This document shows positions 1 through 53,636 of a DNA stretch of 53,636 nucleotides, piece by piece. The notes below the pieces were generated by a model. The model was given only the letters and a program-made list of their open reading frames with translations. It ran no database searches and had not been told where the DNA came from. The position numbers and the translations under genes are program-made. The stretch lies in the IMG/VR virus record IMGVR_UViG_3300009181_000097, positions 1 through 53,636 of that record; one strand, given 5' to 3'. Numbering within the stretch: the stretch's first letter is position 1; each line of letters starts with the position of its first letter. This DNA is from a virus.

Positions 1-1
1 A

Positions 2-511
2 GCTGCCCCCGGAGCTGCCCCCGCAATTCCAGGGACCCCAGCACCCGCTCCGGGAGCCGCTGCAGCCGGAGCGACTGCAAAAAAGAAAGCGAAAGCGCCT
101 GATCCCGTTAAGGAGCCCGTCAAATCGCAGGTTAACAAGGCACTTATGAAAGCGACCTCATCCGCCGAAGAAGACTCAGAGTCTGCCGCGAATGAAAGTC
201 TTCGTAGGAAGTCTCTTCGATTCCTCATCGAGCAGGAAGACAAGAAGCCCAAGATCGATATGGAGGTGTATGCCGGCGAAATTGCGAAGCTGATTAAGAA
301 CTACACGTCCCTTGTCGATGTTAAGAAGAATGTGATCACTCAGGCGGAGGAATATCTCGACAACGATTTTCCCAATGAGACCGACAGTCTCAAGAAGCAG
401 CTGAAGGATTTACTTCGAAAGGATTACAACATATCATTGGAACGTCCAGAGGCACCACCGGATTCATATGCAGTCGGAGCAGGAGCAGGAGGCGGCGGAG
501 GAGCTGCGTAA
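2..511 (+). CDS. Ala/Pro-rich putative virion protein, 5' end missing
   Basis: The frame is open from base 2 with no start in the window, so the gene begins upstream; 169 residues are visible. The first ~35 are low-complexity Ala/Pro/Gly, then a Lys-rich hinge, then a charged helical region, and a Gly/Ala-rich tail. Composition resembles the Ala/Pro protein at 3856-4353. It overlaps the next gene by 44 nt in another frame, so part of the glycine tail reflects shared coding. No recognised domain. A structural or scaffold role is inferred from the neighbours. Confidence 0.7.
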   Translation, partial: AAPGAAPAIPGTPAPAPGAAAAGATAKKKAKAPDPVKEPVKSQVNKALMKATSSAEEDSESAANESLRRKSLRFLIEQEDKKPKIDMEVYAGEIAKLIKNYTSLVDVKKNVITQAEEYLDNDFPNETDSLKKQLKDLLRKDYNISLERPEAPPDSYAVGAGAGGGGGAA

Positions 512-791
512 GCAGATCGATTTTATCATCGATCCGCGGAAGTGCGTTCATATCAAACTTCCCGCCGAGCTCCACGCTGAGATGCGCGTTTTTGGATTGA
601 GAAAAAAACTCTCTCTGCAAGAGATGTTCGTAGAATTTTGCCAATTGATAGTTGACGGCGACATGAGTATCCAAAAAAAGATGGACGATTTAGCGAAGCG
701 TAAGAAAGAGAATCGGATCAAGAAGCTGACAGAGAAAGATTCGAATGACATTTACGATTTCATCGCCAACCAGACGGGTCGCGAGCCGTGA
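468..791 (+). CDS. Small helical protein, possibly ribbon-helix-helix-like
   Basis: 107 residues, unrecognised. Residues ~27-65 follow a strand-then-two-helices pattern (basic strand HIKLPAEL, then an amphipathic helix rich in Leu, Phe and Val), reminiscent of ribbon-helix-helix DNA-binding proteins but not diagnostic. The C-terminal third is highly charged and Lys-rich. The start lies 44 nt inside the preceding gene and the stop overlaps the next GTG start, so translation is probably coupled. Confidence 0.65.
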   Translation: MQSEQEQEAAEELRKQIDFIIDPRKCVHIKLPAELHAEMRVFGLRKKLSLQEMFVEFCQLIVDGDMSIQKKMDDLAKRKKENRIKKLTEKDSNDIYDFIANQTGREP

Positions 792-1054
792 AATTTCTAC
801 GTTCAATTCTGGGTTTCCCAGATGATCGAAAGGAGATTGAGTCTCTTCGAGCTCGACTCGACGAAAGTGATAAAAAAATTGAAAAATTGATCGAGATGTT
901 TAATATTTTAGCTACGTTCGACGAACAGATGGCTAATGACATTAGAAGGGTCGCGTCCCATGTTGCTCTCATGGAAATCTCCATGCTAAACAAGGGTAAA
1001 GCAGGACCTGCTCCTCTAAGAAGAAAATCGAACGATGATGATATAATCAACTAA
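788..1054 (+). CDS. Small coiled-coil protein
   Basis: 88 residues starting at a GTG whose TGA overlap with the upstream stop (GTGA) fixes the start. Residues ~10-45 have heptad-like spacing of Leu/Ile and many charged residues, predicting a coiled coil. The C-terminus is basic then acidic. No known domain. Third gene of a tightly coupled run (2-1334). Confidence 0.7.
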   Translation: MKFLRSILGFPDDRKEIESLRARLDESDKKIEKLIEMFNILATFDEQMANDIRRVASHVALMEISMLNKGKAGPAPLRRKSNDDDIIN

Positions 1055-1067
1055 GGAGAAGACAAAA

Positions 1068-1334
1068 ATGGAAATGATCAAGAACAACAAGCTCGTCGCA
1101 GCTCTCATCGCAGCTCTCATCGCTGGACTCACCGCTTTCCTCGCGACCATGAAGGACGATGAGAAGGTTGAGGCTGCTCCCGCAGCAGAGACGACGCCTG
1201 TCGCAGCAGAGACGGCCCCCGCGACCCCCGAGGTTGCTCCCGAGGTCAAGCCTGCCGACGCTGCCCCGGCCGACGCTGCTGAGGCTAAGCCTGCGGAGAC
1301 GGCCCCCGCCGCTCCTGCTGTCGAGAAGAAGTAA
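1068..1334 (+). CDS. Membrane-anchored Ala/Pro/Glu-rich protein
   Basis: 88 residues preceded by a good AAGGAG site. One hydrophobic segment (residues ~9-27, built on a repeated AALIA unit encoded by a 12-nt tandem repeat near 1098) is followed by an extended Ala/Pro/Glu/Thr-rich tail to the end. This looks like a single-span membrane protein with a disordered tail; function unknown. A strong terminator lies directly downstream, so it closes the first transcription unit. Confidence 0.75.
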   Translation: MEMIKNNKLVAALIAALIAGLTAFLATMKDDEKVEAAPAAETTPVAAETAPATPEVAPEVKPADAAPADAAEAKPAETAPAAPAVEKK

Positions 1335-1360
1335 TCTAATCTAGATAGCTTCTTAAAAAG

Positions 1361-1385
1361 AAAAGGCCGCATCATGCGGCCTTTT
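1361..1385 (+). terminator. Rho-independent terminator
   Basis: Perfect 10-bp inverted repeat, arms 1361-1370 (AAAAGGCCGC) and 1376-1385 (GCGGCCTTTT) with a 5-nt loop. GC-rich core flanked by A and T runs, so it could work in both directions. It separates the 2-1334 unit from the next late-promoter unit. Confidence 0.9.
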
Positions 1386-1407
1386 CGATTTCTATTCGCG
1401 TTATATG

Positions 1408-1414
1408 ATATTTA
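1408..1414 (+). promoter_or_regulatory. Late-type promoter element ATATTTA
   Basis: ATATTTA followed by G, 26 nt before the chosen start at 1441. The same heptamer or a one-base variant precedes many virion-type genes in the window at 14-26 nt, on both strands. It is placed like the T4 late TATAAATA box but differs in sequence. Confidence 0.6.
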
Positions 1415-1440
1415 GTGTAGATTCCACGGAAGAACAACGC

Positions 1441-2976
1441 ATGTCAAATGTCAAGATCAAAAAGTCTGTGCTTCAGAGCATCATCAAAAAGTCATTAAGC
1501 GAGTCGGGCGGCAAGCATAGCGACGTTTCAAGACGTCTCACGGTTGGACCCGAAAGCTCATCTTTACCCTCAATGCTGCCGCTTTCTCCGAGCGACAGGA
1601 TGTCGACTCAGCTCGATGTTGAGCGTCCGCCCGTTGAGGATCCTGAGTACATTCCAGCGAATTCAAAGGAGCTCGGTTTCGCGCTTCAGGCTCTCGCAGA
1701 GATGGTACCCGATGATCAAGTGGACCAGGCTTACTCAGAGTTCCAGAGAGTCATTGAGAAGCTAGAGAGCGAAGCGTCCGACAATAAGGACATGCAGATC
1801 GAATCACTTCGTCGAGCGAACGCCCGCCTGAAGGCACGCCTTCGCGAATCTGAGGGGATCGATGATGACGATGACGAAGAGCTCACCCCCGAGGAAGAGG
1901 CTGAGCTTGCTGCGATCGAGCGTCAGGAGGCCACCGGTCCCGACGCGATGTACTTCAAGTATGAGCGCGTTCTTCAGGCATATGGTCTTGGGCGTATACA
2001 CTTCGACAACATCATACGCTCCACTCGCGATGGTCGTATTTCGACGAGCGACATCGAGGATTTCTTCGAGCTTCTTGGTGCTCTTCAGAATGATCCTGCG
2101 ATCGTTGACAGGGTCGGAGCTCGTCTCCGGAACCCGAACGATCGTGGTCTCGTCGCATTCATCAGCAGGTTCAAGGACGATTACGAGGACCAGGTCACTC
2201 GTGACGCCGCCGCCGCCGCCGAAAAGGCGTCGCCCAAGTTCGAGTACCAGACCGCTGCAAAGCCTTACGGGTATGCAGCCGCATCCGGACTCCGTCAGTC
2301 GTTCATCCGCGACGTGCTCGGCGTCCGGGGACTCAACGCGTTCGTCGCTCCTAGAAGGATTCAGCGTTACGTCTACAACTCCATCCGTGAGGCTTTCGAG
2401 GACGCTTTCGAACTTCCTGAGAACCAGGAGTTCCTGAAGACGCTCTTCGACGAGGAAGGTCTCGATGAGTACAAGGCAATCATGAAGGATCAGGCCGCTC
2501 TCAACCACTCAGCTCTATTTCAGAATTTCGCTGGAGCCATAACTTACGAGGCACTCGCTTCTATCGCTGAGCTCAACTTCAAGCCGCATCGTGGACAGCC
2601 AGGTCGACAGATCGGTAAGGCGTTCATGACTGAGTTTGGAGAAGAGAATAAGAAGCTGCAATCTTTCGAAGAGGATCAGCTCGAGCAGATGGCACAGCGC
2701 GGTGAATACGCCGACTTCGTGAACGATGTCCTGGAAACTTCGGAGGAGAATGGTCACAGAGGCCTTCTCACCGCGGCTGCTGCGATGACCGCAGATGATG
2801 CCGATAAGGAAGAGTACGGCAGCTATGCCTCACCCGCATTCTCAACGATGAAGAAGGCGGCGTCTGTTTCCAAGCCCCCCGAACTTCACGTTGCGGATTA
2901 CATGGGCAAGGACGAGCCGATGGTCGGTCAGATCAAGGCAGCGGATAGGGCGGCTCGTAAGGCTGCGAGGAAGTAA
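1441..2976 (+). CDS. Large helical putative virion protein
   Basis: 511 residues, unrecognised. The ATG at 1441 is preferred over an in-frame ATG at 1405 because the latter lies on the putative late promoter. The N-terminus carries a short amphipathic basic helix (VKIKKSVLQSIIKKSL) resembling helices at the ends of several other virion-type proteins here. A Glu/Asp-rich coiled region spans residues ~100-160, then a mixed helical body with no cysteines, and a basic Ala/Lys end. Size, composition and late-promoter context suggest a structural or internal virion protein. Confidence 0.75.
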   Translation: MSNVKIKKSVLQSIIKKSLSESGGKHSDVSRRLTVGPESSSLPSMLPLSPSDRMSTQLDVERPPVEDPEYIPANSKELGFALQALAEMVPDDQVDQAYSEFQRVIEKLESEASDNKDMQIESLRRANARLKARLRESEGIDDDDDEELTPEEEAELAAIERQEATGPDAMYFKYERVLQAYGLGRIHFDNIIRSTRDGRISTSDIEDFFELLGALQNDPAIVDRVGARLRNPNDRGLVAFISRFKDDYEDQVTRDAAAAAEKASPKFEYQTAAKPYGYAAASGLRQSFIRDVLGVRGLNAFVAPRRIQRYVYNSIREAFEDAFELPENQEFLKTLFDEEGLDEYKAIMKDQAALNHSALFQNFAGAITYEALASIAELNFKPHRGQPGRQIGKAFMTEFGEENKKLQSFEEDQLEQMAQRGEYADFVNDVLETSEENGHRGLLTAAAAMTADDADKEEYGSYASPAFSTMKKAASVSKPPELHVADYMGKDEPMVGQIKAADRAARKAARK

Positions 2977-2979
2977 ATC

Positions 2980-3366
2980 ATGAGGACCCCTCGGGTCTCG
3001 AACCTGCTGCGGGAGTACTTCGAGCATGAGGTACCCCCGCAGTACTTTCCACGTGAGTTCTCTTTCGATACTCGCGCTCTTCCCGTTGTTCCGAAGTCTG
3101 AGAACAAATGGCACGTGAAGCAGTCACCTGAGCGACTCTGCCGGACATACACATTTGGAGACAGAAGATCGGCCCGCTCTTTTATCGAAGAGCTAATGAA
3201 CTACGAAGACCAGAGAGATCATCACGCCGAGATCAAGTGTAAGGGTCCGGTTGTGACAGTGGAAGTTTTCACTCACGGTGTCGAGTGCGTAACCGAGATC
3301 GACAAGGAGTACGCGAATGAGGCAGAGGGCATCTACAACGACGTCTGCTCTTACGGGTATAGATGA
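2980..3366 (+). CDS. Pterin-4a-carbinolamine dehydratase-like protein
   Basis: 128 residues. Residues ~52-118 fit the small alpha/beta PCD/DCoH fold: an aromatic YTFG strand, a helix RSFIEELMNY, then a DHHAEI motif like the family HH-P-E signature, a VTVEVFTH strand whose TH matches the conserved strand-end histidine, and a VTEID helix start. In the family these residues bind and dehydrate 4a-hydroxytetrahydrobiopterin. Here the usual Pro after HH is Ala, and the protein sits among virion genes, so it may use the fold as a dimerisation module rather than as an enzyme. Fold call moderate, activity unproven. Confidence 0.6.
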   Translation: MRTPRVSNLLREYFEHEVPPQYFPREFSFDTRALPVVPKSENKWHVKQSPERLCRTYTFGDRRSARSFIEELMNYEDQRDHHAEIKCKGPVVTVEVFTHGVECVTEIDKEYANEAEGIYNDVCSYGYR

Positions 3367-3382
3367 CTCGAAATCGTACGTG

Positions 3383-3673
3383 ATGATGTCAGAGGGTCTC
3401 GAAAGCGAGATTCAGCTGGAAGATGAGCGTGAGAATAGGAAAGGAGTCACAGTAAAGATCGATGGAAGGGCCGTGAACCTTCAGTTCATTTCTGTCGAGC
3501 TCACGGATGATCATCTCATAACTCTCTGCGTTGATTGCTTCGGAAAGATCGATTCAATGATAAACGCTCTTCTCGAAAAGTCGAATCTTCCCGTGACTCT
3601 TTCGGGTAAAGAGTTTAAGTCCCAAGTTTTGAAAGTAGAGTCAGGACGATGCTATTTAAGATTGTTGAGGTAA
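3383..3673 (+). CDS. Hypothetical small beta-rich protein
   Basis: 96 residues from the ATG at 3383. A longer in-frame start at 3317 would overlap the previous gene and adds Ser/Thr-rich residues typical of a shadow frame. The body alternates beta-like hydrophobic stretches (VTVKI, LQFISVEL, LITLCVD) with a helix (IDSMINALLEK) and ends in a basic strand. No family recognised. Start uncertain. Confidence 0.6.
   Translation: MMSEGLESEIQLEDERENRKGVTVKIDGRAVNLQFISVELTDDHLITLCVDCFGKIDSMINALLEKSNLPVTLSGKEFKSQVLKVESGRCYLRLLR
3653..3658 (+). promoter_or_regulatory. Possible late-type element TATTTA
   Basis: CTATTTA inside the 3' end of the preceding gene, 22 nt before the ATG at 3680. Same core and distance as the other late-type elements, but the weakest context. 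Confidence 0.35.
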
Positions 3674-3679
3674 TCAAAC

Positions 3680-3856
3680 ATGCAAGAATTTGAATTCGAT
3701 AAGTTTATGAAGGACATCGTTCAGCGCGAGGACAACGCCCGCGAGAAGATCAAGGAGTACGCAGAGAATCACGCTGACAGCCCAGCGCGTAGGTACAACG
3801 AGAGATATCGTGAGAAGACTCATAACAGGATACGCTACACCCAGGACGGTGAGTGA
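3680..3856 (+). CDS. 58-residue charged helical protein
   Basis: Short gene beginning MQEFEFDKF and ending at a TGA that overlaps the next ATG by one base (TGATG). Very rich in Glu, Arg, Lys and Asn, with no hydrophobic core apart from scattered aromatics; likely one long helix. Tight coupling and codon pattern like the neighbours support it being real. Function unknown. Confidence 0.65.
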   Translation: MQEFEFDKFMKDIVQREDNAREKIKEYAENHADSPARRYNERYREKTHNRIRYTQDGE

Positions 3857-4353
3857 TGAAAACGATCAAAAGCGAAAGGGAGCTTATCAGCTTCTTACGT
3901 GGTCTGAGGGAGCAGGCTACACCACCCGCGCCCGCACCCGCGGCAGATCCAGCAGCTCCTGCTTCTGCAGCCGGGCCCACGCCCGATGCTTCACAACCCG
4001 GCGCCCAGCAGCCCATAACGGTTGATGATATTATAGAGAAACTCAACATCGTTCGAGCGGGTCGGTCGACCAAAGACGCTGACGTGAAGAGAGAACTCGA
4101 GGAGTACATCGGCCAATTCAATGAGGACGAGAAGATGGCCCTAGTGGCCTTCCTCCAGGGTCTGGGCCAGATCCTGACGAGTGGTGTAGACTCTGCTGAT
4201 GCCGCTGATCCAGCTGACCCTTACTCTTTGCAGATCAAGAAGTCGCTGGGAGCAAGCACTGCGAACGCGACTCGAGCCCCGAGTCCCTCTGTCTCTGCAC
4301 CCGCAGCAGCCCCTTCGACGGGTCCCGTTCCCATCAAGGTTGGCGGAGCGTAA
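3856..4353 (+). CDS. Ala/Pro-rich protein with central helical domain
   Basis: 165 residues; ATG at 3856 preferred to an in-frame GTG three bases earlier because of the TGATG overlap. Basic N-terminal helix (~1-20), Ala/Pro linker (~22-55), compact helical domain (~55-110), then another Ala/Pro/Ser linker ending in a Gly/Val tail. Looks like a tethered structural or scaffold component. Unrecognised. Confidence 0.7.
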   Translation: MKTIKSERELISFLRGLREQATPPAPAPAADPAAPASAAGPTPDASQPGAQQPITVDDIIEKLNIVRAGRSTKDADVKRELEEYIGQFNEDEKMALVAFLQGLGQILTSGVDSADAADPADPYSLQIKKSLGASTANATRAPSPSVSAPAAAPSTGPVPIKVGGA

Positions 4354-4358
4354 TACCG

Positions 4359-5528
4359 ATGCCTCACTCTCGTAGGATTCTCGCCGAGAGAATAGGCTCT
4401 GTTCCCGCGTCGATGCGCGCGAGTCCGGAGATGCGAGAGAAGCTGGTCAGCAGCTTTGGGAACATTTTCAAATCGATCTGGTCGTCAACGAAGCTTCTCG
4501 GTAACAACCTCATGTTCAACGCGAGAATGGCTGTCGCAGCGATGGACGGCGATCGCGAGAAGATGAAGGACGCCTTCAAGAAATTCGCGGACGCTAGAGA
4601 GGAATTTGCGAAAGAGTCCGACGAGAACTTACGCTATTTTCGAGACGCTTTTTACGAAAAGTCTCAGACGAAGGATGGCCGAACAATCCAGAAGATGAAG
4701 ATCGGACCAGCGCTCCTTGTGGGCATTGGGAACCCGATGCTTCTGCCCGTGATGGCGTATCAACCGGGACGGGGATTTGACGGAGAAATTGACAATCTCA
4801 TCGACGTTCCTACCTCAAAGAAAACCAACGTAAAGACCACCAGCGTAGCCTCAGATCGTCTTGAAAGAGCGTTGAGTTTCTTTGAATTTGGTAGGGAATC
4901 AAATATCTCGGAGCAGAAGGCACCCGTAGTCCCAGCTACGCAAGCCATGAATCCTGAAATCCAACAGGAGAAATTAAAGCTGCAGAAGATCGCCCAATCC
5001 TTCGTGGAGGGAGAGAAAGCTCGCGGTCAGCAGCTATTGGATATGATCCTCGGTCGTATAGCTTTCTTCAAGAAGATCGTGGACGCGAAATCCGTGGAGG
5101 AGTTCGAGGCTGCCGCAACGGGTGCCCAGGCTCAAGGAATAAAGATGTCCACGAATGAGATCGTTACTGCCAAATCGAAGATTGAGCAGGAAGCGAAAAA
5201 GATGATGAGCGAAAAGCCTGAGGATTTCGCCGCCTTCATTGCGAAAGCGAGATCACAGTTTCCCGACATTGACAAGAGGGATGATCTAAAAGCTGTTACC
5301 GAACTCTCTTTTAGGCTCTCGAAGTCGAGCATTCAGCAGGAGCTTTCCAACTCTTTCGAAGAAATGATACAGTCGGCGAAGCAAACTATGTTTTTGCCCC
5401 TTAGCGAAGAGATGAAGTCCCAACTTTCCACTTTCCCTGTTGGACAGCAGTACCTCTCTTATCTCACAAGCTTTGAGCAGCAGCTAGAGACTGGAGAAAG
5501 GCAGCTGCAAGTTCCTTCGAACGTTTAA
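4359..5528 (+). CDS. Putative virion protein, helical
   Basis: 389 residues, unrecognised. The N-terminus is basic (SRRILAERIG). Residues ~45-105 are amphipathic helices, a hydrophobic Gly/Pro/Met-rich patch lies near 120-140, and the C-terminal half is helical and charged. No cysteine-based or catalytic motif seen. Context (virion-type genes on both sides, similar composition to 1441-2976) suggests a head or internal protein. Confidence 0.7.
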   Translation: MPHSRRILAERIGSVPASMRASPEMREKLVSSFGNIFKSIWSSTKLLGNNLMFNARMAVAAMDGDREKMKDAFKKFADAREEFAKESDENLRYFRDAFYEKSQTKDGRTIQKMKIGPALLVGIGNPMLLPVMAYQPGRGFDGEIDNLIDVPTSKKTNVKTTSVASDRLERALSFFEFGRESNISEQKAPVVPATQAMNPEIQQEKLKLQKIAQSFVEGEKARGQQLLDMILGRIAFFKKIVDAKSVEEFEAAATGAQAQGIKMSTNEIVTAKSKIEQEAKKMMSEKPEDFAAFIAKARSQFPDIDKRDDLKAVTELSFRLSKSSIQQELSNSFEEMIQSAKQTMFLPLSEEMKSQLSTFPVGQQYLSYLTSFEQQLETGERQLQVPSNV

Positions 5529-5558
5529 CTACTACGATAGACGATTTATAAATTTCCC

Positions 5559-5912
5559 ATGAGCAAGAAAAAGCAACCTAAGAATTGGATCCCAGAGATT
5601 GTATATGAAGAGGGCGAGGGACAGCTTCCTTTCATTCACGTACCTCCCGATCAGGAGGACCCGAAGATGCTCTTCATCTTCGTCGCTCATCAGACGGGTG
5701 AGTTTGAGCCTGGATCCGAGGGCGAAGATGTTCCCGTCATCGACATGGACCTGAAGCAGTTTGTTGATCTCGGTCTTTTGAAGACGGGGTTAAATGAGCA
5801 GGAATATGACAAGGTTCGTAGCGTTCTTGGGCTTGAGCCGCTTCGTCAGGCGGTCGAGAAGGGCAAAAAGATCACGCAAGCTGTTAGAGAAAATGTCGGA
5901 TCTAATGAATAA
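5559..5912 (+). CDS. Hypothetical acidic protein
   Basis: 117 residues beginning MSKKKQPKNW. Acidic middle with Pro-rich turns (HVPPDQEDP, PGSEGEDVP), then a helical C-terminal third. No good Shine-Dalgarno is visible. A T4-like TATAAAT occurs at 5547-5553 but lies too close to the ATG to serve as an ordinary promoter. Function unknown. Confidence 0.65.
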   Translation: MSKKKQPKNWIPEIVYEEGEGQLPFIHVPPDQEDPKMLFIFVAHQTGEFEPGSEGEDVPVIDMDLKQFVDLGLLKTGLNEQEYDKVRSVLGLEPLRQAVEKGKKITQAVRENVGSNE

Positions 5913-5990
5913 TGGTTGCCTGCATAATAGTTAGTTTGTAGCAGGTGAGTCCTTGAACCTCTTTGTTCAGGATGATTTGCAGAGTCAGGA

Positions 5991-5997
5991 ATATTTA
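5991..5997 (+). promoter_or_regulatory. Late-type promoter element ATATTTA
   Basis: ATATTTA 18 nt before the ATG at 6016, with a GGAGG ribosome site between. The interval 5913-6015 has no credible gene; the promoter is the only feature seen in it. Confidence 0.6.
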
Positions 5998-6015
5998 CAT
6001 GCGGAGGCAACTAAA

Positions 6016-6435
6016 ATGATTTTCGATAAGAACAGAATGGCAAAGCTCTCGGGTCTCATGGTCGAGGGTTCGCACAAGGGTATCAAGGACGCGAAGGCTG
6101 ATCAGTTCGGCGGTGGCAAGGAAGAGGGTGATCCCTGGCTCGACGGCGACGTCAGCACTGCCGATCACGATCTTCACGAGGGCGATGAGCCTGAAGACGC
6201 CATGGACGAGATGGAAGAGGAGCCCATGGAAGCTCGTCGCAAGAAGGGCGAGGACGATGAGGAAGGTGCTGTTCGCGAGATGATCCGCACCGAGCTCCGC
6301 AAGGCGAAGAGGGCTATGGACGATGAGAAGCAGGAGGAGCAGTCTGTTCGTGAGGCTGTCCGCAAGGAGATCCGCTCTGTTCTTCGTTCACGTGGCGTGA
6401 CCATGGGCGGCGTCGGCCCCGGATTCCGACGCTAA
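6016..6435 (+). CDS. Acidic/basic helical protein with repeated IRxELR helices
   Basis: 139 residues. ATG 6016 has GGAGG upstream and a late-type promoter; a longer TTG-initiated frame from 5953 would run across the promoter and is rejected. The middle is very acidic (Glu/Asp runs). Two related basic helices follow, VREMIRTELRKA and VREAVRKEIRSVLR, before a Gly-rich end. The helix type recurs at the ends of other virion-type proteins here and may be a packaging or assembly signal (inference). Confidence 0.7.
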   Translation: MIFDKNRMAKLSGLMVEGSHKGIKDAKADQFGGGKEEGDPWLDGDVSTADHDLHEGDEPEDAMDEMEEEPMEARRKKGEDDEEGAVREMIRTELRKAKRAMDDEKQEEQSVREAVRKEIRSVLRSRGVTMGGVGPGFRR

Positions 6436-6439
6436 ACGC

Positions 6440-6453
6440 GCACGAATTCGTGC
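6440..6453. promoter_or_regulatory. 14-bp perfect palindrome overlapping the -35 box
   Basis: GCACGAATTCGTGC reads the same on both strands and covers the first four bases of the GTGCAA box at 6450. It could be an operator for the 6485 promoter, or a chance palindrome; no other GTGCAA promoter here has the same palindrome. Confidence 0.35.
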
Positions 6454-6478
6454 AATAACTTCCTGACCGACTTATAAT
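6450..6478 (+). promoter_or_regulatory. GTGCAA-N17-TATAAT promoter, leaderless
   Basis: GTGCAA at 6450-6455, 17-nt spacer, perfect TATAAT at 6473-6478. The ATG at 6485 lies 7 nt after the -10 box, where transcription should begin, and no Shine-Dalgarno is available. Confidence 0.75.
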
Positions 6479-6484
6479 GGTGGT

Positions 6485-6904
6485 ATGAGTACAACAGCTC
6501 TACCACCATTTCAAGTCGGTCAAGTCATTTATTTGATCCCCTCGGGAGAGAGGCGCGTGATGCCTGCGCAGGTCACCGAGGAGATCCTTCGAAGAACTCT
6601 TAATGGCACGGAGACGGTCTGGATGATCCAGCTCGCCGGAAGCCAGAAGAGCGTTCCCCTCGATCCGGAGGCTGCTGAGTACTATGTCAGCATCTCTGAT
6701 CTGAGATCTACGCTGATCGAACGAACCACCCAGCAGGTTAATTCGATGGTTGATAGGGTCGTCGCGGCCGCTGCCGAGGCATTTCCGAGCTCGAGCCCTC
6801 CTGTCGATGACTTGATTCCTCAAGTAGCGAATGAGTCTCTCGCTGAACACACTGCAACAATCGTACTGCCTGATGGAACTCGGGCGAAGGTTAAGATCCC
6901 GTGA
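6485..6904 (+). CDS. Conserved-type phage protein beside the exonuclease
   Basis: 139 residues. N-terminal ~75 residues start with a FQVGQVIYLIPSGE strand pattern like a small SH3-like barrel (distantly like the PGD family). A helical segment with Ala-rich repeats follows (~85-105), then a final beta-like stretch ending in a basic KVKIP tail. The stop overlaps the GTG of the exonuclease gene (GTGA), so the two are probably coupled. Function unknown. Confidence 0.7.
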   Translation: MSTTALPPFQVGQVIYLIPSGERRVMPAQVTEEILRRTLNGTETVWMIQLAGSQKSVPLDPEAAEYYVSISDLRSTLIERTTQQVNSMVDRVVAAAAEAFPSSSPPVDDLIPQVANESLAEHTATIVLPDGTRAKVKIP

Positions 6905-7731
6905 AGCACGTTCTCGTTATCGATGGTCTCAATCTCATTCACCGGGCCCGCGTCGCGATGCAGGATGCCGAGCACGGCTGCACATTCGCAGCACTACGCT
7001 CTGTCCGCTCCCTCGTTGAGCGCTTCAAGCCTGATGTCGCTTACTTCGTCATGGAGGGAGTTCCTCGCAGGCGCATCGAGGCCTCCGAGGGCACCTACAA
7101 GGCACAGCGCACTGGAATGGATGACGCCTTCCGGAATCAGAAGCGACAGATCACAGACATCATCTCACGCCACCTACCGGTCATCGTGACGAGGCATGCG
7201 GACTACGAGGCTGACGATGTCATCGCTCATCTTGCGGAGAAGCACCATCGTGATGATCGAGTGACGATCGTTTCGACCGACACCGACTTTACCCAGCTCA
7301 TCCGTCCGGATGATCGACGTATCACCCTCTACTCTCCCGTGAAGGACATCTTCGTCGAAGCTCCTCCCTACGACTATGTTCGATGGAAGGCGCTTCGTGG
7401 TGACGGGGCCGACAATATCCCTGGCATTCCTGGCATCGGCGACAAGCGAGCCACTACGCTCGTCACCGAAGCGGGAGCTCTGGAAGCATTCTTCCTTAAG
7501 AAGCCAGAGACTCGGCAGATCTTTGAGCATAACCTCTCCATGATCGGTTTCGAGAATCTGGATGAGACCTGGCACGGGACAACCTTCAGCGCACCATCAC
7601 GTCGAAATGATGAGCTCCGTGAGCGCATGCAGGGTCTCGGTATCGCATCCCTCACCAATGACAAGACATGGCCGAAGTGGGTTGGATCATTCGATCGAAT
7701 GTGGATCCAGTTTCCATCCCAGGCTGCGTGA
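6901..7731 (+). CDS. 5'-3' exonuclease, FEN/PolI N-terminal family
   Basis: 276 residues with a GTG start fixed by overlap with the previous stop. Begins VLVIDGLNLIHRAR, the metal-binding first Asp of the family. Residues ~97-103 (YEADDVI) and ~120-127 (STDTDFTQ) carry further acidic metal ligands. The GDGADNIPGIPGIGDKRA stretch (~166-183) is the helix-hairpin-helix that grips DNA. In T4-like phages the homologue (RNase H) removes RNA primers during lagging-strand synthesis. Family call secure; exact substrate inferred. Confidence 0.92.
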   Translation: MKHVLVIDGLNLIHRARVAMQDAEHGCTFAALRSVRSLVERFKPDVAYFVMEGVPRRRIEASEGTYKAQRTGMDDAFRNQKRQITDIISRHLPVIVTRHADYEADDVIAHLAEKHHRDDRVTIVSTDTDFTQLIRPDDRRITLYSPVKDIFVEAPPYDYVRWKALRGDGADNIPGIPGIGDKRATTLVTEAGALEAFFLKKPETRQIFEHNLSMIGFENLDETWHGTTFSAPSRRNDELRERMQGLGIASLTNDKTWPKWVGSFDRMWIQFPSQAA

Positions 7732-7732
7732 T

Positions 7733-7738
7733 TATAAT
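7733..7738 (+). promoter_or_regulatory. Possible -10 box TATAAT before 7758
   Basis: TATAAT at the end of the exonuclease gene, with a weak -35-like TTTCCA 16 nt upstream and an AAGGAG-led ATG downstream at 7758. Confidence 0.45.
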
Positions 7739-7757
7739 TTCAACACAAGGAGTCAAA

Positions 7758-7967
7758 ATGGCAAACAACGGTCTTTCTTTCGATCAACCCCTCCCCGATG
7801 CCGAGCAGGCTGGGCTTCGTTCGCGTGGTGTTCTCCAGACCGAGGAGGTCGCTGTTCGAGCTGGCGATCTGCTCGTCGCTGTGAACACCCTCACGGGCGT
7901 CCGACGCTCCATCACGACCGAGAACATCGTTACCGAGGCGCCTCAGCGCCGCATCCTGAGGGACTAA
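7758..7967 (+). CDS. Small protein upstream of GroEL
   Basis: 69 residues, ATG 7758 after a strong AAGGAG. Starts MANNGLSFDQPLPD, then a short AVRAGDLLVAVN strand reminiscent of the PGD families, and a basic end. It sits where a co-chaperonin gene might be expected but lacks the GroES mobile loop, length and barrel pattern, so it is not called GroES. Function unknown. Confidence 0.7.
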   Translation: MANNGLSFDQPLPDAEQAGLRSRGVLQTEEVAVRAGDLLVAVNTLTGVRRSITTENIVTEAPQRRILRD

Positions 7968-7970
7968 CGG

Positions 7971-9566
7971 ATGACCGAGGGTTTCAAGGCACTCATATTT
8001 GATGATGAGGCACGAGAGGGTCTGAGACGCGGGGTCGATTCCCTCGCTCAGGCTGTTAGGGTCACCATGGGACCCTCAGGTCAGAACGTGATAATTGAGA
8101 TACCGGGCGCACCACCGGTCGTCACGAAGGATGGAGTCTCCGTCGCCCGTGCGATCGATTTCCGGGATCGTAACATGAATCTCGGTGCTCAGATCGTCAA
8201 GGAGGCTGCAAATCGCACCTGCGATGCTGCTGGTGACGGAACGACGACAGCCACCGTGCTGACCCACGCGATTTTCAACGGTGGGCTTAGGGTGCTTTCG
8301 GGTGATCATAGCAGCCCCGAGGTACGCGCGGGCATGTCGTGGGCAGTTGGTTCCGTTATCGATGAGCTTCGCTCGATGTCGAAACCTGTCTCCTCGGATG
8401 AGGAGATCATCCAGGTTGGAACGATCTCAGCCAATGGAGAACGTGAGATCGGAGAGCTTCTCTCGCGAGCGATGAGAGCTGTCGGTCGCGATGGCACGAT
8501 CACTGTTGAGGAGGCAAAGGGTTTCAGCACAAGTCTTCACGTTGTCGAGGGCGCTGAGCTCGATCGTGGGTACCTCTCTCCCTACTTCGTGACAGACAGT
8601 GAGAAGATGGTCTCCTCACTTGAGTCACCATACGTGCTCCTAACTAACAATAGGATCACGGCTCTGAAGGAGATCCTCCCACTTCTCGAGAAGATTCATA
8701 ATGCCCAGAAGCCCGTCCTAATCGTCGCTGATGATATCGAGGGCGAGGCGATGCAGGGTCTTGTCGTTAATCGAACAAAGGGTATCCTGCAGGTTTGTGC
8801 CATAAAGGGTCCAGAGTTCGGTGAGAACCGTCTCCACGCTCTTCAGGATCTCGCGGCGCTGCTGGGGACGCGAGTCATTGTTGGAGAGTCAGAGCTAGCC
8901 AAGGTCACGATCCAGGATCTGGGCCGTTGCAAGCGCGCGATTGTCGGTCGATACAGGACGATCCTGATCGATGCAGCCGGCAAGAAAGAGGAGATCGAGG
9001 ATCGCTCGAAGGAGATTAGATCCCAGATCGATGATAACTCACTCGATCAGCAGGAGCGTGAGGTCCTACGTCGTCGACTTGCACGGCTCTCTGGCGGTGT
9101 CGCTGTCCTGAGGGTCGGCGGTGCAACTGAACCGGAGCTGAAGGAACGCAGGGATCGTGTTGATGACGCTCTACATGCCACGAAAGCTGCCGTCGAGGAG
9201 GGAATTCTCCCGGGCGGTGGAACTGCTCTTGTCCGTGCCGCAGCCAAGGTTCGCCGCCGACTCACGAAGAATCGCAGCGATTCATTCAAACAGGGCGCTG
9301 AGGTCATCTTTCAATCATGCTGCGCCCCTCTCCGTCAGATTGTCTTGAACGCTGGACGCAATCCCGAGCTTGTCCTCTCGAAGGTTGAACGTCTCCGCGA
9401 TAACATGGGATACGATGCTGCCACGGAGCGCTACGTTGATACTCTCGAGTCCGGGATCGTTGATCCTCTGAAGGTGGTTCGCTCCGCTCTAGAGAACGCG
9501 CACTCCGCTGCGAGCATGTTGCTTTCTGTGGGTTGCACGATCACAGATGACTCTCCTGCGGAATAG
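7971..9566 (+). CDS. groL: GroEL-type chaperonin (Hsp60)
   Basis: 531 residues, near full length for group I chaperonins. Equatorial ATP-site motifs are intact: TMGPSGQNV (~32-40), VTKDGVSVA with Asp54, and GDGTTTATVL with Asp89. The later VDDALHATKAAVEEGILPGGGTAL block carries the Asp equivalent to E. coli D398 that triggers hydrolysis. The apical domain is present, and the C-terminal GGM repeats of bacterial GroEL are absent. It folds proteins in an ATP-driven ring, here probably capsid or other phage proteins. No GroES-like gene is seen, so it may use the host co-chaperonin or an unrecognised partner. Confidence 0.96.
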   Translation: MTEGFKALIFDDEAREGLRRGVDSLAQAVRVTMGPSGQNVIIEIPGAPPVVTKDGVSVARAIDFRDRNMNLGAQIVKEAANRTCDAAGDGTTTATVLTHAIFNGGLRVLSGDHSSPEVRAGMSWAVGSVIDELRSMSKPVSSDEEIIQVGTISANGEREIGELLSRAMRAVGRDGTITVEEAKGFSTSLHVVEGAELDRGYLSPYFVTDSEKMVSSLESPYVLLTNNRITALKEILPLLEKIHNAQKPVLIVADDIEGEAMQGLVVNRTKGILQVCAIKGPEFGENRLHALQDLAALLGTRVIVGESELAKVTIQDLGRCKRAIVGRYRTILIDAAGKKEEIEDRSKEIRSQIDDNSLDQQEREVLRRRLARLSGGVAVLRVGGATEPELKERRDRVDDALHATKAAVEEGILPGGGTALVRAAAKVRRRLTKNRSDSFKQGAEVIFQSCCAPLRQIVLNAGRNPELVLSKVERLRDNMGYDAATERYVDTLESGIVDPLKVVRSALENAHSAASMLLSVGCTITDDSPAE

Positions 9567-9592
9567 TTAGCGACAGGCATCGTGGAGTAATG

Positions 9593-9874
9593 ATGGACGC
9601 AGCCCCTCTTGTGAGCTTGGTTACTGGTCCCCTGGGGGCTTTGGTTCTTTCAACTGGAATTCTTTATTGGCTGGCGAGTAAGATTCTACCCGTACTCCAG
9701 AAGTACCTCGAGGGTCAGAACGAGAAGTTCGGAGATCTCGTCAAGGCTCTCGAGAAGACCGTCGACAGTCACGAGGCTGATCGCCGGACGTTTGAAGCTG
9801 CCATCTCGGGATTGACCCAGCGCCTCGATAACGTAGAGGACGACGTCAAGCAGATCAAAGAAAAAATTACCTGA
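9593..9874 (+). CDS. Membrane protein with coiled-coil tail
   Basis: 93 residues. One long hydrophobic span (~residues 5-28, LVSLVTGPLGALVLSTGILYWLA) is followed by a charged coiled coil to the end. ATG 9593 is preferred over the ATG three bases earlier because a GGAG lies five bases before it. Same architecture as the minus-strand proteins at 26232 and 26699; a holin or membrane-tether role is possible but not shown. Confidence 0.75.
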   Translation: MDAAPLVSLVTGPLGALVLSTGILYWLASKILPVLQKYLEGQNEKFGDLVKALEKTVDSHEADRRTFEAAISGLTQRLDNVEDDVKQIKEKIT

Positions 9875-9897
9875 TGTGAAAATAACGCGCGGGAAAC

Positions 9898-9926
9898 GTG
9901 CAAACCCCGGTAAGGCGTGGTATAGT
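9898..9926 (+). promoter_or_regulatory. GTGCAA-N17-TATAGT promoter
   Basis: GTGCAA at 9898-9903, 17-nt spacer ending TGG, TATAGT at 9921-9926. Drives the 10008 gene and sigma operon with a leader of about 75 nt, the longest in this promoter class. Confidence 0.75.
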
Positions 9927-10007
9927 AATAAAGGGTGAAGGAAGGAAGCTTCCTCCCCACCGGTGGCGGATATCCCTCCAACGGAACATCAAGCAAAGAG
10001 AAAGAAA

Positions 10008-10268
10008 ATGGCAGGTAGGAATGTACCCGTTCACGACCGTGACTATATTGCGGTCATCCCCGAGGATGACCTTCGTGGGAAGGTAGTCCAGTACCGTGGT
10101 TGGATCGAAGCCGATCGCCGCCGTGGTCAGGACACGCACGCCCTCGAGGTCGAGTATTGCTATCTCGCCGAAGAGCTTCAGCTCCGTGAGACGCGCAAGC
10201 GTAATCACATGGAGTTCATGCGGCGTAATCCGCAGGCCTTCGACGACTACTACTACGACGACAACTAA
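10008..10268 (+). CDS. Hypothetical charged protein
   Basis: 86 residues from the ATG at 10008, preceded by a purine-rich AAAGAGAAAG. Rich in Arg, Asp and Tyr with a helical middle (Leu-Glu repeats) and an acidic Asp/Tyr tail. First gene of the unit that encodes the sigma factor. Unrecognised. Confidence 0.7.
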   Translation: MAGRNVPVHDRDYIAVIPEDDLRGKVVQYRGWIEADRRRGQDTHALEVEYCYLAEELQLRETRKRNHMEFMRRNPQAFDDYYYDDN

Positions 10269-10283
10269 GGGAAAGGAGTAAAC

Positions 10284-11069
10284 ATGCCGGACATGATGCA
10301 GTCATTCTTCAAGGAAGTTGGTCGCCACAAGCTTCTCGATCGTGAGGGTGAGGTTGAGCTCGCTCAGCAGATGGAGAGCAAGGACGAGGCAGTTCGGGCT
10401 GCGGCCCGAAATCGCATGGTTCAGTCGAACATTCGACTGGCGATCTCGATCGCGAAGAAGTACCAGAACCGTGGTTGTGACTTCGAGGATCTCATCCAGG
10501 AGTCGACTCTCGGTCTCATGAAGGCGGTCGATCGCTTCGATTGGCGTCGAGGCTTCAAGTTCTCGACCTACGCGACGTGGTGGATCCGCCAGGCGGTCAT
10601 GCGGCATATCACTCTCCAGTCCTCTTCCATCCGTCTCCCGGCGGGCGCGAATAACCTCGTGTGGCGTGCCCGTCGGGTTACGGAGGAGTACAATCGACAG
10701 TTCGGTGTGCAGCCGACCGTGGAGGAGCTCGCCGACCTCCTGGGCGTGGGTTCCGGGTCTCTGGACATTCTTCTCCAGACTTCGAAGTACACTCTCTCGA
10801 TCGATGCTCCCGGAATGGCAGGCGATGATGGCGACGGTCCCACTCTCGGCGAGATGATCCCGGGAACCGGCGCCGATGAGATCAATGACAACATCGACCG
10901 AGAGAAGATCGCAGCAGCGATCCGTCGCGGACTCTCGAAGCTCACGGCTCGTGAGGAGAAGATCCTTCGACTCCGCTTCGGGATCACCGAAAGCTCCACC
11001 GATCATGTCAATTTCCCCATCACCCATGAAGAGCTTCACGCTCTTACCATCAGCTCGGAGATCAAGTAA
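10284..11069 (+). CDS. Phage sigma-70-family factor lacking region 4.2
   Basis: 261 residues. Region 1.2 (~5-32) and region 2 (~45-112) are very RpoD-like, with the aromatic melting residues and STYATWWIRQA helix of region 2.4. In that helix the residue equivalent to E. coli T440 is Met. Region 3 follows (~120-165), but its usual extended -10 contacts (H455/E458 equivalents) read Gly and Asn. Region 4.1 is present (LTAREEKILRLRFGI, ~220-234), yet the region 4.2 helix-turn-helix is replaced by a short unrelated tail. It should bind host RNA polymerase core and redirect it. The next gene may supply the missing HTH. Family certain; promoter specificity inferred. Confidence 0.92.
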   Translation: MPDMMQSFFKEVGRHKLLDREGEVELAQQMESKDEAVRAAARNRMVQSNIRLAISIAKKYQNRGCDFEDLIQESTLGLMKAVDRFDWRRGFKFSTYATWWIRQAVMRHITLQSSSIRLPAGANNLVWRARRVTEEYNRQFGVQPTVEELADLLGVGSGSLDILLQTSKYTLSIDAPGMAGDDGDGPTLGEMIPGTGADEINDNIDREKIAAAIRRGLSKLTAREEKILRLRFGITESSTDHVNFPITHEELHALTISSEIK

Positions 11070-11369
11070 ATGAGCATGCCCACTGGTTCCAAGTTCAAGA
11101 ATGGCTACGCGACCGTGAGCTCCGATTTCGGAGGCATGGAGTATCGAGCTATTGTCGAGAAGATGGCTGAGGGTGGAGACGACATCTCGATCTCGACCGC
11201 ACGTAATCTGGTCCTGCGAGCTCTCGAGAAGATCGCTCGTGAGGTTTGCATCCTGCAGGGAACTCCCACGGACAAGCTCGATGAGGAGTCGAAGCGGGTC
11301 TCTCTCGACCCGCGATTCCAGGAGTCGATGGCTTCGATGCTGGGAGATATTTACACTGGATCGCCGTGA
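11070..11369 (+). CDS. Small HTH protein, possible sigma region 4.2 partner
   Basis: 99 residues starting directly after the sigma stop. Residues ~26-59 (YRAIVEKMAEGG, then SISTARNLVLRALEKIAREV) have the two-helix spacing and the R-x(4)-RAL-x-K ending typical of a sigma region 4.2 or related HTH. As the preceding factor lacks exactly this part, the pair looks like a split sigma factor. The HTH reading is by eye; direct interaction is inference. Confidence 0.65.
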   Translation: MSMPTGSKFKNGYATVSSDFGGMEYRAIVEKMAEGGDDISISTARNLVLRALEKIAREVCILQGTPTDKLDEESKRVSLDPRFQESMASMLGDIYTGSP

Positions 11370-11602
11370 TAGACACCGAAACCAGACTGCTGGAGATTCT
11401 CGATTGGGATGAAGCCCGACTCGAAAGAGTTTACGAGAAAGCTGCTAAATTTCTGGAGAGCCAAACAACGAGCGACATCGGTTCGCTGGAGAGACTTCTG
11501 ATTTCGCACCTCAGAAGCAGCATAAGCGAAGAGGGGGCGAGGCTCATTTTTAGAGTTCTCGACCAAAACATTCGAAAAGAAATGAGGATAATTGAAGAAT
11601 GA
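11366..11602 (+). CDS. Small helical protein
   Basis: 78 residues, GTG start overlapping the previous stop (GTGA). All-helical, rich in Leu, Glu and Arg, no cysteines. Coupled between the sigma/HTH pair and 11599. Function unknown; a transcription-related role is possible from context only. Confidence 0.65.
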   Translation: MIDTETRLLEILDWDEARLERVYEKAAKFLESQTTSDIGSLERLLISHLRSSISEEGARLIFRVLDQNIRKEMRIIEE

Positions 11603-11886
11603 ATTGGAATGAATACAAGCTCCGTCGTCGAATTGATGAGCAAATGTGGCTCCTTTCAAAGGGAGTCGTCAGCAGAGAGCAATTTCTGGGTCTTCTGTCA
11701 GAATTGGAAGTTGAGCCGCCGAGTGACGAGCAGATCTCGATTATGTTCCCAACGGAGATGAAGAATGAATCAGTTACCGTCACCCCCGAAGGGATCGATC
11801 CGTCTGCCGCACGGAGCCTGGCTGATGAAGGAGACGGGTCTGGTGTGTCTACCAACGGGAAACGTTCTTCTAAAGTTTCAGTTTGA
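11599..11886 (+). CDS. Small protein, 3' half overlapping the next gene
   Basis: 95 residues. The first ~55 are helical and convincing (MNWNEYKLRRRIDEQ...), with an ATGA overlap at the start. The last ~40 are Ser/Thr/Gly-rich and share 122 nt with the next gene, so this tail may be a by-product of overlapping coding. Unrecognised. Confidence 0.6.
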   Translation: MNWNEYKLRRRIDEQMWLLSKGVVSREQFLGLLSELEVEPPSDEQISIMFPTEMKNESVTVTPEGIDPSAARSLADEGDGSGVSTNGKRSSKVSV

Positions 11887-12034
11887 TGAGTTCGACGAAT
11901 TCTCAAATATCATCGACGACATCTCGACCGTTCTGAAGTCAAACACGAAAGTAACGATGCACACCTGCAAGTCATGCGGAACTGAGATCGAGGAACTCGA
12001 TTACGAGGAGCCCGAGGGCGAGGATTTAGCCTAA
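11765..12034 (+). CDS. Small protein with CxxC motif
   Basis: 89 residues. A beta-like stretch (LVCLPTGNVLLKFQF), an acidic helix, then HTCKSCG and a very acidic end. A single CxxC suggests half a zinc knuckle or a redox pair. The long overlap with 11599-11886 makes the start uncertain; downstream in-frame starts exist. It ends TAATG into the next gene. Confidence 0.6.
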   Translation: MNQLPSPPKGSIRLPHGAWLMKETGLVCLPTGNVLLKFQFDEFDEFSNIIDDISTVLKSNTKVTMHTCKSCGTEIEELDYEEPEGEDLA

Positions 12035-12249
12035 TGTCAGCTCTCATACCAGGATCTCTGGTCCGTCTCAATCTCTCACGCAGTCCGCGCTTTGTGTCCA
12101 CGAAGCACGCGCCTAATAGCTGCGACGGTAACCTGGCATTGATCATCAAGAGCGTGGGCAAGGATCCGAACGATCACGAGTATTTTGAAGTGTTGGTAAA
12201 CGACCAAGTTCTTCATGCCTGGGATGATGAGCTTGAAAAAAGAGACTGA
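12034..12249 (+). CDS. PGD-family small protein
   Basis: 71 residues, a divergent member of the window-wide PGD family. It starts MSALIPGSLVRLN, has a middle strand LALIIKSVG, and ends with FEVLVNDQVLHAWDDELEKRD, the usual 'value-strand, turn, W, acidic L-E' ending. Predicted small SH3-like barrel, function unknown. Start overlaps the previous stop. Confidence 0.7.
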   Translation: MSALIPGSLVRLNLSRSPRFVSTKHAPNSCDGNLALIIKSVGKDPNDHEYFEVLVNDQVLHAWDDELEKRD

Positions 12250-12261
12250 GATCATTAATAT
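12233..12261 (+). promoter_or_regulatory. Sigma-70-like promoter TTGAAA-N17-TAATAT
   Basis: TTGAAA at 12233-12238, 17-nt spacer, TAATAT at 12256-12261, just before the strong ribosome site of the GapR-like gene. Unlike the GTGCAA class, its -35 is close to the bacterial TTGACA consensus. Confidence 0.6.
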
Positions 12262-12281
12262 CAAAGTAAAGGAGATTCAAG

Positions 12282-12509
12282 ATGGCTACCAAGGAAGTTG
12301 TTAAGGAACTGGTTGACAAGCTCACCTCGATCGAGAACGAGATGGGACTCCTTCGTGAGACCCAGAAGGAGATCCTCTCCGAGTATGAGGAGGGTCACGG
12401 GGTCGATGTGAAGGCTCTCAAGGCTGCGCTCCGCATCGCGAAGATTCGGGCTCGCCTGGGCGACTCGAGCCACGAGGCTGATCAGATGCTCGAGTACATT
12501 GACGAGTAG
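12282..12509 (+). CDS. GapR-like (DUF2312-type) DNA-binding protein
   Basis: 75 residues after an AAAGGAG site. Long N-terminal coiled-coil helix, then GVDVKALKAALRIAKIRARLG, closely like the 'DVKAL+..IR+K' segment of GapR/DUF2312 proteins. Those form coiled-coil clamps on overtwisted DNA and help type II topoisomerases. A phage topoisomerase subunit is encoded at 51726, so a replication role is plausible. Family call moderate. Confidence 0.6.
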   Translation: MATKEVVKELVDKLTSIENEMGLLRETQKEILSEYEEGHGVDVKALKAALRIAKIRARLGDSSHEADQMLEYIDE

Positions 12510-12798
12510 ATCCTACCACCTCTACCTTGTGGAGTGCGCTGATGGCACACTCTACTGTGGTATCTCGACGGACGTCGGGAGAAGGGTGGAAGAGCATAAC
12601 GGCGGCCGCCGAGGAGCAAAATACACACGCTCCCGGCGGCCCGTCCGTTTTCTAGCATCATGGCTTGTGTGTTGCCTCTCATGCTCCCTGAGGACGGAGA
12701 GAAAGGTAAAGCGGCTCTCAAGGCAAAAAAAGCTCCGGTTGATCGAGTCACCGGAGCTTTTCCAAGAGCTGAGAGTCTGCTGCTTACCTGTCGAGTGA
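12499..12798 (+). CDS. GIY-YIG nuclease-fold protein
   Basis: 99 residues. YHLYLVECADGTLYCGIST (~6-24) is the GIY-YIG core, followed by Arg in DVGRRVEEHN and the RAKYTRSRRPVRFLASW block of the UvrC/Slx1/YhbQ-like single-domain group. A TTG start at 12499 is needed to include the first strand; it overlaps the previous gene by 11 nt. The C-terminal coding contains a strong bidirectional hairpin. Likely a structure-specific or repair endonuclease; not necessarily a homing enzyme. Confidence 0.8.
   Translation: MTSRSYHLYLVECADGTLYCGISTDVGRRVEEHNGGRRGAKYTRSRRPVRFLASWLVCCLSCSLRTERKVKRLSRQKKLRLIESPELFQELRVCCLPVE
12728..12761. terminator. Bidirectional terminator inside the GIY-YIG 3' end
   Basis: Perfect 12-bp stem, arms 12728-12739 (AAAAGCTCCGGT) and 12750-12761 (ACCGGAGCTTTT), 10-nt loop. 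A and T runs at each edge let it end both the rightward transcript and the converging leftward transcript of 12784-13260. Confidence 0.85.
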
Positions 12799-13260
12799 GC
12801 GCTTGATCCTCTGCTGGAGCAGGTAGACATGACCCTCATGAGCGTTTGCATTCGCCATGATCATATCGTCAAGCCCCAGGGTCATCGCGCCGCTCTGCTT
12901 GAGCGACTCGTAGATGCTTTGTGAGAACTTCAGGAAATCCTTCTCGATCTGAAACCCGATCGCCGCGATGCCAGCCGGCGGGAGCTCACGTGGACTCGGG
13001 TACTCGGACATGATCATCGTCGCCTGCGCGGTGATCATCATCGGATCACCGCACTCATCCCCAAAGAGACCGATGCCCTTCTCGACAGCCGGATCAACCT
13101 GGTCACCGATCGCCCCGTAGATCTTACCGTAGAGGTTCACATGATCCCCGGAGAAGCTGTCTCCGCGGGTGAGATGATGGGCACCGTGGAACCATAGCTC
13201 CATCATACGCAGGAAGCTGATGTACTCGAGAATCGTCATTTTAACTGCGGCCTGTCTCAT
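12784..13260 (-). CDS. Dps/ferritin-like protein
   Basis: 158 residues on the minus strand. The start at 13260 (MRQAAVKM) has a GGTG site upstream; an ATG seven codons earlier is possible. Helix 1 has ELWFHGAHHLTRGDSFSGDHVNLYGKIYGAIGDQVD, matching the Dps pattern of a His/Asp ferroxidase-type ligand set and a D/E-rich second helix; four or five helices follow. Dps proteins oxidise and store iron and can bind DNA. Here it may protect phage DNA or alter iron. Fold moderately secure; ligands need alignment. Confidence 0.65.
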   Translation of the reverse strand: MRQAAVKMTILEYISFLRMMELWFHGAHHLTRGDSFSGDHVNLYGKIYGAIGDQVDPAVEKGIGLFGDECGDPMMITAQATMIMSEYPSPRELPPAGIAAIGFQIEKDFLKFSQSIYESLKQSGAMTLGLDDMIMANANAHEGHVYLLQQRIKRSLDR

Positions 13261-13304
13261 TAAACTCACCACCTGCATCATATCTATAGCAGGCGAGGAG
13301 AGTT

Positions 13305-13574
13305 ATGAATCCGAAGGCACATAGTATTAGCATAAAAGATCCAACGCGACTTGCGATAAGTTCACTTCAGCACGGTGGACGCGCTGGTGAGCAGGAGCTG
13401 AAGGAGATCGCCGACATGAGCGTTGTCGACTTACTGAGCTCAGGACTAACACTCGAGCAGGCAGAGACCGTCGTCAGGATGGCTGCGATTGAAATTGCAA
13501 GAATCTCAGAAACTGCGCGTATGGTACCGAAGACACCCGCCGTTGAAGTTAAGATCAAGAAGGGAAAGAAATAA
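13305..13574 (+). CDS. Small helical protein
   Basis: 89 residues after a GAGGAG site. Mixed helices with a basic KVKIKKGKK C-terminus. Stop and next start overlap (TAATG). The divergent gap 13261-13304 holds AT-rich TATCTATAG that could serve either strand. Function unknown. Confidence 0.65.
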   Translation: MNPKAHSISIKDPTRLAISSLQHGGRAGEQELKEIADMSVVDLLSSGLTLEQAETVVRMAAIEIARISETARMVPKTPAVEVKIKKGKK

Positions 13575-14062
13575 TGGACAAGAAAGCACTTCGTAATATG
13601 ATCCTGCAAGAGTGCGGCTGCATGGCTCGTGAGGGACAGCTTCCCAATGCTCTTGCGGCAGCGATGCCGATGCTCGACATTCTCGGATACGGTCACATGG
13701 ACGGCGCAGCTCCCTATGAGGATGAGGAAGGTCACATGACCTTCGAGGACTCTGACGAGTATGAGGAATCCTCGATGATAAAGGGAAACCTCTACAACAT
13801 GGCTCAGCAGGCTCAAGAGCTTCACGACGCCCTTGAGGACGGCGATGATCTCCCTGAATGGGTTCAGGAGAAGATCGCTGTTGCCTCCGAGATGATAGAC
13901 GTAATTTACGATTACCTCAATGCAGAGACGGCACGTGGTGACATGAACGAGGCAAAGAAGCCGTGGTACATGAAGAAGCGCCGCAACATGAAGAAGACCA
14001 ACGAGTCGGAGTGGTATGACATTCCCAAGAAGAAGTCACGCGCCGTAAAAAAAAAGAGATAG
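13574..14062 (+). CDS. Virion-type protein with probable -1 frameshift extension
   Basis: 162 residues in the zero frame. N-terminus ALRNMILQECG is a short basic amphipathic helix. The region ~88-125 (KGNLYNMAQQAQELHDALEDGDDLPEWVQEKIAVASEMIDVIYDYL) is a compact helical unit that I recall in other marine phage virion-associated proteins. The end is Lys/Arg-rich. At 14047-14055 nine A residues precede the TAG, and the -1 frame is open for a further 64 residues, so a 225-residue product is likely (see next entries). Role inferred structural. Confidence 0.75.
   Translation: MDKKALRNMILQECGCMAREGQLPNALAAAMPMLDILGYGHMDGAAPYEDEEGHMTFEDSDEYEESSMIKGNLYNMAQQAQELHDALEDGDDLPEWVQEKIAVASEMIDVIYDYLNAETARGDMNEAKKPWYMKKRRNMKKTNESEWYDIPKKKSRAVKKKR
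14047..14055 (+). other. A9 slippery run, candidate -1 frameshift site
   Basis: In the zero frame it reads GTA AAA AAA AAG, containing A AAA AAG at 14050-14056, the classic dnaX-type slippery heptamer. Nine A's also allow transcriptional slippage. The zero-frame stop TAG follows at 14060. An assembly indel in this homopolymer is the main alternative. Confidence 0.6.
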
Positions 14063-14250
14063 GTGAGGCCAAGGGTCCTGGAACTGTTCGTCCGCCCCAG
14101 GACACGAAAAGCGACACACTTCTCGGACATCCGGAGGACGAGGGAAAATCTTTCACTGGCGTCTCTTTGAGCAACGATGAGGATTATCTCGGTAGACCGA
14201 TGAAAGGTAAGAAGTTGAAGAACTTCGACATTTACAAGAAGCACAGGTAA
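14056..14250 (+). CDS. -1 frame C-terminal extension of the 13574 protein
   Basis: 64 residues read after a -1 slip, with no suitable own start except a late internal ATG. It begins EIGEAKGPGTVRPPQD and ends NFDIYKKHR. The GPG(T/S)VRPPQ string is also found near the N-terminus of the next protein (14252), which strongly supports this being true coding sequence. The gap would otherwise be ~190 nt in a region where genes abut. Confidence 0.65.
   Translation, partial: EIGEAKGPGTVRPPQDTKSDTLLGHPEDEGKSFTGVSLSNDEDYLGRPMKGKKLKNFDIYKKHR
14075..14103 (+). other. Hairpin downstream of the slippery run
   Basis: Arms GTCCTGG (14075-14081) and CCAGGAC (14097-14103), a 7-bp perfect stem with a 15-nt loop, starting 18 nt after the slippery heptamer. 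That is farther than the usual 5-9 nt, so its role as frameshift stimulator is uncertain. Confidence 0.4.
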
Positions 14251-14251
14251 C

Positions 14252-15601
14252 ATGAACTCAAGAGCTCTTAAAATACTTGTCAGAGAAGAAATCAGCAGGC
14301 TCATCGAGAAGGGTCCCGGTTCCGTTCGTCCCCCACAGGTAACGGACAAGATCCTACCCGGTCATGACACGGAAAGCAAGATTTACGGTGGGGCGACGCT
14401 CGACCTGGACGTTGAGGGCAATCCCAACAATCCGAAGAAGCTTGGAACCCGTGACGTTTACAATAATACTCCCGCTTACAAGAAAGCGAAGACTCTCTCG
14501 GAAGGGTTAAACTACCACCTGAAGAACAGGATTCCGCTTAGCGAGAACGTTTACCGTCCAGGAACGAAGGAGTTCTTTCGACTTGTCAATGAAGCTCGTC
14601 ATCTCTGGCTAGAGGGAAGGTACGCTGCGACCGAGGAAGAGTACGAGATTTTCGAGAGCGATCTGGGAAGGTGGGCGATGCACGAGGGTCGGATGGTCCC
14701 ACTCGACTTCCCGATGTGGGATGAGGGCTTGAGAGAATCGTTCGCCGATCACTACGGAGACCAGCATGGAAGATGGATCGAGCTCTCCCACGATGATCTC
14801 ATCGAGAATCCGGAGATTTACGACGAGATCTTCAGCATCATCGATCAATCATACGCTTACATCGGCGGTCACGCGAACTACAAGTCTGTCGCAGCCGTGA
14901 AAGCATCAGACACATCGATTTTCGCTCTTATCGATCTTGATGATGACCGCGAGGTCGACGCTGCCAGCATGAGAAAGAGGACCAATTTCGGTCTGAAGAA
15001 TGTCGCATCCGCGACGGATGGCACCGGGCTCGCTAAGTCAGCATTGAAAGCTCGGGTTGGTGAAGAGCTCACCACTCCAGGATACTACGCCGAGGTGAGT
15101 GACGCGATGGCAAAAGTTGCCCTGGGCCGTGGAGCGAAGACCGTCTCTGACGAGAAGGTCGTCAGACAAGTGCTGGACGGAAAGGAAATAGAGTGGTTCG
15201 GTGAGCATCCTGACGGCAAGTTCCCGGGAACCTACGGGTGGTACAGAAGGAACATCGGTGGGGAAGATCACGTAAAAATAATGGTTGGTCTTCCCAACGT
15301 CGGCGGCATGAATGAGGCAAAGTACAAGGGACGGACGGTGAAGCTTGGAAAGGCTGGTGCCTCGAAGTCAGGCGGCCGTGCTCACGTGTTCGTTCGTGAC
15401 CCGAAGTCCGGAAACATCAGGAAGGTGTCGTTCGGATCGAGCATGCCCGATGCGATGGGATCCGGGCCGAAGGCGAAGGCTCGTCGAAAGAGCTTCGGCG
15501 AGCGTCACGGCTGCTCCGACAAGAAGGACAAGACGAAAGCTGGCTACTGGGCGTGTCGAGCGACGAAACTTTTCGGAAGGAACGTTCCCGGCTGGTGGTA
15601 G
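14252..15601 (+). CDS. Virion-associated multi-domain protein, possible GNAT-like middle
   Basis: 449 residues. N-terminal targeting-like helix ALKILVREEISRLIEKG, then GPGSVRPPQ shared with the preceding extension. The middle (~120-340) includes DEIFSIIDQSYAYIGGHANYKS and DGKFPGTYGWYRRNIGGEDHVKIMVG, a layout that could be a GNAT-like acetyltransferase (not proven). The C-terminal ~90 residues (KYKGRTVKLGK ... RKSFGERHGCSD ... KAGYWACRATKLFG) form a Cys/Trp motif domain I recall in many marine phage structural proteins. Coupled to a cupin-like gene. Likely head or internal protein. Confidence 0.75.
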   Translation: MNSRALKILVREEISRLIEKGPGSVRPPQVTDKILPGHDTESKIYGGATLDLDVEGNPNNPKKLGTRDVYNNTPAYKKAKTLSEGLNYHLKNRIPLSENVYRPGTKEFFRLVNEARHLWLEGRYAATEEEYEIFESDLGRWAMHEGRMVPLDFPMWDEGLRESFADHYGDQHGRWIELSHDDLIENPEIYDEIFSIIDQSYAYIGGHANYKSVAAVKASDTSIFALIDLDDDREVDAASMRKRTNFGLKNVASATDGTGLAKSALKARVGEELTTPGYYAEVSDAMAKVALGRGAKTVSDEKVVRQVLDGKEIEWFGEHPDGKFPGTYGWYRRNIGGEDHVKIMVGLPNVGGMNEAKYKGRTVKLGKAGASKSGGRAHVFVRDPKSGNIRKVSFGSSMPDAMGSGPKAKARRKSFGERHGCSDKKDKTKAGYWACRATKLFGRNVPGWW

Positions 15602-15602
15602 A

Positions 15603-15869
15603 ATGCAACCATACACGCAGTCAAAGATTTCAGAGGATCTAATTCTCAGAGAGTTTTCGAAGAGCATCTCAAGTGAGGAGCTTGAATGGCACATGGACCG
15701 TCGAGATCGACGAATCAAGGTCATCGAGGGTTCTGGCTGGAAACTACAGCTCGAGAGCGGTCTTCCATTCGAGATGAAGGTCGGAGAAGAGTATTCGATT
15801 CCAAAAGAAAGCTGGCACAGAGTGTTAAAAGGCACGGAGAATCTTAAGATTCTGATATCGGAATCTTGA
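15603..15869 (+). CDS. Small cupin-like protein
   Basis: 88 residues, ATG 15603 one base after the upstream stop. ELEWHMDRRDRRIKVIEGSGWKLQLESGLPFEMKVGEEYSIPKESWHRVLKG has the cupin layout: first-strand His/Asp, G-x(n)-G turn, and a IPKESWHRV second motif with His. A small double-stranded beta-helix; in other phages similar proteins accompany structural genes. Function unknown. Confidence 0.7.
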   Translation: MQPYTQSKISEDLILREFSKSISSEELEWHMDRRDRRIKVIEGSGWKLQLESGLPFEMKVGEEYSIPKESWHRVLKGTENLKILISES

Positions 15870-15870
15870 T

Positions 15871-15877
15871 ATATTTA
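15871..15877 (+). promoter_or_regulatory. Late-type promoter element ATATTTA
   Basis: ATATTTAGAG just after the previous stop, 15 nt before the ATG at 15893, with a GAGAGGA ribosome site between. Confidence 0.65.
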
Positions 15878-15892
15878 GAGAGCGAGAGGAAC

Positions 15893-16603
15893 ATGCGTAC
15901 GTACACGATTAAAACAAGAATCTCCGAGTCTCGTGAGCACAAAGCTCGACTCATGTGGCATCACCTCGGAAATAAAGTGGCGCTGATGGAAGCACGAGGA
16001 TACACCACACAGCAGTGTGACAGGTACGTCGGGCGTGTTCTTCTGCAGCTCGAAAGCGGTCGTATTGATGAGGGGTTGATGGATGCTCTCGGTGGGTTCC
16101 TGACGACAATCGGAGACTCGAGCCTTTCCCAGGGTCTCAAGGGTATGCTCGGCGAGAAGCTCGTCGGGATGATGGGACTCCAGCCTGGATCGTTTCTCGG
16201 TCGGGTCATAGCAAACTTTGTCGAGAACATCACTGCCACTGAGCTCATCGGACTCTTCGGTGGCGGAGACAAGTGCAAGACGGTCGCCTCCCGTCTCGCA
16301 GGCGCAATCCAGGAATCACTTTTCGAGGAATTCATCACGTCTCCGAACGGGCTCGAACCCTCGACCCTCCTCGGGAAGACGATCGTAGAAGCCCTAAAGT
16401 CACAATTTATCGAGGGCGGCCCGATCGTGAAGGCGATAACCGACACTGTCTGCAAGATCAACCTTAGCAGCCTTCTTCCGGGAATAGGATCCGCGAAGTC
16501 AGCTGGTGACATCGGAACCACCCTTACGAATCTAGTCCAGGGCGCCGGAAAGGCTGTCGAGGATTTCGGCACCAGCATGGGCGCCGCTGCAAAACCTACC
16601 TAA
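15893..16603 (+). CDS. Hydrophobic helical virion-type protein
   Basis: 236 residues. ATG 15893 chosen because the upstream in-frame start (15866) overlies the late promoter. Residues ~35-65 (EARGYTTQQCDRYVGRVLLQLESGRIDEGLMDALGG) are helical, followed by Gly/Leu-rich amphipathic helices that might insert in membranes but contain no clear transmembrane span. Similar overall style to 22753 and 28075 proteins. Structural or penetration role is inferred. Confidence 0.7.
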   Translation: MRTYTIKTRISESREHKARLMWHHLGNKVALMEARGYTTQQCDRYVGRVLLQLESGRIDEGLMDALGGFLTTIGDSSLSQGLKGMLGEKLVGMMGLQPGSFLGRVIANFVENITATELIGLFGGGDKCKTVASRLAGAIQESLFEEFITSPNGLEPSTLLGKTIVEALKSQFIEGGPIVKAITDTVCKINLSSLLPGIGSAKSAGDIGTTLTNLVQGAGKAVEDFGTSMGAAAKPT

Positions 16604-16607
16604 TTTA
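16601..16607 (+). promoter_or_regulatory. Late-type element, variant TAATTTA
   Basis: TAATTTAGAG, one base from ATATTTAGAG, 16 nt before ATG 16624 with GGAG between. Confidence 0.5.
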
Positions 16608-16623
16608 GAGAACGGAGAAAATT

Positions 16624-16998
16624 ATGAGTTTGTCTGAGTCAAAGATCCGCAGAATCATCAGCGAAGAAGCAAAGAGGGTCCTTCGTGAGGGAGCATTTCC
16701 TGAGGAGGTTGAGGCCGTCTACGGAAAGCCTCCTCCCGAGATGGAGGACGAGTTCTCGAGCTTCCATTCTTCGAACACGATGGACCCCGTGGGACTCGTC
16801 GAGAAGTACATGACGAACATCGAGGACCTTTTTGTCGGTGGCTACGATCACGAGGACTCGATGTCAGAGGCTGAGGGCCTGATCGATGATCTCTGCGAGG
16901 AGTTGAAGGACTCGATGCACATGTGGCTTCGTTCATACCTCATGGAAAATGAGGCGGACCGCGGTGAGCACGAGCGTGATATGGCTGAGGACCGCTAG
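16624..16998 (+). CDS. Acidic protein with N-terminal targeting-like helix
   Basis: 124 residues. N-terminus SESKIRRIISEEAKRVLREG is the clearest example of the basic amphipathic helix shared by many virion-type proteins here. The rest is strongly acidic with helices (EAEGLIDDLCEELKDSMHMWLRSYLM). Such N-terminal helices could direct packaging into the head and be removed by a prohead protease, as T4 capsid-targeting sequences are (inference). Confidence 0.75.
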   Translation: MSLSESKIRRIISEEAKRVLREGAFPEEVEAVYGKPPPEMEDEFSSFHSSNTMDPVGLVEKYMTNIEDLFVGGYDHEDSMSEAEGLIDDLCEELKDSMHMWLRSYLMENEADRGEHERDMAEDR

Positions 16999-17012
16999 TC
17001 GATCCTGAACCC

Positions 17013-17041
17013 GTGCAATAGCCTCCGTCCTGTGGTACTAT
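17013..17041 (+). promoter_or_regulatory. GTGCAA-N17-TACTAT promoter
   Basis: GTGCAA 17013-17018, 17-nt spacer ending TGG, TACTAT 17036-17041. Short leader with TGGAGG before the UV endonuclease ATG. Confidence 0.75.
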
Positions 17042-17058
17042 AGGATTGGAGGTTATCA

Positions 17059-18075
17059 ATGGCAACTCGTTTCGGCTACGCCTGTCTCAACATGACCCTT
17101 GGTCCCAAACGCGGTGGCTTCCGCTCGATGATCAAGCGCACTTTCGCCGAGAAGGGCGTGCAGCATGCATCCCGCCTCACCCTGGAGAATGTGGAGACAC
17201 TCTGCGGTATCATCCAATGGAACAACACCAACGGGATTCAAGTGTATCGGATGACCTCCGACCTGGCCCCGTGGGCCTCGGAATACGAGTTCGAGCAGCT
17301 ACCCGATTGGCCCGCCATCCGGGCTGGCCTCGAGCAGGCTGGCAAGCTCGCCGCGGCAGGTGGTCAACGTCTCTCGTTCCACCCCGGTCAGTTCAACTGC
17401 CTGACCTCTCCCCGTGAGCACGTCGTCGCCAACTGCATCCGCGACCTCCGTATCCACGGCGAGATCATGGACGCCATCGGCCTACCCAACACCCCTGAGG
17501 CGAAGATCAACATCCACCTCGGCGGCGCCTTCGGCCAGAAGGACGAGTCGATGGATCGCTGGTGCCGCAACTTCGAGCGTGTACCCGAGAACGTCAAGCG
17601 GCGGCTCACCGTCGAGAATGATGACAAGGCGAACTGCTACAGCGTCGTCGATCTTCACAAGGTTCACGAGCGTACCGGCGTCCCAATCGTCTTCGATTAC
17701 CATCACCACAAGTTCTGCGATGGCGGCCTCTCCGAACGCGATGCCCTCCATCTGGCAGCCAGCACCTGGCCGATTGGTATCCGCCCCTGCACTCACTACT
17801 CCGAGTCAGCCAAGGACCGTGAAGGTCGCGACGTCTCCGCCACCGCCCACTCCAACTTCGTCGACGGCCCCGTCGATCCTCACGGTCTCGAGATCGACTG
17901 CGTCGTCGAGGCAAAGGCGAAGGAGCTCGCGGTCATCCAGCTCGTCACTGGCCGGAACATGTCAGCTTTCTACGATGAGCAGCGTGGGACGACCGACGAG
18001 AAGCTCAACGAGATCGCCCGGAAGGACAAGGAGAAGAAGGCTGCTGCCCGGGCTGAGAAGCGCAAGGTCGCCTGA
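17059..18075 (+). CDS. uvsE: UV-damage endonuclease (UvsE/UVDE family)
   Basis: 338 residues, ATG 17059 after TGGAGG. TIM-barrel metal-binding motifs of UVDE are present: RFGYACLNM start, RMTSDLAPWA, LSFHPGQFN with metal His, INIHLGG, LTVENDD with metal Glu, VFDYHHHKFC, and CTHYSES. It nicks DNA 5' of UV photoproducts and some other lesions, starting alternative excision repair. Phage copies likely protect the phage genome from sunlight. Preceded by its own GTGCAA-class promoter; ends one base before the converging 18077 gene. Confidence 0.95.
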   Translation: MATRFGYACLNMTLGPKRGGFRSMIKRTFAEKGVQHASRLTLENVETLCGIIQWNNTNGIQVYRMTSDLAPWASEYEFEQLPDWPAIRAGLEQAGKLAAAGGQRLSFHPGQFNCLTSPREHVVANCIRDLRIHGEIMDAIGLPNTPEAKINIHLGGAFGQKDESMDRWCRNFERVPENVKRRLTVENDDKANCYSVVDLHKVHERTGVPIVFDYHHHKFCDGGLSERDALHLAASTWPIGIRPCTHYSESAKDREGRDVSATAHSNFVDGPVDPHGLEIDCVVEAKAKELAVIQLVTGRNMSAFYDEQRGTTDEKLNEIARKDKEKKAAARAEKRKVA

Positions 18076-18076
18076 C

Positions 18077-18640
18077 TCAGCCCCGCTTCTTCTTCCTGTG
18101 CTGCTGAATCCTCTTCCACTGTGCGGCGTCGACCTTCCTCGCTGGGCCACCGGCGAGGACCGAGTTCACGCGGGCCATCGCCCACTGGTGCTGACCAGCT
18201 CCGGGACGATGTCCGGTTCTCCAGGCTGCAAGGCCCTTGTTGTAGATCGCTCGGAGCGCTCCGAGAGGAGCATTGGCTGACTTCGCCTTGTTCTTGAGGG
18301 CCTGGCTGGCATTCGACTTTGCCTCATCGAGCTCTTCAAGCTCTTCAAGCTCGTCGGTCTCAAGAAGCTCGATGGCTTCCCTGATTATCTCACGAATAGC
18401 AGATTCATCCAGTTCCATCGATTCTCCTTCGTCCTTCTTGGGAAAACGCTTGTTTGCAATCTTGGTCCACTTCGACGTCTTCGTCGGCTTCTCATCGCCC
18501 GGAGCGGGCTCATAAGCGTCCGGGTCACCCCAGTGCATCTTGCTCTGTCTCTTGAAGTGCTTCTCACGGGCGGAGCGCGTCTTACCACCGAGCCCGCGGT
18601 AATACCCAGGATTGTTCTTCTGCTGCGATCTTTCGTCCAT
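18077..18640 (-). CDS. Virion-type protein with DUF5824-like C-terminus
   Basis: 187 residues on the minus strand; start 18640 (MDERS) lies 14 nt downstream of a minus-strand late element with GAGG between. N-terminal segment GYYRGLGGKTRSAREKHF...DDPDAY-like and PTKTSKWTKIANKRF is a basic module I recall from phage virion proteins. A targeting-like helix ESAIREIIREAIELLE and Glu-rich repeat sit mid-protein. The C-terminal LGALRAIYNKGLAAWRTGHRPG and WAMARVNSVLAGG match DUF5824. Function unknown, late-expressed. Confidence 0.75.
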   Translation of the reverse strand: MDERSQQKNNPGYYRGLGGKTRSAREKHFKRQSKMHWGDPDAYEPAPGDEKPTKTSKWTKIANKRFPKKDEGESMELDESAIREIIREAIELLETDELEELEELDEAKSNASQALKNKAKSANAPLGALRAIYNKGLAAWRTGHRPGAGQHQWAMARVNSVLAGGPARKVDAAQWKRIQQHRKKKRG

Positions 18641-18654
18641 GATAAGCCTCATCG

Positions 18655-18661
18655 TAAATAT
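18655..18661 (-). promoter_or_regulatory. Late-type promoter element ATATTTA (minus strand)
   Basis: ATATTTACG read on the minus strand, 14 nt before the start at 18640. Its presence on the opposite strand in front of an opposite-strand virion gene supports the motif being a true promoter. Confidence 0.65.
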
Positions 18662-18712
18662 CAATGAAAAGTCGAATTAAAGCTCTTACAATCTAATAGA
18701 TCATGGAAAAAA

Positions 18713-19255
18713 ATGAGCAGACACGCTAGCCTACCATATCATTTTTACGTGAATGTCAGGAATGACTTCCTGGGGAGCGGAATGCCCGCAGGTCACACGC
18801 CCGCTATCTGGCACGGCATCCACTGCAGACCTGGTCAGATACCTTCCGCTCACGTACTTCTTGAAAGTGGTGCGCACTGGAGCGGTCTACCACTCCATGC
18901 AATTTCGACGTCGAGCTTCGAGCATGACGAGCACGCCCTGGTCCCGTGGGGTGGAATGGGTGAGAACCTTGACGTCTGGCACGCTCGATACCTAGAGGGC
19001 CTTGTTGTCTCCACACTAAAACCGATCAAGGAGAAGGGTCGTCACACTGGGATCGTGATCGATTGGAGCGATGGATTCTCCCGATACCCACAGGAGCACA
19101 AGCCCCTGAGCTTGGTGAATCTTGAGTCAGGTCAGTTCGCGCTTCTGCCCAACAACTACTTCACACTCCACGATTCTCACTTCGTGGAGGAAGCTGCGAA
19201 GGAAAATCTCAAACATTACAAACGCGGTGACGTTGTCTACTGGGAGGATTCCTGA
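18713..19255 (+). CDS. Conserved-type phage protein, His/Trp-rich
   Basis: 180 residues. Contains GIHCRPGQIPSAHVLLESGAHWSGLPLHA early, then TGIVIDWSDGFSRYPQEHKPL, NLESGQFALLPNNYF and HYKRGDVVYWEDS. Clustered His and Trp suggest a beta-rich binding fold; similar sequences occur in T4-like phages as uncharacterised proteins (recall). Start follows an A-run without a clear ribosome site, and an out-of-frame ATG lies 10 bases upstream. Confidence 0.7.
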   Translation: MSRHASLPYHFYVNVRNDFLGSGMPAGHTPAIWHGIHCRPGQIPSAHVLLESGAHWSGLPLHAISTSSFEHDEHALVPWGGMGENLDVWHARYLEGLVVSTLKPIKEKGRHTGIVIDWSDGFSRYPQEHKPLSLVNLESGQFALLPNNYFTLHDSHFVEEAAKENLKHYKRGDVVYWEDS

Positions 19256-19259
19256 CGTC

Positions 19260-19266
19260 CTATTTA
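19260..19266 (+). promoter_or_regulatory. Late-type element CTATTTA
   Basis: CTATTTAGC right after the previous stop, 16 nt before ATG 19283, with GGGAGG between. Confidence 0.6.
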
Positions 19267-19282
19267 GCTTTGGGAGGCCAGC

Positions 19283-19528
19283 ATGACACTGAGCTTATCA
19301 TCAAAGCAACAACAGAAGGGACCGTTCGAGAAGGCAAGGGCAAACGTCGAGACGTTAGCCAACAACCTCTATTACACGTTAACCCTCAACAATTACATTC
19401 TGAAGCTGCAGTCCGTGCCCCTCCCAACTTCTATCACGATCGACGAATTAATGGAAAATGATTTTATCGTTGGTAATCTGGTGGCAGCGGATGCTATAAT
19501 ACAAACAACGCAGAGGATATCTGCTTAA
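19283..19528 (+). CDS. Small helical protein
   Basis: 81 residues, Gln/Asn/Ser-rich helices with no recognised domain. Strong GGGAGG and a late-type element upstream suggest late expression. A TATAAT for the next gene is embedded in its 3' end. Confidence 0.7.
   Translation: MTLSLSSKQQQKGPFEKARANVETLANNLYYTLTLNNYILKLQSVPLPTSITIDELMENDFIVGNLVAADAIIQTTQRISA
19492..19500 (+). promoter_or_regulatory. Extended -10 promoter TGC-TATAAT
   Basis: TGCTATAAT inside the end of 19283-19528, with no good -35 (GGTAAT at the right distance). A leader of about 38 nt with CAGGAG leads to ATG 19544. Confidence 0.5.
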
Positions 19529-19543
19529 CAACCAGGAGCAACA

Positions 19544-19747
19544 ATGATCAAGCCAGGTGATAGAGTCAATCACGTCTACAATATGCGTCTTTTGGGGACT
19601 GTAGTCCAGCTCCTCGAGCAGGCTGGAACGGAGCATTTCGAGGGTGGAACCTCAGCGAAGAAGTTTTTTGCTGTCGTGAGGCTGGACAAGCCCATCGACG
19701 GTCAGGAGACGTTCACGGCTGCCACTAACGATCTCATGCGGGAGTAA
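19544..19747 (+). CDS. PGD-family small protein
   Basis: 67 residues: MIKPGDRVNHVYNMRLLGTVVQLLEQ opens the family barrel, the middle has FFAVVRLDKP, and the end is TNDLMRE. The His/Asn pair after PGD is unusual for the family. Separate promoter and the metallopeptidase-like gene directly downstream. Function unknown. Confidence 0.75.
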   Translation: MIKPGDRVNHVYNMRLLGTVVQLLEQAGTEHFEGGTSAKKFFAVVRLDKPIDGQETFTAATNDLMRE

Positions 19748-19748
19748 C

Positions 19749-20213
19749 ATGCGCCCACTCATCTTCAGGGACCCTCAGTACAGTGAGGGTCCCCTCCCGA
19801 CTGCGCTCAAAAAGCTTGAGAAGTGGCTTGACGAGCGTCGCTGGAGTCTCAACTGGAGCTACTCCCAGGACGATCACGTCGATTTTACCGATCGTCAGAT
19901 CGTGATCAACTCCAATCGGACGCCCCAGAGCCAGATCTTCGGTATCATCCATGAGATCGGTCACATCATGCTCTACGAGTCGCCCGATTACATCGTTCGT
20001 TTCGCGAACTCGGATGAGTTCAAGAACCGACGCGAGAAGAGCCGGGAGAAGCTCTGCGTCCGGGCCGAGACCCTCGGCGAGGAATGGGAGGCTTGGGCAC
20101 TTGGAGAGACGCTCTCCCGCCGGATGGGGCTCGAGATCGATTATCAGGCCTACTACAAGGCACGAAATCGTGATCTAAAATCGTACGCAGAGTGGCTTGT
20201 GGGGCACGCATGA
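19749..20213 (+). CDS. HExxH metallopeptidase-like protein
   Basis: 154 residues. FGIIHEIGHIMLYES (~68-82) is a zincin HExxH helix, and a downstream EEWEAWALGETLSRRMG helix supplies a candidate third ligand Glu. The size and layout resemble ImmA/IrrE-type zinc peptidases, which often cleave repressors, though no repressor-binding domain is seen. Coupled by ATGA to a 33-residue gene. Enzyme class likely; substrate unknown. Confidence 0.75.
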   Translation: MRPLIFRDPQYSEGPLPTALKKLEKWLDERRWSLNWSYSQDDHVDFTDRQIVINSNRTPQSQIFGIIHEIGHIMLYESPDYIVRFANSDEFKNRREKSREKLCVRAETLGEEWEAWALGETLSRRMGLEIDYQAYYKARNRDLKSYAEWLVGHA

Positions 20214-20311
20214 CGACAAACGAGAAGATGGCATACGAGAGGGCGCTCTGGGCTCAATTCCTCGTCGCCGGGGGCGACCCGCTTGTCGCGACGAAGGAGT
20301 GGTTCGAATGA
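20210..20311 (+). CDS. 33-residue microprotein
   Basis: MTTNEKMAYERALWAQFLVAG... fits exactly between its neighbours, with ATGA overlaps at both ends. The sequence predicts one amphipathic helix then a short GGDPLVATKEWFE tail. Codon pattern and the fully overlapped junctions support real coding. Function unknown. Confidence 0.65.
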   Translation: MTTNEKMAYERALWAQFLVAGGDPLVATKEWFE

Positions 20312-20544
20312 GCAAGGTCGACCATCCGTCGCACTATCGTAAGGACACCGGTTTCGAGGCGATCGACGTTATCGAAGCGTGGGATCTCAATTTCAACCTG
20401 GGAAACACCGTGAAGTACATCAGTCGCAATGGTAAAAAGGACCCAGACGAGTACATCTTGGATCTTGAAAAGGCTCGATGGTATATTGATCGAGAGATCA
20501 AGACTCGTAAGCAGGCTCTTGACAAGTCGCTTGAGAAGGCCTAG
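20308..20544 (+). CDS. DUF3310 protein (phage nucleotide-kinase-associated family)
   Basis: 78 residues. DHPSHYRKDTGFEAIDVIEAWDLNFNLGNTVKYISRNGKKDP and DLEKARWYIDREI are the hallmark blocks of DUF3310, common in phages and sometimes fused to nucleotide kinases. ATG 20308 is chosen from the ATGA overlap; an upstream in-frame start at 20197 is rejected. Biochemical role unproven. Confidence 0.88.
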   Translation: MSKVDHPSHYRKDTGFEAIDVIEAWDLNFNLGNTVKYISRNGKKDPDEYILDLEKARWYIDREIKTRKQALDKSLEKA

Positions 20545-20547
20545 AAG

Positions 20548-20913
20548 ATGATAACCAACGATCGTTTCTACCATGTTCTGGGGGAGATTCCTTCCGAGCA
20601 TCGACTCAAGATTCGTCGGCTTCGAAATCCGAAGTGGGTGAAGCACGGTCCCCGAGATTATATGTTCCTGGAGATCCCGCAGAACCCGCTTCGGATAGTC
20701 GAGTACGCTGCGGAGGCGGCGAAGGATGCTCTCCTCTGGGAGGACGTCGAGTGGGGCATCGACTCCGAGGGATGCTGGATCAAGCAGCGGTTTAAGTCAT
20801 CCAGCGACAGGAACTACTTCGAGATTATTGAACGTGATCACCCGCGACATGAGGCGGAAGTTTTTGCCTCGTTGAGGTTGCTCGCGTCAGTATTACACGA
20901 TCGAAATACTTAA
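20548..20913 (+). CDS. Hypothetical protein, Trp/Arg-rich
   Basis: 121 residues with AGAAGATG at the start. N-terminal LRNPKWVKHGPRDYMFLEIPQ, middle helices, then KQRFKSSSDRNYFEIIERDHPRHEAEVFASLRLL. No catalytic motif recognised. Operon-like with DUF3310 and the HTH protein. Confidence 0.65.
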   Translation: MITNDRFYHVLGEIPSEHRLKIRRLRNPKWVKHGPRDYMFLEIPQNPLRIVEYAAEAAKDALLWEDVEWGIDSEGCWIKQRFKSSSDRNYFEIIERDHPRHEAEVFASLRLLASVLHDRNT

Positions 20914-20917
20914 GCGT

Positions 20918-21229
20918 ATGGACAAGATTCAGGAACTACTTCGTGAAATAGCTGACGTCGAGAACCTTCTTGAGAAGCGGAAGTCTCGTAAGAAACGCCG
21001 CGGTCGCTCGTTCAAGCCGCAGAACATCACTGATCTTCTCGCGACCCGAATCAAGGACCCGCTTGATTGGAGAAACAACGTCTATAACGCGATGGCGAAG
21101 TCGGGTGGACGAGTTCCTGATGCTGCGGAAAAGCTGGGGGTCTCAAGCCGAACTCTCTATCGCAACCTCGAGGAACCGGAGCTCGACGACGTCGAGCGCG
21201 CCCCGATGGGTCGTCCCGAAGAGAGCTGA
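20918..21229 (+). CDS. Fis-type HTH DNA-binding protein
   Basis: 103 residues. N-terminal leucine-rich coiled coil, then a Lys/Arg-rich patch (RKSRKKRRGRSF), and a C-terminal HTH GGRVPDAAEKLGVSSRTLYRNLEE (~63-86) typical of Fis/NtrC-type HTH_8. Probably a small phage transcription factor; target unknown. Gene ends three bases before the next GTG start. Confidence 0.75.
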   Translation: MDKIQELLREIADVENLLEKRKSRKKRRGRSFKPQNITDLLATRIKDPLDWRNNVYNAMAKSGGRVPDAAEKLGVSSRTLYRNLEEPELDDVERAPMGRPEES

Positions 21230-21231
21230 GA

Positions 21232-21924
21232 GTGGAGACCCGCGCCGCGATAGCATCGGTGCGACCGAAATCGCAGCTGAGCGACAAGATCTGGAGCGAC
21301 GATGAGCTCAGACCGGAGATCGCAAACGCGCTCGCGAAGATAGCGAAGAAATTCCTCGAGGAGATCGAGATAGATCTCGATGTTGAGGACATCGTCCTCA
21401 CTGGATCGTACGCGGGTCGGACGTGGGGTCCGGGCAGCGATCTCGACCTTCACATCATCGCAGATCTCAGCTCCTACGATGACCCGGAGGCGATCAAGCA
21501 GGCTTGCAAGCTTGCGAAGTTCAAGTGGGAGGAGGAGCACGACATCACGATCCGCGGTATTCCCGTCGAGGTCTACGTCGAGGACACCAACGATGACCCA
21601 CCGGAGGTGACAGGTCGCTGGAGCATCCCGGGAAATGAATGGCTTCTCGAGCCCCCGGACGACGGTCCGTCATACGACGAGTCGAAGGTGATAAGAAAGG
21701 TGTCCGACTTCCGAGAGGTCATCAGAAGGGCGGAGAGTTCACGGAAAGAGGGTCCGATGATGTCGGCCATGAAGCGGATCACGAAGATGAGGAAGGCGGG
21801 CCTCGAACGTGACGGTGAGCTCTCGAGCGAGAACCTCGCGTACAGGGTTCTCCGCCGCACGGGTGAGCTGCAGGACGCCTGGGACATGGTTCACGATATT
21901 GTGGACAGGAATCTGTCCATTTAG
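21232..21924 (+). CDS. Nucleotidyltransferase-fold protein
   Basis: 230 residues, GTG start. LTGSYAGRTWGPGSDLDLHII (~56-76) is the Pol-beta-superfamily signature: G58-S59, then D70-x-D72, with a third acidic strand at VEVYVED. The C-terminal half is helical and basic. Such proteins transfer NMPs to proteins, RNA or small molecules (MNT/antitoxin-like or poly(A)-like). No toxin partner such as HEPN is adjacent. Substrate unknown. Confidence 0.8.
   Translation: METRAAIASVRPKSQLSDKIWSDDELRPEIANALAKIAKKFLEEIEIDLDVEDIVLTGSYAGRTWGPGSDLDLHIIADLSSYDDPEAIKQACKLAKFKWEEEHDITIRGIPVEVYVEDTNDDPPEVTGRWSIPGNEWLLEPPDDGPSYDESKVIRKVSDFREVIRRAESSRKEGPMMSAMKRITKMRKAGLERDGELSSENLAYRVLRRTGELQDAWDMVHDIVDRNLSI
21902..21919 (+). 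terminator. Weak hairpin terminator at the end of the nucleotidyltransferase gene
   Basis: 7-bp stem TGGACAG (21902-21908) / CTGTCCA (21913-21919) with a GAAT loop, followed by TTTA, covering the last codons. The next promoter begins 5 nt later, a compact terminator-promoter junction. Confidence 0.55.
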
Positions 21925-21953
21925 GTGCAACAAGACCAGTTGTGTGGTATGAT
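21925..21953 (+). promoter_or_regulatory. GTGCAA-N17-TATGAT promoter, leaderless
   Basis: GTGCAA 21925-21930, 17-nt spacer ending TGG, TATGAT 21948-21953. ATG 21959 is 6 nt after the -10. Confidence 0.75.
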
Positions 21954-21958
21954 TAACC

Positions 21959-22204
21959 ATGGAAACACTGGTCATTGGTTCGCTGCTGAAGCCGAGGGAG
22001 GCTACGGTCTGTTGGAGGGAACGAGATGGAGCTTTTCCACGCGATCTACCGGTTCGTCGCGGGGATCTCCTGCTACTCTGCGACACTGAAACCCTGGAGG
22101 TTATCCCAGGGTTGCACACGGTGCGGGTCCTCCACCCGAAGTACGGCCACGTGACCTGCGTACTGGATGAGCTTGTTCTTGTAAACACCCAACACGTTAA
22201 CTAG
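21959..22204 (+). CDS. PGD-family small protein
   Basis: 81 residues. Extended N-terminus, then VRRGDLLLLCDTETLEV, HTVRVLHPKYGHVTCVLDELVLVN at the end, the family's final strand and acidic-Leu close. It starts at the predicted transcription start, so its mRNA is probably leaderless. Function unknown. Confidence 0.7.
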   Translation: METLVIGSLLKPREATVCWRERDGAFPRDLPVRRGDLLLLCDTETLEVIPGLHTVRVLHPKYGHVTCVLDELVLVNTQHVN

Positions 22205-22223
22205 AATTAACAGTGGAGATCAA

Positions 22224-22709
22224 ATGAGCGAAGAGAAGAAGCGTAAGCGTAAGATCAAGGAGCCCGTTGAGACCGCACCCGTCGAGCTCCCTGAGCCGGA
22301 GGAGCTCGAGGCTGATGCCGAGCATGAGGGTGGCTTCGTGGTGAAGCGTCCGCCCTGGATCATGCGGGTCGAGGGGCTCGATCTCGACATCCCACTGACG
22401 GGTGTCAAGCTGCCGATGTTCACGACTGGCATGATCGATCGGGGCGATATCACGATCGAGACGATCAACGTCCCGGAGATCGCCCTCAACAGCTACTTCC
22501 GCGGCTGGCTCATGACCCCGAAGCCCCGTCGTGTGACCCTCAAGATGCTTGACGGTGCTGGACTGGACGTCGAGCAGTGGACGATGACCGCGGTTCCGGG
22601 AGCGATGGGTTTCGCAGAGCTCGACATCCAGGACGACGCCCCCTGGGCGACGCAGGTCGCCTTCTCGGCGACGGAAATTAAGATCGAACCGACGAGTTTC
22701 AAGGCGTAA
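22224..22709 (+). CDS. Virion protein, possibly tail-tube-like
   Basis: 161 residues. Charged Lys/Glu/Pro N-terminal ~45 residues, then a beta-rich domain: IMRVEGLDLDIPLTG, TIETINVPEIALNSYFRGWLMTPKPRRVTLKMLDGAGLDVEQWTMTAVPG, and ATQVAFSATEIKIEPTSF. The strand order and 'LLD..G..v..W.l' style resemble T4 gp19-like tail-tube folds, but this is a by-eye comparison. A late element for the next gene follows. Moderate. Confidence 0.6.
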   Translation: MSEEKKRKRKIKEPVETAPVELPEPEELEADAEHEGGFVVKRPPWIMRVEGLDLDIPLTGVKLPMFTTGMIDRGDITIETINVPEIALNSYFRGWLMTPKPRRVTLKMLDGAGLDVEQWTMTAVPGAMGFAELDIQDDAPWATQVAFSATEIKIEPTSFKA

Positions 22710-22724
22710 TTGCACTCGCATCCT

Positions 22725-22731
22725 ATATTTA
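22725..22731 (+). promoter_or_regulatory. Late-type promoter element ATATTTA
   Basis: TATATTTAGGG, 21 nt before ATG 22753. Confidence 0.65.
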
Positions 22732-22752
22732 GGGTGAGAGGATTACCAGCAA

Positions 22753-24123
22753 ATGAGAAGTTCGAGAGTTTCTCGTGATATCGATCTCCTGTCGGAGGAG
22801 ATAAAGAGAGTCCAGTGCGCGAGATACGGTTTGATGTCGTTGAGCGAGTCAGCGTACATAGTCGACCCTGTCATGAGACCGTATGCTCTTCTTGAGGCGA
22901 AGTCCATCATCCGGTTCGGTATCAGGTCGGGGTACTATCCGAAGCACTACCTGAACTTGCTTGAGTCTAACGACGTCATAGCCCTCCGTCTTGCGACGAC
23001 CGAAGCGGGCGATCTGGCTCATAAGAAGCTCGATGAGAGCTTCGGGATGGATCTCGCCCTGGGCATAGGTCAGATGATTCCCGGCGTGAAAACTTTCGCC
23101 GGAATCGCCGGCGTCGCTTACTACGCCTATCAGGCATACGATAGTTTCAACGGCGGTTCAACGCTTGGCGGCGTCGGAAATCTCTTCCTGACCCTTCTCT
23201 CCGCTGCTGCGATTGAACCCCTCGGCGCGACTGCTTTCGTGGGTCCAATCGTCACCGCACTTGGACCCCTCACGAAGCTCGGGCAAGCGTTCGAATCGTT
23301 CCTCGGACTTATCATCAAGGGAGCTTTCGGTCCTGTCGCCAAGCTGCTCATGAAGAATAAAGCGCTGGCAGCGTTCATCGAGTGGGTTGGAAAGGCGGGA
23401 CTGCCCGCCCTCGAGCAGGCAGGCGGATGGCTTTCTAAGAACACAGCTAGTCTCGCAGAGTGGTTGGCCAAAAAGGGCGCGGCGAAGGCGGCTGCCGGGA
23501 CGGCTGAAGGTCAGCTCGGGACCGTCGCCGGTTTCCTTTCCAAGAAAGTTGGCACCGCCGCCGAGATGATGTCAAAGTTCATCACGAACCTGAAGACTTT
23601 CATCACGACAGCTGGTAAGCAAGGCTTCAGCACCGCGGCTGGCGCTGAAGCGAAGGCAGCAGGCGCTGAGGCTGGCGCCGCAGCAGCTGCGGCCGAACCG
23701 CTTACCCAGACGGCCGGCGCATTGAAGAATCTCGGATCAGCTGCGATGGCAGATCTACGCGCTTTTAACTCCTTCCTCGATGCCCAGGCTGGGAAGCTGG
23801 TAAGTAAAGTTGAGGCGATGCAGACGAAACAAGCTCTCAACGCCCTCAGAGGCGCAGACCCGATCATCTACACGGACAAAGCGGGAAAGGAAGCTGCCAG
23901 AATCTGGATGGACGCGGAAGGTAAGATTTTCCGTCAGGTGCCTGGAAAATCTGCGACGAGAGCTACTCCCAGTGAACTAATGAAAACTAAAAGATGGTCA
24001 CAAATTCTTTTGAATCAGGGAATTTCTCCCGCAAGGGCTCAACAGATCTCTCGTGGTCTTATCCGTGGCTTGTCAGCGGGAGCTGGAGAGGTTCCCAACG
24101 CGGAAGCCGCCGCGGGCCTGTAA
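22753..24123 (+). CDS. Large hydrophobic virion-type protein
   Basis: 456 residues. After a mixed N-terminus it has long Gly/Ala-rich hydrophobic helices (~100-185, e.g. FGMDLALGIGQMIPGVKTFAGIAG, LFLTLLSAAAIEPLGATAFVG) and an Ala-rich stretch ~300-330, then a soluble C-terminus. The layout recalls pre-toxin-like or membrane-inserting phage proteins and the smaller 28075 protein. A role in genome delivery or as an internal head protein is possible. No enzyme motif seen. Confidence 0.65.
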   Translation: MRSSRVSRDIDLLSEEIKRVQCARYGLMSLSESAYIVDPVMRPYALLEAKSIIRFGIRSGYYPKHYLNLLESNDVIALRLATTEAGDLAHKKLDESFGMDLALGIGQMIPGVKTFAGIAGVAYYAYQAYDSFNGGSTLGGVGNLFLTLLSAAAIEPLGATAFVGPIVTALGPLTKLGQAFESFLGLIIKGAFGPVAKLLMKNKALAAFIEWVGKAGLPALEQAGGWLSKNTASLAEWLAKKGAAKAAAGTAEGQLGTVAGFLSKKVGTAAEMMSKFITNLKTFITTAGKQGFSTAAGAEAKAAGAEAGAAAAAAEPLTQTAGALKNLGSAAMADLRAFNSFLDAQAGKLVSKVEAMQTKQALNALRGADPIIYTDKAGKEAARIWMDAEGKIFRQVPGKSATRATPSELMKTKRWSQILLNQGISPARAQQISRGLIRGLSAGAGEVPNAEAAAGL

Positions 24124-24139
24124 ATAATCGAGGTGCTCG

Positions 24140-24145
24140 TATAAT
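24140..24145 (+). promoter_or_regulatory. TATAAT with start ATG at +1, leaderless
   Basis: Perfect TATAAT; ATG 24152 begins 7 nt after it. No convincing -35 (CCTGTA at the right place), unlike the GTGCAA class, but the start position pattern is the same. Confidence 0.5.
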
Positions 24146-24151
24146 CTCTAT

Positions 24152-24490
24152 ATGAGCACACGATGCACGATAGCTTTCGATCAGAAGGACTTCCATCTCT
24201 ACCAGGAATGCTTCGAGAACGACAACGTCTACCTTCAACTTGATGGCGATGGGTGGGCAGCCTCCCTCGACACAGCGAACGTCGACTGGCGGGAGGACAC
24301 CGGTCCCCGCCCGAAGCTCGGACTTCGGATCGATGTCACCCTCTGGCGCATGATCGTCGAGGGTTGGCTAGCTTCCGAGTGGGGGAAGGATCTGTCACGC
24401 GATCACGAGAAGCCAGATTTTGATCCCAAATCCACGCTCAAATGGCTCGAAGAATACAACAGGAACAAACAAGATGGCAACACAGAGTGA
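24152..24490 (+). CDS. Hypothetical conserved-type phage protein
   Basis: 112 residues starting MSTRCTIAFDQKDFHLYQECFENDNVYLQLDGDGW, with a GLRIDVTLWRMIVEGWL helix. Compact alpha/beta look, no known domain. Likely leaderless. It overlaps the next ATG. Confidence 0.7.
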   Translation: MSTRCTIAFDQKDFHLYQECFENDNVYLQLDGDGWAASLDTANVDWREDTGPRPKLGLRIDVTLWRMIVEGWLASEWGKDLSRDHEKPDFDPKSTLKWLEEYNRNKQDGNTE

Positions 24491-24680
24491 AATTCCGGGC
24501 CTCAAGCAGATCATCGAGGAGACCACCCCCGATGGAAAGACCCGTTTCGTGTTCGATATCGATGACGATCGTAGCGATGAGTTCTTCGCAAAGTTCGGTC
24601 TCAAGCCCGGTGACGAGGCGGGTTTCGAGGCTCTTGTGATTGAGACGATCAACAATTTCGTGAAGGGAGGTTCCAGGTGA
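24474..24680 (+). CDS. Small acidic protein
   Basis: 68 residues, ATG 24474 overlapping the end of the preceding gene by 17 nt. Acidic with FVFDIDDDRSDEFFAKFGL and a helical end. The embedded KPGDE is in a helical context and is not taken as PGD-family. Ends GTGA into the next gene. Confidence 0.65.
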   Translation: MATQSEIPGLKQIIEETTPDGKTRFVFDIDDDRSDEFFAKFGLKPGDEAGFEALVIETINNFVKGGSR

Positions 24681-25114
24681 GAGAAGATCTCGACAAGATT
24701 CTCTGCGAGAAGTTCCCGAAGATCTTTCGGGATCGCAACCGTTCGATGCAGGAGACCTGCATGTGCTGGGGATTCGAGCACGGCGATGGCTGGTACGACA
24801 TCATCGAGTCGCTCTGCGCGAACATTCAGAACCACGTAGATTGGAAGCGTCGCCAGCATCCCGAGCTCACCGATGAGGAGTTCGATGCTGAGCACCAGAC
24901 GATCGCTGTTCAGGTGAAGGAGAAATTCGGCGGCCTGCGCTTCTACGTTGATAACTGCGATGATTACATTCGCGGTGCGGTCTCGATGGCCGAGAGCGTG
25001 AGCTATCGAACCTGCGAGGACTGCGGTAATAAGGGTCATAGGCGTTCCGGCGGATGGATCCAGACGCTTTGCGACACCTGTCACGGAAGGGGACGGAAGC
25101 ACGGAGATGAGTGA
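24677..25114 (+). CDS. Zinc-ribbon phage protein
   Basis: 145 residues, GTG start. CMCWGFEHGDGWYDIIESLCANIQ, VQVKEKFGGLRFYV and CEDCG...C..C (TCEDCGNKGHRRSGG, LCDTCHGRG) form two cysteine clusters likely binding zinc. This protein type is widespread and uncharacterised in phages (recall). Role unknown. Confidence 0.8.
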   Translation: MREDLDKILCEKFPKIFRDRNRSMQETCMCWGFEHGDGWYDIIESLCANIQNHVDWKRRQHPELTDEEFDAEHQTIAVQVKEKFGGLRFYVDNCDDYIRGAVSMAESVSYRTCEDCGNKGHRRSGGWIQTLCDTCHGRGRKHGDE

Positions 25115-25141
25115 TACTTAGATGGCAGGGGGAGGTGCTCC

Positions 25142-25663
25142 ATGTCACTAACATCATTAGCTTTTTTGCTCCTATCGTCCACGTCGAGAGCTCAGGATCC
25201 TGAGACTTGTCACTTCGAGGGACCTGTCTCAATGGGCGAGCTCCGTGAGGCCATGAAGACGTGCGTCCTTCCGGTCGGAAGCGTGATCACCCTTCGGGTG
25301 GAGGAGGTCACCCCGGCTGAGACGCAACCCGGTATCGGTTTTCACAGCAACGACAGCGCTCTTACCGACGGCGGGAAGCAGACCATCGACGGAGTTGCCA
25401 CGATCATGAGTCTGAGGAAGCAACTTAGCATCAAGGTCGTGGGTTACGCCGATTCAGCTGAGCAGGGTGACCTGCTTGATCTCTCGCTTCGTCGCGCCCA
25501 GGTCACGGGCGCTTACCTTGTCTCCGAGGGAATCGATCCAGCTCGCATCACCGTTGAGGCAGCTGGCGCTGATGGTCGGATCGACAGCCACGACACGGCG
25601 GAGGGACATGCTCGGAACCGCCGTGTCGAGTTCGTCGTTTCAGCGTCCAAGCCGGTCAAGTAG
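25142..25663 (+). CDS. Secreted OmpA-like peptidoglycan-binding protein
   Basis: 173 residues after GGAGGTG. The first ~18 residues are a signal peptide (SLTSLAFLLLSSTSRA-Q, SPI type). Residues ~70-168 are an OmpA C-terminal domain: GFHSNDSALTDGGKQTIDGVA, IKVVGYADSAE, DLSLRRAQVTGAYLVSEGIDPARI, AEGHARNRRVEFVV, including the DAP-binding Asp/Arg positions. It should sit in the periplasm and bind peptidoglycan. Its 3' end overlaps the converging membrane-protein gene. Lysis, envelope stabilisation or exclusion are all possible. Confidence 0.85.
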   Translation: MSLTSLAFLLLSSTSRAQDPETCHFEGPVSMGELREAMKTCVLPVGSVITLRVEEVTPAETQPGIGFHSNDSALTDGGKQTIDGVATIMSLRKQLSIKVVGYADSAEQGDLLDLSLRRAQVTGAYLVSEGIDPARITVEAAGADGRIDSHDTAEGHARNRRVEFVVSASKPVK

Positions 25664-26239
25664 GGCGTCGATCCTGTCGGCCGAGGAGGACGTCTCGCCG
25701 ATGTCCTGCTTCGTCTTTTCCAGGTCCTTCTCAAGCTTCGCCATCTTGGATTCGATGGCTTTCACGGCTACGACGGTTCCAACCGTCACGACTGCCGCCC
25801 CTGCGGCAGCTCCTTTCGAGGTTCCGAGCGCCGCCGCAACCTTCGCTTGCAGGGCCGAGAATCCACCCATAGCGCTTCCAGCCGCTGCAGTTCCAGCGAC
25901 GACAGCTGCGGCACCGACGAGAGCGATCGTCGTCGGGTTAACACCAGTCGCTGGTTCAACGGGCGGAATTGGGATCTCCTTTTCAACCACCGCCGTATGA
26001 GCGACAACCACAGCTGGGGTACTGGGTTTAGGGGTCTCGATAACCGGCGTGGGAGCGACCACGGGCACAACTGGGGCGGAGACCCGTGCAGGCTTTATCT
26101 TCTTTGGAATCTCCGCCACAACGGTTAGATCTGGTGGGGGTCTGATGATGACTCCCGTCTCTATGGTGCACGCAGTGTCAGAGAGACGGGGGTCGATCGG
26201 ATCGACCGACTCCCCAGACCTGATGACGCAATCAGCCAT
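25640..26239 (-). CDS. Membrane protein with Pro-rich linker and coiled coil
   Basis: 199 residues; start 26239 (MADCVIRS) chosen because the longer frame upstream is Arg/Ser-rich shadow of the neighbour. N-terminal Cys near CIRS and PPPDL, Pro/Val-rich middle (~55-100), two hydrophobic spans (~105-130, ~145-170), and a Lys-rich coiled coil at the end. Last gene of the leftward membrane cluster; its end converges on the OmpA-like gene. Function unknown. Confidence 0.7.
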   Translation of the reverse strand: MADCVIRSGESVDPIDPRLSDTACTIETGVIIRPPPDLTVVAEIPKKIKPARVSAPVVPVVAPTPVIETPKPSTPAVVVAHTAVVEKEIPIPPVEPATGVNPTTIALVGAAAVVAGTAAAGSAMGGFSALQAKVAAALGTSKGAAAGAAVVTVGTVVAVKAIESKMAKLEKDLEKTKQDIGETSSSADRIDALLDRLGR

Positions 26240-26699
26240 TCTTCTTCGGCCTGCCGGCCGCCTTCTTGGCTGGAGCTGGTGGCGGAGCTGACTTCGATTT
26301 CTTGGGTGGCGGTTCCGGAGCCGGTGGTTCCGGCGCCACCTTCCCACCCGCGAGGAGGATCTCGAGCTTCGTCTCGATCTTTGCGAGCTTTGCGCGGAGC
26401 TCACCAACCTGCTCGAGGAGGTCCTCCTTTGCCTTCACCGCCGCCTCGAGCTTCACTTCAAGAGCGGTAACACGCTCCTTCAGGTCATCCTTGAACTCGT
26501 TCCTCTCCTTGCGATCGAGGAGCTTCTCCTCCTTCGTATCCTTACGGACGTTGTCCTTCTCCTTGAAGCCGAGCTCAGCCTTCTTCTTATAGAAGTCCCA
26601 GGCGTACTTACCCAACGCTCCGGAGACCGCGAGCCCGAGGACTGCCCAGATATTGCCACCGCCAGAGGCCTCAAGGACCTGCGCTAATGGATCAGCCAT
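26232..26699 (-). CDS. Single-span membrane coiled-coil protein
   Basis: 155 residues; ATG 26699 preferred over a GTG one codon earlier for its TGATG overlap. N-terminal hydrophobic helix (GGGNIWAVLGLAVSGALGKYAWDFY), then ~80 residues of Lys/Glu coiled coil with good heptads, then a Pro/Ala/Lys tail. Resembles phage spanin- or holin-associated membrane proteins in shape only. Confidence 0.72.
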   Translation of the reverse strand: MADPLAQVLEASGGGNIWAVLGLAVSGALGKYAWDFYKKKAELGFKEKDNVRKDTKEEKLLDRKERNEFKDDLKERVTALEVKLEAAVKAKEDLLEQVGELRAKLAKIETKLEILLAGGKVAPEPPAPEPPPKKSKSAPPPAPAKKAAGRPKKNG

Positions 26700-27040
26700 C
26701 ACTCACCATCCTTTTGATAACATGCGTTCTTGCTATGTGACTGAAGATACAGCTCTTCAATACGTTTGATGTCCTGCTCTGCCCGATCGATTCGAGTAGT
26801 CTGCTGGACGTCTGTTGCCCATGGATCGATGCCGGTCGCAGCGTCTCGATTCGCTTGTTGGAGGTCGGTGATGGCTTGCTTCGTCATCGTATTCTCGTTT
26901 TCAAGCGCGGCGATGCGACCGTTCAGCTCAGAGTATCCCCAGACGGCTGCACCAACTGCGCCCAGCAGTGAGATGAGGTTACGTAGGGGTATCGAAATTG
27001 CGCTGTCTTCGCTGACAGAAAGCTGTTTATTGTCACTCAT
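26699..27040 (-). CDS. Single-span membrane protein with coiled coil
   Basis: 113 residues. ISIPLRNLISLLGAVGAAVWGYSELNGRIAALENE (~14-48) gives one membrane helix followed by a coiled coil. I recall similar small proteins in marine myoviruses. Coupled by TAATG-type overlaps to both neighbours. Possible holin or inner-membrane partner. Confidence 0.75.
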   Translation of the reverse strand: MSDNKQLSVSEDSAISIPLRNLISLLGAVGAAVWGYSELNGRIAALENENTMTKQAITDLQQANRDAATGIDPWATDVQQTTRIDRAEQDIKRIEELYLQSHSKNACYQKDGE

Positions 27041-27516
27041 TACTCCTCCGGGGCCACGTCGGTCGGCACGTTCGCCTTCGTACCGAAGTAGTAGCTGAAC
27101 ACCATGAGCGTGATGTCCTTGATGAACGTGAGGAGCTGCGAGCTCTCCTCTGGGGAGATCAGCTCTGTGGAGGGGCCAGCGATGAGCTTGTCCGCGATCC
27201 AGACTCCGACGATGAGGGCAAACATCGCGGTGACGAACTGGGTGAGGGCCTTATGCTCCGCCTTCTCGGTCGAGAAGATTCTCCTGACGATCCACTGGAT
27301 GCCGCCGATGATACCGATACCGATCGCGATCGCAGCCACCGTGGTTGGAAGCGTATCGTAGAGGCTCGGATAGGTCTTCTCTTTCGGTGGATCCGCGACA
27401 ACCTCGGCAGTGGTGCTGATCGAGTGTCCGGCGGCGGTTGGTTCGTTGACAACCTGATCCACGATGTGAGCCTCTTCAGTGGGCTGCGCCTCGGGATTTC
27501 CGATAATGGGTTCCAT
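27040..27516 (-). CDS. Holin-like protein with three membrane spans
   Basis: 158 residues after AAGGAG. Cytoplasmic acidic ~50 residues, then three hydrophobic segments: TTVAAIAIGIGIIGGIQW, FVTAMFALIVGVWIADKLIAG, and FIKDITLMVFSYYFGTKA. Three-span topology plus a charged tail fits class I holins. No endolysin is seen in this window. Holin role inferred from topology and co-transcription with other membrane genes. Confidence 0.65.
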   Translation of the reverse strand: MEPIIGNPEAQPTEEAHIVDQVVNEPTAAGHSISTTAEVVADPPKEKTYPSLYDTLPTTVAAIAIGIGIIGGIQWIVRRIFSTEKAEHKALTQFVTAMFALIVGVWIADKLIAGPSTELISPEESSQLLTFIKDITLMVFSYYFGTKANVPTDVAPEE

Positions 27517-27518
27517 TT

Positions 27519-27578
27519 TTACTCCTTAACGTTAAAATTCAGCTCTAACGTACCCGGAGGAGTACAACAGCGACGCAT
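27519..27578 (-). CDS. Possible 19-residue leader peptide
   Basis: Starts MRRCCTPPGTLELNF and its last codons contain the AAGGAG that serves the holin-like gene. It lies between the minus-strand late element and that gene. Could be a leader peptide tuning translation, or chance. Confidence 0.35.
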   Translation of the reverse strand: MRRCCTPPGTLELNFNVKE

Positions 27579-27590
27579 GACCGCTGCTCG

Positions 27591-27597
27591 TAAATAT
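27591..27597 (-). promoter_or_regulatory. Late-type promoter element ATATTTA (minus strand)
   Basis: ATATTTACG on the minus strand, 12 nt before the leader ATG and about 75 nt before the holin-like gene. Same context as the element at 18655. Confidence 0.6.
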
Positions 27598-27640
27598 CTA
27601 GATTAAAGGACATTTCCTTGAAAAGACGTTAGAATTCTCC

Positions 27641-28075
27641 ATGAGACCAGGTGACCTTGCACACGTCGTGATACCGATCCCGTCAATCTTTGAACCCATT
27701 CACGGTGATCCCGTGAAGGTTATAAGGTCAGGCGATCTCGTGCTGCTCCTGAAGAATGAGCCGACGGGCTGGTACCTCCCATGCTGGCAGGTTCTTTTCG
27801 AAAATCAGGTCGGAATTCTCGCTTCGAGGTGGATAAGACCGATAAAATTCCGAGATGAGAGATATCTAATGGATGAGGAGAACGAACAAATGGGACTCAC
27901 CGCTTCAGAACTTATCACACTCGTCCCCGAGGCAGAAGCCCTCGTCAAGGCCCTGACCGAGGCCCTCAAGAAGGACGTCGACGGAAAGGTTCACATCACC
28001 AAGGAAGAGGGAAAGAGGATCAAGGAGCTTGCTGCCAAGATCGCGCTTCATCTTGCGAAGGACATCATAGACTAA
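27641..28075 (+). CDS. PGD-family domain joined to a helical domain
   Basis: 144 residues. N-terminal ~72 residues are PGD-like: MRPGDLAHVVIP, a second SGDLVLLL unit, and GWYLPCWQVLFENQVGILASRWIRPI. The last ~62 residues are a separate helical unit (GLTASELITLVPEAEALVKAL to the end). An internal ATG at 27890 with GGAG before it could start the helical part alone. Ends TAATG into the next gene. Confidence 0.65.
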   Translation: MRPGDLAHVVIPIPSIFEPIHGDPVKVIRSGDLVLLLKNEPTGWYLPCWQVLFENQVGILASRWIRPIKFRDERYLMDEENEQMGLTASELITLVPEAEALVKALTEALKKDVDGKVHITKEEGKRIKELAAKIALHLAKDIID

Positions 28076-28869
28076 TGAGCCGAAGCATCACCATCATACG
28101 CGAGTCCCGCGTAGGTGTCCCCGGTCTCATGCTCGAGAGCATGGGGATGCGTCAGCTCTACGAGGCGGTCGAGAGCGACGAGAAAAGCAAGAAGGGATTC
28201 ATGGAGAAGCTGTGGGAGAAGTTCCGCGACAGCAGCCTCGTCGATCTCGGACTGGATCTGCTGGGTCTCTTCGGGGGCGCGATCGGCTCTTTCCTCGCAC
28301 CAGAGTCTCTCGGCCTCACGGCGATCATCGCGATGATACCTGATCTTGTCAACGCGTTCCGTCGTTTCGCACGCGGTGACAAATTCAACGGGGCGCTCTC
28401 ACTTATCTGCGCGATTCCATTCGCTGGAGACGCTGCCGCTGCTTTCATCGAGGGCGAGAAACTTTTGGTGGGCGGTGGAAAGGCCACGATGAACGTTATC
28501 AGCAGGATCGCTAAATGGGCTGGGACCCACAGGGAATCCATCAAGAAGATCCAGACGAGCTCGGCCGCGATCGCCAAGGTCGCCGCTGAGCACCTCCCAG
28601 GCGCAGAGGAGCATCATGACGACATCGTCGCTGCCGTGGGTTCTCTCACATCCGGTGACAAGGAGAAGATGATTCAGCTTGCCAAGGAGTCGGGGCTCAA
28701 GATCGCTGCACGTGAGGCGGGGGTGGACGTCGACGATGAGACTGTCACGAAGTTCTCGGGACGAAAGGGTTCCGACAGCTCCTCAGAAGAGGCCCTTTCC
28801 GAATCGACGATTCGCCGCTCACGTCGTTCGCATAAGCTCGTCGATCTCTACCAGGGTAGCCTGTACTGA
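28075..28869 (+). CDS. Hydrophobic virion-type protein
   Basis: 264 residues. Central ~60-140 hydrophobic helices (LVDLGLDLLGLFGGAIGSFLA, SLICAIPFAGDAAAAFIEGE) resemble membrane-inserting or pre-toxin-type domains. The C-terminus ESTIRRSRRSHKLVDLYQ is a basic helix of the recurring virion type. Related in style to the 22753 protein. Genome-delivery or internal virion role inferred. Confidence 0.65.
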   Translation: MSRSITIIRESRVGVPGLMLESMGMRQLYEAVESDEKSKKGFMEKLWEKFRDSSLVDLGLDLLGLFGGAIGSFLAPESLGLTAIIAMIPDLVNAFRRFARGDKFNGALSLICAIPFAGDAAAAFIEGEKLLVGGGKATMNVISRIAKWAGTHRESIKKIQTSSAAIAKVAAEHLPGAEEHHDDIVAAVGSLTSGDKEKMIQLAKESGLKIAAREAGVDVDDETVTKFSGRKGSDSSSEEALSESTIRRSRRSHKLVDLYQGSLY

Positions 28870-28873
28870 TCCC

Positions 28874-28902
28874 GTGCAAACACTAGCCTTCCATGGTATA
28901 GT
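28874..28902 (+). promoter_or_regulatory. GTGCAA-N17-TATAGT promoter, leaderless
   Basis: GTGCAA 28874-28879, 17-nt spacer ending TGG, TATAGT 28897-28902; ATG 28909 is at the expected start. The -10 and ATG lie inside a long palindrome. Confidence 0.78.
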
Positions 28903-28917
28903 GATACCATGGAAGGC
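28886..28917. promoter_or_regulatory. Operator-like 14-bp inverted repeat
   Basis: Arms 28886-28899 (GCCTTCCATGGTAT) and 28904-28917 are perfect reverse complements with a 4-nt centre AGTG. It spans the -10 box, the start point and codons 1-3. As the mRNA starts inside it, a DNA operator is more likely than an RNA hairpin. Confidence 0.6.
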
Positions 28918-29154
28918 GAATCGTATCAGCAGCTGAATCCAGGTGATCTCGTGTTCATGCGCGACCTCGATGAGGTCCGCGGTTGGATCACGAAAAAGGA
29001 CACCGTCTTCATGATCCTCGGGGTCGAGAGGGACCCCGGTGACCACGACAAATTTGGTCGTGACAAGGTTCGTTTCTCCGGTGGAGGGATCGTCGGTGAG
29101 ACGCTTGCTGGTTACTTCGTTCGCTGCGATATCGAGGATCTCCAGAATGTCTGA
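28909..29154 (+). CDS. PGD-family small protein
   Basis: 81 residues with a 10-residue extension before LNPGDLVFMRD. Middle TVFMILGVERDPGDHD, end AGYFVRCDIEDLQNV. Likely leaderless and under an operator-like palindrome, unlike other members. Overlaps the next gene by 8 nt. Confidence 0.75.
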   Translation: MEGESYQQLNPGDLVFMRDLDEVRGWITKKDTVFMILGVERDPGDHDKFGRDKVRFSGGGIVGETLAGYFVRCDIEDLQNV

Positions 29155-29428
29155 GCACAAGCTGAAGGGCGGCGATCTCGTATCGATCGAACCCTGGGAC
29201 TGCGAGGGTGTCGAGCCGCCGTGGGGATGGGATCACACCTCCATCCTGGACATGAAGTCGAAGAAAATGAGCCGCGCGAACAGGGTCAAGCTCCCGCCCG
29301 GCTCACTCGGCATGGTCGTCTCCTTCGACCACCACGGCGTCGAGGACTTCGATGTCCATTACGTGGTGGTCGTAGGGGAGCGCAGGCTCGGGATCCCGTT
29401 TCGTTTCCTCCACAAGGTGCAAAGCTGA
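29147..29428 (+). CDS. PGD-family small protein
   Basis: 93 residues, one of the longer members. KLKGGDLVSIEPWD, a loop with WGWDHTS, then PPGSLGMVVSFDHHG and DVHYVVVVGERRLGIPFRFL. Predicted SH3-like barrel with an insertion. Function unknown. Confidence 0.7.
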   Translation: MSEHKLKGGDLVSIEPWDCEGVEPPWGWDHTSILDMKSKKMSRANRVKLPPGSLGMVVSFDHHGVEDFDVHYVVVVGERRLGIPFRFLHKVQS

Positions 29429-29450
29429 ACCTCCAGCCGTAGGATTGGCC

Positions 29451-29627
29451 ATGAACATCAAGCTCGGTCAGCTCCGTCGCTGGAAGGATGGCGCCTTCAA
29501 GGATGGCCTCTTCCTCGTCCTTGAGATCACAGATCGCACGCTGCTCATCAATGAGTACGGATCGATCCGACAGATCTCTGTCCACGCTGTCCACGCGTCC
29601 GAGATTGTCAGCGATGTGATAGTGTGA
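29451..29627 (+). CDS. PGD-family small protein, PGQLRRW subtype
   Basis: 58 residues. LGQLRRWKDGAFKDGLFLVLEITDRTLLINEYGS marks a subtype shared with 32431 and the second half of 34503. ATG 29451; a TTG two codons upstream is in frame. Confidence 0.65.
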   Translation: MNIKLGQLRRWKDGAFKDGLFLVLEITDRTLLINEYGSIRQISVHAVHASEIVSDVIV

Positions 29628-29854
29628 GACCCCCGGAGAAGGGCGCTCTCGTGCGCCTTATCGATGAGTGGGGGCGTGACACAGGTCTCGCTGTCTTCAT
29701 GGATCTCCACCCGCCGCACTCGGATCTGGCAAACGGAAAGACCCTCGACCTCTTCTGGCACTTCAGCGTCATCGATGAGAAGGGAGAGCTGAGATACCTG
29801 AACACGAGCAACTGGACCCTCATTCCGGCCGATCCCGATTCATGCAACCCATGA
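29624..29854 (+). CDS. PGD-family-like small protein
   Basis: 76 residues, GTG start with GTGA overlap. KGALVRLIDEWGRDTGLAVFMDLH begins the barrel and FWHFSVIDEKGELRYL ends it. Its last codons double as the -35 region of the nuclease promoter. Confidence 0.6.
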   Translation: MRPPEKGALVRLIDEWGRDTGLAVFMDLHPPHSDLANGKTLDLFWHFSVIDEKGELRYLNTSNWTLIPADPDSCNP

Positions 29855-29870
29855 CGGGATGTGGTATACT
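29842..29870 (+). promoter_or_regulatory. ATGCAA-N17-TATACT promoter
   Basis: ATGCAA 29842-29847, 17-nt spacer ending TGG, TATACT 29865-29870. Short leader with AAGGAG before ATG 29890. Confidence 0.75.
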
Positions 29871-29889
29871 GGTATCATAAGGAGCGCGA

Positions 29890-30942
29890 ATGAGTCAGGT
29901 ATACAGCATCGGATCCAACGGAGTCGCAGTGCAGCAGGTCACCGCAGGATACACGAACGAGGCTGAGCTCGAGTCGATGATCGTCCAGAACCCTGACATC
30001 GTCCCTGGGTTCAGCCGGGGTGATGTCGAGGTCGTGGGCCAGCAGATCCACCTCAACGGTGGCAGCCTGAAGATCGATGTCCTCCTGATCGACCGATCGG
30101 GCCTGCTGACCGTCGTCGAGGCGAAGCTCGCCCGGAACGGTGAGAGCCGGCGTGAGATCGTGGCGCAGGGACTCGACTACGCGTCGGCTCTCGCCGAGTA
30201 CGACTTCTACGATCTCGATGACGCCACGGGTGGCCGGCTCTGCGGGGCGATCGATCGTCTGTGTGGCAGTGATGAGGCACTTCGGGAGAGCCTCGAGGAG
30301 ACCGCCCGTGCCCGTCTGGCGGCGGGCGATGTGAACGTTCACCTTGCTCTCGACGAGGAGGTCCTCGACCTCTCGCGGATCGTCACCTTCGCCCGGCGTC
30401 GTGGCCTCTCGATCGGCTACACCTGGTTCCCGCGGACAACGGACGGCGCGGGCGGCTTCACGGTCATCCCACAGAGCTCAAGCCCGACCAGTCCGGCGAC
30501 CCCGTCGAAGGTTGGCGCATCGGTCGCGCAGGGTCCGCACCTCGCTGATGCGATCGCAGCTTTCAACGCTCTGGGTTGCGGGGTGACCTTCGCAAGCCCA
30601 TCGGCCCGGGCGACGTACAAGTACACCAACGTCAGCAAGTACCCGAAGAGCAAGGGCGAGATCCATTACGAGTTCCTCGTCCGCGGGAACACGATCTCGG
30701 CTGAGCTACACATTGAGGTCCCGAAGGGATCCCAACCGACCCAGCAGCAGGCAGCGATGCAGGCTTGCTTTCCTAGCATCGTCAGCACCGTGAACAATCA
30801 CCTCAGCCATCTGGGCCTCGCGGCTGTCGTTGACCCGACCTGGTCTCGTGGCGTGGGCGGTCGCATCCGCGTCATGATGCACACGAGTGGCCCGGCGGCT
30901 CACATTGCCGAGGCGATGCAGATCCTGATTGCAAACTCCTGA
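29890..30942 (+). CDS. PD-(D/E)XK nuclease, NucS-like N-terminal half
   Basis: 350 residues. ELESMIVQNPDIVPG, LKIDVLLIDRSGLLTVVEAKLARNGESRREIVAQGLDYASAL gives Asp63 and Glu77-x-Lys79 of the catalytic core plus the NucS-type RxEI/Q helix. NucS-family enzymes cut mismatched or branched DNA. The C-terminal ~140 residues (from ~210) are a separate beta-rich domain, unrecognised. First gene of a unit with an AAA+ protein and a lipoprotein. Could act in repair, host-DNA attack or defence. Confidence 0.82.
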   Translation: MSQVYSIGSNGVAVQQVTAGYTNEAELESMIVQNPDIVPGFSRGDVEVVGQQIHLNGGSLKIDVLLIDRSGLLTVVEAKLARNGESRREIVAQGLDYASALAEYDFYDLDDATGGRLCGAIDRLCGSDEALRESLEETARARLAAGDVNVHLALDEEVLDLSRIVTFARRRGLSIGYTWFPRTTDGAGGFTVIPQSSSPTSPATPSKVGASVAQGPHLADAIAAFNALGCGVTFASPSARATYKYTNVSKYPKSKGEIHYEFLVRGNTISAELHIEVPKGSQPTQQQAAMQACFPSIVSTVNNHLSHLGLAAVVDPTWSRGVGGRIRVMMHTSGPAAHIAEAMQILIANS

Positions 30943-30957
30943 AACCTCCCGTAAGAT
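30929..30957 (+). promoter_or_regulatory. TTGCAA-N17-TAAGAT promoter
   Basis: TTGCAA 30929-30934, 17-nt spacer, TAAGAT 30952-30957; leader of ~28 nt with AAAGAGA before ATG 30992. TGG is absent. Confidence 0.6.
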
Positions 30958-30991
30958 AGCAAAGTAACGTCCGCAACAAAAAGAGATAAAC

Positions 30992-32179
30992 ATGAAGTAC
31001 CTGAAGAACGAGGACCGCTGGTCCCTCACCCCCGATGCCCAGCTAGATGTCCGGGATGCCCTTCCGGTTGGAAACTACACTGTCTGCCAGAACCCACTCA
31101 CGAAGGAGTACTTCCTCGAGGAGAGCGAGGCATTCACCCTTCCGCGGAAGCTCTACGGTAAGACCCGTCGACACGGAGATCGGATCCTCGAGACCTTCCA
31201 GAATCGTTCCCGGGACGAGCAGGTGGGCGTCTTCCTGAGCGGGACGAAGGGCTCGGGCAAGACTCTCCTGGCGAAGTACGTCGCGAAGACCTCTGGCCTG
31301 CCGACAATCATCGTCAATACCCCGTTCTCGGATGAACGCTTCATGCGGACGATCCAGGGCATCGAGCAGCCCGCCGTCATCATCTTCGATGAGTTCGAGA
31401 AGATGTACGACAAGGACGCGCAGGAATCGATCCTCACCCTCTTCGATGGTGTATTCACGGCTCGGAACAAGGTGATGATCATCACCTGCAACGACAAGTA
31501 CTCCGTCCGGGACTTCTTCCACAACCGACCTGGGCGCCTCCGGTACGCGATCAGCTTCACCGGTCTCACGGCTGAATTCATCGAGGAGTACTGCGGTGAT
31601 GTCCTTCAGGACAGCAGCTACCTCGACAAGATCCTCGGTGTGAGCGGGACCTGCGAGGAGTTCAACTTCGACATGCTGCAGACCCTTGTCGACGAGCTCA
31701 ACCGATACGGTGGTGATTTCGATGAGAACCTTGAGGTCCTCAACGTGAAGCCTTTCGGGGGGCCCGCTGGGGGCAAGTGGATCGTCACCGTGGCTACCCC
31801 GGATGATCCCAAGCGCACGTGGAAGGTCACGCACAACTCGAGTCTCAGCGTCTCGCCGCTCATCATGATCAACAGCGAGCGCTACGGAGGGCTCAGTGTC
31901 CGAGCGGTCGAGGATCTCGGTCGTAAGAACCTGGAGGCGAAGAGGGCAAGCTTGCGAGCCCGTTCCGTTGACGAGGCTGATGAGGAGGATGATGTCCCCA
32001 GCGGTCGTCAGTTCTGGCTCCAGCTCAGAAGCGAGCACCTGTTCAAGGTCGACCCTTACTCGGGAACCTTCCTCTTCAAGATCGAGGACGACGGGGTCGA
32101 GTTCCTCGTTCAGATCTCCGAGGAACGGAACCACAATGCCTGGGGGACGGGCTACTCCGTCGGTCGGATCGACGTATGA
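30992..32179 (+). CDS. AAA+ ATPase
   Basis: 395 residues. Walker A GTKGSGKT (84-91), Walker B VIIFDE (129-134), a sensor-1-type Asn in ITCNDKYS and Arg finger candidates in NRPGRLRY. N-terminal ~70 residues and the ~180-residue C-terminus are not recognised. It should be a ring-forming ATP-driven remodeller; its partner may be the upstream nuclease. Coupled by ATGA to a lipoprotein. Confidence 0.88.
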   Translation: MKYLKNEDRWSLTPDAQLDVRDALPVGNYTVCQNPLTKEYFLEESEAFTLPRKLYGKTRRHGDRILETFQNRSRDEQVGVFLSGTKGSGKTLLAKYVAKTSGLPTIIVNTPFSDERFMRTIQGIEQPAVIIFDEFEKMYDKDAQESILTLFDGVFTARNKVMIITCNDKYSVRDFFHNRPGRLRYAISFTGLTAEFIEEYCGDVLQDSSYLDKILGVSGTCEEFNFDMLQTLVDELNRYGGDFDENLEVLNVKPFGGPAGGKWIVTVATPDDPKRTWKVTHNSSLSVSPLIMINSERYGGLSVRAVEDLGRKNLEAKRASLRARSVDEADEEDDVPSGRQFWLQLRSEHLFKVDPYSGTFLFKIEDDGVEFLVQISEERNHNAWGTGYSVGRIDV

Positions 32180-32427
32180 TCGCGCTCCTTCTCCTTCTCT
32201 CCTGCACCGATAACCAGCGAACCAAGGTCCTCGGCGGTTCGATGGCGGTGCAGGTTCCCTGCGACCAGCAGATCTTCGACGTGACGTGGAAGGGTGAGAA
32301 CCTCTGGTACGCCACTCAACCCGCCACCAGCGGCTGGAACCCTCAGACGAAGCGATTCATCGAGTACTCGAGCTACGGCCTGGTCGAGGGTGAGGTGCTC
32401 CTCGTTGAGAGCCGATGCGGCGGTTGA
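32176..32427 (+). CDS. Small lipoprotein
   Basis: 83 residues. MIALLLLLSC is a short lipoprotein signal with lipobox LLSC; Cys10 should be lipidated, and Thr at +2 favours the outer membrane. The ~74-residue mature part is polar with Trp/Tyr and two further Cys. Phage lipoproteins often block superinfection (T5 Llp, for example) or act as spanins; here it is coupled to an AAA+ gene, so exclusion or defence is a guess. Confidence 0.75.
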   Translation: MIALLLLLSCTDNQRTKVLGGSMAVQVPCDQQIFDVTWKGENLWYATQPATSGWNPQTKRFIEYSSYGLVEGEVLLVESRCGG

Positions 32428-32430
32428 GCG

Positions 32431-32649
32431 ATGATTGAGCCAGGGCAGCTTCGACGCTGGAAGTCCGACGGTCTTGCAGGAGTCGGAACTCCGGCGGAGT
32501 CCCTGCTCTTCATGACGGTCCGTCCCGATCAGATGACATTCTCCTCAACAGTCACCGACAAGATCTGGTGGGTCCTCTCTAATGGTGGGGAGAGGTGGTT
32601 CTTCGCTGATGACATAGAGAACGAAAGTGAGATCGTAGGAAAGGAGTGA
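32431..32649 (+). CDS. PGD-family small protein, PGQLRRW subtype
   Basis: 72 residues. IEPGQLRRWKSDG opening, KIWWVLSNGGERWFFADDIE ending. Same subtype as 29451. Ends three bases before the next GTG. Confidence 0.7.
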   Translation: MIEPGQLRRWKSDGLAGVGTPAESLLFMTVRPDQMTFSSTVTDKIWWVLSNGGERWFFADDIENESEIVGKE

Positions 32650-32652
32650 GCG

Positions 32653-32862
32653 GTGAAACCCGGAGATCTCGTCAGGTTCTACATAGGCACACGCCCCTCC
32701 ATCATCGGGCTCGTCATCGGTACCAGACTCGAGAACCTTAGTATCACTGGTCAGGGTGTGGTGTACGAGGTCCTCACTCCGGAGGACGGTGTTCTGTCCC
32801 TGACGGATCTCGCCCTGCAACCTGTGCAAGACGGGACTGAACCTGGTATGATTCAGGAGTAA
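32653..32862 (+). CDS. PGD-family small protein
   Basis: 69 residues, GTG start. MKPGDLVRFYIG, IIGLVIGTRLEN, VVYEVLTPEDGVLSLTDLALQPVQ. The final QD codons carry GTGCAA of the next promoter, so coding and promoter overlap. Confidence 0.75.
   Translation: MKPGDLVRFYIGTRPSIIGLVIGTRLENLSITGQGVVYEVLTPEDGVLSLTDLALQPVQDGTEPGMIQE
32824..32852 (+). promoter_or_regulatory. GTGCAA-N17-TATGAT promoter
   Basis: GTGCAA 32824-32829 inside the 3' end of the previous PGD gene, 17-nt spacer ending TGG, TATGAT 32847-32852; AAGGAG before ATG 32872. Confidence 0.75.
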
Positions 32863-32871
32863 GGAGACGGA

Positions 32872-33090
32872 ATGAAGCCGGGTGATCTCATCATGTTTGC
32901 ACGGCCGAATCTAATGGAAGAGATCGGTGAACATCCCAACTGGGAGAGGGCCAAGATCGGGCTCTTTCTGGAGGTCACCGCCCGCCGTCCGGGCGATGAG
33001 AAGTACGGTGATGAATGGTTGGTACTACATAAAAATGAACGATGGTCGGTCCCCAGCACTTGGTGCCGACCCGTCAAGGAGAGCGAATGA
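32872..33090 (+). CDS. PGD-family small protein
   Basis: 72 residues. MKPGDLIMFARPN, KIGLFLEVTARRPGDEK, EWLVLHKNERWSVPSTWCRPVKESE. Stop overlaps the metallophosphoesterase start (ATGA). Confidence 0.78.
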   Translation: MKPGDLIMFARPNLMEEIGEHPNWERAKIGLFLEVTARRPGDEKYGDEWLVLHKNERWSVPSTWCRPVKESE

Positions 33091-33761
33091 AGGTCTGGCA
33101 CATCTCTGATACACATGGTTCGCATGGTCAACTCATCGTACCCGAAGGGGTCGACTGCGTCATCCACAGCGGGGACGCCTCGAACTGGCGTGACCCGTAC
33201 CGCAACGAGTCGGAGCTCCGTGCCTTCATCGACTGGTTCGCGACGCTCCCGATCCCGACGAAGATCTTCGTCCCGGGTAACCACGACACATCCCTCGAGA
33301 AGGGTCTCATCACCCGTGAGCTCGTCGAGCACCGGAAGATCCACCTCCTCATCAACGAGGAGATCGTCATCGACGGGCTCCGGATCTGGGGATCTCCCTT
33401 CAGCCCGCGCTACGGCGACTGGGCGTACATGAAGGATCGTGGGACGATCAACCGGATCTGGGACAACATTCCGGAGGGACTTGACATCCTGATCACGCAC
33501 GGGCCCCCGTATGGGGTTCTGGATGCCACCTACGACCACCACAATAAGGTGGAGCTGGTGGGCTGCAGCGCCCTCCGGAAGCGTGTTGCTAAGGCCCCAC
33601 CACGGTTCATGCTGTTTGGTCACGTCCACTCGACGGATGACATCCGGAACGCAGGCACCCGGACGGTGGGCGGCCTGCCGACGGTCTTCAGCAACGGGTC
33701 CTGCTGCGACGATGGGCGGATGGGCACGGTGACGAGCCACGGCAACATCCTGGAGGTCTGA
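33087..33761 (+). CDS. Calcineurin-like metallophosphoesterase
   Basis: 224 residues. Metal ligands in order: D8-x-H10 (ISDTHG), Asp30 in HSGDAS, Asn65-His66 in PGNHD, His in ILITHGPPYG, and GHVH near 190. Length and layout fit the MPPED/YfcE-like branch of metallophosphoesterases, which hydrolyse cyclic nucleotides or phosphodiesters. Flanked on both sides by PGD genes. In phages such enzymes can process RNA ends or cleave cyclic-nucleotide defence signals (inference). Confidence 0.9.
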   Translation: MKVWHISDTHGSHGQLIVPEGVDCVIHSGDASNWRDPYRNESELRAFIDWFATLPIPTKIFVPGNHDTSLEKGLITRELVEHRKIHLLINEEIVIDGLRIWGSPFSPRYGDWAYMKDRGTINRIWDNIPEGLDILITHGPPYGVLDATYDHHNKVELVGCSALRKRVAKAPPRFMLFGHVHSTDDIRNAGTRTVGGLPTVFSNGSCCDDGRMGTVTSHGNILEV

Positions 33762-33958
33762 TGAAACCAGGTGATCTTGTCCAGATCAAGAAGGGTGTCC
33801 AAGGCCGGGGTGAGGTCGGAGTCGTGATCGGCGAGGTCGAGGATCACCAATGGAACAGCAGCTTCACCCTCCTCGTGGTCCTGTTCCACGATGGTCTTCG
33901 TCGCATGCACCCCTACAACCTCCAGGAGCCCGATGGGCAGGGGTCGGAGAAAGCATGA
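33761..33958 (+). CDS. PGD-family small protein
   Basis: 65 residues. MKPGDLVQIKKG, EVGVVIGEVEDHQ, FTLLVVLFHDGLRRMHPYNLQEPDG. Start overlaps the previous stop. Confidence 0.75.
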   Translation: MKPGDLVQIKKGVQGRGEVGVVIGEVEDHQWNSSFTLLVVLFHDGLRRMHPYNLQEPDGQGSEKA

Positions 33959-34128
33959 AACCCGGTGATCTGATCTGGCTTCGAGATGACATGGGAAAAC
34001 TCACACCTGCGATCTACATCTCCGAGGCACCATCGTATTTCAGCGGACCTCGTATCAGGGTCCTGCAGGGAGGGGTCGTATTCGATATTGGAAAGCACAG
34101 GACCAGGGTGATCAATGAAACCGGGTGA
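33955..34128 (+). CDS. PGD-family small protein
   Basis: 57 residues, one of the shortest. MKPGDLIWLRDDMGKL, AIYISEA, IRVLQGGVVFDIG, ends RVINETG, encoded by the 14-nt junction with the next gene. Confidence 0.75.
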   Translation: MKPGDLIWLRDDMGKLTPAIYISEAPSYFSGPRIRVLQGGVVFDIGKHRTRVINETG

Positions 34129-34312
34129 TCTCGTTCGCATCAAGGCTGATCACGTCAGAATGGAGGACTGGGAGCAATTCTCGGGTAAGATCGGCATGAT
34201 AGTCTCCGAGGGCTGCGCGCTGGGTCCCAAAAGCATTCTCTTCGATGTCCTGATCGGGGGTGAGCGTGTCGCTGCTTTCGAGTACGAGCTGGAAAACCTC
34301 TCGTGCAGCTGA
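34115..34312 (+). CDS. PGD-family small protein
   Basis: 65 residues. MKPGDLVRIKADHVRMED, KIGMIVSEG, ILFDVLIGGERVAAFEYELENLSCS. Starts in a 14-nt overlap with the previous gene. Confidence 0.75.
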   Translation: MKPGDLVRIKADHVRMEDWEQFSGKIGMIVSEGCALGPKSILFDVLIGGERVAAFEYELENLSCS

Positions 34313-34488
34313 GGCCCGGTGATCTCGTTCACGTGACGGCTGACAATTTCTACTTCGGTCTCGGTCTCATCCTGGCACACCCACATGAGGATCTTCCCGG
34401 GTGCGCTTTCTACGTGATGACGCTGGACGGGAAGTGCATGTACTATTTTGGGGACGAGCTCGAACCCGTGCAACCCGACCCGCTATAG
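34303..34488 (+). CDS. PGD-family small protein
   Basis: 61 residues, GTG start with 10-nt overlap. LRPGDLVHVTADNFYFGLGLILAHP, FYVMTLDGKCMYYFGDELEPVQ. The final Pro-Val-Gln codons carry GTGCAA of the next promoter. Confidence 0.72.
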   Translation: MQLRPGDLVHVTADNFYFGLGLILAHPHEDLPGCAFYVMTLDGKCMYYFGDELEPVQPDPL

Positions 34489-34496
34489 GGTATGAT
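34468..34496 (+). promoter_or_regulatory. GTGCAA-N17-TATGAT promoter, leaderless
   Basis: GTGCAA 34468-34473 in the previous gene's 3' end, 17-nt spacer, TATGAT 34491-34496; ATG 34503 is 7 nt after the -10. Confidence 0.72.
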
Positions 34497-34502
34497 GGTA
34501 TC

Positions 34503-34880
34503 ATGATCAAGAAAGGATACACCGCCGTCGCCCTGCACCGGGGCTCGCAGGCCTGGAAGAACAGGGTCTCGTACAAGAACTTCGAGACCCTGCCTCTAAA
34601 CACATGCGCCGAGGTTGTCAGCGTCAGAAGGGACAAGTGGTACAACTTGCGTCCGAGAGCGATCGTCGGGGACCAGATCTACACCCTCTCAGCAAACGAC
34701 TGGGCGTTCATCCCGGTCCGGGTCGGAGAGCTCCGTCGCTGGAAGGACGGGCGTGCGGCACCCTTCGTTGTTATCAGCATCGACTCCCGCGGTTGCAGCA
34801 GCATGGGCCCTGATGGAAAGTTTGACGTCTCTCACAGGTACGTCGAGGACAACTCGGAGGTGATCAGTGAAACCGGGTGA
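34503..34880 (+). CDS. Double PGD-family protein (two fused domains)
   Basis: 125 residues, twice the family size. Unit 1: MIKKGYTAVALHRGS to ANDWAFIPV (~1-75). Unit 2: VRVGELRRWKDGRAAPFVVISIDSRG (~76-125), the PGQLRRW subtype. It looks like two tandem genes joined by loss of the intervening stop/start. Ends in a 14-nt junction. Confidence 0.75.
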   Translation: MIKKGYTAVALHRGSQAWKNRVSYKNFETLPLNTCAEVVSVRRDKWYNLRPRAIVGDQIYTLSANDWAFIPVRVGELRRWKDGRAAPFVVISIDSRGCSSMGPDGKFDVSHRYVEDNSEVISETG

Positions 34881-35088
34881 TCTCATGCAGATCTCCGATC
34901 CTGAGGGGACTTATGTTGTCAATCTCTCGACGGGCTACGCAATGTCACAACCGTACCCGGAAGGGACCCCTGCGATCGTCCTCGGCCTTCACGAGGTGGC
35001 TCACCTACGTGGTGAGCGCAAGATCCGTGTCCTCGTCGATGGCATACAGGGCTGGGTCTATGAGTCCGGGCTGGAGCCTGTCGAATGA
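34867..35088 (+). CDS. PGD-family small protein
   Basis: 73 residues, GTG start inside a 14-nt junction. MKPGDLMQISDPEG, AIVLGLHEVAH, KIRVLVDGIQGWVYESGLEPVE. The stop is followed in the same frame by the broken copy at 35085. Confidence 0.75.
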   Translation: MKPGDLMQISDPEGTYVVNLSTGYAMSQPYPEGTPAIVLGLHEVAHLRGERKIRVLVDGIQGWVYESGLEPVE

Positions 35089-35298
35089 AACCCCGGTGAC
35101 CTCCGACGCTTCGACACAGATGACGAGCATCTGGGGACTGACATGTTCTCAGGGAAGCTCGTCCTCCTCCTCAATCTTGAGGGTGATCGCTGGGTGCCCG
35201 AGGAGCCGTACTGGGGTGCTCTCATCGGGGATTGGCGCTGCCATCTCAGCGAGAGCATGCTCGAGCGCTGGTCGAGTCCCATGCAAACGGGCGGGTGA
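35085..35298 (+). pseudogene. Frameshifted PGD-family gene
   Basis: ATG AAA CCC C then GGT GAC: an extra C makes the ATG frame stop after four codons, while the next frame encodes an intact PGD body, GDLRRFDTDDEHLG, FSGKLVLLLNLEGDRW, ending SSPMQTGG at 35298. No normal start serves that body except an internal ATG at 35143. It is either a recent pseudogene, a +1 frameshift site (CCC-C), or a sequencing insertion. The downstream promoter box lies in its end. Confidence 0.65.
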
Positions 35299-35309
35299 TG
35301 TGGTATGAT
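35281..35309 (+). promoter_or_regulatory. ATGCAA-N17-TATGAT promoter
   Basis: ATGCAA 35281-35286, 17-nt spacer ending TGG, TATGAT 35304-35309; AAGGAG then ATG 35333. Confidence 0.75.
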
Positions 35310-35332
35310 TAGTGCATAAGGAGCGAGACAAC

Positions 35333-35530
35333 ATGAGCATCCCATACATCGAAGTCAGCCCAACTGATGTCTACCACTGCGAGGAAGACGTCTTCTGGAT
35401 CGTCACCAAGGACGAGGACGGCGAGCTTGCCCGAGCAATGTTCTACAGTCTCGATGACGCCAAGGAATACCTCAGCAAGGTGAAGGGCATTCCACTCGAA
35501 GACATCAAGATCATCACTGGCGAGGAGTAA
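35333..35530 (+). CDS. Hypothetical acidic small protein
   Basis: 65 residues: SIPYIEVSPTDVYHCEEDVFWIVTKDEDGEL, then a helix. Compact alpha/beta look, not PGD-like. First gene of a run of small genes to 36384. Confidence 0.7.
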   Translation: MSIPYIEVSPTDVYHCEEDVFWIVTKDEDGELARAMFYSLDDAKEYLSKVKGIPLEDIKIITGEE

Positions 35531-35532
35531 AC

Positions 35533-35718
35533 ATGAAGATCACTCGTAAAGCCCAAAAGATTGGCACTCTCTGGAGCGCCATCCAGTCCGAGAAGAGCCA
35601 GACGAAGATCATCAAGGAGCTGGAGGACGGGTTCATCCCGGTGTGGCTCGCACGTGACTGCTTCGAATACGCCTGGCGGATGCTCAAGATGAAAGAAGAG
35701 AGGGAGATCGGAGTATGA
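35533..35718 (+). CDS. Hypothetical small helical protein
   Basis: 61 residues, basic and helical (MKITRKAQKIGTLWSAIQSEKSQ), with Trp-rich second half. Ends ATGA into the next gene. Function unknown. Confidence 0.65.
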   Translation: MKITRKAQKIGTLWSAIQSEKSQTKIIKELEDGFIPVWLARDCFEYAWRMLKMKEEREIGV

Positions 35719-36086
35719 CACACACCTGGGAACAGCACTACGGAATAAACCGATTCGACCTCTCCGGACCCCGAGGATTCCCATCCGGTGGGATCGGCTG
35801 GATCACCCGAAACCCAGATGAGCCGGTTGAGGGGGCCAAGGTGGTGGTCACCCGCGGCCCCATGGGCTACATCACATCGATGAAGAACATCGACCCACCC
35901 GGATCGAAGTGGCACTGGCGGGTCTGGTGGCACACCTGGACTGACGGGAAGCTGGTCATTCACACGGATGAGATTCGCCATCCCAAGCGGGCTGACGCAA
36001 TGAAGTCACTGGAGAACAGGTTCGGCATCGATCCTTCGGACGTGACAGAGAAGAAGTGGGAAGGCAACCTGTCGAGTTACGAGTGA
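35715..36086 (+). CDS. Hypothetical Trp-rich protein
   Basis: 123 residues: HTWEQHYGINRFDLSGPRGFPSGGIGWITRN, VVVTRGPMGYITSM, WHWRVWWHTWTDGK. Beta-rich and aromatic. No family recognised. Confidence 0.65.
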   Translation: MTHTWEQHYGINRFDLSGPRGFPSGGIGWITRNPDEPVEGAKVVVTRGPMGYITSMKNIDPPGSKWHWRVWWHTWTDGKLVIHTDEIRHPKRADAMKSLENRFGIDPSDVTEKKWEGNLSSYE

Positions 36087-36090
36087 TCCG

Positions 36091-36384
36091 ATGACCTTCC
36101 TCGATAAGCTCCAGTCCCACAAGGGCGGACTCATCCGCCTGAAGACCCAGCTCTTCTGGTATGGAGGTCGAGGCTGGGACAACGCTCCGGGTCGGATCTG
36201 TCTCATCCTGGATGCCACTGCCGCTGGCCGCGAAGCCGCCATGACCGCCTGCGCCGAATGCAACGACCTCGACACCACCATACGCCCCGACGCTGCACAC
36301 CTCCTGATCGACGGGCAGCCCGCTTGGATCTGGGTGGCTGAGCAAGACATAGAACTTCTTGTAAATGATCAACCAACAAGCTAG
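36091..36384 (+). CDS. PGD-related SH3-like small protein
   Basis: 97 residues. GGLIRLKTQLFWYGGRGW, GRICLILDATAAG, AAHLLIDGQPAWIWVAEQDIELLVND: same strand order and ending as the PGD family but without Pro-Gly-Asp. Distant member. Confidence 0.6.
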   Translation: MTFLDKLQSHKGGLIRLKTQLFWYGGRGWDNAPGRICLILDATAAGREAAMTACAECNDLDTTIRPDAAHLLIDGQPAWIWVAEQDIELLVNDQPTS

Positions 36385-36402
36385 AATATAAGAGGAGCAA
36401 AC

Positions 36403-37695
36403 ATGACCAATCCCTGTCCAAACTGCGGTGTCGCAGGTCCCAACCTCAACTGCAACCTCCACCCAATGCCCAAGTTTGGAAACATGACCAATCCCTGTAA
36501 GGAAATCCCGCTACCCATCATTGATCGCATTCAGGCCCAGGACCGTGAAAAAGACCTCCTTGCCGAGATCGGTCGACTCTCTCTTCAGCTCCGCGCCTCT
36601 GAGCTCCACACCCACACGCTGCAGGCGAAGCTCTCGGATCTTGAGGCCGATGGCGTCATCGATCACATGGGTCGAAAGCTTCCGCTCCCTGGTCACCACA
36701 AGGACTGCCCACACGGACAGAACGGATGGGCAATGTGCACCTGCGATGAACTGAAGGCTCGGGACATCAGGAACGCCAAGGCACTCGATCGGATCTTCGA
36801 TGACCTGATGGACGATGATGAGGGTCCCAAGAAATGCCTCCATGGCAACACGGAATGCAAGCGCTGCAATCCAACCCGAGCCATCAAGACACCCGAAGGC
36901 AATCCATTCCTCCCAGCTGCTGAGTTCTCCAGGATTCGAATCGAGGACAACAAGGAATGCGGTCACTCCGAGTGCAACTACCAGCGACGGACAGGCCGGA
37001 CCACGGCGATGGTGATCAAGGCCCTGGAGTTTGTCAAGGTGAACACATCAAACGATGTAGGCGTGGTCATCGATGTCCATGATCATTCGATGAAGAAGCA
37101 CATCAAGAAACTCCTTCTGCACTATGCTGATGAGATGGACGTCTCGCACGGCGCGCTCCTCCGGGTGACATTGAGAACGCTTGATGAGCATCGTCTTCGG
37201 TACACAGTTGGCCAGTTGAACCTCCGTGACAATGCCCTTGATGACGCGAAGAGCTTCAAGGATCTCGTCGATGAGGGACAGGAGCTCCGCAAGAAGTTTG
37301 ACAAGGACACGGCAGGAATGCGCGGGGCACCCAACTGTCCCAAGTGTGGTGACACCGGTCTCATCTCATATGGCCCAGGTACCCGCGGAATGAAGCGCTG
37401 TGACTGTCAAACCCAACGACTGGTCGAGGAGGATGAGTTCACTCGAGTCATGAATGAGACCTACGAGCATCTTCCGCCTCGACCACGCGATCCCCGACAG
37501 GACCTGAAGCCCGGCGATCATGTCCGATTCGAGATCGAGGGGGTCATCAAGGAACGACAGAGAGCAGGCATCTTTCAGGACGAGGACGGAAACGATTTCG
37601 AGCCCATCCAGTACGCCATCAAGGACTCCATCAACAGAATGACCTACTACGTCGGTTACCATCAGATCACCAAGAAGATTGGGAGTGTGGAATGA
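36403..37695 (+). CDS. Multi-zinc-ribbon protein with C-terminal PGD domain
   Basis: 430 residues. N-terminal CPNCGVAG/C and further Cys/His clusters (CPHG...CTC, CLHGNTECKRC, CPKCGDTG...CDC) suggest several zinc ribbons; a coiled coil lies near ~45-85. RRTGRTTAMVIKALE (~190-205) is P-loop-like but has Arg for the usual Lys. The last ~60 residues, DLKPGDHVRFEIEG to TYYVGYHQITKK, are a PGD-family domain. A possible DNA- or RNA-binding protein; the fusion may help place the PGD family near nucleic acid. Confidence 0.7.
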   Translation: MTNPCPNCGVAGPNLNCNLHPMPKFGNMTNPCKEIPLPIIDRIQAQDREKDLLAEIGRLSLQLRASELHTHTLQAKLSDLEADGVIDHMGRKLPLPGHHKDCPHGQNGWAMCTCDELKARDIRNAKALDRIFDDLMDDDEGPKKCLHGNTECKRCNPTRAIKTPEGNPFLPAAEFSRIRIEDNKECGHSECNYQRRTGRTTAMVIKALEFVKVNTSNDVGVVIDVHDHSMKKHIKKLLLHYADEMDVSHGALLRVTLRTLDEHRLRYTVGQLNLRDNALDDAKSFKDLVDEGQELRKKFDKDTAGMRGAPNCPKCGDTGLISYGPGTRGMKRCDCQTQRLVEEDEFTRVMNETYEHLPPRPRDPRQDLKPGDHVRFEIEGVIKERQRAGIFQDEDGNDFEPIQYAIKDSINRMTYYVGYHQITKKIGSVE

Positions 37696-37904
37696 GCTGG
37701 GATAAGATTCCTGAGACCGATCCTCTGTTTTCCAAGTGGCTAAAACGAGAGAACCTCGTCCACGATTTCAACCGAGTCCTCTGGCTGAACGACACATGCG
37801 GGTGCGCCGTGGTTTGCCTCGAGGGCCTGGCTCCGAAAGAGGATCACGAGTGTGAGTATGAAGATGAGCGAGACTTTCGACTTGTCAGTGCGATGGGTCG
37901 ATAA
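37692..37904 (+). CDS. Hypothetical small protein
   Basis: 70 residues, ATGA start overlap. WDKIPETDPLFSKWLKRENL, then DTCGCAVVCLEG and an acidic end. Three Cys, no clear zinc site. Unrecognised. Confidence 0.6.
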   Translation: MSWDKIPETDPLFSKWLKRENLVHDFNRVLWLNDTCGCAVVCLEGLAPKEDHECEYEDERDFRLVSAMGR

Positions 37905-38242
37905 TGCCGAAGCTCAAAGCAACTTGGTCGATTGACCACACCGATCGTGGTTATCACATGGACATCGAGCCCGGCGGTCTCTACGAGATCTGGCGGACAC
38001 TCGATGTCCATCCAAAGCCCACCATCGCGATCAGTCGAATCCCAGACCACCTGGACCACATCGAGATCTGGGAGGTGCTGGTCGATGGGATCCTGATCAC
38101 CCAGAGGGCAGGCAGGATCTTCAGGACCGGAACGGCAAAGCCTCCCCCTAGTAACATGGAGGCGATCATGTCAGCGATGAAGGAAGAGATTCAACATGTG
38201 GAAGACCAGAAGATCCTGAAACTCCTCAGTGAGATGACCTGA
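37904..38242 (+). CDS. Hypothetical protein
   Basis: 112 residues: KLKATWSIDHTDRGYHMDIEPGGLYEIWRTLDVH, HIEIWEVLVDGILITQRAGR, then a helical tail. The EPGGL string is not in family position. No domain recognised. TAATG overlaps at both ends. Confidence 0.65.
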   Translation: MPKLKATWSIDHTDRGYHMDIEPGGLYEIWRTLDVHPKPTIAISRIPDHLDHIEIWEVLVDGILITQRAGRIFRTGTAKPPPSNMEAIMSAMKEEIQHVEDQKILKLLSEMT

Positions 38243-38424
38243 TGCCCATGGACGACTGGCAGCTGAAGACGGCTCTGCAGGTCTGTGAGGCCGATCTTCG
38301 GGAAGAGGAGCGTTTCCTGGAGGTCGTTCTCAACAATGTGAAGATCTACCGTGCGAACATCCGGTCCCTCAAGAAGAAGAGGGAGAATATCCTGAAGAGG
38401 ATGAATGATGGGAGGACTGAATGA
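38242..38424 (+). CDS. Small coiled-coil protein
   Basis: 60 residues, one charged helix (WQLKTALQVCEADLREEERFLEVVLN) and a Lys/Arg end. Ends ATGA into a 31-residue gene. Confidence 0.65.
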   Translation: MPMDDWQLKTALQVCEADLREEERFLEVVLNNVKIYRANIRSLKKKRENILKRMNDGRTE

Positions 38425-38516
38425 CCCAGAACATCATTGACACCAACGGTCGTCCAGGATGGCGTGAGATTGCCAGACTGGCAGGATTCAACAAGGAGAC
38501 AGACAACGATGAATGA
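38421..38516 (+). CDS. 31-residue microprotein
   Basis: MTQNIIDTNGRPGWREIARLAGF... with ATGA overlap before and an 8-nt ATGAATGA overlap after. Could be one amphipathic helix (WREIARLAGF), slightly HTH-like. Function unknown. Confidence 0.55.
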   Translation: MTQNIIDTNGRPGWREIARLAGFNKETDNDE

Positions 38517-38805
38517 ATCATACAACTGCGTAGTTTCAAGTGAACTGATCAAAGACGTAGCTTTCTATCACTCTTATTCCTCAATCGATGCCCTTCGCGT
38601 CAGAATTGAAAAAGAGTCAGCCTTCGATATCATCTTTCACATAGATCGCTTTGATAAAGCACTCGATGAAGTAGACTTGAAGTTTAAACCTGACGGTTCC
38701 ATCTTGGCAAATTTTGGCGGCAGATTGGATTTTATGCTGTGTCATGAGAGCGAAGAGCACAAATTCAACCCTCGATGGGCAGTAGAACATGGTGGGGTCG
38801 AGTGA
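38509..38805 (+). CDS. Hypothetical protein
   Basis: 98 residues: VVSSELIKDVAFYHSYSSIDALRVRIEKES, FKPDGSILANFGGRLDFML. Somewhat higher Phe/Ser/Asn content than neighbours. Ends just before the array promoter. Unknown. Confidence 0.6.
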   Translation: MNESYNCVVSSELIKDVAFYHSYSSIDALRVRIEKESAFDIIFHIDRFDKALDEVDLKFKPDGSILANFGGRLDFMLCHESEEHKFNPRWAVEHGGVE

Positions 38806-38809
38806 TCCC

Positions 38810-38838
38810 GCGCAACAGGGGCGAGGGTATGGTACAAT
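38810..38838 (+). promoter_or_regulatory. GCGCAA-N17-TACAAT promoter, leaderless
   Basis: GCGCAA 38810-38815, 17-nt spacer ending TGG, TACAAT 38833-38838; ATG 38845 is 7 nt after. It heads the seven-gene PGD array. Confidence 0.7.
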
Positions 38839-38844
38839 AGGACC

Positions 38845-39102
38845 ATGAGGAACAATAGCATCATGAAACCCGGTGACCTCGTCAGGATCAGGAGCAAGCA
38901 CGTCAGTCTCGCTGGAATCTACGGTTGGTTAGATGCCGAGCCACACACCGACTCAGACGATCATGTCTTCATTCCCGACGGTTCAGTCGCAATGTTCCTG
39001 GAGCCTGCACGAATTCCAGACGGAAAAGCCCGCTTCCTTGTCAACGGTAATGCCCTCTGGGTCCAACCGATCTTCTCGGTGAATATCGATGAAGCCGGGT
39101 GA
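38845..39102 (+). CDS. PGD-family small protein, array 1
   Basis: 85 residues; a leaderless ATG 38845 gives MRNNSI before MKPGDLVRIRSKH, and ATG 38863 could start the core alone. GSVAMFLEPARI, KARFLVNGNALWVQPIFSVNIDEAG. The end is the first 14-nt junction. Confidence 0.75.
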   Translation: MRNNSIMKPGDLVRIRSKHVSLAGIYGWLDAEPHTDSDDHVFIPDGSVAMFLEPARIPDGKARFLVNGNALWVQPIFSVNIDEAG

Positions 39103-39283
39103 CCTCGTCCACATCATTCCAGCCCTGGACGATGAACCAGATCGCTATGAGGGTCTCGTCGGCGTGATCATCGAAGAGGTCGGCCACCAGATGGATGAGC
39201 CGCTCTTCAGACTCTTGGTCAATGGGAACCCTGGGTGGGTCATGCTGGAGAGCGACCTCGAGCTGATCGATGAAAGCCGGTGA
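39089..39283 (+). CDS. PGD-family small protein, array 2
   Basis: 64 residues. MKPGDLVHIIPALDDEP, LVGVIIEEVGHQM, LFRLLVNGNPGWVMLESDLELIDESR: a near-consensus member. Confidence 0.8.
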   Translation: MKPGDLVHIIPALDDEPDRYEGLVGVIIEEVGHQMDEPLFRLLVNGNPGWVMLESDLELIDESR

Positions 39284-39488
39284 TCTAGCCAAATTTATGA
39301 AGCGGCACTTGACCGCGGCGGGCCTGCACCCCGCGCAAGAAGACATCTACGTCCTCGTCCTTGACGTGAGAAAGGGTGAGCTTCCTGGATTACCCGGTAT
39401 GGATCTGACTCTCGTCGACTACCTGCTCAACTCCAGGGTTTACACTTGCGACAGTGACTTGCTTGAGGTGATCGATGAAGCCCGGTGA
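39270..39488 (+). CDS. PGD-family small protein, array 3
   Basis: 72 residues. MKAGDLAKFMKRH, EDIYVLVLDVRKGELPG, the end LLEVIDEAR. Pro of PGD is Ala here. More helical middle than its neighbours. Confidence 0.75.
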   Translation: MKAGDLAKFMKRHLTAAGLHPAQEDIYVLVLDVRKGELPGLPGMDLTLVDYLLNSRVYTCDSDLLEVIDEAR

Positions 39489-39681
39489 TCTTGCGCGTAT
39501 CAACAACACAGATGCGAGCTGGGCCCACCTTCACGGCAAGATCTGCCTTCTCATCGAGATTCCTCCGCATGCCAGGAACCTTCAACCAAAAGACCAATTC
39601 TGGCGCGTTCTAAATGAGGGAGATAGAGGAATCAGCAACATCTGGAAGGGGTTCCTCGAGGTGATCCATGAAGCCCGGTGA
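39475..39681 (+). CDS. PGD-family small protein, array 4
   Basis: 68 residues. MKPGDLARINNTDASWAHLHGKICLLIEIPP, FWRVLNEGDRGISNIWKGFLEVIHEAR. Confidence 0.78.
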   Translation: MKPGDLARINNTDASWAHLHGKICLLIEIPPHARNLQPKDQFWRVLNEGDRGISNIWKGFLEVIHEAR

Positions 39682-39865
39682 TCTCCGTCGCTTCCACGAT
39701 GACGCTTTCTTCGCAAACGAGAAGGAGTTCAACGGACTTATCTTTCTCGTCCTACCTTGGTGGTCGCCTCATCACATGTCCATCCTGGTGAATGGCAAAC
39801 TGAGCGCCAGCTGGTCGTATAACATTCTCCACGATAGCTCGAGACCCATCAATGAAGCCCGGTGA
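39668..39865 (+). CDS. PGD-family small protein, array 5
   Basis: 65 residues. MKPGDLRRFHDDAFFANEKEFNGLIFLVLPWW, MSILVNGKLSASW, ends SRPINEAR. The RRF after PGDL links it to the PGQLRRW subtype. Confidence 0.78.
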   Translation: MKPGDLRRFHDDAFFANEKEFNGLIFLVLPWWSPHHMSILVNGKLSASWSYNILHDSSRPINEAR

Positions 39866-40061
39866 TCTGGTCAGGATTGTCCACTCAGACGATGAGAAAC
39901 TCCCTGACGATATCCTCGGTCACACCGGAGTGATCGTCGAACCCGTCACACTCGAGGACGGCCATCCCATCAACAGTTGGTGCGACTGGTGGGTCCTGAT
40001 CGATGGTGAGATGCAACCATGGGCGGAGGAGAATCTGGAGGTGATCGATGAAAGCCGGTGA
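39852..40061 (+). CDS. PGD-family small protein, array 6
   Basis: 69 residues. MKPGDLVRIVHSDDEKLPDDILGHTGVIVEPVTLEDG, WWVLIDGEMQPWAEENLEVIDESR. Near-consensus. Confidence 0.8.
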   Translation: MKPGDLVRIVHSDDEKLPDDILGHTGVIVEPVTLEDGHPINSWCDWWVLIDGEMQPWAEENLEVIDESR

Positions 40062-40266
40062 CCTCGTCAGGATCTGCACGCCGGAATACGACAAGGATTA
40101 TGCCGAGAAATACTGGGAACAGATCGGTCTTATCATCGAAGTTGGGGCCTACCCGAACCCGTTGAGAGTCCAGACACCGGTCGGTATCGCATGGTTCAAA
40201 CCTCGCGAAGTCAACCTTGTAAACGATACCACTGATGATTACGATAGAGACAAGGAGAACACATGA
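40048..40266 (+). CDS. PGD-family small protein, array 7
   Basis: 72 residues. MKAGDLVRICTPEYDKDYAEKYWEQIGLIIEVGAYP, LRVQTPVGIAWFKPREVNLVND. The end differs (TTDDYDRDKENT) since the next gene is unrelated and joined by ATGA instead. Confidence 0.78.
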   Translation: MKAGDLVRICTPEYDKDYAEKYWEQIGLIIEVGAYPNPLRVQTPVGIAWFKPREVNLVNDTTDDYDRDKENT

Positions 40267-40475
40267 GAAACTGGGGACAGATCGACCTGGCTGACATTCG
40301 AGATGAGGACATCCAGGATCGTGACAAGGCGATCATCGAGCTCTGGAATGTACTCGAACGGCACGTTAAGATGATTGATGCGACACGTCACCCGAGCGAC
40401 AGGGATGGGTCGCATCCCACTCTTGAGAAGTATCGCCTGTTTGTAAACGAGAACCGCGGACTGTATGGTTTGTAG
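40263..40475 (+). CDS. Hypothetical small helical protein
   Basis: 70 residues: MRNWGQIDLADIRDEDIQDRDKAIIELWNVLERHVKMIDAT. Charged helices, no PGD features. Function unknown. It closes the array operon. Confidence 0.65.
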   Translation: MRNWGQIDLADIRDEDIQDRDKAIIELWNVLERHVKMIDATRHPSDRDGSHPTLEKYRLFVNENRGLYGL

Positions 40476-40487
40476 GAAGGAGAACCC

Positions 40488-41078
40488 ATGAGTCAGAGAA
40501 TTGAACGAGACTGGTTGACCGAGGAGTCTATCCGTGAGCACATCAATGCCGGTGGGACACTGCTCAACAATGAGCAGGTAAGGGTCCTCCTCGATGAGAT
40601 CGATAGTCTTCGGAAGGAGTGCTACGAGGCGCATCAGGCCGGAATGGACCTCGACGAAGAGAATGATCGTCTTCGGAAGCTTGTCCCACCTGAGACCGAG
40701 CGTGGTCCCGGTTTCGTTGGGCCAGTCTACGCGGAGAAGGTGGTGGCTGAACGGGATGATGCCCGATATGAGCTCAATACCCTCTGTGAGGACATCCGTG
40801 TCCTGAAGGACGAGAACGATGACCTTCGGGACGAGGTGGGACAGCTGGGTGATATCATCTCTGCGATGAAGGCGAACACCAAGAGTGAGCACACCAACGT
40901 TCACTATGGGAAGGAAGAGTTCATCGGGATCGATGGCTACGGGCCCTTCAGCCTGAAGAAGCTCAGCAAGGACGAGTGGGAGGTTCGAATGCTCCAGGAG
41001 CGCGTGATCCTCTACAACAAGAAGGGTCGCCGCGTCCGGGCCCACATCGTTGATGGAAACCCAGAGGGAGATTGGTGA
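40488..41078 (+). CDS. Coiled-coil protein with C-terminal beta segment
   Basis: 196 residues after AAGGAG. Coiled-coil stretch ~25-125 (DEIDSLRKECYEAH, ENDRLRKLV, VKDENDDLRDEVGQLGDI). The C-terminal ~55 residues carry EWEVRMLQERVILYNKKGRRVRAHIVD. Unrecognised. TGATG joins it to the next gene. Confidence 0.68.
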   Translation: MSQRIERDWLTEESIREHINAGGTLLNNEQVRVLLDEIDSLRKECYEAHQAGMDLDEENDRLRKLVPPETERGPGFVGPVYAEKVVAERDDARYELNTLCEDIRVLKDENDDLRDEVGQLGDIISAMKANTKSEHTNVHYGKEEFIGIDGYGPFSLKKLSKDEWEVRMLQERVILYNKKGRRVRAHIVDGNPEGDW

Positions 41079-41323
41079 TGGGAAGAGGCAAGGCATACCG
41101 GAGAAGCAAGACCGAGTCCAAGAAGACCCGCGCGAAGGTGATCCTTCGGAAGCTAGGGTACGGTGAGGAGGGTCTGGAGAAGCGTGCGGGTCGATTCGTG
41201 GAGTCGCGGTTCGGCTGCAACTGTTGGCTGTGCCAGAACCCGCGAAAGCTCTTCAAGGGGAAGAACTCCGCGACCCTCACGCTGAAGGAGTACCATGCCT
41301 GGCTCGAGCGGGACGACGAGTGA
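41078..41323 (+). CDS. Small basic protein with CxCWxCxNPRK motif
   Basis: 81 residues, ATG 41078. Basic N-terminus (RRSKTESKKTRAK), then FGCNCWLCQNPRKLF and a helical end. The Cys-x-Cys-x2-Cys site followed by Asn-Pro-Arg-Lys is shared by short uncharacterised proteins of bacteria and phages (recall); likely zinc-bound nucleic-acid binding. Confidence 0.7.
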   Translation: MGRGKAYRRSKTESKKTRAKVILRKLGYGEEGLEKRAGRFVESRFGCNCWLCQNPRKLFKGKNSATLTLKEYHAWLERDDE

Positions 41324-41553
41324 GCGCGCACGCTGGGATTCGACTCGAATGGGGACCCAAGGAGATCGAGGATCTGCGTGAGCTCGTGGAGCACCTCAAG
41401 AGTGCCATCCAGGGGGCACCCTGCCTCGTCTCGCGTCCGGGTGAGGGCACATATGAATGCCGGATCGATTCACTCTGCAGGGTCTGCCAGTGGCGGCACG
41501 AGGTGAACGAGGAGCTGGTTGAGGAATGGGATCTGGAGGACGGGATCTGGTAA
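41320..41553 (+). CDS. Hypothetical small acidic protein
   Basis: 77 residues from GTG 41320 (GTGA overlap). LEWGPKEIEDLRELVEHLKSAIQ helix, then CRIDSLCRVCQWRHEV with three Cys, and an acidic Glu/Trp end. Possible zinc site. Unrecognised. Confidence 0.65.
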   Translation: MSAHAGIRLEWGPKEIEDLRELVEHLKSAIQGAPCLVSRPGEGTYECRIDSLCRVCQWRHEVNEELVEEWDLEDGIW

Positions 41554-41556
41554 ACG

Positions 41557-41585
41557 GTGCAAACCCGGGTAGGCCGTGGTATTAT
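41557..41585 (+). promoter_or_regulatory. GTGCAA-N17-TATTAT promoter
   Basis: GTGCAA 41557-41562, 17-nt spacer ending TGG, TATTAT 41580-41585; GGAGGAG then ATG 41603. Confidence 0.75.
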
Positions 41586-41602
41586 GATTGGAGGAGCAGC
41601 AA

Positions 41603-42724
41603 ATGAGCTATCTCAACGAATCACCACTGCAGGCCGCGCTTCGGTCGGGCTGGAACCTTCAGGACCTGGAGGCTCGGCTCGGCATCAAGTCGAAGCGCCA
41701 CCCCCGGTTCCCGAACCTCGTCCTCTTCGTCTACGACCAGATCGAGTCACCGAAGCTCGACCCGATCGTCCGCTCAGCGCGCGGTCACATCCTCGACGAG
41801 GACTTCAACTGGGACCACGTCTGCCGTCCCTTCGACCGGTTCCTCAACTGGGGCGAGGGCGTCGAGCAGGGTGCTCCGGTCCCGGACATCGGGAGCTCGG
41901 TCGTCTTCAAGAAGGAGGACGGTTCCCTCCTCAACATGTGGTTCTACCGCGACGAGTGGCACGTCTCCACCAAGGGATCCCCGGACGCCGGTGGTCTGGT
42001 CGGCGACAACCCGTTCACCTTCGCCGAGCTCTTCTGGCGGGTCTGGAACGGTAAGGGGCTCTTCGTTCCTCCAGTCACCGAGGAACAGTTCACCTTCTGC
42101 TTCGAGCTCTGCACCCTTCACAACCGGGTCGTCTGTTCCCAGCCCGAAGAACGAATCGTCCTCCTTGGTGCCCGTGTCAACGATAATGGGCGGGAGGTCG
42201 AGCCTGAGGAATGGGAAGACGATGGGCTGGAGGTCTGCAAGTCCTACGACCTCGGGAACATCGACGACATCGAATCGACCTTCAAGGAGCTCCCGGCTCT
42301 CGAGATGGAGGGCTACGTGGTGGCCCAGTTCCTCCCCGACGGTCGGGTGATCCGGGCGAAGGTGAAGCACCCAGGCTACCTCGCCATCCACCACCTGAAG
42401 GAGGGCAACTCCAAGAAGCGCCTCCTCGAGCTCATCCGGACCGGCGAGGAGGGCGAGTTCCTCTCCTACTTCCCGGAGTACGGTCCGCAGTTCGACGAGA
42501 TCCGTGGCAAGTTCGAGGCGCTCGTCTCCGAGCTCGAGGCTGCCTGGGAGGCGAATCGTGGGATCGAGAACCAGAAGGACTTCGCCCTGCAGGTGAAGGA
42601 CCTCCGGATGTCGGGTGTCATCTTCGGCGTCCGGAGGATGGGTGGGACGATCCGGGGCCGGCTAGCGGATGTTCCCATCGACAACCTGACGGCAGCCATC
42701 GGACTTCGTGAGGTGATCGTATGA
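41603..42724 (+). CDS. RNA ligase, T4 Rnl1-like
   Basis: 373 residues. Nucleotidyltransferase motif I Lys104-Glu-Asp-Gly107 followed by S (KEDGSLLNMWFY), motif III-like FTFCFELCTLHNRVV, motif IV LEMEGYVVAQF, motif V RAKVKHPGYLAIHHL. Length matches T4 Rnl1, which seals 5'-phosphate and 3'-OH RNA ends, especially tRNAs cut by host defences. A polynucleotide kinase partner was not seen here. Own promoter of the GTGCAA class. Confidence 0.9.
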   Translation: MSYLNESPLQAALRSGWNLQDLEARLGIKSKRHPRFPNLVLFVYDQIESPKLDPIVRSARGHILDEDFNWDHVCRPFDRFLNWGEGVEQGAPVPDIGSSVVFKKEDGSLLNMWFYRDEWHVSTKGSPDAGGLVGDNPFTFAELFWRVWNGKGLFVPPVTEEQFTFCFELCTLHNRVVCSQPEERIVLLGARVNDNGREVEPEEWEDDGLEVCKSYDLGNIDDIESTFKELPALEMEGYVVAQFLPDGRVIRAKVKHPGYLAIHHLKEGNSKKRLLELIRTGEEGEFLSYFPEYGPQFDEIRGKFEALVSELEAAWEANRGIENQKDFALQVKDLRMSGVIFGVRRMGGTIRGRLADVPIDNLTAAIGLREVIV

Positions 42725-42939
42725 CTCTTCGACCCGGACTCCTGGTGAAGCCGAATGAGCAGTATCTCAAGCTTCATCACCCCTGCCCCATCGACTGCCC
42801 GCCCGGCGTTCTCGTTGAACGGGTGGCCACCCCTCGACGCCTGCATCCAGGAGCACACGGCTCTTGGCGGGTCCTGTGGCGTGATGAGAAGCATCTGATG
42901 TTCGAGAATGAATTTGAGGTGATCGATGGACAGGTATGA
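42721..42939 (+). CDS. PGD-family small protein (PGLLVKP variant)
   Basis: 72 residues, ATGA overlap with RNA ligase. LRPGLLVKPNEQYLKLHHPCPIDCPPGVLVERV, SWRVLWRDEKHLMFENEFEVIDGQV. Ends in a 14-nt overlap with an unrelated gene. Confidence 0.72.
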   Translation: MTLRPGLLVKPNEQYLKLHHPCPIDCPPGVLVERVATPRRLHPGAHGSWRVLWRDEKHLMFENEFEVIDGQV

Positions 42940-43135
42940 TATTTTCGCGACGATCCTCCTGATCGTGGCATCGGTCTTCATCTTCGCTAATTTGGGATCA
43001 AATCTAAAGCAGCAGCAGGCTTGCGATGCTGCCTGCGCCCCTGCACGGTCCATTACTCCCGTCGTTGGATTCGAAAATATCTGCCTCTGCGATGAGGGTC
43101 ACGGAAAGTGGCGACGACAGGAACTCGCTCGTTGA
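42926..43135 (+). CDS. Small Cys-rich membrane protein
   Basis: 69 residues. One hydrophobic span (IFATILLIVASVFIFANLG, ~6-25), then ACDAACAPARSI and NICLCDEGHGKW with five Cys and a basic end. Exported tail predicted, perhaps disulphide-bonded or metal-bound. I recall similar short proteins in other phages. 14-nt overlap at its start though it is not PGD-like. Confidence 0.72.
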   Translation: MDRYDIFATILLIVASVFIFANLGSNLKQQQACDAACAPARSITPVVGFENICLCDEGHGKWRRQELAR

Positions 43136-43154
43136 GCAGCATAGTTAGGACGTA

Positions 43155-43229
43155 ATGTTCGGCAACTTCTCATACGAGATTCTTAGGATCCTCGAGGGGA
43201 TATGGTCGAAACGTAATAAGGGAGTCTGA
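43155..43229 (+). CDS. Possible 24-residue peptide
   Basis: MFGNFSYEILRILEGIWSKRNK..., with TAGGA upstream, fills most of the gap 43136-43235. Amphipathic helix with basic end. Too short to be sure. Confidence 0.35.
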   Translation: MFGNFSYEILRILEGIWSKRNKGV

Positions 43230-43235
43230 TTACTG

Positions 43236-43826
43236 ATGCTTAGCATTCCATCCGAAACATTTCGTCGCGCTCAGTCGGCAGCGTGGATAGCGCCCGCGGG
43301 AGAATTCGAGGGTGTTCCGGACGAGATGATGCATGATGATCTCTCGGCTTACTTTCCCGGTGTTCCCCTCGATGAGGATTATCCTTCCAATTTTGCTGTC
43401 AACCAACTAGGCTACGTGAAGGTCAGCAATCCGTTCGAGATGCTCTGGAGCGGGGAGCGAAGCGACCACAGGGGTCGATCGATCGACCGCGACGCTCAGT
43501 TCGAGACGATGGCTGGTTTCACCGCGGGGGCCCTCATACACTACAAGAAACGTGGGATTCCAAACTGGGTTCCTGGACGTGGTGATCCGACCGAATGGGA
43601 GATGCGGGTCCTCCAGCCCGGTCGTCCCATCTCTCGGACAACTGTCGGAGACTTTGTCGAGAGGTACGGAAGCCGTGAAACGGGAGACCGCATGTACGCG
43701 GCGCTTGGGATGAACGAACGTAGAATCAGGTCTCTTGTCAGGGAGATGCTCAGTGAGGGTCGCCTTTCTTACCCGCGCTTCCTTGACGAGGGCGGGAAGC
43801 TCATCCTAGCAGGATGGATAATCTAG
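43236..43826 (+). CDS. Virion-type protein with C-terminal targeting-like helix
   Basis: 196 residues. Pro/Asp-rich N-terminus, SVIDRDAQFETMAGFTAGALIHY-type middle, and C-terminal NERRIRSLVREMLSEGRLS, the recurring basic amphipathic helix but at the end. Has an isolated position among enzyme genes. Possible internal virion protein. Confidence 0.65.
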   Translation: MLSIPSETFRRAQSAAWIAPAGEFEGVPDEMMHDDLSAYFPGVPLDEDYPSNFAVNQLGYVKVSNPFEMLWSGERSDHRGRSIDRDAQFETMAGFTAGALIHYKKRGIPNWVPGRGDPTEWEMRVLQPGRPISRTTVGDFVERYGSRETGDRMYAALGMNERRIRSLVREMLSEGRLSYPRFLDEGGKLILAGWII

Positions 43827-43830
43827 ACTC

Positions 43831-43859
43831 ATGCAATCAGCCCACGGGCGTGGTAATAT
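43831..43859 (+). promoter_or_regulatory. ATGCAA-N17-TAATAT promoter, leaderless
   Basis: ATGCAA 43831-43836, 17-nt spacer ending TGG, TAATAT 43854-43859; ATG 43866 is 7 nt after. Confidence 0.72.
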
Positions 43860-43865
43860 TCCATC

Positions 43866-44240
43866 ATGCAGCGGACCGAAGTACCCGACCTTGAATCATA
43901 CGAGCAACGCGAGGACTGGCGTCAGATCTTGTACAGGACCGCGTGGCCCATCGACGCGCCCCCGCCGGATTTCCAGAGATCATGCGAACCCGCCCTCAGA
44001 CCCGGCGATCTCGTCGGATGGGTGGAGCACCCGGACGCAAAGTTGAAGGATGGGTGGTACACCCCCATGTGGAAGGACAAGCACACGGGACTTGTCCTTA
44101 TGACCCGTTGGGTGCTCGCGGATTGGGCACGCTTTGACAAGAAAGAACCCAAGCTCTACCCAGAAGCTCTCATCCTGTGGGGAGACGGAGGGACAACGAA
44201 CACAAGTCACCCGTGTCTGAAGGTGCTCAATGATGGATAA
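43866..44240 (+). CDS. PGD-family protein with N-terminal extension
   Basis: 124 residues. ~40-residue extension (MQRTEVPDLESYEQRED...), then ALRPGDLVGWVEHPD, TGLVLMTRWVLADW, EALILWGDGGTTNTS and CLKVLND. Leaderless. Overlaps the next gene by 11 nt. Confidence 0.72.
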   Translation: MQRTEVPDLESYEQREDWRQILYRTAWPIDAPPPDFQRSCEPALRPGDLVGWVEHPDAKLKDGWYTPMWKDKHTGLVLMTRWVLADWARFDKKEPKLYPEALILWGDGGTTNTSHPCLKVLNDG

Positions 44241-44481
44241 GCGCGTCGTGATCGGTAACTTTAAGGGAATCAAAGATGGCAGCCTCGTCCACGTCAAGTA
44301 CGGGTCGCCCGACCTGCCGGTTGGGGTGATCGCCCTTGTTATAAATCGATCCCTCAATGCCATGATGCTCGGTGAAGGAGAGGGGGAACGCTACGATGAG
44401 ATCCTCGTCCTGCTTCACGGTGGTAAGAGACACTACGTCAGCGTGAATGACGTTGATATCATGGAAGAAGATGTCGAGTAG
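44230..44481 (+). CDS. PGD-family-like small protein
   Basis: 83 residues, ATGATG start. GIKDGSLVHVKYGSPDLPVGVIALVINR, EILVLLHGGKRHYVSVNDVDIMEEDVE. Gly-Ser replaces Gly-Asp. Same final strand and acidic end. Confidence 0.68.
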   Translation: MMDKRVVIGNFKGIKDGSLVHVKYGSPDLPVGVIALVINRSLNAMMLGEGEGERYDEILVLLHGGKRHYVSVNDVDIMEEDVE

Positions 44482-44668
44482 GATAAGCCCAGGTGATCTC
44501 GTACGTCGAAAGTACCACATCAGTCGCCCTGACTGGAAATGGGTTGATCTGGGTCTCGTTCTCGATCGTGACAACAACGGGTTTCTCGACGTCATATGGG
44601 GTTCGAAGATTGAATCCATGTGGGACGACTACGATCTCGTGAGGGTCGAGAGCCAAGAGGAGATATGA
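44471..44668 (+). CDS. PGD-family small protein
   Basis: 65 residues, ATG 44471. RISPGDLVRRKYHISRP, DLGLVLDRDNNGFLDVIWGSKIESMWDDYDLVRVESQEEI. Confidence 0.75.
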   Translation: MSSRISPGDLVRRKYHISRPDWKWVDLGLVLDRDNNGFLDVIWGSKIESMWDDYDLVRVESQEEI

Positions 44669-44880
44669 ATCCGGGCGATCTCGTCGTGATTCAGAACGAG
44701 GACGTCCTCGAGTCGTTCATGCTTCGTGAGTCACCATCGGACGGGATCCTCTATGGAGTCCTGATTGAGCTCCACGAGATCGACCATGATCGACCGCAGG
44801 ACGACGTCTGGATCGTCCTGATAAATGACCAGCTCTACAAGATGCTCAGGTGGGAATTCGAACCATGCAACAAAAGGTGA
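44665..44880 (+). CDS. PGD-family small protein
   Basis: 71 residues, ATG 44665 by ATGA overlap. MNPGDLVVIQNEDVLES, LYGVLIELHEIDHD, VWIVLINDQLYKMLRWEFEPCNKR. Last codons hold the ATGCAA of the ligase promoter. Confidence 0.75.
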   Translation: MNPGDLVVIQNEDVLESFMLRESPSDGILYGVLIELHEIDHDRPQDDVWIVLINDQLYKMLRWEFEPCNKR

Positions 44881-44893
44881 TGTGTGGTAGTAT
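44865..44893 (+). promoter_or_regulatory. ATGCAA-N17-TAGTAT promoter
   Basis: ATGCAA 44865-44870, 17-nt spacer ending TGG, TAGTAT 44888-44893 (a TATAAT overlaps at 44891 with spacing 20). AAGGAG before ATG 44915. Confidence 0.72.
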
Positions 44894-44914
44894 AATCTGG
44901 AAGGAGCAAACCAT

Positions 44915-46240
44915 ATGAATACCATCGAGATCCTGGAAGCGCTTGAATCCGACAACAGCCGACTCTTCAAGGAGGCTCTCCTCCGGGAACACAAGGACAA
45001 TGAGACCCTGCGGCGGGTCCTCGTCATGGCGGCCGATCCCTGGAAGAACTGGGGCGTGATCAAGTACGACAAGGTCGATTTCTTCGGATCGCACGGTCAC
45101 GGGGACGTGATGCTCAACGCTTTCATGGACCTCCTGGACCTCCTCAACGACAGGAAGATGACGGGTTCCAAAGCACGTGGAGCTGTCGAGGGCTCCATCT
45201 CTGCTTTCGATGATCTGGGCAAGAAATGGGCCGAGCGTCTCCTGTGGCGCAACCTCCGGTGCGGCGTCTCGGCGACAACGATCAACAAGATCTGGCCCGG
45301 CTCGGTGGTCCCCTTCGCGGTGGCGCTCGCGGACACGCTGACCACGAAGGGCGTCAACGGCGACTTCACGATCACCGATCCGATCAAGTATCCCGTCCGG
45401 GTCGAGGCGAAGCTCGACGGGCTCCGATGCATCGCCGTGAAGCATAACGGTGAGGTGACCATGTTCACCCGGAGCGGCACGCCCCTTGAGACCCTGCCCA
45501 GGATCAAGGCGGCGATCGAGGCGCTTCCGGCTGACAACATCGTCCTCGACGGTGAGGCGATGGCTGCCTCCTGGGAGGACTCTGCGTCAGTCATGATGTC
45601 GTCAAAGACGAAGAAAGATGACGGAGACATGCGCTACCACGTCTTCGACTGCGTTCCATTCGCAGAGTGGCAAGCGCAGGCTTCAAAGCTCACCTATGAA
45701 GAGCGTCTCCAGAATTTGGTGGCGGCGATCGGTGCAGGTCCTGCTGTTGCAGCAGGTCCGTTCCGCTACGTCAAGTCGAAGACCTGCGCTAATGAGACTG
45801 AGCTTCGTGAGTTCTACAGTGGGTGTCTCGATGAGGGATACGAGGGGGTGATGCTGAAGGATACTGCAGCTCCCTACCGGTGGAAGCGTTCCGACGCGAT
45901 CCTGAAGCTCAAGCCTGTCGCGACAGAAGAGGCAGTCATCGTCGGTTGGTACGAGGCAAAGGAGTCCACGAAGCGGGCTGGGCAGTTTGGTGGGTTTGTG
46001 ATCCTGACCCCCAACGGTGTCACAACCCGGGTCGGCGGGGGCTACTGCGATGATCTGAAGGACAGGATCTTCAGCAACGGCCCTGACACCTACATCGGTC
46101 GGATCGCTGAGTGCGAGCACCAGCCCCCGTTCACCCCCGACGGCAAGATGCGTTTCCCGGTCTTCTGCCGGTTCAGGGACGCTGCCGATGTCGATCCCAA
46201 GGTGCTCGCAGCCTACGAGCGGATGAATGGACAGGGCTGA
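44915..46240 (+). CDS. ATP-dependent DNA ligase, T4 gp30-like
   Basis: 441 residues. N-terminal helical DNA-binding part; adenylation Lys166 in EAKLDGLR; motif III HVFDC, IIIa, motif IV EGVMLKD, motif V LKLKPV; C-terminal OB fold with TRVGGGYCDDLKD. Seals nicks using ATP, joining Okazaki fragments after primer removal by the 6901 exonuclease. Its stop overlaps a PGD gene by 14 nt. Confidence 0.94.
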   Translation: MNTIEILEALESDNSRLFKEALLREHKDNETLRRVLVMAADPWKNWGVIKYDKVDFFGSHGHGDVMLNAFMDLLDLLNDRKMTGSKARGAVEGSISAFDDLGKKWAERLLWRNLRCGVSATTINKIWPGSVVPFAVALADTLTTKGVNGDFTITDPIKYPVRVEAKLDGLRCIAVKHNGEVTMFTRSGTPLETLPRIKAAIEALPADNIVLDGEAMAASWEDSASVMMSSKTKKDDGDMRYHVFDCVPFAEWQAQASKLTYEERLQNLVAAIGAGPAVAAGPFRYVKSKTCANETELREFYSGCLDEGYEGVMLKDTAAPYRWKRSDAILKLKPVATEEAVIVGWYEAKESTKRAGQFGGFVILTPNGVTTRVGGGYCDDLKDRIFSNGPDTYIGRIAECEHQPPFTPDGKMRFPVFCRFRDAADVDPKVLAAYERMNGQG

Positions 46241-46511
46241 GCCCCTCTTCTGGGTCGATGAGCCGAAGTACGGCTGCTCCCAGCCCGTCCGTGTGGGTGA
46301 TCTCCTACGCGTGAAGGATTCCGGTTACGGGTGGAAGGAGGAGGGCAAGATCGTGCTGGTTCTGGGGGCGATCGACCCAACCTACACGAGGTTCGTTCCA
46401 GAGTACCCCGATGATCTCTTTCCTCCCGATGATCCCGAGGAGTGCCTTGTCATCATCGATGGTCATCGCACCACGATACGAATCGAGTACCTCGAAGCGA
46501 TCGTCGATTAA
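46227..46511 (+). CDS. PGD-family protein coupled to DNA ligase
   Basis: 94 residues. N-terminal MDRAEPLFWVDEP, then VRVGDLLRVKDSGYGWKEEGKIVLVLGAID, ECLVIIDGHRTTIRIEYLEAIVD. Starts in a 14-nt overlap inside the ligase 3' end. Confidence 0.75.
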   Translation: MDRAEPLFWVDEPKYGCSQPVRVGDLLRVKDSGYGWKEEGKIVLVLGAIDPTYTRFVPEYPDDLFPPDDPEECLVIIDGHRTTIRIEYLEAIVD

Positions 46512-46548
46512 TGATGCGGTGATAGGCCCTCGAAGCGCCGCGAAGCCG

Positions 46549-46555
46549 ATATTTA
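46549..46555 (+). promoter_or_regulatory. Late-type promoter element ATATTTA
   Basis: ATATTTAGC, 19 nt before ATG 46575. Heads the tail-fibre, adhesin and prepilin operon, the only promoter seen in 46549-49917. Confidence 0.65.
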
Positions 46556-46574
46556 GCCCGTAGGACGGCTGAAC

Positions 46575-48173
46575 ATGGCACTCATCGGTACAATATCAGG
46601 AAGCAACGGCACCTCGACGACGGCGGTCACGGGATCGTTGATCATATCCGACTCACCGCCTGGTAGCTTTCCCACGCTCCCATCCGGTGTGAGGTTCTTC
46701 GTCAACGGCGTGATCAGTGGCTCCAGTGACCTTCGAGTCACCGGAAATATCACGGGTTCGAATGCACTGCTAAGCGGGGACCTTGCGGTCAATGGTGGTG
46801 ACATCACGTCAACCGCCGCGGCTCTCAACATATCAGCGGGCTCGAGCGGACTTGCATTCCAGAGCAGTGGAACATCATTCGCGACATTCGTCTCTGATGC
46901 CAGCGGACCGCTCCAGCAAGCCACGCTGCAAGCATCGTCGGGTAAGAGCCTTGTTCTCGCTGCCGCGGCGGGGGCGGGTACGCAGGTTACCGTGAGCGGA
47001 TCTTGCATCGACATAAGGTCATCAAACTCGGGAACACCCAGCGGAGTTGATTTCAGTAACGACGTTGCAGGTAGTCCATCGAGCTACCTCAACGTCACGT
47101 CGGGATCTTATACCCCTCTAACAACTGTATCAACAAATGCAGCAAAGATCATTGCAGCATCATCAAGAGACCTTGTCCTGGGAGTTCCCGCTGGACAAAA
47201 GATCTTCATCAGCGGATCCAGCGTCACTCTGAACGGAGGAGCGACCGGTGTTTCTATACAGCGTGACGCAGCAGAAATCCTCCAGATTTCTTCTCCAGGA
47301 TCACCGCAGGTCTCGATTGTACCGGGTTCTGGTTTCACGACAGCGAATCTCTTTAACGTCACGACCACAACGCTCAATGTGGGAGGTAATGCAACATCGG
47401 TAAGCCTCGGAGCTTCAACAGGTCGCACAACTGTGAACAACGATCTCGCGATAGCCACAGGTAACATCATCGGTGCGCCAGGAGCTGGTGCCAACGTGAT
47501 GACTCTGGTCTCCAGCGGTAATATCATCGCAAAGCTCGACACCAACAACGATGGTGCAGATCACAAGTTCGCCATCCAGGACTACAGAAACATCGACCAG
47601 TTCTCAGTCGGCGAGAACGGAAATGCAGAGATCTCAGGAAGCCTCGTTGTCAGCGGTAGCTCGATACAGACTGTGACGACTACAACCTACAACCTTCTTA
47701 CAACAGCGCTCACTGGGACACTCAACGTTGGAAGCTTGGCAAGTTCTATTATAGTTGGTGGAGCAACGACAACGAGCAGCTTCACAGGATCAATACAGGT
47801 CGACGGAAGGTCTACACTCTCATCAGTCACCGAGAAGTTGGTCCCATCAGTCGGCGGAACGGGAACAGTTGCTTACGACCTTTCAGTTGCAAGCATATTC
47901 TATGCTAATGGTCCAACCGGTGCCATCACGGCGAACTTCACAAATGTCCCAACGACCAACAATAGAATTATCACACCCACAGTCATCCTCTCTCAGAGCG
48001 CGACACCTAGAATAGTCAGCGCGGTGCAGATTGACACGGTGGCTCAAACGATCAACTGGGCAAACGGAACCACACCAACAGGAACAGCTAACAAGCAGGA
48101 CGTCTTTGGGTTCAGCCTCATCAGGTCGGGCTCTGCGTGGAAAGTTCTCGGCCAGATGAGCACATACGGGTGA
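46575..48173 (+). CDS. Tail fibre or spike protein, repetitive
   Basis: 532 residues, strongly Ser/Thr/Gly/Asn/Val-rich with repeated short strands (ISGSSVTLNGG, LNVGGNATSVSLG, GSLVVSGSSI), typical of beta-helical phage fibres. No intramolecular chaperone domain is seen. Begins a late unit with two putative adhesins and a prepilin. Likely host-recognition apparatus. Confidence 0.8.
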   Translation: MALIGTISGSNGTSTTAVTGSLIISDSPPGSFPTLPSGVRFFVNGVISGSSDLRVTGNITGSNALLSGDLAVNGGDITSTAAALNISAGSSGLAFQSSGTSFATFVSDASGPLQQATLQASSGKSLVLAAAAGAGTQVTVSGSCIDIRSSNSGTPSGVDFSNDVAGSPSSYLNVTSGSYTPLTTVSTNAAKIIAASSRDLVLGVPAGQKIFISGSSVTLNGGATGVSIQRDAAEILQISSPGSPQVSIVPGSGFTTANLFNVTTTTLNVGGNATSVSLGASTGRTTVNNDLAIATGNIIGAPGAGANVMTLVSSGNIIAKLDTNNDGADHKFAIQDYRNIDQFSVGENGNAEISGSLVVSGSSIQTVTTTTYNLLTTALTGTLNVGSLASSIIVGGATTTSSFTGSIQVDGRSTLSSVTEKLVPSVGGTGTVAYDLSVASIFYANGPTGAITANFTNVPTTNNRIITPTVILSQSATPRIVSAVQIDTVAQTINWANGTTPTGTANKQDVFGFSLIRSGSAWKVLGQMSTYG

Positions 48174-48177
48174 TCTG

Positions 48178-48927
48178 ATGTATGGCAGGTTCTCAAATTT
48201 TGCAGGACCCATCTCAACCCGCCCGTTCTCGAGCGGAAGTGTCATCGTGTCAACGGGGCTCATCCTCAACTACGACATCGGTAATGCGTCCTCCTATCCG
48301 GGATCCGGCGCGACTGTCACGGATCTTCAAGCCAACAGCAACGCCACCCTCTTCAACACCCCGACATACGCGTCCGGCTACCTCACGTTCAACGGAACCA
48401 ACCAGTACCTCACGACCAACACGAGCCTCAACTCGAAGCTGTCTCCTGTGAACACGTCAACGGTGATCTCCATATTCACCTGGGTCTATCCCATGGACAA
48501 CGGAGTTATTCTCCAGGAGATGGGCCAGACGACCCCAAATTCTGGCTGGCATGATTCGCAGATCGAGATGGTCACCGGAACAATGAAGTTCTCTGTCTGG
48601 AGCAACCAGCCGGGATTTTCATCGACGATATCGACCCCGCTGAGTGCCTGGTACTACGCAGGTTTCACGTTTGATGGATCGGTCCTGCAAGGCTATGTCA
48701 ACGGTGCGCTTGCCGTTACATCCGCCACCATAACTCGTTCGACTCCCTACAACGATGGTGGCAACCTGCCTCTACACTACGCCATCGCCCACGCAGATGG
48801 AACAAACTTAGGCGACGGAACTTTCTCCAACATGAGACTTGGAGCCCTCCAGGTCTACAACACAGCTCTCTCGGCAGCGCAGGTCTCAACTAACTTCCAG
48901 GCTGATCGCAGCAGGTATGGAGTCTAA
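48178..48927 (+). CDS. Lectin-fold (LamG/ConA-like) adhesin
   Basis: 249 residues. N-terminal tag MYGRFSNFAGPIS shared with the next gene. Then a beta-jelly-roll: LILNYDIGNASSYPGSGATVTDLQ, YLTFNGTNQYLTT, ISIFTWVYPMDNGVILQEMG, WYYAGFTFDGSVLQGYVNGA, and LQVYNTALSAAQVSTNF, the classic LamG/concanavalin A-like pattern. Probably binds sugar on the host surface. Joined by TAATG to the PA14 gene. Confidence 0.85.
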   Translation: MYGRFSNFAGPISTRPFSSGSVIVSTGLILNYDIGNASSYPGSGATVTDLQANSNATLFNTPTYASGYLTFNGTNQYLTTNTSLNSKLSPVNTSTVISIFTWVYPMDNGVILQEMGQTTPNSGWHDSQIEMVTGTMKFSVWSNQPGFSSTISTPLSAWYYAGFTFDGSVLQGYVNGALAVTSATITRSTPYNDGGNLPLHYAIAHADGTNLGDGTFSNMRLGALQVYNTALSAAQVSTNFQADRSRYGV

Positions 48928-49466
48928 TGTACGGAAGAATTTCAAATTTTGCAGGACCGCTCTCCTCATTTCCAGCGCCAACAATCGTCTACTCCGCAGG
49001 TCTGTTTCGGACGACCTACTCGGGCTACTTCGCTGACGTTGTGTCTTTCTTTGCCACAGCCACCGCGACTGCCACGCTTGTCCAGACAACGGTCATCGAA
49101 GAGCCAAACACCGATGATGGCTCAAACTTCAGCATGCAGTGGCTCGGATATTTCCGGCCCACGACAACTGAGACCTACACGTTCTTCCTGAGTTCTGACG
49201 ATGCCTCTTACCTGTGGATAGGAAGCAACGCGCTCTCTGGTTTCACCACAGCTAATGCGACCATCAACAACGGTGGTGCCCACGGTCCAGTTGAGGTCTC
49301 AGGGACTGCCGCCCTCACAGCCGGCGTCTATTATCCTATTCGAATTCAGTATGGTGAACAGGGCGGCGGGGATGTCCTTACGTTCAACCACTCGACTGCG
49401 ACAATCACCAAGACCACAAACGTGACAGGAAAGGTCTTCTACAACCCAGCAACCAATGGATTCTAA
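48927..49466 (+). CDS. PA14-domain adhesin
   Basis: 179 residues. Tag MYGRISNFAGPLS, then FRTTYSGYFADVV, GYFRPTTTETYTFFLSSDDASYLWIG, and LTAGVYYPIRIQYGEQGGGDVLTFNHS, the PA14/GLEYA beta-sandwich with the DD ligand motif typical of carbohydrate binding. Shares its N-terminal tag with the lectin protein, probably a common attachment point on the fibre. Confidence 0.85.
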   Translation: MYGRISNFAGPLSSFPAPTIVYSAGLFRTTYSGYFADVVSFFATATATATLVQTTVIEEPNTDDGSNFSMQWLGYFRPTTTETYTFFLSSDDASYLWIGSNALSGFTTANATINNGGAHGPVEVSGTAALTAGVYYPIRIQYGEQGGGDVLTFNHSTATITKTTNVTGKVFYNPATNGF

Positions 49467-49667
49467 ATGATCAAAGAACTTCTAAAAGACGAAGCGGGCC
49501 AGTCCACCGTCGAGTACATGCTCCTCATCAGCGTCATCGTCATCGCCATCGTCGCGGCGGCGTACGTGTTCATCGAGCCCTTCAAGCAGGGTGTGCAGGA
49601 CCTCGGTAACGATGTGAAAAAGATCCTGAGCGATGGTAAGATTGGAAGAGTTGGTACAACAAGATAA
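49467..49667 (+). CDS. Flp/Tad-type IVb prepilin-like protein
   Basis: 66 residues. The motif G11 | Q12-S-T-V-E16-Y17 followed by a hydrophobic helix (MLLISVIVIAIVAAAYVF) matches the G/xxxxEY prepilin-peptidase site of Flp pilins of Tad pili, including Glu at +5 and Tyr at +6. A short charged tail follows. Starts directly after the PA14 adhesin stop. Expected to be inserted in the inner membrane and perhaps processed by a host TadV/FppA-like peptidase. Unusual in a phage; could assemble with or poison host pili, or act in the virion. Confidence 0.85.
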   Translation: MIKELLKDEAGQSTVEYMLLISVIVIAIVAAAYVFIEPFKQGVQDLGNDVKKILSDGKIGRVGTTR

Positions 49668-49684
49668 CCGATCAAGGAGACAAC

Positions 49685-49921
49685 ATGCTTTTACTTCTAC
49701 TGGTCAATCTGGCGTTTGCGAGCGATGAGTCTGAGGACCGTAAGGTCGTCTACAAGCAGAAGACCGAGATCGACTTCGAGGACCTTGAGATCGAGGGTAT
49801 CCTCCAGAAGCCGCAATCTGCGCTCGTTCTCGAGCGTAAGAAGGCGAGCTTCAATCCCCTCGTGAAGCTCCGGACCGACTGGAATGATGCCATCGAAGAG
49901 TCAACGGATGAGGTCAAGTGA
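49685..49921 (+). CDS. Exported protein, gliding/surface-protein-like
   Basis: 78 residues after AAGGAG. Signal peptide MLLLLLVNLAFA-S, then DRKVVYKQKTEIDFEDLEIEGILQKPQSALVLERKKASFNPLVKLRTDW. I recall this 'VVYKxKTxIDF...KP...LxRxKxxFxxLxxLRxD' layout from small surface or gliding-motility-associated proteins of myxobacteria and relatives; not verified. With the prepilin it may act on the host envelope. Confidence 0.65.
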   Translation: MLLLLLVNLAFASDESEDRKVVYKQKTEIDFEDLEIEGILQKPQSALVLERKKASFNPLVKLRTDWNDAIEESTDEVK

Positions 49922-50598
49922 GCTCCTCCCTTCTCCGAGAGACGATCAAGCGCTTGATAAGGGAGAGTCCATCCGAGATCTCAGCAATCTACTGCGATAT
50001 GGATGGTGTCCTTGTCGACTTCGAGTCGGGAGCCGTCGATCTCGTCGCCCAGATTCTCGACGGTTCCGCCGATCCGATCTGGACCGAGAGCTCGAAGTCG
50101 ATGGCGAAGAACATCGAGAGGGTGAGGGCTGACATGGGAGATGACTGGCGTCCTCAGAGCGGCCACGATCTCGATGCAAAGGGCGCCAGGCAGCTCATGA
50201 TGTCCGCGATCGCCTCGGCTCCTGGAAAGTTTTTTGGGAGCCTTGCTCCACTCGAGGACGGCGTCGGAGAGCTCTGGCCGTTCCTCAACAGCTTAGGTGT
50301 TCCCGTTCACATACTCTCGGCACCCGTGCGGGGTCGTGAAGGTTCGGGCCCGACAGCTGAGGAGGGGAAACGTCGCTGGGTGCAGGAGCATCTTGACCCT
50401 CAGCCAGAGTCGATCGTCATCGTCGACGCGAAGGACAAGCAAAACTGGGCTGTTCGTGACGGTGGTGTTAACCTTCTCGTTGACGATAAGGGATCCACGA
50501 TCGATTCCTGGAATGCCCGAGGGGGCATCGGCATCTTACACATCCCTCACGATAGCTCACGATCAATCAACGAGATCTCCCAAATACTCAGCCTGTGA
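49918..50598 (+). CDS. HAD-family phosphatase with N-terminal targeting-like helix
   Basis: 226 residues, GTG start. N-terminal SSLLRETIKRLIRESPSE is the recurring basic amphipathic helix. Then AIYCDMDGVLVDFESG with Asp27/Asp29 (HAD motif I), VHILSAP (motif II), KRRWVQEHL (motif III Lys) and VIVDAKDKQNW (motif IV). Similar to 5'(3')-deoxyribonucleotidases. The helix on an enzyme hints at packaging into the virion or another assembly. Confidence 0.85.
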   Translation: MSSSLLRETIKRLIRESPSEISAIYCDMDGVLVDFESGAVDLVAQILDGSADPIWTESSKSMAKNIERVRADMGDDWRPQSGHDLDAKGARQLMMSAIASAPGKFFGSLAPLEDGVGELWPFLNSLGVPVHILSAPVRGREGSGPTAEEGKRRWVQEHLDPQPESIVIVDAKDKQNWAVRDGGVNLLVDDKGSTIDSWNARGGIGILHIPHDSSRSINEISQILSL

Positions 50599-50602
50599 TA
50601 CC

Positions 50603-50821
50603 ATGAAGCTTGGTGATCTTGTCGTGGGTCGTTCCGTCGATCGGTTCGGATTTAAGATCGAACCTATACCGGATGCGATCGGTGTCGTGGTCGACCTCAA
50701 CCCCGCGGTAGAGACAGCCCATGTCCTATACAACGAGCAGATCTACATTTACTTTCAATCCACGTTACAGGTTCTTAATGAGACGGACGGAGAGAATCAG
50801 GATCGCCTTCTTCAAGGGTGA
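50603..50821 (+). CDS. PGD-family small protein
   Basis: 72 residues. MKLGDLVVGRSVDRFGFKIEPIPDAIGVVVDLNP, AHVLYNEQIYIYFQSTLQVLNE, then a DGENQ tail that overlaps the next gene by 44 nt. Confidence 0.75.
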   Translation: MKLGDLVVGRSVDRFGFKIEPIPDAIGVVVDLNPAVETAHVLYNEQIYIYFQSTLQVLNETDGENQDRLLQG

Positions 50822-51332
50822 TCAGCACGAGTGGCACCATCGATTCATCCGCTGGTGGACCCGGAGCCCGTACTCACACGCTGAAATTGTCCTCGATGAT
50901 GGTGAGACTTGGGTCTCGATCTCCCCCTTCCTGTACACGCGGGTTGCCGCCCGAGTCCGGACACAGGTGCCCGATGATGAGTGGGACTACCTCGATTTCA
51001 GGATTACACCTGAGGAGCTCAGGGCTCTGAAAGATTTCATCTCCGAGACGACCGGCGACGGCTACGACTGGATCGGGATGATCCTCTCGCAGGTTATACC
51101 ATTCACCGTGAAGGGCAAAGGAAAGTGGTATTGCAGCTCTTGGGTCTTTTCTGCATTGAATTACTCGGGCGTACTCAAGAGTCGCACATCAAAGATTAGG
51201 GAAATGCCAGACTTGAGTCCCGGGAAACTTTATGAGATTTTGTTTCGTGACTGTGGATTGCACATGCATTTAGATTCTCAACAGGTGTCCATCGGCCCCC
51301 CAGATGACACGAGCGATTCCCATCCGCTTTGA
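50778..51332 (+). CDS. Papain-like (NlpC/P60-type, YiiX-like) protein
   Basis: 184 residues, ATG 50778. SHAEIVLDDG with His34 and KWYCSSWVFSALN with Cys119 match a permuted NlpC/P60 (YiiX/YebB-type) cysteine-hydrolase core. This group includes amidases, lipid or cell-wall hydrolases. It could serve in lysis or envelope entry; substrate unknown. Catalytic residues by eye. Confidence 0.75.
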   Translation: MRRTERIRIAFFKGDQHEWHHRFIRWWTRSPYSHAEIVLDDGETWVSISPFLYTRVAARVRTQVPDDEWDYLDFRITPEELRALKDFISETTGDGYDWIGMILSQVIPFTVKGKGKWYCSSWVFSALNYSGVLKSRTSKIREMPDLSPGKLYEILFRDCGLHMHLDSQQVSIGPPDDTSDSHPL

Positions 51333-51395
51333 TGCTGGCAAACCAATCCACTTGATTTCGTGATGCTGGATCACATCCGGCGCCCCCTGGAACCT

Positions 51396-51425
51396 ATGCA
51401 AACCAGCCCCTGGGTGGTGTAGTAT
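51396..51425 (+). promoter_or_regulatory. ATGCAA-N18-TAGTAT promoter, leaderless
   Basis: ATGCAA 51396-51401, TAGTAT 51420-51425, spacing 18 rather than 17; ATG 51432 is 7 nt after the -10. No gene lies in 51333-51431. Confidence 0.65.
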
Positions 51426-51431
51426 ATTAAC

Positions 51432-51701
51432 ATGAACAACACACCTAAGCTGCCCAAGATCGGTTCCCTCGTCAAGCTCCGTCCGTATGCGAAGGGTATG
51501 GAATATGTGAAGGTCGAGTCCATCAACGAAAGCCGGGGCGTACGTGACTTCCCACCCGGCACAATCGCGATGGTCGTCGAGCACGCTGCTCATCCTGACG
51601 ATGACGATCGTATGGTCCCCCTCCTGCTGGTCGACGGATTCACGGGTTGGGTGTTTGATGATGAATGGACGTACGTTACTCGCCAGAATCGTGCAAGTTG
51701 A
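51432..51701 (+). CDS. PGD-family-like small protein
   Basis: 89 residues. KLPKIGSLVKLRPYAKGM, FPPGTIAMVVEHAAHP, MVPLLLVDGFTGWVFDDEWTYV. Ile-Gly-Ser replaces Pro-Gly-Asp. Leaderless; its last codons carry the GTGCAA of the topoisomerase promoter. Confidence 0.7.
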   Translation: MNNTPKLPKIGSLVKLRPYAKGMEYVKVESINESRGVRDFPPGTIAMVVEHAAHPDDDDRMVPLLLVDGFTGWVFDDEWTYVTRQNRAS

Positions 51702-51719
51702 AAAATAGCGTAATAGAAT
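51691..51719 (+). promoter_or_regulatory. GTGCAA-N17-TAGAAT promoter
   Basis: GTGCAA 51691-51696 in the end of the previous gene, 17-nt spacer, TAGAAT 51714-51719. ATG 51726 is 7 nt after; a CAGGAG-led ATG follows at 51759. Confidence 0.7.
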
Positions 51720-51725
51720 AGTATC

Positions 51726-53636
51726 ATGCTACAGCAACAGACAACCAGGAGCACCGGCATGAAGCCGCCCATCGCCCCGCAGGGGAAGACGATCGAGGAG
51801 AAGTACCGTAAACTGTCGGACATCGAGCACTGCCTCGAGCGTCCCGGCATGTACGTCGGTTCCATCAAGCCCCGCGAGGAGGAGGTTTACCTCCTCGGAG
51901 CTGAGGACAAGTTTGAGGTCCGCAAGGTGACCTACAATCCCGCTTTTCTCAAGATCTTCGATGAGATCGTCTCGAACTCGATCGACGAGCATCGCCGTAA
52001 CCCGAAGCTCAATGAGGTGAAGGTTACCGTCGATCAGTCGACGGGCGTTGTCGTTGTCTGGGATAACGGCGGAATTCCCGTTGTGAAGCATGCCCAGTAC
52101 GACGAGTGGGTTCCCGAGATGATCTTCTCGAACCTTAAGGCGGGCTCAAATTTCAACGATGACGAGGAGCGGCTTGTCGCTGGCACGAACGGTGTCGGCT
52201 CGACCCTCACGAATATCTTCTCTCTGAAGTTCCGCATCCGAACGGCGGACAAGAAGCATGCCTTTCAGCAGACCTTCACGAACAACATGCGTGAGCGAAC
52301 GGCACCGAAGGTTCTCGAGTGGAAGGAGGGTTTCACAGAGATCATGTTCCAGCCCGACCTTGCACGCTTCGGGATGGAGCGGATCGATGACGTTCACCTT
52401 GAGCTCATGCGGAAGCGCTGCATCGACCTCGCTGCGTGCAATCCCGGTCTCAAGATGAGCTTCAACGGGGTCGAGCGCAAGTTCAAGAGCTTCGCAGACT
52501 ACAGCAGAATGTACACCGATCTTGTTGTGTTCGAGGATGCACAACGCTGGCGGGTTGGCATCGCGCCAAGCGCAGGCTCGTTCACGCAGGTCTCGTTCGT
52601 CAACTCGGTCGAGACGAAGGACGGCGGCACACACATCGACTACGTGATGTCGCAGATCTCGGATTGGATGCGTGAGAAGGTGAAGAAGAAGCACAAGATC
52701 GAGCTTCGGCCCGCAGAGCTCAAGAATCATTTCATGCTCTTCGTGCAAGCTGATATCGTCAACCCTGCCTTCTCGTCGCAGACGAAGGAGAAGATGATCA
52801 CGGAATCCCGTGACTTCGGCTCCCAGTTCAAGCTCAGTGACAAGGCACTGAAGGCGATCTTCGATTCGGAGATCATCCAGCGCATCCTCGATTGGGCCCA
52901 GCAGAAGGCGCTTGCCGACGAGCGCAAGCAGCTCCGTGAGCTCAACAAGAGCCTCAGCAAGGAGAAGGTCCTAAAGCTTGTCGACGCGAAGGGTAAGGAC
53001 CGCGAGAAGTGCACGCTCAGCCTGTACGAGGGTGACTCCGCTATGAGCGCCTTCCGTAAGTTCCGTGAGCCCACGACCCAGGGCGCCTTCCCGCTTCGCG
53101 GAAAGTTCATCAATGTCACCGAGCTGCCGAACACACGCGTCATCCAGAACCAGGAGGTGAAGGATCTCCTCACGGCGATCGGTCTGAAGATGGGAGAGCC
53201 ACCGAAGGACCTCCGCTACGGTAAGGTCCTCATCTACTCCGATGCAGACCCTGACGGTGATTCGATTGCCGGTCTCCTGATGAACTTCTTCGGGAGATAC
53301 TGGCCCGAGATGTTCGAGCAGGGACGAATCTGCCGGGTGGAGACCCCTCTCGTAGTTGCGAAGCGGAAGGATGAGAAGATCCCGTTCTACACGGCGAGCG
53401 ACTTCGATGCCTGGCAGTCGAAGCAGAAGGACCTCACGAAGTGGGACATCGCCTACAAGAAGGGTCTCGCAGCTCTCGAGGATGAGGAGTACAAGGAGAT
53501 CATTCAGAACCCTCGGATGTTCTCGATCTCCGGTGGCAGCGAGCTCACTCCCACCCTCAACGCTTGGTTCGCAAGCGATCCCGCGACCCGCAAGCAGAAG
53601 ATCCTCGGTGAAAGCGTGCCTGAGGTCGACGAGTAA
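51726..53636 (+). CDS. DNA topoisomerase II large subunit (T4 gp39/gp60-like)
   Basis: 636 residues from ATG 51726 (leaderless), or 625 from ATG 51759, which has CAGGAG. GHKL ATPase: IFDEIVSNSIDEH, VWDNGGIPV, GTNGVGSTLTNIFS. The transducer follows, and TOPRIM motifs SLYEGDSA and YSDADPDGDSI. It supplies the ATPase and TOPRIM halves in one chain, where T4 splits them as gp39 and gp60; a breakage/reunion subunit (gp52-like) is expected elsewhere. Changes DNA topology in replication. Stop is the window's last base. Confidence 0.93.
   Translation: MLQQQTTRSTGMKPPIAPQGKTIEEKYRKLSDIEHCLERPGMYVGSIKPREEEVYLLGAEDKFEVRKVTYNPAFLKIFDEIVSNSIDEHRRNPKLNEVKVTVDQSTGVVVVWDNGGIPVVKHAQYDEWVPEMIFSNLKAGSNFNDDEERLVAGTNGVGSTLTNIFSLKFRIRTADKKHAFQQTFTNNMRERTAPKVLEWKEGFTEIMFQPDLARFGMERIDDVHLELMRKRCIDLAACNPGLKMSFNGVERKFKSFADYSRMYTDLVVFEDAQRWRVGIAPSAGSFTQVSFVNSVETKDGGTHIDYVMSQISDWMREKVKKKHKIELRPAELKNHFMLFVQADIVNPAFSSQTKEKMITESRDFGSQFKLSDKALKAIFDSEIIQRILDWAQQKALADERKQLRELNKSLSKEKVLKLVDAKGKDREKCTLSLYEGDSAMSAFRKFREPTTQGAFPLRGKFINVTELPNTRVIQNQEVKDLLTAIGLKMGEPPKDLRYGKVLIYSDADPDGDSIAGLLMNFFGRYWPEMFEQGRICRVETPLVVAKRKDEKIPFYTASDFDAWQSKQKDLTKWDIAYKKGLAALEDEEYKEIIQNPRMFSISGGSELTPTLNAWFASDPATRKQKILGESVPEVDE

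Follow-up and report, generated by a model that had tools for sequence, protein, structure and literature searches.

In integrons, gene cassettes are exchangeable one-gene units, arrayed with a repeated joint between them. For the PeSL elements of T4-type phages, the term 'mobile regulatory cassettes' has reportedly been used by Arbiol in 2010 and by Comeau in 2014. YorP of Bacillus subtilis (2heq), a small SH3-like protein, is presumably encoded by a single gene of SPbeta prophage origin. Passages of PMC4503421 describe PeSLs as short repeats that lie at the borders of genes within hypervariable regions and are considered to mediate the shuffling of small genes. A PeSL consists of an early promoter and a stem-loop, located between genes. 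The parts of PMC4503421 that treat cyanophage S-PM2 describe an 'ORFanage', in which dozens of small ORFs without assigned function follow one another in an order that is unstable in metagenomes, and state that a block of small ORFs was lost in culture, the plaques then being larger. According to the abstract of PMC6873191, SPO1 has a host-takeover cluster of 26 genes directed at processes of the host.

The locus considered here lies in the IMG/VR virus record IMGVR_UViG_3300009181_000097, whose complete 53,636 nucleotides are referred to as the window. The small proteins encoded by its island constitute one real, divergent family (Table 1). When all six frames are searched iteratively with an HMM, 28 members reach E<1e-3, all on the + strand and none on the - strand, extending from 12034-12249 to 51432-51701, with 24 of the 28 located within 28909-46511. 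An earlier note on this DNA had described a paralogous family of about 35 small genes; the family is present where it was placed, whereas its count at this threshold is 28. The iterative profile check proposed there recognizes one divergent paralogous family: 27 of the 28 members are recovered in leave-one-out at E<1e-3 and all 28 at E<0.05, the best - strand decoy having an E of 0.6. For each test, the member in question was removed together with every member scoring at least 45 bits to it, and the rows of G013, near-duplicates of those of G012, were dropped; some leakage is retained because the members themselves were profile-recruited. Outside the 28 stand the borderline ORFs 29451, 29555, 34715, and 21959 (with E values between 0.03 and 15 when the window-only iteration ended), 43866-44240, which was recruited by that iteration but does not reach E<1e-3 in the six-frame search, and 19544, which does not reach this level either. 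An extra C puts the start of 35089-35298 out of frame, and the same extra C is present in the nearly identical contig IMGVR_UViG_3300027754_004885.

Table 1. Window features on the + strand: family members and a complete junction. O numbers denote orthologue groups; LOO, leave-one-out.
Position	Feature	Evidence	LOO E
12034..12249	71 aa, P-G-S start	profile	1.7e-7
27641..28075	O7; family domain plus C-terminal stretch, possibly a separate gene (ATG at 27890) or a second domain	orthologue in G003	3.6e-6
28909..29154	member	profile	1.1e-4
29147..29428	O2	profile	1.7e-4
32431..32649	P-G-Q start	profile	3.9e-5
32653..32862	GTG start, Gly codon GGA	profile	2e-4
32872..33090	O3	profile	1.4e-9
33761..33958	O8; directly 3' of metallophosphoesterase	profile	2.9e-10
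33955..34128	overlaps 4 nt upstream, 14 nt downstream	profile	
34115..34312	14-nt upstream overlap	profile	1.3e-11
34303..34488	O9; 10-nt upstream overlap	profile	
34867..35088	GTG start, 14-nt overlap with upstream non-family ORF	profile	
35089..35298	family ORF, ATG start out of frame (extra C)	profile	6.2e-4
36091..36384	O10; distant, weakest of the 28	profile	0.0034
38863..39102	O11; opens seven-gene tandem array	profile	
39089..39283	O12; 14-nt upstream overlap	profile	
39270..39488	14-nt upstream overlap	profile	
39475..39681	14-nt upstream overlap	profile	
39668..39865	14-nt upstream overlap	profile	
39852..40061	O1; structure predicted, 14-nt upstream overlap	profile, model	
40038..40066	complete junction: GGAGGTGATC (LEVI codons, strand 5), ATG of 40048, TGA stop of 39852		
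40048..40266	O4; 14-nt upstream overlap	profile	
42721..42939	overlaps RNA ligase upstream by 4 nt; end overlaps non-family ORF (42926) by 14 nt	profile	
44233..44481	without PGD	profile	2.2e-4
44471..44668	11-nt upstream overlap	profile	
44665..44880	4-nt upstream overlap, Gly codon GGC	profile	
46227..46511	divergent, structure predicted, 14-nt overlap with DNA ligase gene	profile, model	
50603..50821	3' of HAD-like gene	profile	6.2e-8
51432..51701	O13; 5' of topoisomerase II	profile	1e-7

Between tandem members the overlap is often exactly 14 nt long; the LEVI-DEAR-stop end of the upstream protein is then at the same time the ribosome-binding site and start of the next gene (CTGGAGGTGATCG-ATGAAGCCCGGTGA). 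This dual-coding junction and the cassette exchange described below are additions to what had been noted before. The exact 14-nt upstream overlap is found in 33 of 76 members in four records, the upstream partner being a family member in 27 cases and another gene in 6. With a simple gene caller, the overlap occurs in 19 of 40 pairs with a downstream family member as opposed to 10 of 231 other pairs; some non-family genes are thus joined in the same way. The window contains 14 sites of the 17-mer GATGAAGCCAGGTGATC (up to three mismatches allowed), compared with a mean of 0.20 in shuffles, and a junction 23-mer has 7 loci in bacterial genomes. Of the 42 members that a downstream ORF overlaps by 14 nt, 12 have a strong Shine-Dalgarno sequence in the C-terminal coding tail, compared with 2 of the 79 others (this count and the orthologue grouping cover 121 members, including the near-duplicates of both G012 and G013). 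By this measure the LEVI end is partly DNA-driven, and the codons of barrel strand 5 can, as read from the sequence, double as the Shine-Dalgarno of the following gene. Thirty of the 42 overlapped tails are without a strong Shine-Dalgarno, and 10 without even a 4-mer.

PeSL regions and the island share short repeats at gene borders. In contrast to a PeSL, the island repeat resides inside overlapping coding sequence and itself constitutes Shine-Dalgarno, start, and stop. Since the array genes overlap, there is no intergenic DNA for a PeSL-type element, and promoter-like sites in the region are at chance level (5 vs 4.9, in a scan for the sigma-70 consensus only); PeSL elements were rejected as an explanation on these two grounds. 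Terminator-like sites are above chance (19 vs 8.5), 13 of the 19 being on the - strand. The S-PM2 ORFanage is a comparable block in that it is a run of many small ORFs, often overlapping by 4 nt in the record annotation, but no 14-nt junction is seen in it. Homology was rejected, as 0 of 43 ORFs from that region match the family profile (best E 0.32); elsewhere in S-PM2 there is one weak family match (E 0.0015) with an in-frame stop. SPO1 has no family member at E<=0.01; its host-takeover cluster may be proposed as a functional analogue. With integrons the island shares one-gene exchangeable units and a repeated joint in an array; the difference is that the island joint consists of a translation signal and coding sequence.

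The fold of the family is predicted to be an SH3-like barrel, which agrees with the earlier inference from sequence: models of 39852 and the divergent 46227, taken from different branches, both have five strands in SH3 order (pLDDT 87.8 and 81.9), in which a tight hairpin joins b3 to b4 and b5 follows a short turn. In an alignment of 68 rows (8 of 76 reference members omitted), the b3-b4 loop comprises 2-3 residues, while b1-b2 ranges from 7 to 43 and b2-b3 from 5 to 36. The strands are conserved and these two loops hypervariable; they correspond to the ligand-binding loops of SH3 domains. Conserved positions look structural, and no candidate catalytic residue is found among them. For the 39852 model, the top-ranking PDB structure is YorP (TM 0.69, Z 7.6, rmsd 2.3, 60 residues), likewise a small SH3-like protein but only 20% identical to 39852 (Foldseek E 8.7e-3). 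The PDB structural matches listed are mostly SH3-like barrels, none at E<=0.001, and the best Z of 7.6 is below the safe level of 8 for the tool. Searches of PHROGs, Pfam, and NCBIfam return stray weak matches only: in Pfam, SH3_CYT4 for 3 of 68 members (best E 0.0021) and SH3-C_UBE2O, SH3_2, and SH3_3 for one each; in NCBIfam, five single-member matches (best ArlG, E 0.00018) not considered meaningful. A PDB sequence search gives nothing below E 0.07, and the PADLOC models, which represent defence and not anti-defence, give two stray single-member matches (best E 0.0087).

The structural matches include KOW domains of DSIF and NusG as well as ribosomal eL21, as would be expected if the members modulated transcription or translation in the manner of KOW/NusG proteins, with each one tuned to a phage transcript, RNA polymerase, or ribosome, instead of being general binders. 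This appears unlikely, given that such matches are to a common barrel with Z below 8 and that the pI is below 6 in 21 of the 26 window members tested (27641 and the start-less 35089 left out). The mostly acidic pI argues against plain nucleic-acid binding for most members. Conserved strands combined with hypervariable loops suggest a library of binding modules. As the barrel is kept while the two loops of the SH3 ligand face vary strongly, the products are most likely exchangeable, mostly acidic binding modules directed against host or defence proteins. The anti-defence decoys, RNA/protein adaptors, or regulators of the earlier note would be candidate roles.

Entire cassettes, bounded by start codons, distinguish close relatives from one another. 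G004 and G022 can be aligned to either side of a 197-nt, one-gene cassette that is absent ATG to ATG; the cassette absent from G022 is the G004 orthologue of the O8 member at 33761, and just upstream three cassettes are absent start to start. Non-family DNA, including a 2.4-kb stretch and an ORF of some 345 codons, likewise distinguishes these two phages, and the changes in the island are therefore not all cassettes. Homology of the window to G012 and G014 starts at the start codon at 39851/39852 (O1). O4 has no separate-gene counterpart in G014, G015, and G002, where O1 has a similar tail; the edge of this single-gene state lies about 10 nt 5' of the start, inside the Shine-Dalgarno part and not at the start itself. 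Among 34 orthologue pairs compared with 60-nt flanks (leaving out G013 as a near-duplicate of G012, G015, which is cut at its start, and groups O15-O17), the 95th percentile identity of the 60-nt background (0.60) is exceeded by 31 bodies, as opposed to 2 upstream and 4 downstream flanks.

Tandem order, a single strand, and a common junction sequence would also result from amplification, in which one ancestral gene was tandemly duplicated in this phage and the repeats are a residue of unequal crossing-over. However, the top within-genome matches score 43.5, 40.4, and 40.0 bits (32%, 41%, and 36% identity), whereas identities to orthologues in other phages reach 94%; array neighbours are as a rule not each other's nearest relatives, and 17 cross-phage orthologue groups point to interleaving of members from other phages. 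Amplification is therefore improbable, and a recent tandem event was rejected on the orthologue grouping. Paralogues within the genome are old, and the island seems to have been filled by exchange rather than by recent duplication, because even the best within-genome match is so weak.

Members are dispensable between relatives, as seen in the island comparisons, and the loss of the S-PM2 block in culture with larger plaques (passages of PMC4503421) points in the same direction; the cassettes might thus be selfish or neutral filler, persisting without benefit to the phage since the junction makes insertion harmless. The probability of this is low, as dN/dS is 0.15-0.46 in 11 of 13 pairs (the 11 with measurable dS), which shows, at the level of codon comparison, that the proteins are under purifying selection. 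That the common start and end stem merely from the DNA joint, with unrelated proteins in between, as the earlier note had considered, is contradicted and scarcely credible: the 14-nt overlap does force DEAR/DESR/NETG ends against MKPGD/MKAGD starts, and the x-G-D Gly codon inside such overlaps is GGT in 30 of 30, forced by the stop codon of the gene before, but overlap-free members keep P-G-D-L with other Gly codons in 9 of 29 (GGT 20, GGC 8, GGA 1), the profile covers the middle strands, the two models from different branches agree, and members are recognized in leave-one-out.

Family members occur in 19 of 28 IMG/VR records tested; these were picked by pattern or protein search match, and the figure is no prevalence. 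Member-less records number 7 of 12 in one set and 2 of 10 in another. Among 11 annotated phages, ten contain none and one a single weak match; phiPMW, pf16, and Pm5461, the sources of BFVD structural matches, have no family member by sequence. The huge phages LR756502, LR745206, and LR756504 as well as Xanthomonas phage X1 and Lak-B5 were rejected as carriers (0 of 5) despite a related topoisomerase. A megablast of 30001-46000 against phages gives no match, and tblastn of two members against phages gives none at E<=1 and one chance-level match at E 8. Text searches of open-licence literature listed no paper that describes the family in its title or the opening of its abstract, which is weak evidence of absence. 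The adjacency of members to enzyme genes, pointed out previously, holds within the window but is not conserved in the single case examined: 46227 overlaps the DNA ligase gene, while its closest relative (40% identical, in G003) follows a family member instead.

The island is probably an array of modules that belong to a single family of SH3-like small proteins, exchanged at its junctions and acting as binding modules. A cassette would begin at an ATG or GTG, within sequence (RTGAARCCNGGTGAYCT) that often includes the stop of the preceding gene, and would often end in the strand 5 codons (L-E-V-I), a possible Shine-Dalgarno for the following gene. Recombination at the common short junction would add, drop, or replace a gene, the neighbours keeping frame, stop, start, and ribosome-binding site; such a swap is possible because many cassettes have the same short junction. 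We infer this route from the breakpoints. Translation of the array probably proceeds by coupled re-initiation at the overlaps. A more tentative extension, somewhat short of evenly balanced, is an integrase-free cassette system in which a hinge of ~25 nt provides the recombination homology and large phages trade SH3-like binders from a common pool. The hinge would combine ribosome-binding site, start, and stop, and would at once encode the final strand of one barrel and the initial residues of the protein that follows. Pool members could then be traded singly, in frame, and translation-ready, in an integron-like manner that would involve neither a dedicated recombinase nor an att site.

If true, this would explain the fast change of the small, probably host-directed protein set of the phage, and the joint at which genes are swapped would be the same sequence that drives translation, carried within the protein fold. 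The 14-nt overlap with a terminal Shine-Dalgarno would provide a search pattern for further such arrays, and the family would represent a natural library of small-barrel proteins with a conserved scaffold and variable loops.

The window, a linear virus record from IMG/VR with a length of 53,636 bases, was searched in six frames with an iterative HMM seeded with 16 ORFs, nearly all bearing an x-G-D-L start. After the addition of relatives, 28 members of a family of small proteins were found in the window at E<1e-3, and none on the minus strand at the same threshold. In a leave-one-out control, in which each member and everything scoring at least 45 bits to it were taken out of the model, 27 of the 28 were recognised at E<1e-3 and all 28 at E<0.05; the best minus-strand decoy reached E=0.6. 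The family described in the earlier note is thereby upheld, while its estimate of about 35 genes is lowered to 28 at this threshold plus a handful of borderline ORFs. At 27641-28075 (+) the family domain is followed in frame by a C-terminal part for which an ATG of its own lies at 27890, so that either a fusion or an internal start may be present; a conserved counterpart exists in a related record (G003, L056:7402-7830). The start of the family ORF at 35083-35298 (+) reads ATGAAACCCCGG, with one extra C relative to its siblings that puts the ATG out of frame. This C is also present in the near-identical contig IMGVR_UViG_3300027754_004885, which represents the same phage (99.99% over 14.6 kb), and a pseudogene, a frameshift signal or an error common to both contigs are candidate readings.

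AlphaFold2, supplied with a 68-row alignment of proteins from the window and its relatives, predicts five strands (6-9, 25-31, 46-50, 53-57, and 62-64) for member 39852 (members are named by start coordinate) at a pLDDT of 87.8. The predicted model of the divergent member 46227 (pLDDT 81.9) has the same five strands and an additional N-terminal hairpin. Structural matches of the predicted models in the PDB are mostly SH3-like barrels (YorP, KOW domains, PsaE, the variable chain of ferredoxin-thioredoxin reductase, Tudor, and ribosomal eL21); no PDB match reached a Foldseek E of 0.001 or a Z of 8. Many small uncharacterised phage proteins in BFVD match structurally, one at E<0.001. Searches of Pfam, PHROGs, NCBIfam, and PADLOC with family members gave stray weak matches only, several of those in Pfam being SH3-type domains.

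Tandem family members frequently share an exact 14-nt overlap. A typical joint is read in the upstream frame as CTG GAG GTG ATC GAT GAA GCC CGG TGA (L E V I D E A R stop) and in the downstream frame as ATG AAG CCC GGT GAT (M K P G D). Stretches of the window and three related records (G002, G003, G004) contain 76 members that have a start codon; their overlap with the ORF before them is 14 nt in 33 cases (27 times a family member, six times another ORF) and 4 nt in 12. When genes are predicted by a simple caller, the 14-nt overlap occurs in 19/40 pairs whose downstream gene is a family member versus 10/231 other pairs. The glycine codon of x-G-D is GGT in 30/30 overlapped starts, as the stop codon of the upstream gene demands; GGC or GGA is used in 9/29 other starts, so the motif is kept by the protein, too. 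Of the 42 members followed by a 14-nt overlapping ORF, 12 have a strong Shine-Dalgarno sequence (GAGGTGAT or GGAGGTG) in their tail, versus 2 of the 79 without such an ORF (any Shine-Dalgarno 4-mer: 32/42 versus 26/79). In the predicted model of 39852, strand 5 consists of the L-E-V whose codons contain this sequence. The acidic LEVI terminus described earlier is therefore in part the ribosome-binding site of the next gene.

Comparison of 121 members (counting those of both G012 and G013, which are near-duplicates) across 14 stretches in 10 records yielded 17 reciprocal-best orthologue groups. Orthologues in different phages are up to 94% identical; the top matches within a genome score 43.5, 40.4, and 40.0 bits (32%, 41%, and 36% identity, which short local matches can exceed). 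Among 34 orthologue pairs, identity exceeds the 95th percentile of background in 31 gene bodies, in 2 upstream and in 4 downstream flanks of 60 nt. Neighbours differ as well: groups O5 and O6 lie next to each other in G002, are separated by O1 in G004, and are apart in G003. Single events are visible in close pairs. The related records G004 and G022 align at 94% up to L057:11091 (in G004), and the alignment resumes at 11289 with 91%; the 197-nt gene O8 is thus absent from G022, ATG to ATG, the end of the gene upstream of it changing from IDETR to IDEPG. Three more cassettes just upstream (10304-10907) are missing start to start, and the two records additionally differ by non-family DNA. Similarity of the window to G012 begins at 39852 (92%) and to G014 at 39851 (93%); just upstream, identity is at background (0.50 and 0.53 versus 0.51). 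The 39852 cassette lies 6.1 kb from the phosphoesterase match in the window; in G012 and G013 this spacing is about 0.55 kb, in G014 0.23 kb. G014, G015, and G002 have a single gene in the place of two in the window and G012, ending in a YDxxKE tail that resembles the tail of the second of the two; the edge of this single-gene state lies about 10 nt before the start.

Family members occur in 19 of 28 different IMG/VR records, all chosen via pattern or protein matches (whole-record searches: 5/12, 11/11, and 8/10, five of the 11 repeating earlier ones). Lengths of 132-298 kb in seven of these 19 records make it probable that the window covers only part of a large phage. No family member was found in ten of 11 annotated phages, at E<=0.01 for phiPMW, pf16, Pm5461, T4, and SPO1 and at E<=0.1 for LR756502, LR745206, LR756504, X1, and Lak-B5; LR756502 lacks one at this cut-off despite a related topoisomerase. 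The eleventh, S-PM2, has one weak match. PeSL cassettes, which occur in T4-type phages, use promoter-stem-loops for the shuffling of small genes, and the S-PM2 ORFanage is a run of small ORFs of unstable order, similar in this to the window island (both PMC4503421); 0/43 ORFs of the ORFanage region match the family. The SPO1 takeover cluster (PMC6873191) is the proposed functional analogue. The window island is set apart from all three by its dual-coding joint within one fold family.

Further genes of the window, with sequence matches where available
Position	Strand	Feature	Remarks
7971-9566		Chaperonin (Cpn60)	Phage-borne, as are the next four
10284-11069		Sigma-70-type factor	
17059-18075		UvdE endonuclease	
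19749-20213		IrrE-like M78 peptidase	
25142-25663		OmpA-domain protein	
48178-49466	+	Two adjoining proteins	Common start MYGR(F/I)SNFAGP; different domains (Laminin_G_3 versus PA14/GLEYA)
49467-49667	+	66-aa protein like Flp/class III pilins, odd in a phage	Flp1_like E 0.0029, Class_IIIsignal E 0.0053, both under Pfam cut-off; DNA conservation about 83% (G012, G015)
51759-53636	+	Topoisomerase II large-subunit-like protein	54% identity to the LR756502 protein (642-kb uncultured huge phage)

By eye, an amphipathic segment with the pattern I-x-x-x-I-R-E-E-I-x-R-L recurs in otherwise unrelated proteins, at the N-termini of 1441, 13574, 14252, 16624, and 49918 and the C-terminus of 43236. Terminator-like sites number 19 in window 32000-46600 versus 8.5 in shuffles (sd 2.9), 13 of them on the minus strand.

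One short sequence serves as stop and start and, at some of the joints, as ribosome-binding site. As it is repeated at many joints, recombination there would swap whole genes with their frames intact. With only about 25 nt the repeat is short, but a length of this order is within reach of phage annealing recombination. The geometry of the overlaps makes coupled re-initiation likely. The proteins themselves are under selection, as dN/dS is 0.15-0.46 in the 11 of 13 orthologue pairs with measurable dS. Conserved positions comprise G4, D5, L6, the strand hydrophobics, and G52, with no candidate catalytic residue among them, and 21 of 26 window members have a pI below 6. While the b3-b4 loop spans 2-3 residues, b1-b2 ranges from 7 to 43 and b2-b3 from 5 to 36; in SH3 domains, the counterparts of these two are the ligand-binding RT and n-Src loops. 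A scaffold with two hypervariable loops, the lack of a candidate catalytic residue, and variation in presence and absence fit a putative set of binding modules that may be directed against host or defence proteins.

Follow-up and report, generated by a model that had tools for sequence, protein, structure and literature searches.

Cyanophages carry psbA, a host-derived auxiliary gene whose product maintains photosystem II, and the Tip and Aqs1 proteins of Pseudomonas phages inhibit type IV pili by binding to the assembly motors. The Flp/Tad pilins (type IVb, also T4c), such as PilA of Caulobacter and KilP of M. xanthus, are small, all-helical prepilins with a G/xxxxEY processing site and a hydrophobic N-terminal helix. 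In the Caulobacter Tad pilus, the Glu+5 and Tyr+6 residues form core hydrogen bonds (PMC11067988). The Kil system of M. xanthus is a Tad pilus with which prey is killed on contact, and this killing requires its major pilin, KilP (MXAN_5121, 97 aa; PMC12075869). The same organism produces GltF, or CglF (MXAN_4868), a secreted protein of 89 aa that belongs to the Agl/Glt machine, is found at focal adhesions and is needed for gliding, a movement wholly lost in glt mutants; a 2011 survey found GltF only in Myxococcales and Bdellovibrionales (PMC3169522).

Here, we analyzed the IMG/VR record of a large freshwater phage, 53,636 bases long (hereafter, the window, meaning the whole of this stretch of DNA) in which a gene for a Tad/Flp-type prepilin is followed by a gene for a GltF/CglF homologue. 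The phage pilin shares with the Flp/Tad pilins the features listed above; unlike them, it is encoded by a phage without the assembly genes and falls under the Flp1_like and Class_IIIsignal profile cut-offs (see below), and at 66 aa it is shorter than KilP (PMC12075869). Like GltF of M. xanthus, the phage GltF matches the CglF family over nearly its full length and has a bacterial homologue within a glt cluster; unlike it, the protein is phage-borne and carries phage-specific motifs (see also below). The arrangement recalls psbA in that, from a host machine built of many proteins, a phage holds just one subunit, which is under strong purifying selection; here, however, no metabolic function would be involved, the machines being a pilus and a gliding apparatus. 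As with Tip and Aqs1, a phage protein would be aimed at a pilus of the host, but it is a pilin and not a motor binder.

The prepilin gene in the window

The sequence-only reading had proposed that the window codes for a Flp-type prepilin with a G/xxxxEY site, and this was borne out. The ORF runs from an ATG at 49467 to a TAA stop codon ending at 49667 (Table 1); it begins MIKELLKDEAG/QSTVEYMLLISVIVIAIVAAAYVFIEPFKQ..., and its whole translation is MIKELLKDEAGQSTVEYMLLISVIVIAIVAAAYVFIEPFKQGVQDLGNDVKKILSDGKIGRVGTTR. The leader has 11 residues and a terminal Gly, and the mature pilin opens with QSTVEY, which places Glu at +5 and Tyr at +6. Exactly one ORF in the window has the G....EY motif near its N-terminus followed by a hydrophobic stretch; among controls, 60 base-shuffled windows yielded no such ORF, and when each of 426 ORFs had its residues shuffled 200 times, the combination arose once. 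The structure model (mean pLDDT 81) is fully alpha-helical, with helices at residues 2-33 and 36-55 and no beta domain.

Table 1. Coordinates of the prepilin gene, its predicted parts and the neighbouring genes in the window, with the evidence for each
Feature	Position	Strand	Evidence and remarks
Tail-fibre-like protein, 532 aa	46575..48173	+	phrog_9017 tail fibre, E 0.0056
Lectin-like (Laminin_G_3) virion protein	48178..48927	+	PF13385, E 9.4e-10; phrog_8510 virion structural protein, E 1.8e-22
GLEYA/PA14-domain adhesin	48927..49466	+	PF10528, E 2.7e-22; PF07691, E 5.9e-16; stop abuts pilin start
Tad/Flp-type prepilin	49467..49667	+	66 aa; ORF and motif, viral and bacterial homologues, dN/dS, all-helical model
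Predicted class III leader MIKELLKDEAG	49467..49499	+	Cut after Gly11; sequence; leader variable among phages
Predicted mature pilin, 55 aa	49500..49664	+	Glu+5, Tyr+6; sequence and model helices
GltF/CglF homologue, 78 aa, N-terminal signal-like segment	49685..49921	+	NF033764, E 3.7e-15, 55.7 bits
HAD/5'-nucleotidase-like gene	49918..50598	+	PF00702, E 2e-4; phrog_2643, E 8.6e-17; 4-nt overlap with CglF end

Searches of Pfam, PHROGs and NCBIfam gave nothing above cut-off for the pilin. Two Pfam families matched below threshold, PF16982 (Flp1_like; 17.5 bits, cut-off 33.5) and PF04021 (Class_IIIsignal; 17.1 bits, cut-off 23.7), and PF04964 did not match. A bacterial homologue of the pilin is likewise under the cut-offs of the Flp profiles. 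Thus, the curated Flp profiles miss this clade of pilins, and the cut-off was not taken as a defining feature. The PDB yielded no worthwhile sequence match and no fold match for the model, which consists of two helices only.

The PA14/GLEYA gene, which itself comes after the Laminin_G_3 lectin gene, ends in a TAA that is directly followed by the ATG of the pilin gene. The proposal that the whole set is read from one late promoter is unproven: no T4-type late promoter (TATAAATA) is present in the window, and the sequences within the operon that resemble sigma-70 promoters fit the consensus weakly. The window also codes for an RNA polymerase sigma factor (10284-11069; phrog_351, E 2e-55), which may explain the absence of T4-type late promoters.

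Relatives of the pilin in viruses and in bacteria

A homology search upheld the relationship to pilins. The gene was found in 16 other IMG/VR contigs, with 85-97% identity (17 pilin contigs with the window), and neither the pilin nor GltF had a match among 50,697 GenBank phages. Full-length homologues with 64-82% identity were found in 18 bacterial metagenome-assembled genomes (MAGs) in a scan of genome collections. The homology to these 16 viral contigs and 18 MAGs leaves no doubt that the ORF is real, and the product is a Flp/Tad prepilin with a predicted G/QSTVEY processing site.

Among the phage pilins, the segment from G11 to A32 is invariant, while residues of the leader vary, and across all the aligned phage and host pilins Glu+5, Tyr+6 and the Gly-ended leader do not change. 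Few amino-acid changes have accumulated, and the median dN/dS is 0.046, a value to be read knowing that synonymous sites are close to saturated in many pairs and that 39 of 105 were unusable. The GC content of the gene ranges from 0.34 to 0.56 among the phages. Judged from these alignments, the phage pilin is under strong purifying selection, with all the assembly residues kept. In a FastTree protein tree, the phage and host pilins split with a support of 0.969, and several residues are fixed in the phage proteins relative to the host pilins: I36, [ED]37, P38, [KR]40, D56, R61 and V62. However, IEPF at positions 36-39 is also present in one host MAG, so that part of these differences may reflect the donor.

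The position of the pilin gene behind the adhesin genes, which the sequence-only reading had stressed, holds for the window phage and its near relatives but not elsewhere. The pilin follows the PA14/GLEYA gene in the window and in L001, L002, L004, L005 and L007, and in L003 it comes shortly after the lectin gene; in L006, L008, L009 and L015, it overlaps or abuts the CglF gene. Genes for HAD-like or glycosyltransferase-like proteins lie downstream of the pilin in many of the phage contigs, the HAD-like genes following it or being near it in L009, L011, L012 and L014-L016. Where CglF is not directly behind the pilin, the place can be taken by an ORF of about 500-625 aa with a similar N-terminus (L005:8232-10106, and also in L001, L003, L004, L007 and L013), and the product of the ORF in L005 has a glycosyltransferase family 2 domain.

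The MAGs with pilin homologues bear titles such as Deltaproteobacteria, proteobacterium or Pseudomonadota, and many of their names point to lakes. Three of the loci (L035, L041 and L042) come from public MAGs titled Klebsiella pneumoniae which clearly belong to the same deltaproteobacterial clade and are mislabelled. At an E value of 1e-9, a scan of 379 genomes from the phylum of the MAGs matched the pilin in only 21, nearly all of which were MAGs already identified. In the loci that were read, the MAG pilin is an orphan chromosomal gene, with an aldehyde dehydrogenase on one side and a metallophosphoesterase on the other; KilP has the same orphan status, and the two differ in length. One MAG (G036), however, has a second copy, with 70% identity, inside a complete Tad cluster that includes a peptidase A24, a second Flp, RcpC/CpaB, a secretin and a T2SSE ATPase. 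It is this copy that most strongly identifies the phage protein as a Tad pilin. A search for RcpC (CpaB family) succeeded in each of 17 MAGs and one for the prepilin peptidase in each of eight, as against none of six and none of seven phage records, respectively, many of the phage records being fragments.

The gliding-machine gene behind the pilin

The sequence-only reading had described the pilin gene as having no host-like flanks. This did not hold: only 17 nt downstream in the window begins a gene whose product resembles the adventurous gliding motility protein CglF (NCBIfam NF033764; Table 1). The profile matches along nearly the whole length but, at 55.7 bits, is below the cut-off of 90; the orthologue in the glt cluster of one MAG, with 57.3 bits, is also below it. 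The structure model of the phage GltF is poor (pLDDT 60). Also overlooked had been that the pilin is grouped with a gene for the gliding machine and that one bacterial clade has close homologues of both: a close GltF is present in 17 of the 18 pilin MAGs. In one of these loci, the gene order is two outer-membrane barrels, GltC, a TPR protein, GltE, CglF, GltG and CglE, and this layout is repeated at the two other loci that were read. The glt cluster makes it likely that the pilin MAGs belong to Myxococcota, and the sharing of both genes suggests that this clade may include the hosts of the phages.

GltF is encoded by 13 of 20 virus records tested, including ten of the 17 pilin records; two pairs among these ten look near-identical, leaving about eight that are independent. 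A profile scan found GltF in 63 viral contigs of IMG/VR (L123-L185) of up to 316 kb, with 41-88% identity to GltF of the window, and all eight of those tested match NF033764. The dN/dS of the GltF core among the phages is 0.065. In a protein tree, the phage GltFs fall mostly in clades of their own, and they carry the phage-specific motifs LERKKA and RTDWN, as against LDRKKA and RxDFN in the hosts. Thus, within the contigs surveyed, GltF is widespread in phages, and a freshwater-type subset of them has the pilin in addition.

Close bacterial homologues being known, the two genes might be taken for host contamination or for a functionless fragment of host DNA that hitch-hikes with the phage. We regard this as scarcely credible and rejected it on several grounds. 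The pilin occurs in 17 viral contigs with varied neighbours, a wide range of GC content and a low dN/dS, and it is separated from the host pilins in the tree. On none of the 63 viral contigs does GltF have a neighbour homologous to proteins of the host glt locus, and on the 316-kb contig a gene for the terminase large subunit lies near GltF.

The roles that the sequence-only reading had entertained for the pilin (a block to superinfection, jamming of the pilus, a part in the virion or in the exit path) were guesses, of which those that modify the pilus are still plausible. The place of the gene within the tail-fibre operon of the window phage is in keeping with a role in the virion or in lysis and exit, which we nevertheless consider very unlikely, as the protein has a class III leader and a membrane helix, the gene neighbourhoods differ in other phages and the partner gene codes for a gliding protein, not a structural one.

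Possible roles of the phage subunits

Our best guess, in which we place a confidence just short of even, is that the pilin and GltF are phage versions of one subunit each from two envelope machines of the host, the Tad (type IVb/c) pilus and the Agl/Glt gliding machine, and that they supplement the subunits made by the host. The phage prepilin would enter the inner membrane and be cut after Gly11 by the host prepilin peptidase, and the host Tad platform would take the mature phage pilin into host pili; since Glu+5 and Tyr+6 are invariant, assembly of the phage pilin should be feasible. GltF would be exported to the periplasm and join the Glt complex. By carrying a small, consumable or limiting subunit of each machine, the phage would allow attachment, movement or contact functions to persist after expression by the host fails, so that these functions continue, or continue on the phage's terms, much as cyanophages do for photosystem II with psbA. 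Processing, co-assembly and the direction of the effect are what we infer from the two genes and their relatives. Supplementation is favoured because the phage holds one small, intact subunit per machine and because GltF is implausible as a receptor. The direct coupling of the pilin to GltF in L006, L008, L009 and L015, and the 17 nt between the two genes in the window, also speak for it. However, the fixed differences of the phage pilins suggest an altered, and not merely supplementary, subunit, and the finding of GltF in 63 contigs, as against 17 for the pilin, means that the two need not share one purpose.

The altered residues bear on a serious rival, masking of the receptor or exclusion of superinfecting phages, although we would put it on the unlikely side. 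Here, the phage pilin would join host Tad pili and change their surface or dynamics, so that the same or rival phages fail to adsorb, and GltF would disturb the second machine. The fixed phage-specific residues lie in the middle and C-terminal part of the pilin, which is exposed in Tad pili, and in Caulobacter differences in the Tad pilin, including N43R and T51A, accompany the loss of PhiCb5 adsorption (PMC11067988). In addition, the pilin is translationally coupled to a PA14/GLEYA gene of a receptor-binding type in the window and in several relatives, and several relatives have a gene for a glycosyltransferase after it (tested in L005). Other phages, however, couple the pilin to GltF instead of to fibre genes; GltF is an envelope or periplasmic protein and an implausible receptor; and from phage to phage the exposed part of the pilin hardly changes, without the diversification of an arms race.

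That the phage holds a single subunit from each of two machines could also be read as a classic way of poisoning a polymer or a complex, which would immobilise the infected cell or stop its attacks on others, and the phage-specific shift of a proline from position 37 to 38, near the helix break, could fit with such dominant interference. Yet strong purifying selection has preserved the entire C-terminus and all the assembly residues, and neither a truncation nor the loss of Glu+5, as a poison might show, was seen; nothing in the sequences is broken. We therefore consider interference improbable.

If supplementation is the right reading, phages manipulate the machines that such hosts use for surface motility and contact, doing so through subunits that they contribute. 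This would be a counterpart of cyanophage psbA for motility and contact behaviour, and the pilin and GltF genes would be strong predictors of the host for uncultured large phages of freshwater and other environments. More broadly, and quite tentatively, we suggest that there is a widespread group of large phages which infect gliding bacteria with Tad pili, probably myxobacteria, and which carry single 'spare parts' of the host (GltF and, in freshwater, also the Tad pilin); these would keep the infected cell moving, attaching or attacking during its conversion into phage. In M. xanthus, where prey is killed through the Kil system (PMC12075869) and gliding depends on GltF (PMC3169522), a laboratory model would then be at hand for testing directly whether predators go on hunting while infected. 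We found no description of a phage-encoded Tad pilin or gliding-machine protein in the open-access literature, a scope that does not prove absence; a paper on viruses of Arctic peat does not report gliding genes in viruses.

Other genes of the window code for the large subunit of a T4-type topoisomerase II, a DNA ligase, an RNA ligase/tail-fibre attachment protein, an exonuclease and an endonuclease. The topoisomerase is nearest, with 54% identity, to those of phages of 634-642 kb (LR756502, LR745206 and LR756504), in which searches found neither the pilin nor the gliding gene. A GroEL chaperonin is encoded at 7971-9566 (phrog_5725, E 3e-148), and GroEL is also present on another of the pilin contigs (L010). 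Finally, about a dozen small ORFs of 65-90 aa, with starts resembling MKPGDLVRI or MKAGDL, lie between 32431 and 46511 and scattered elsewhere in the window, and represent a repeated family of small proteins.
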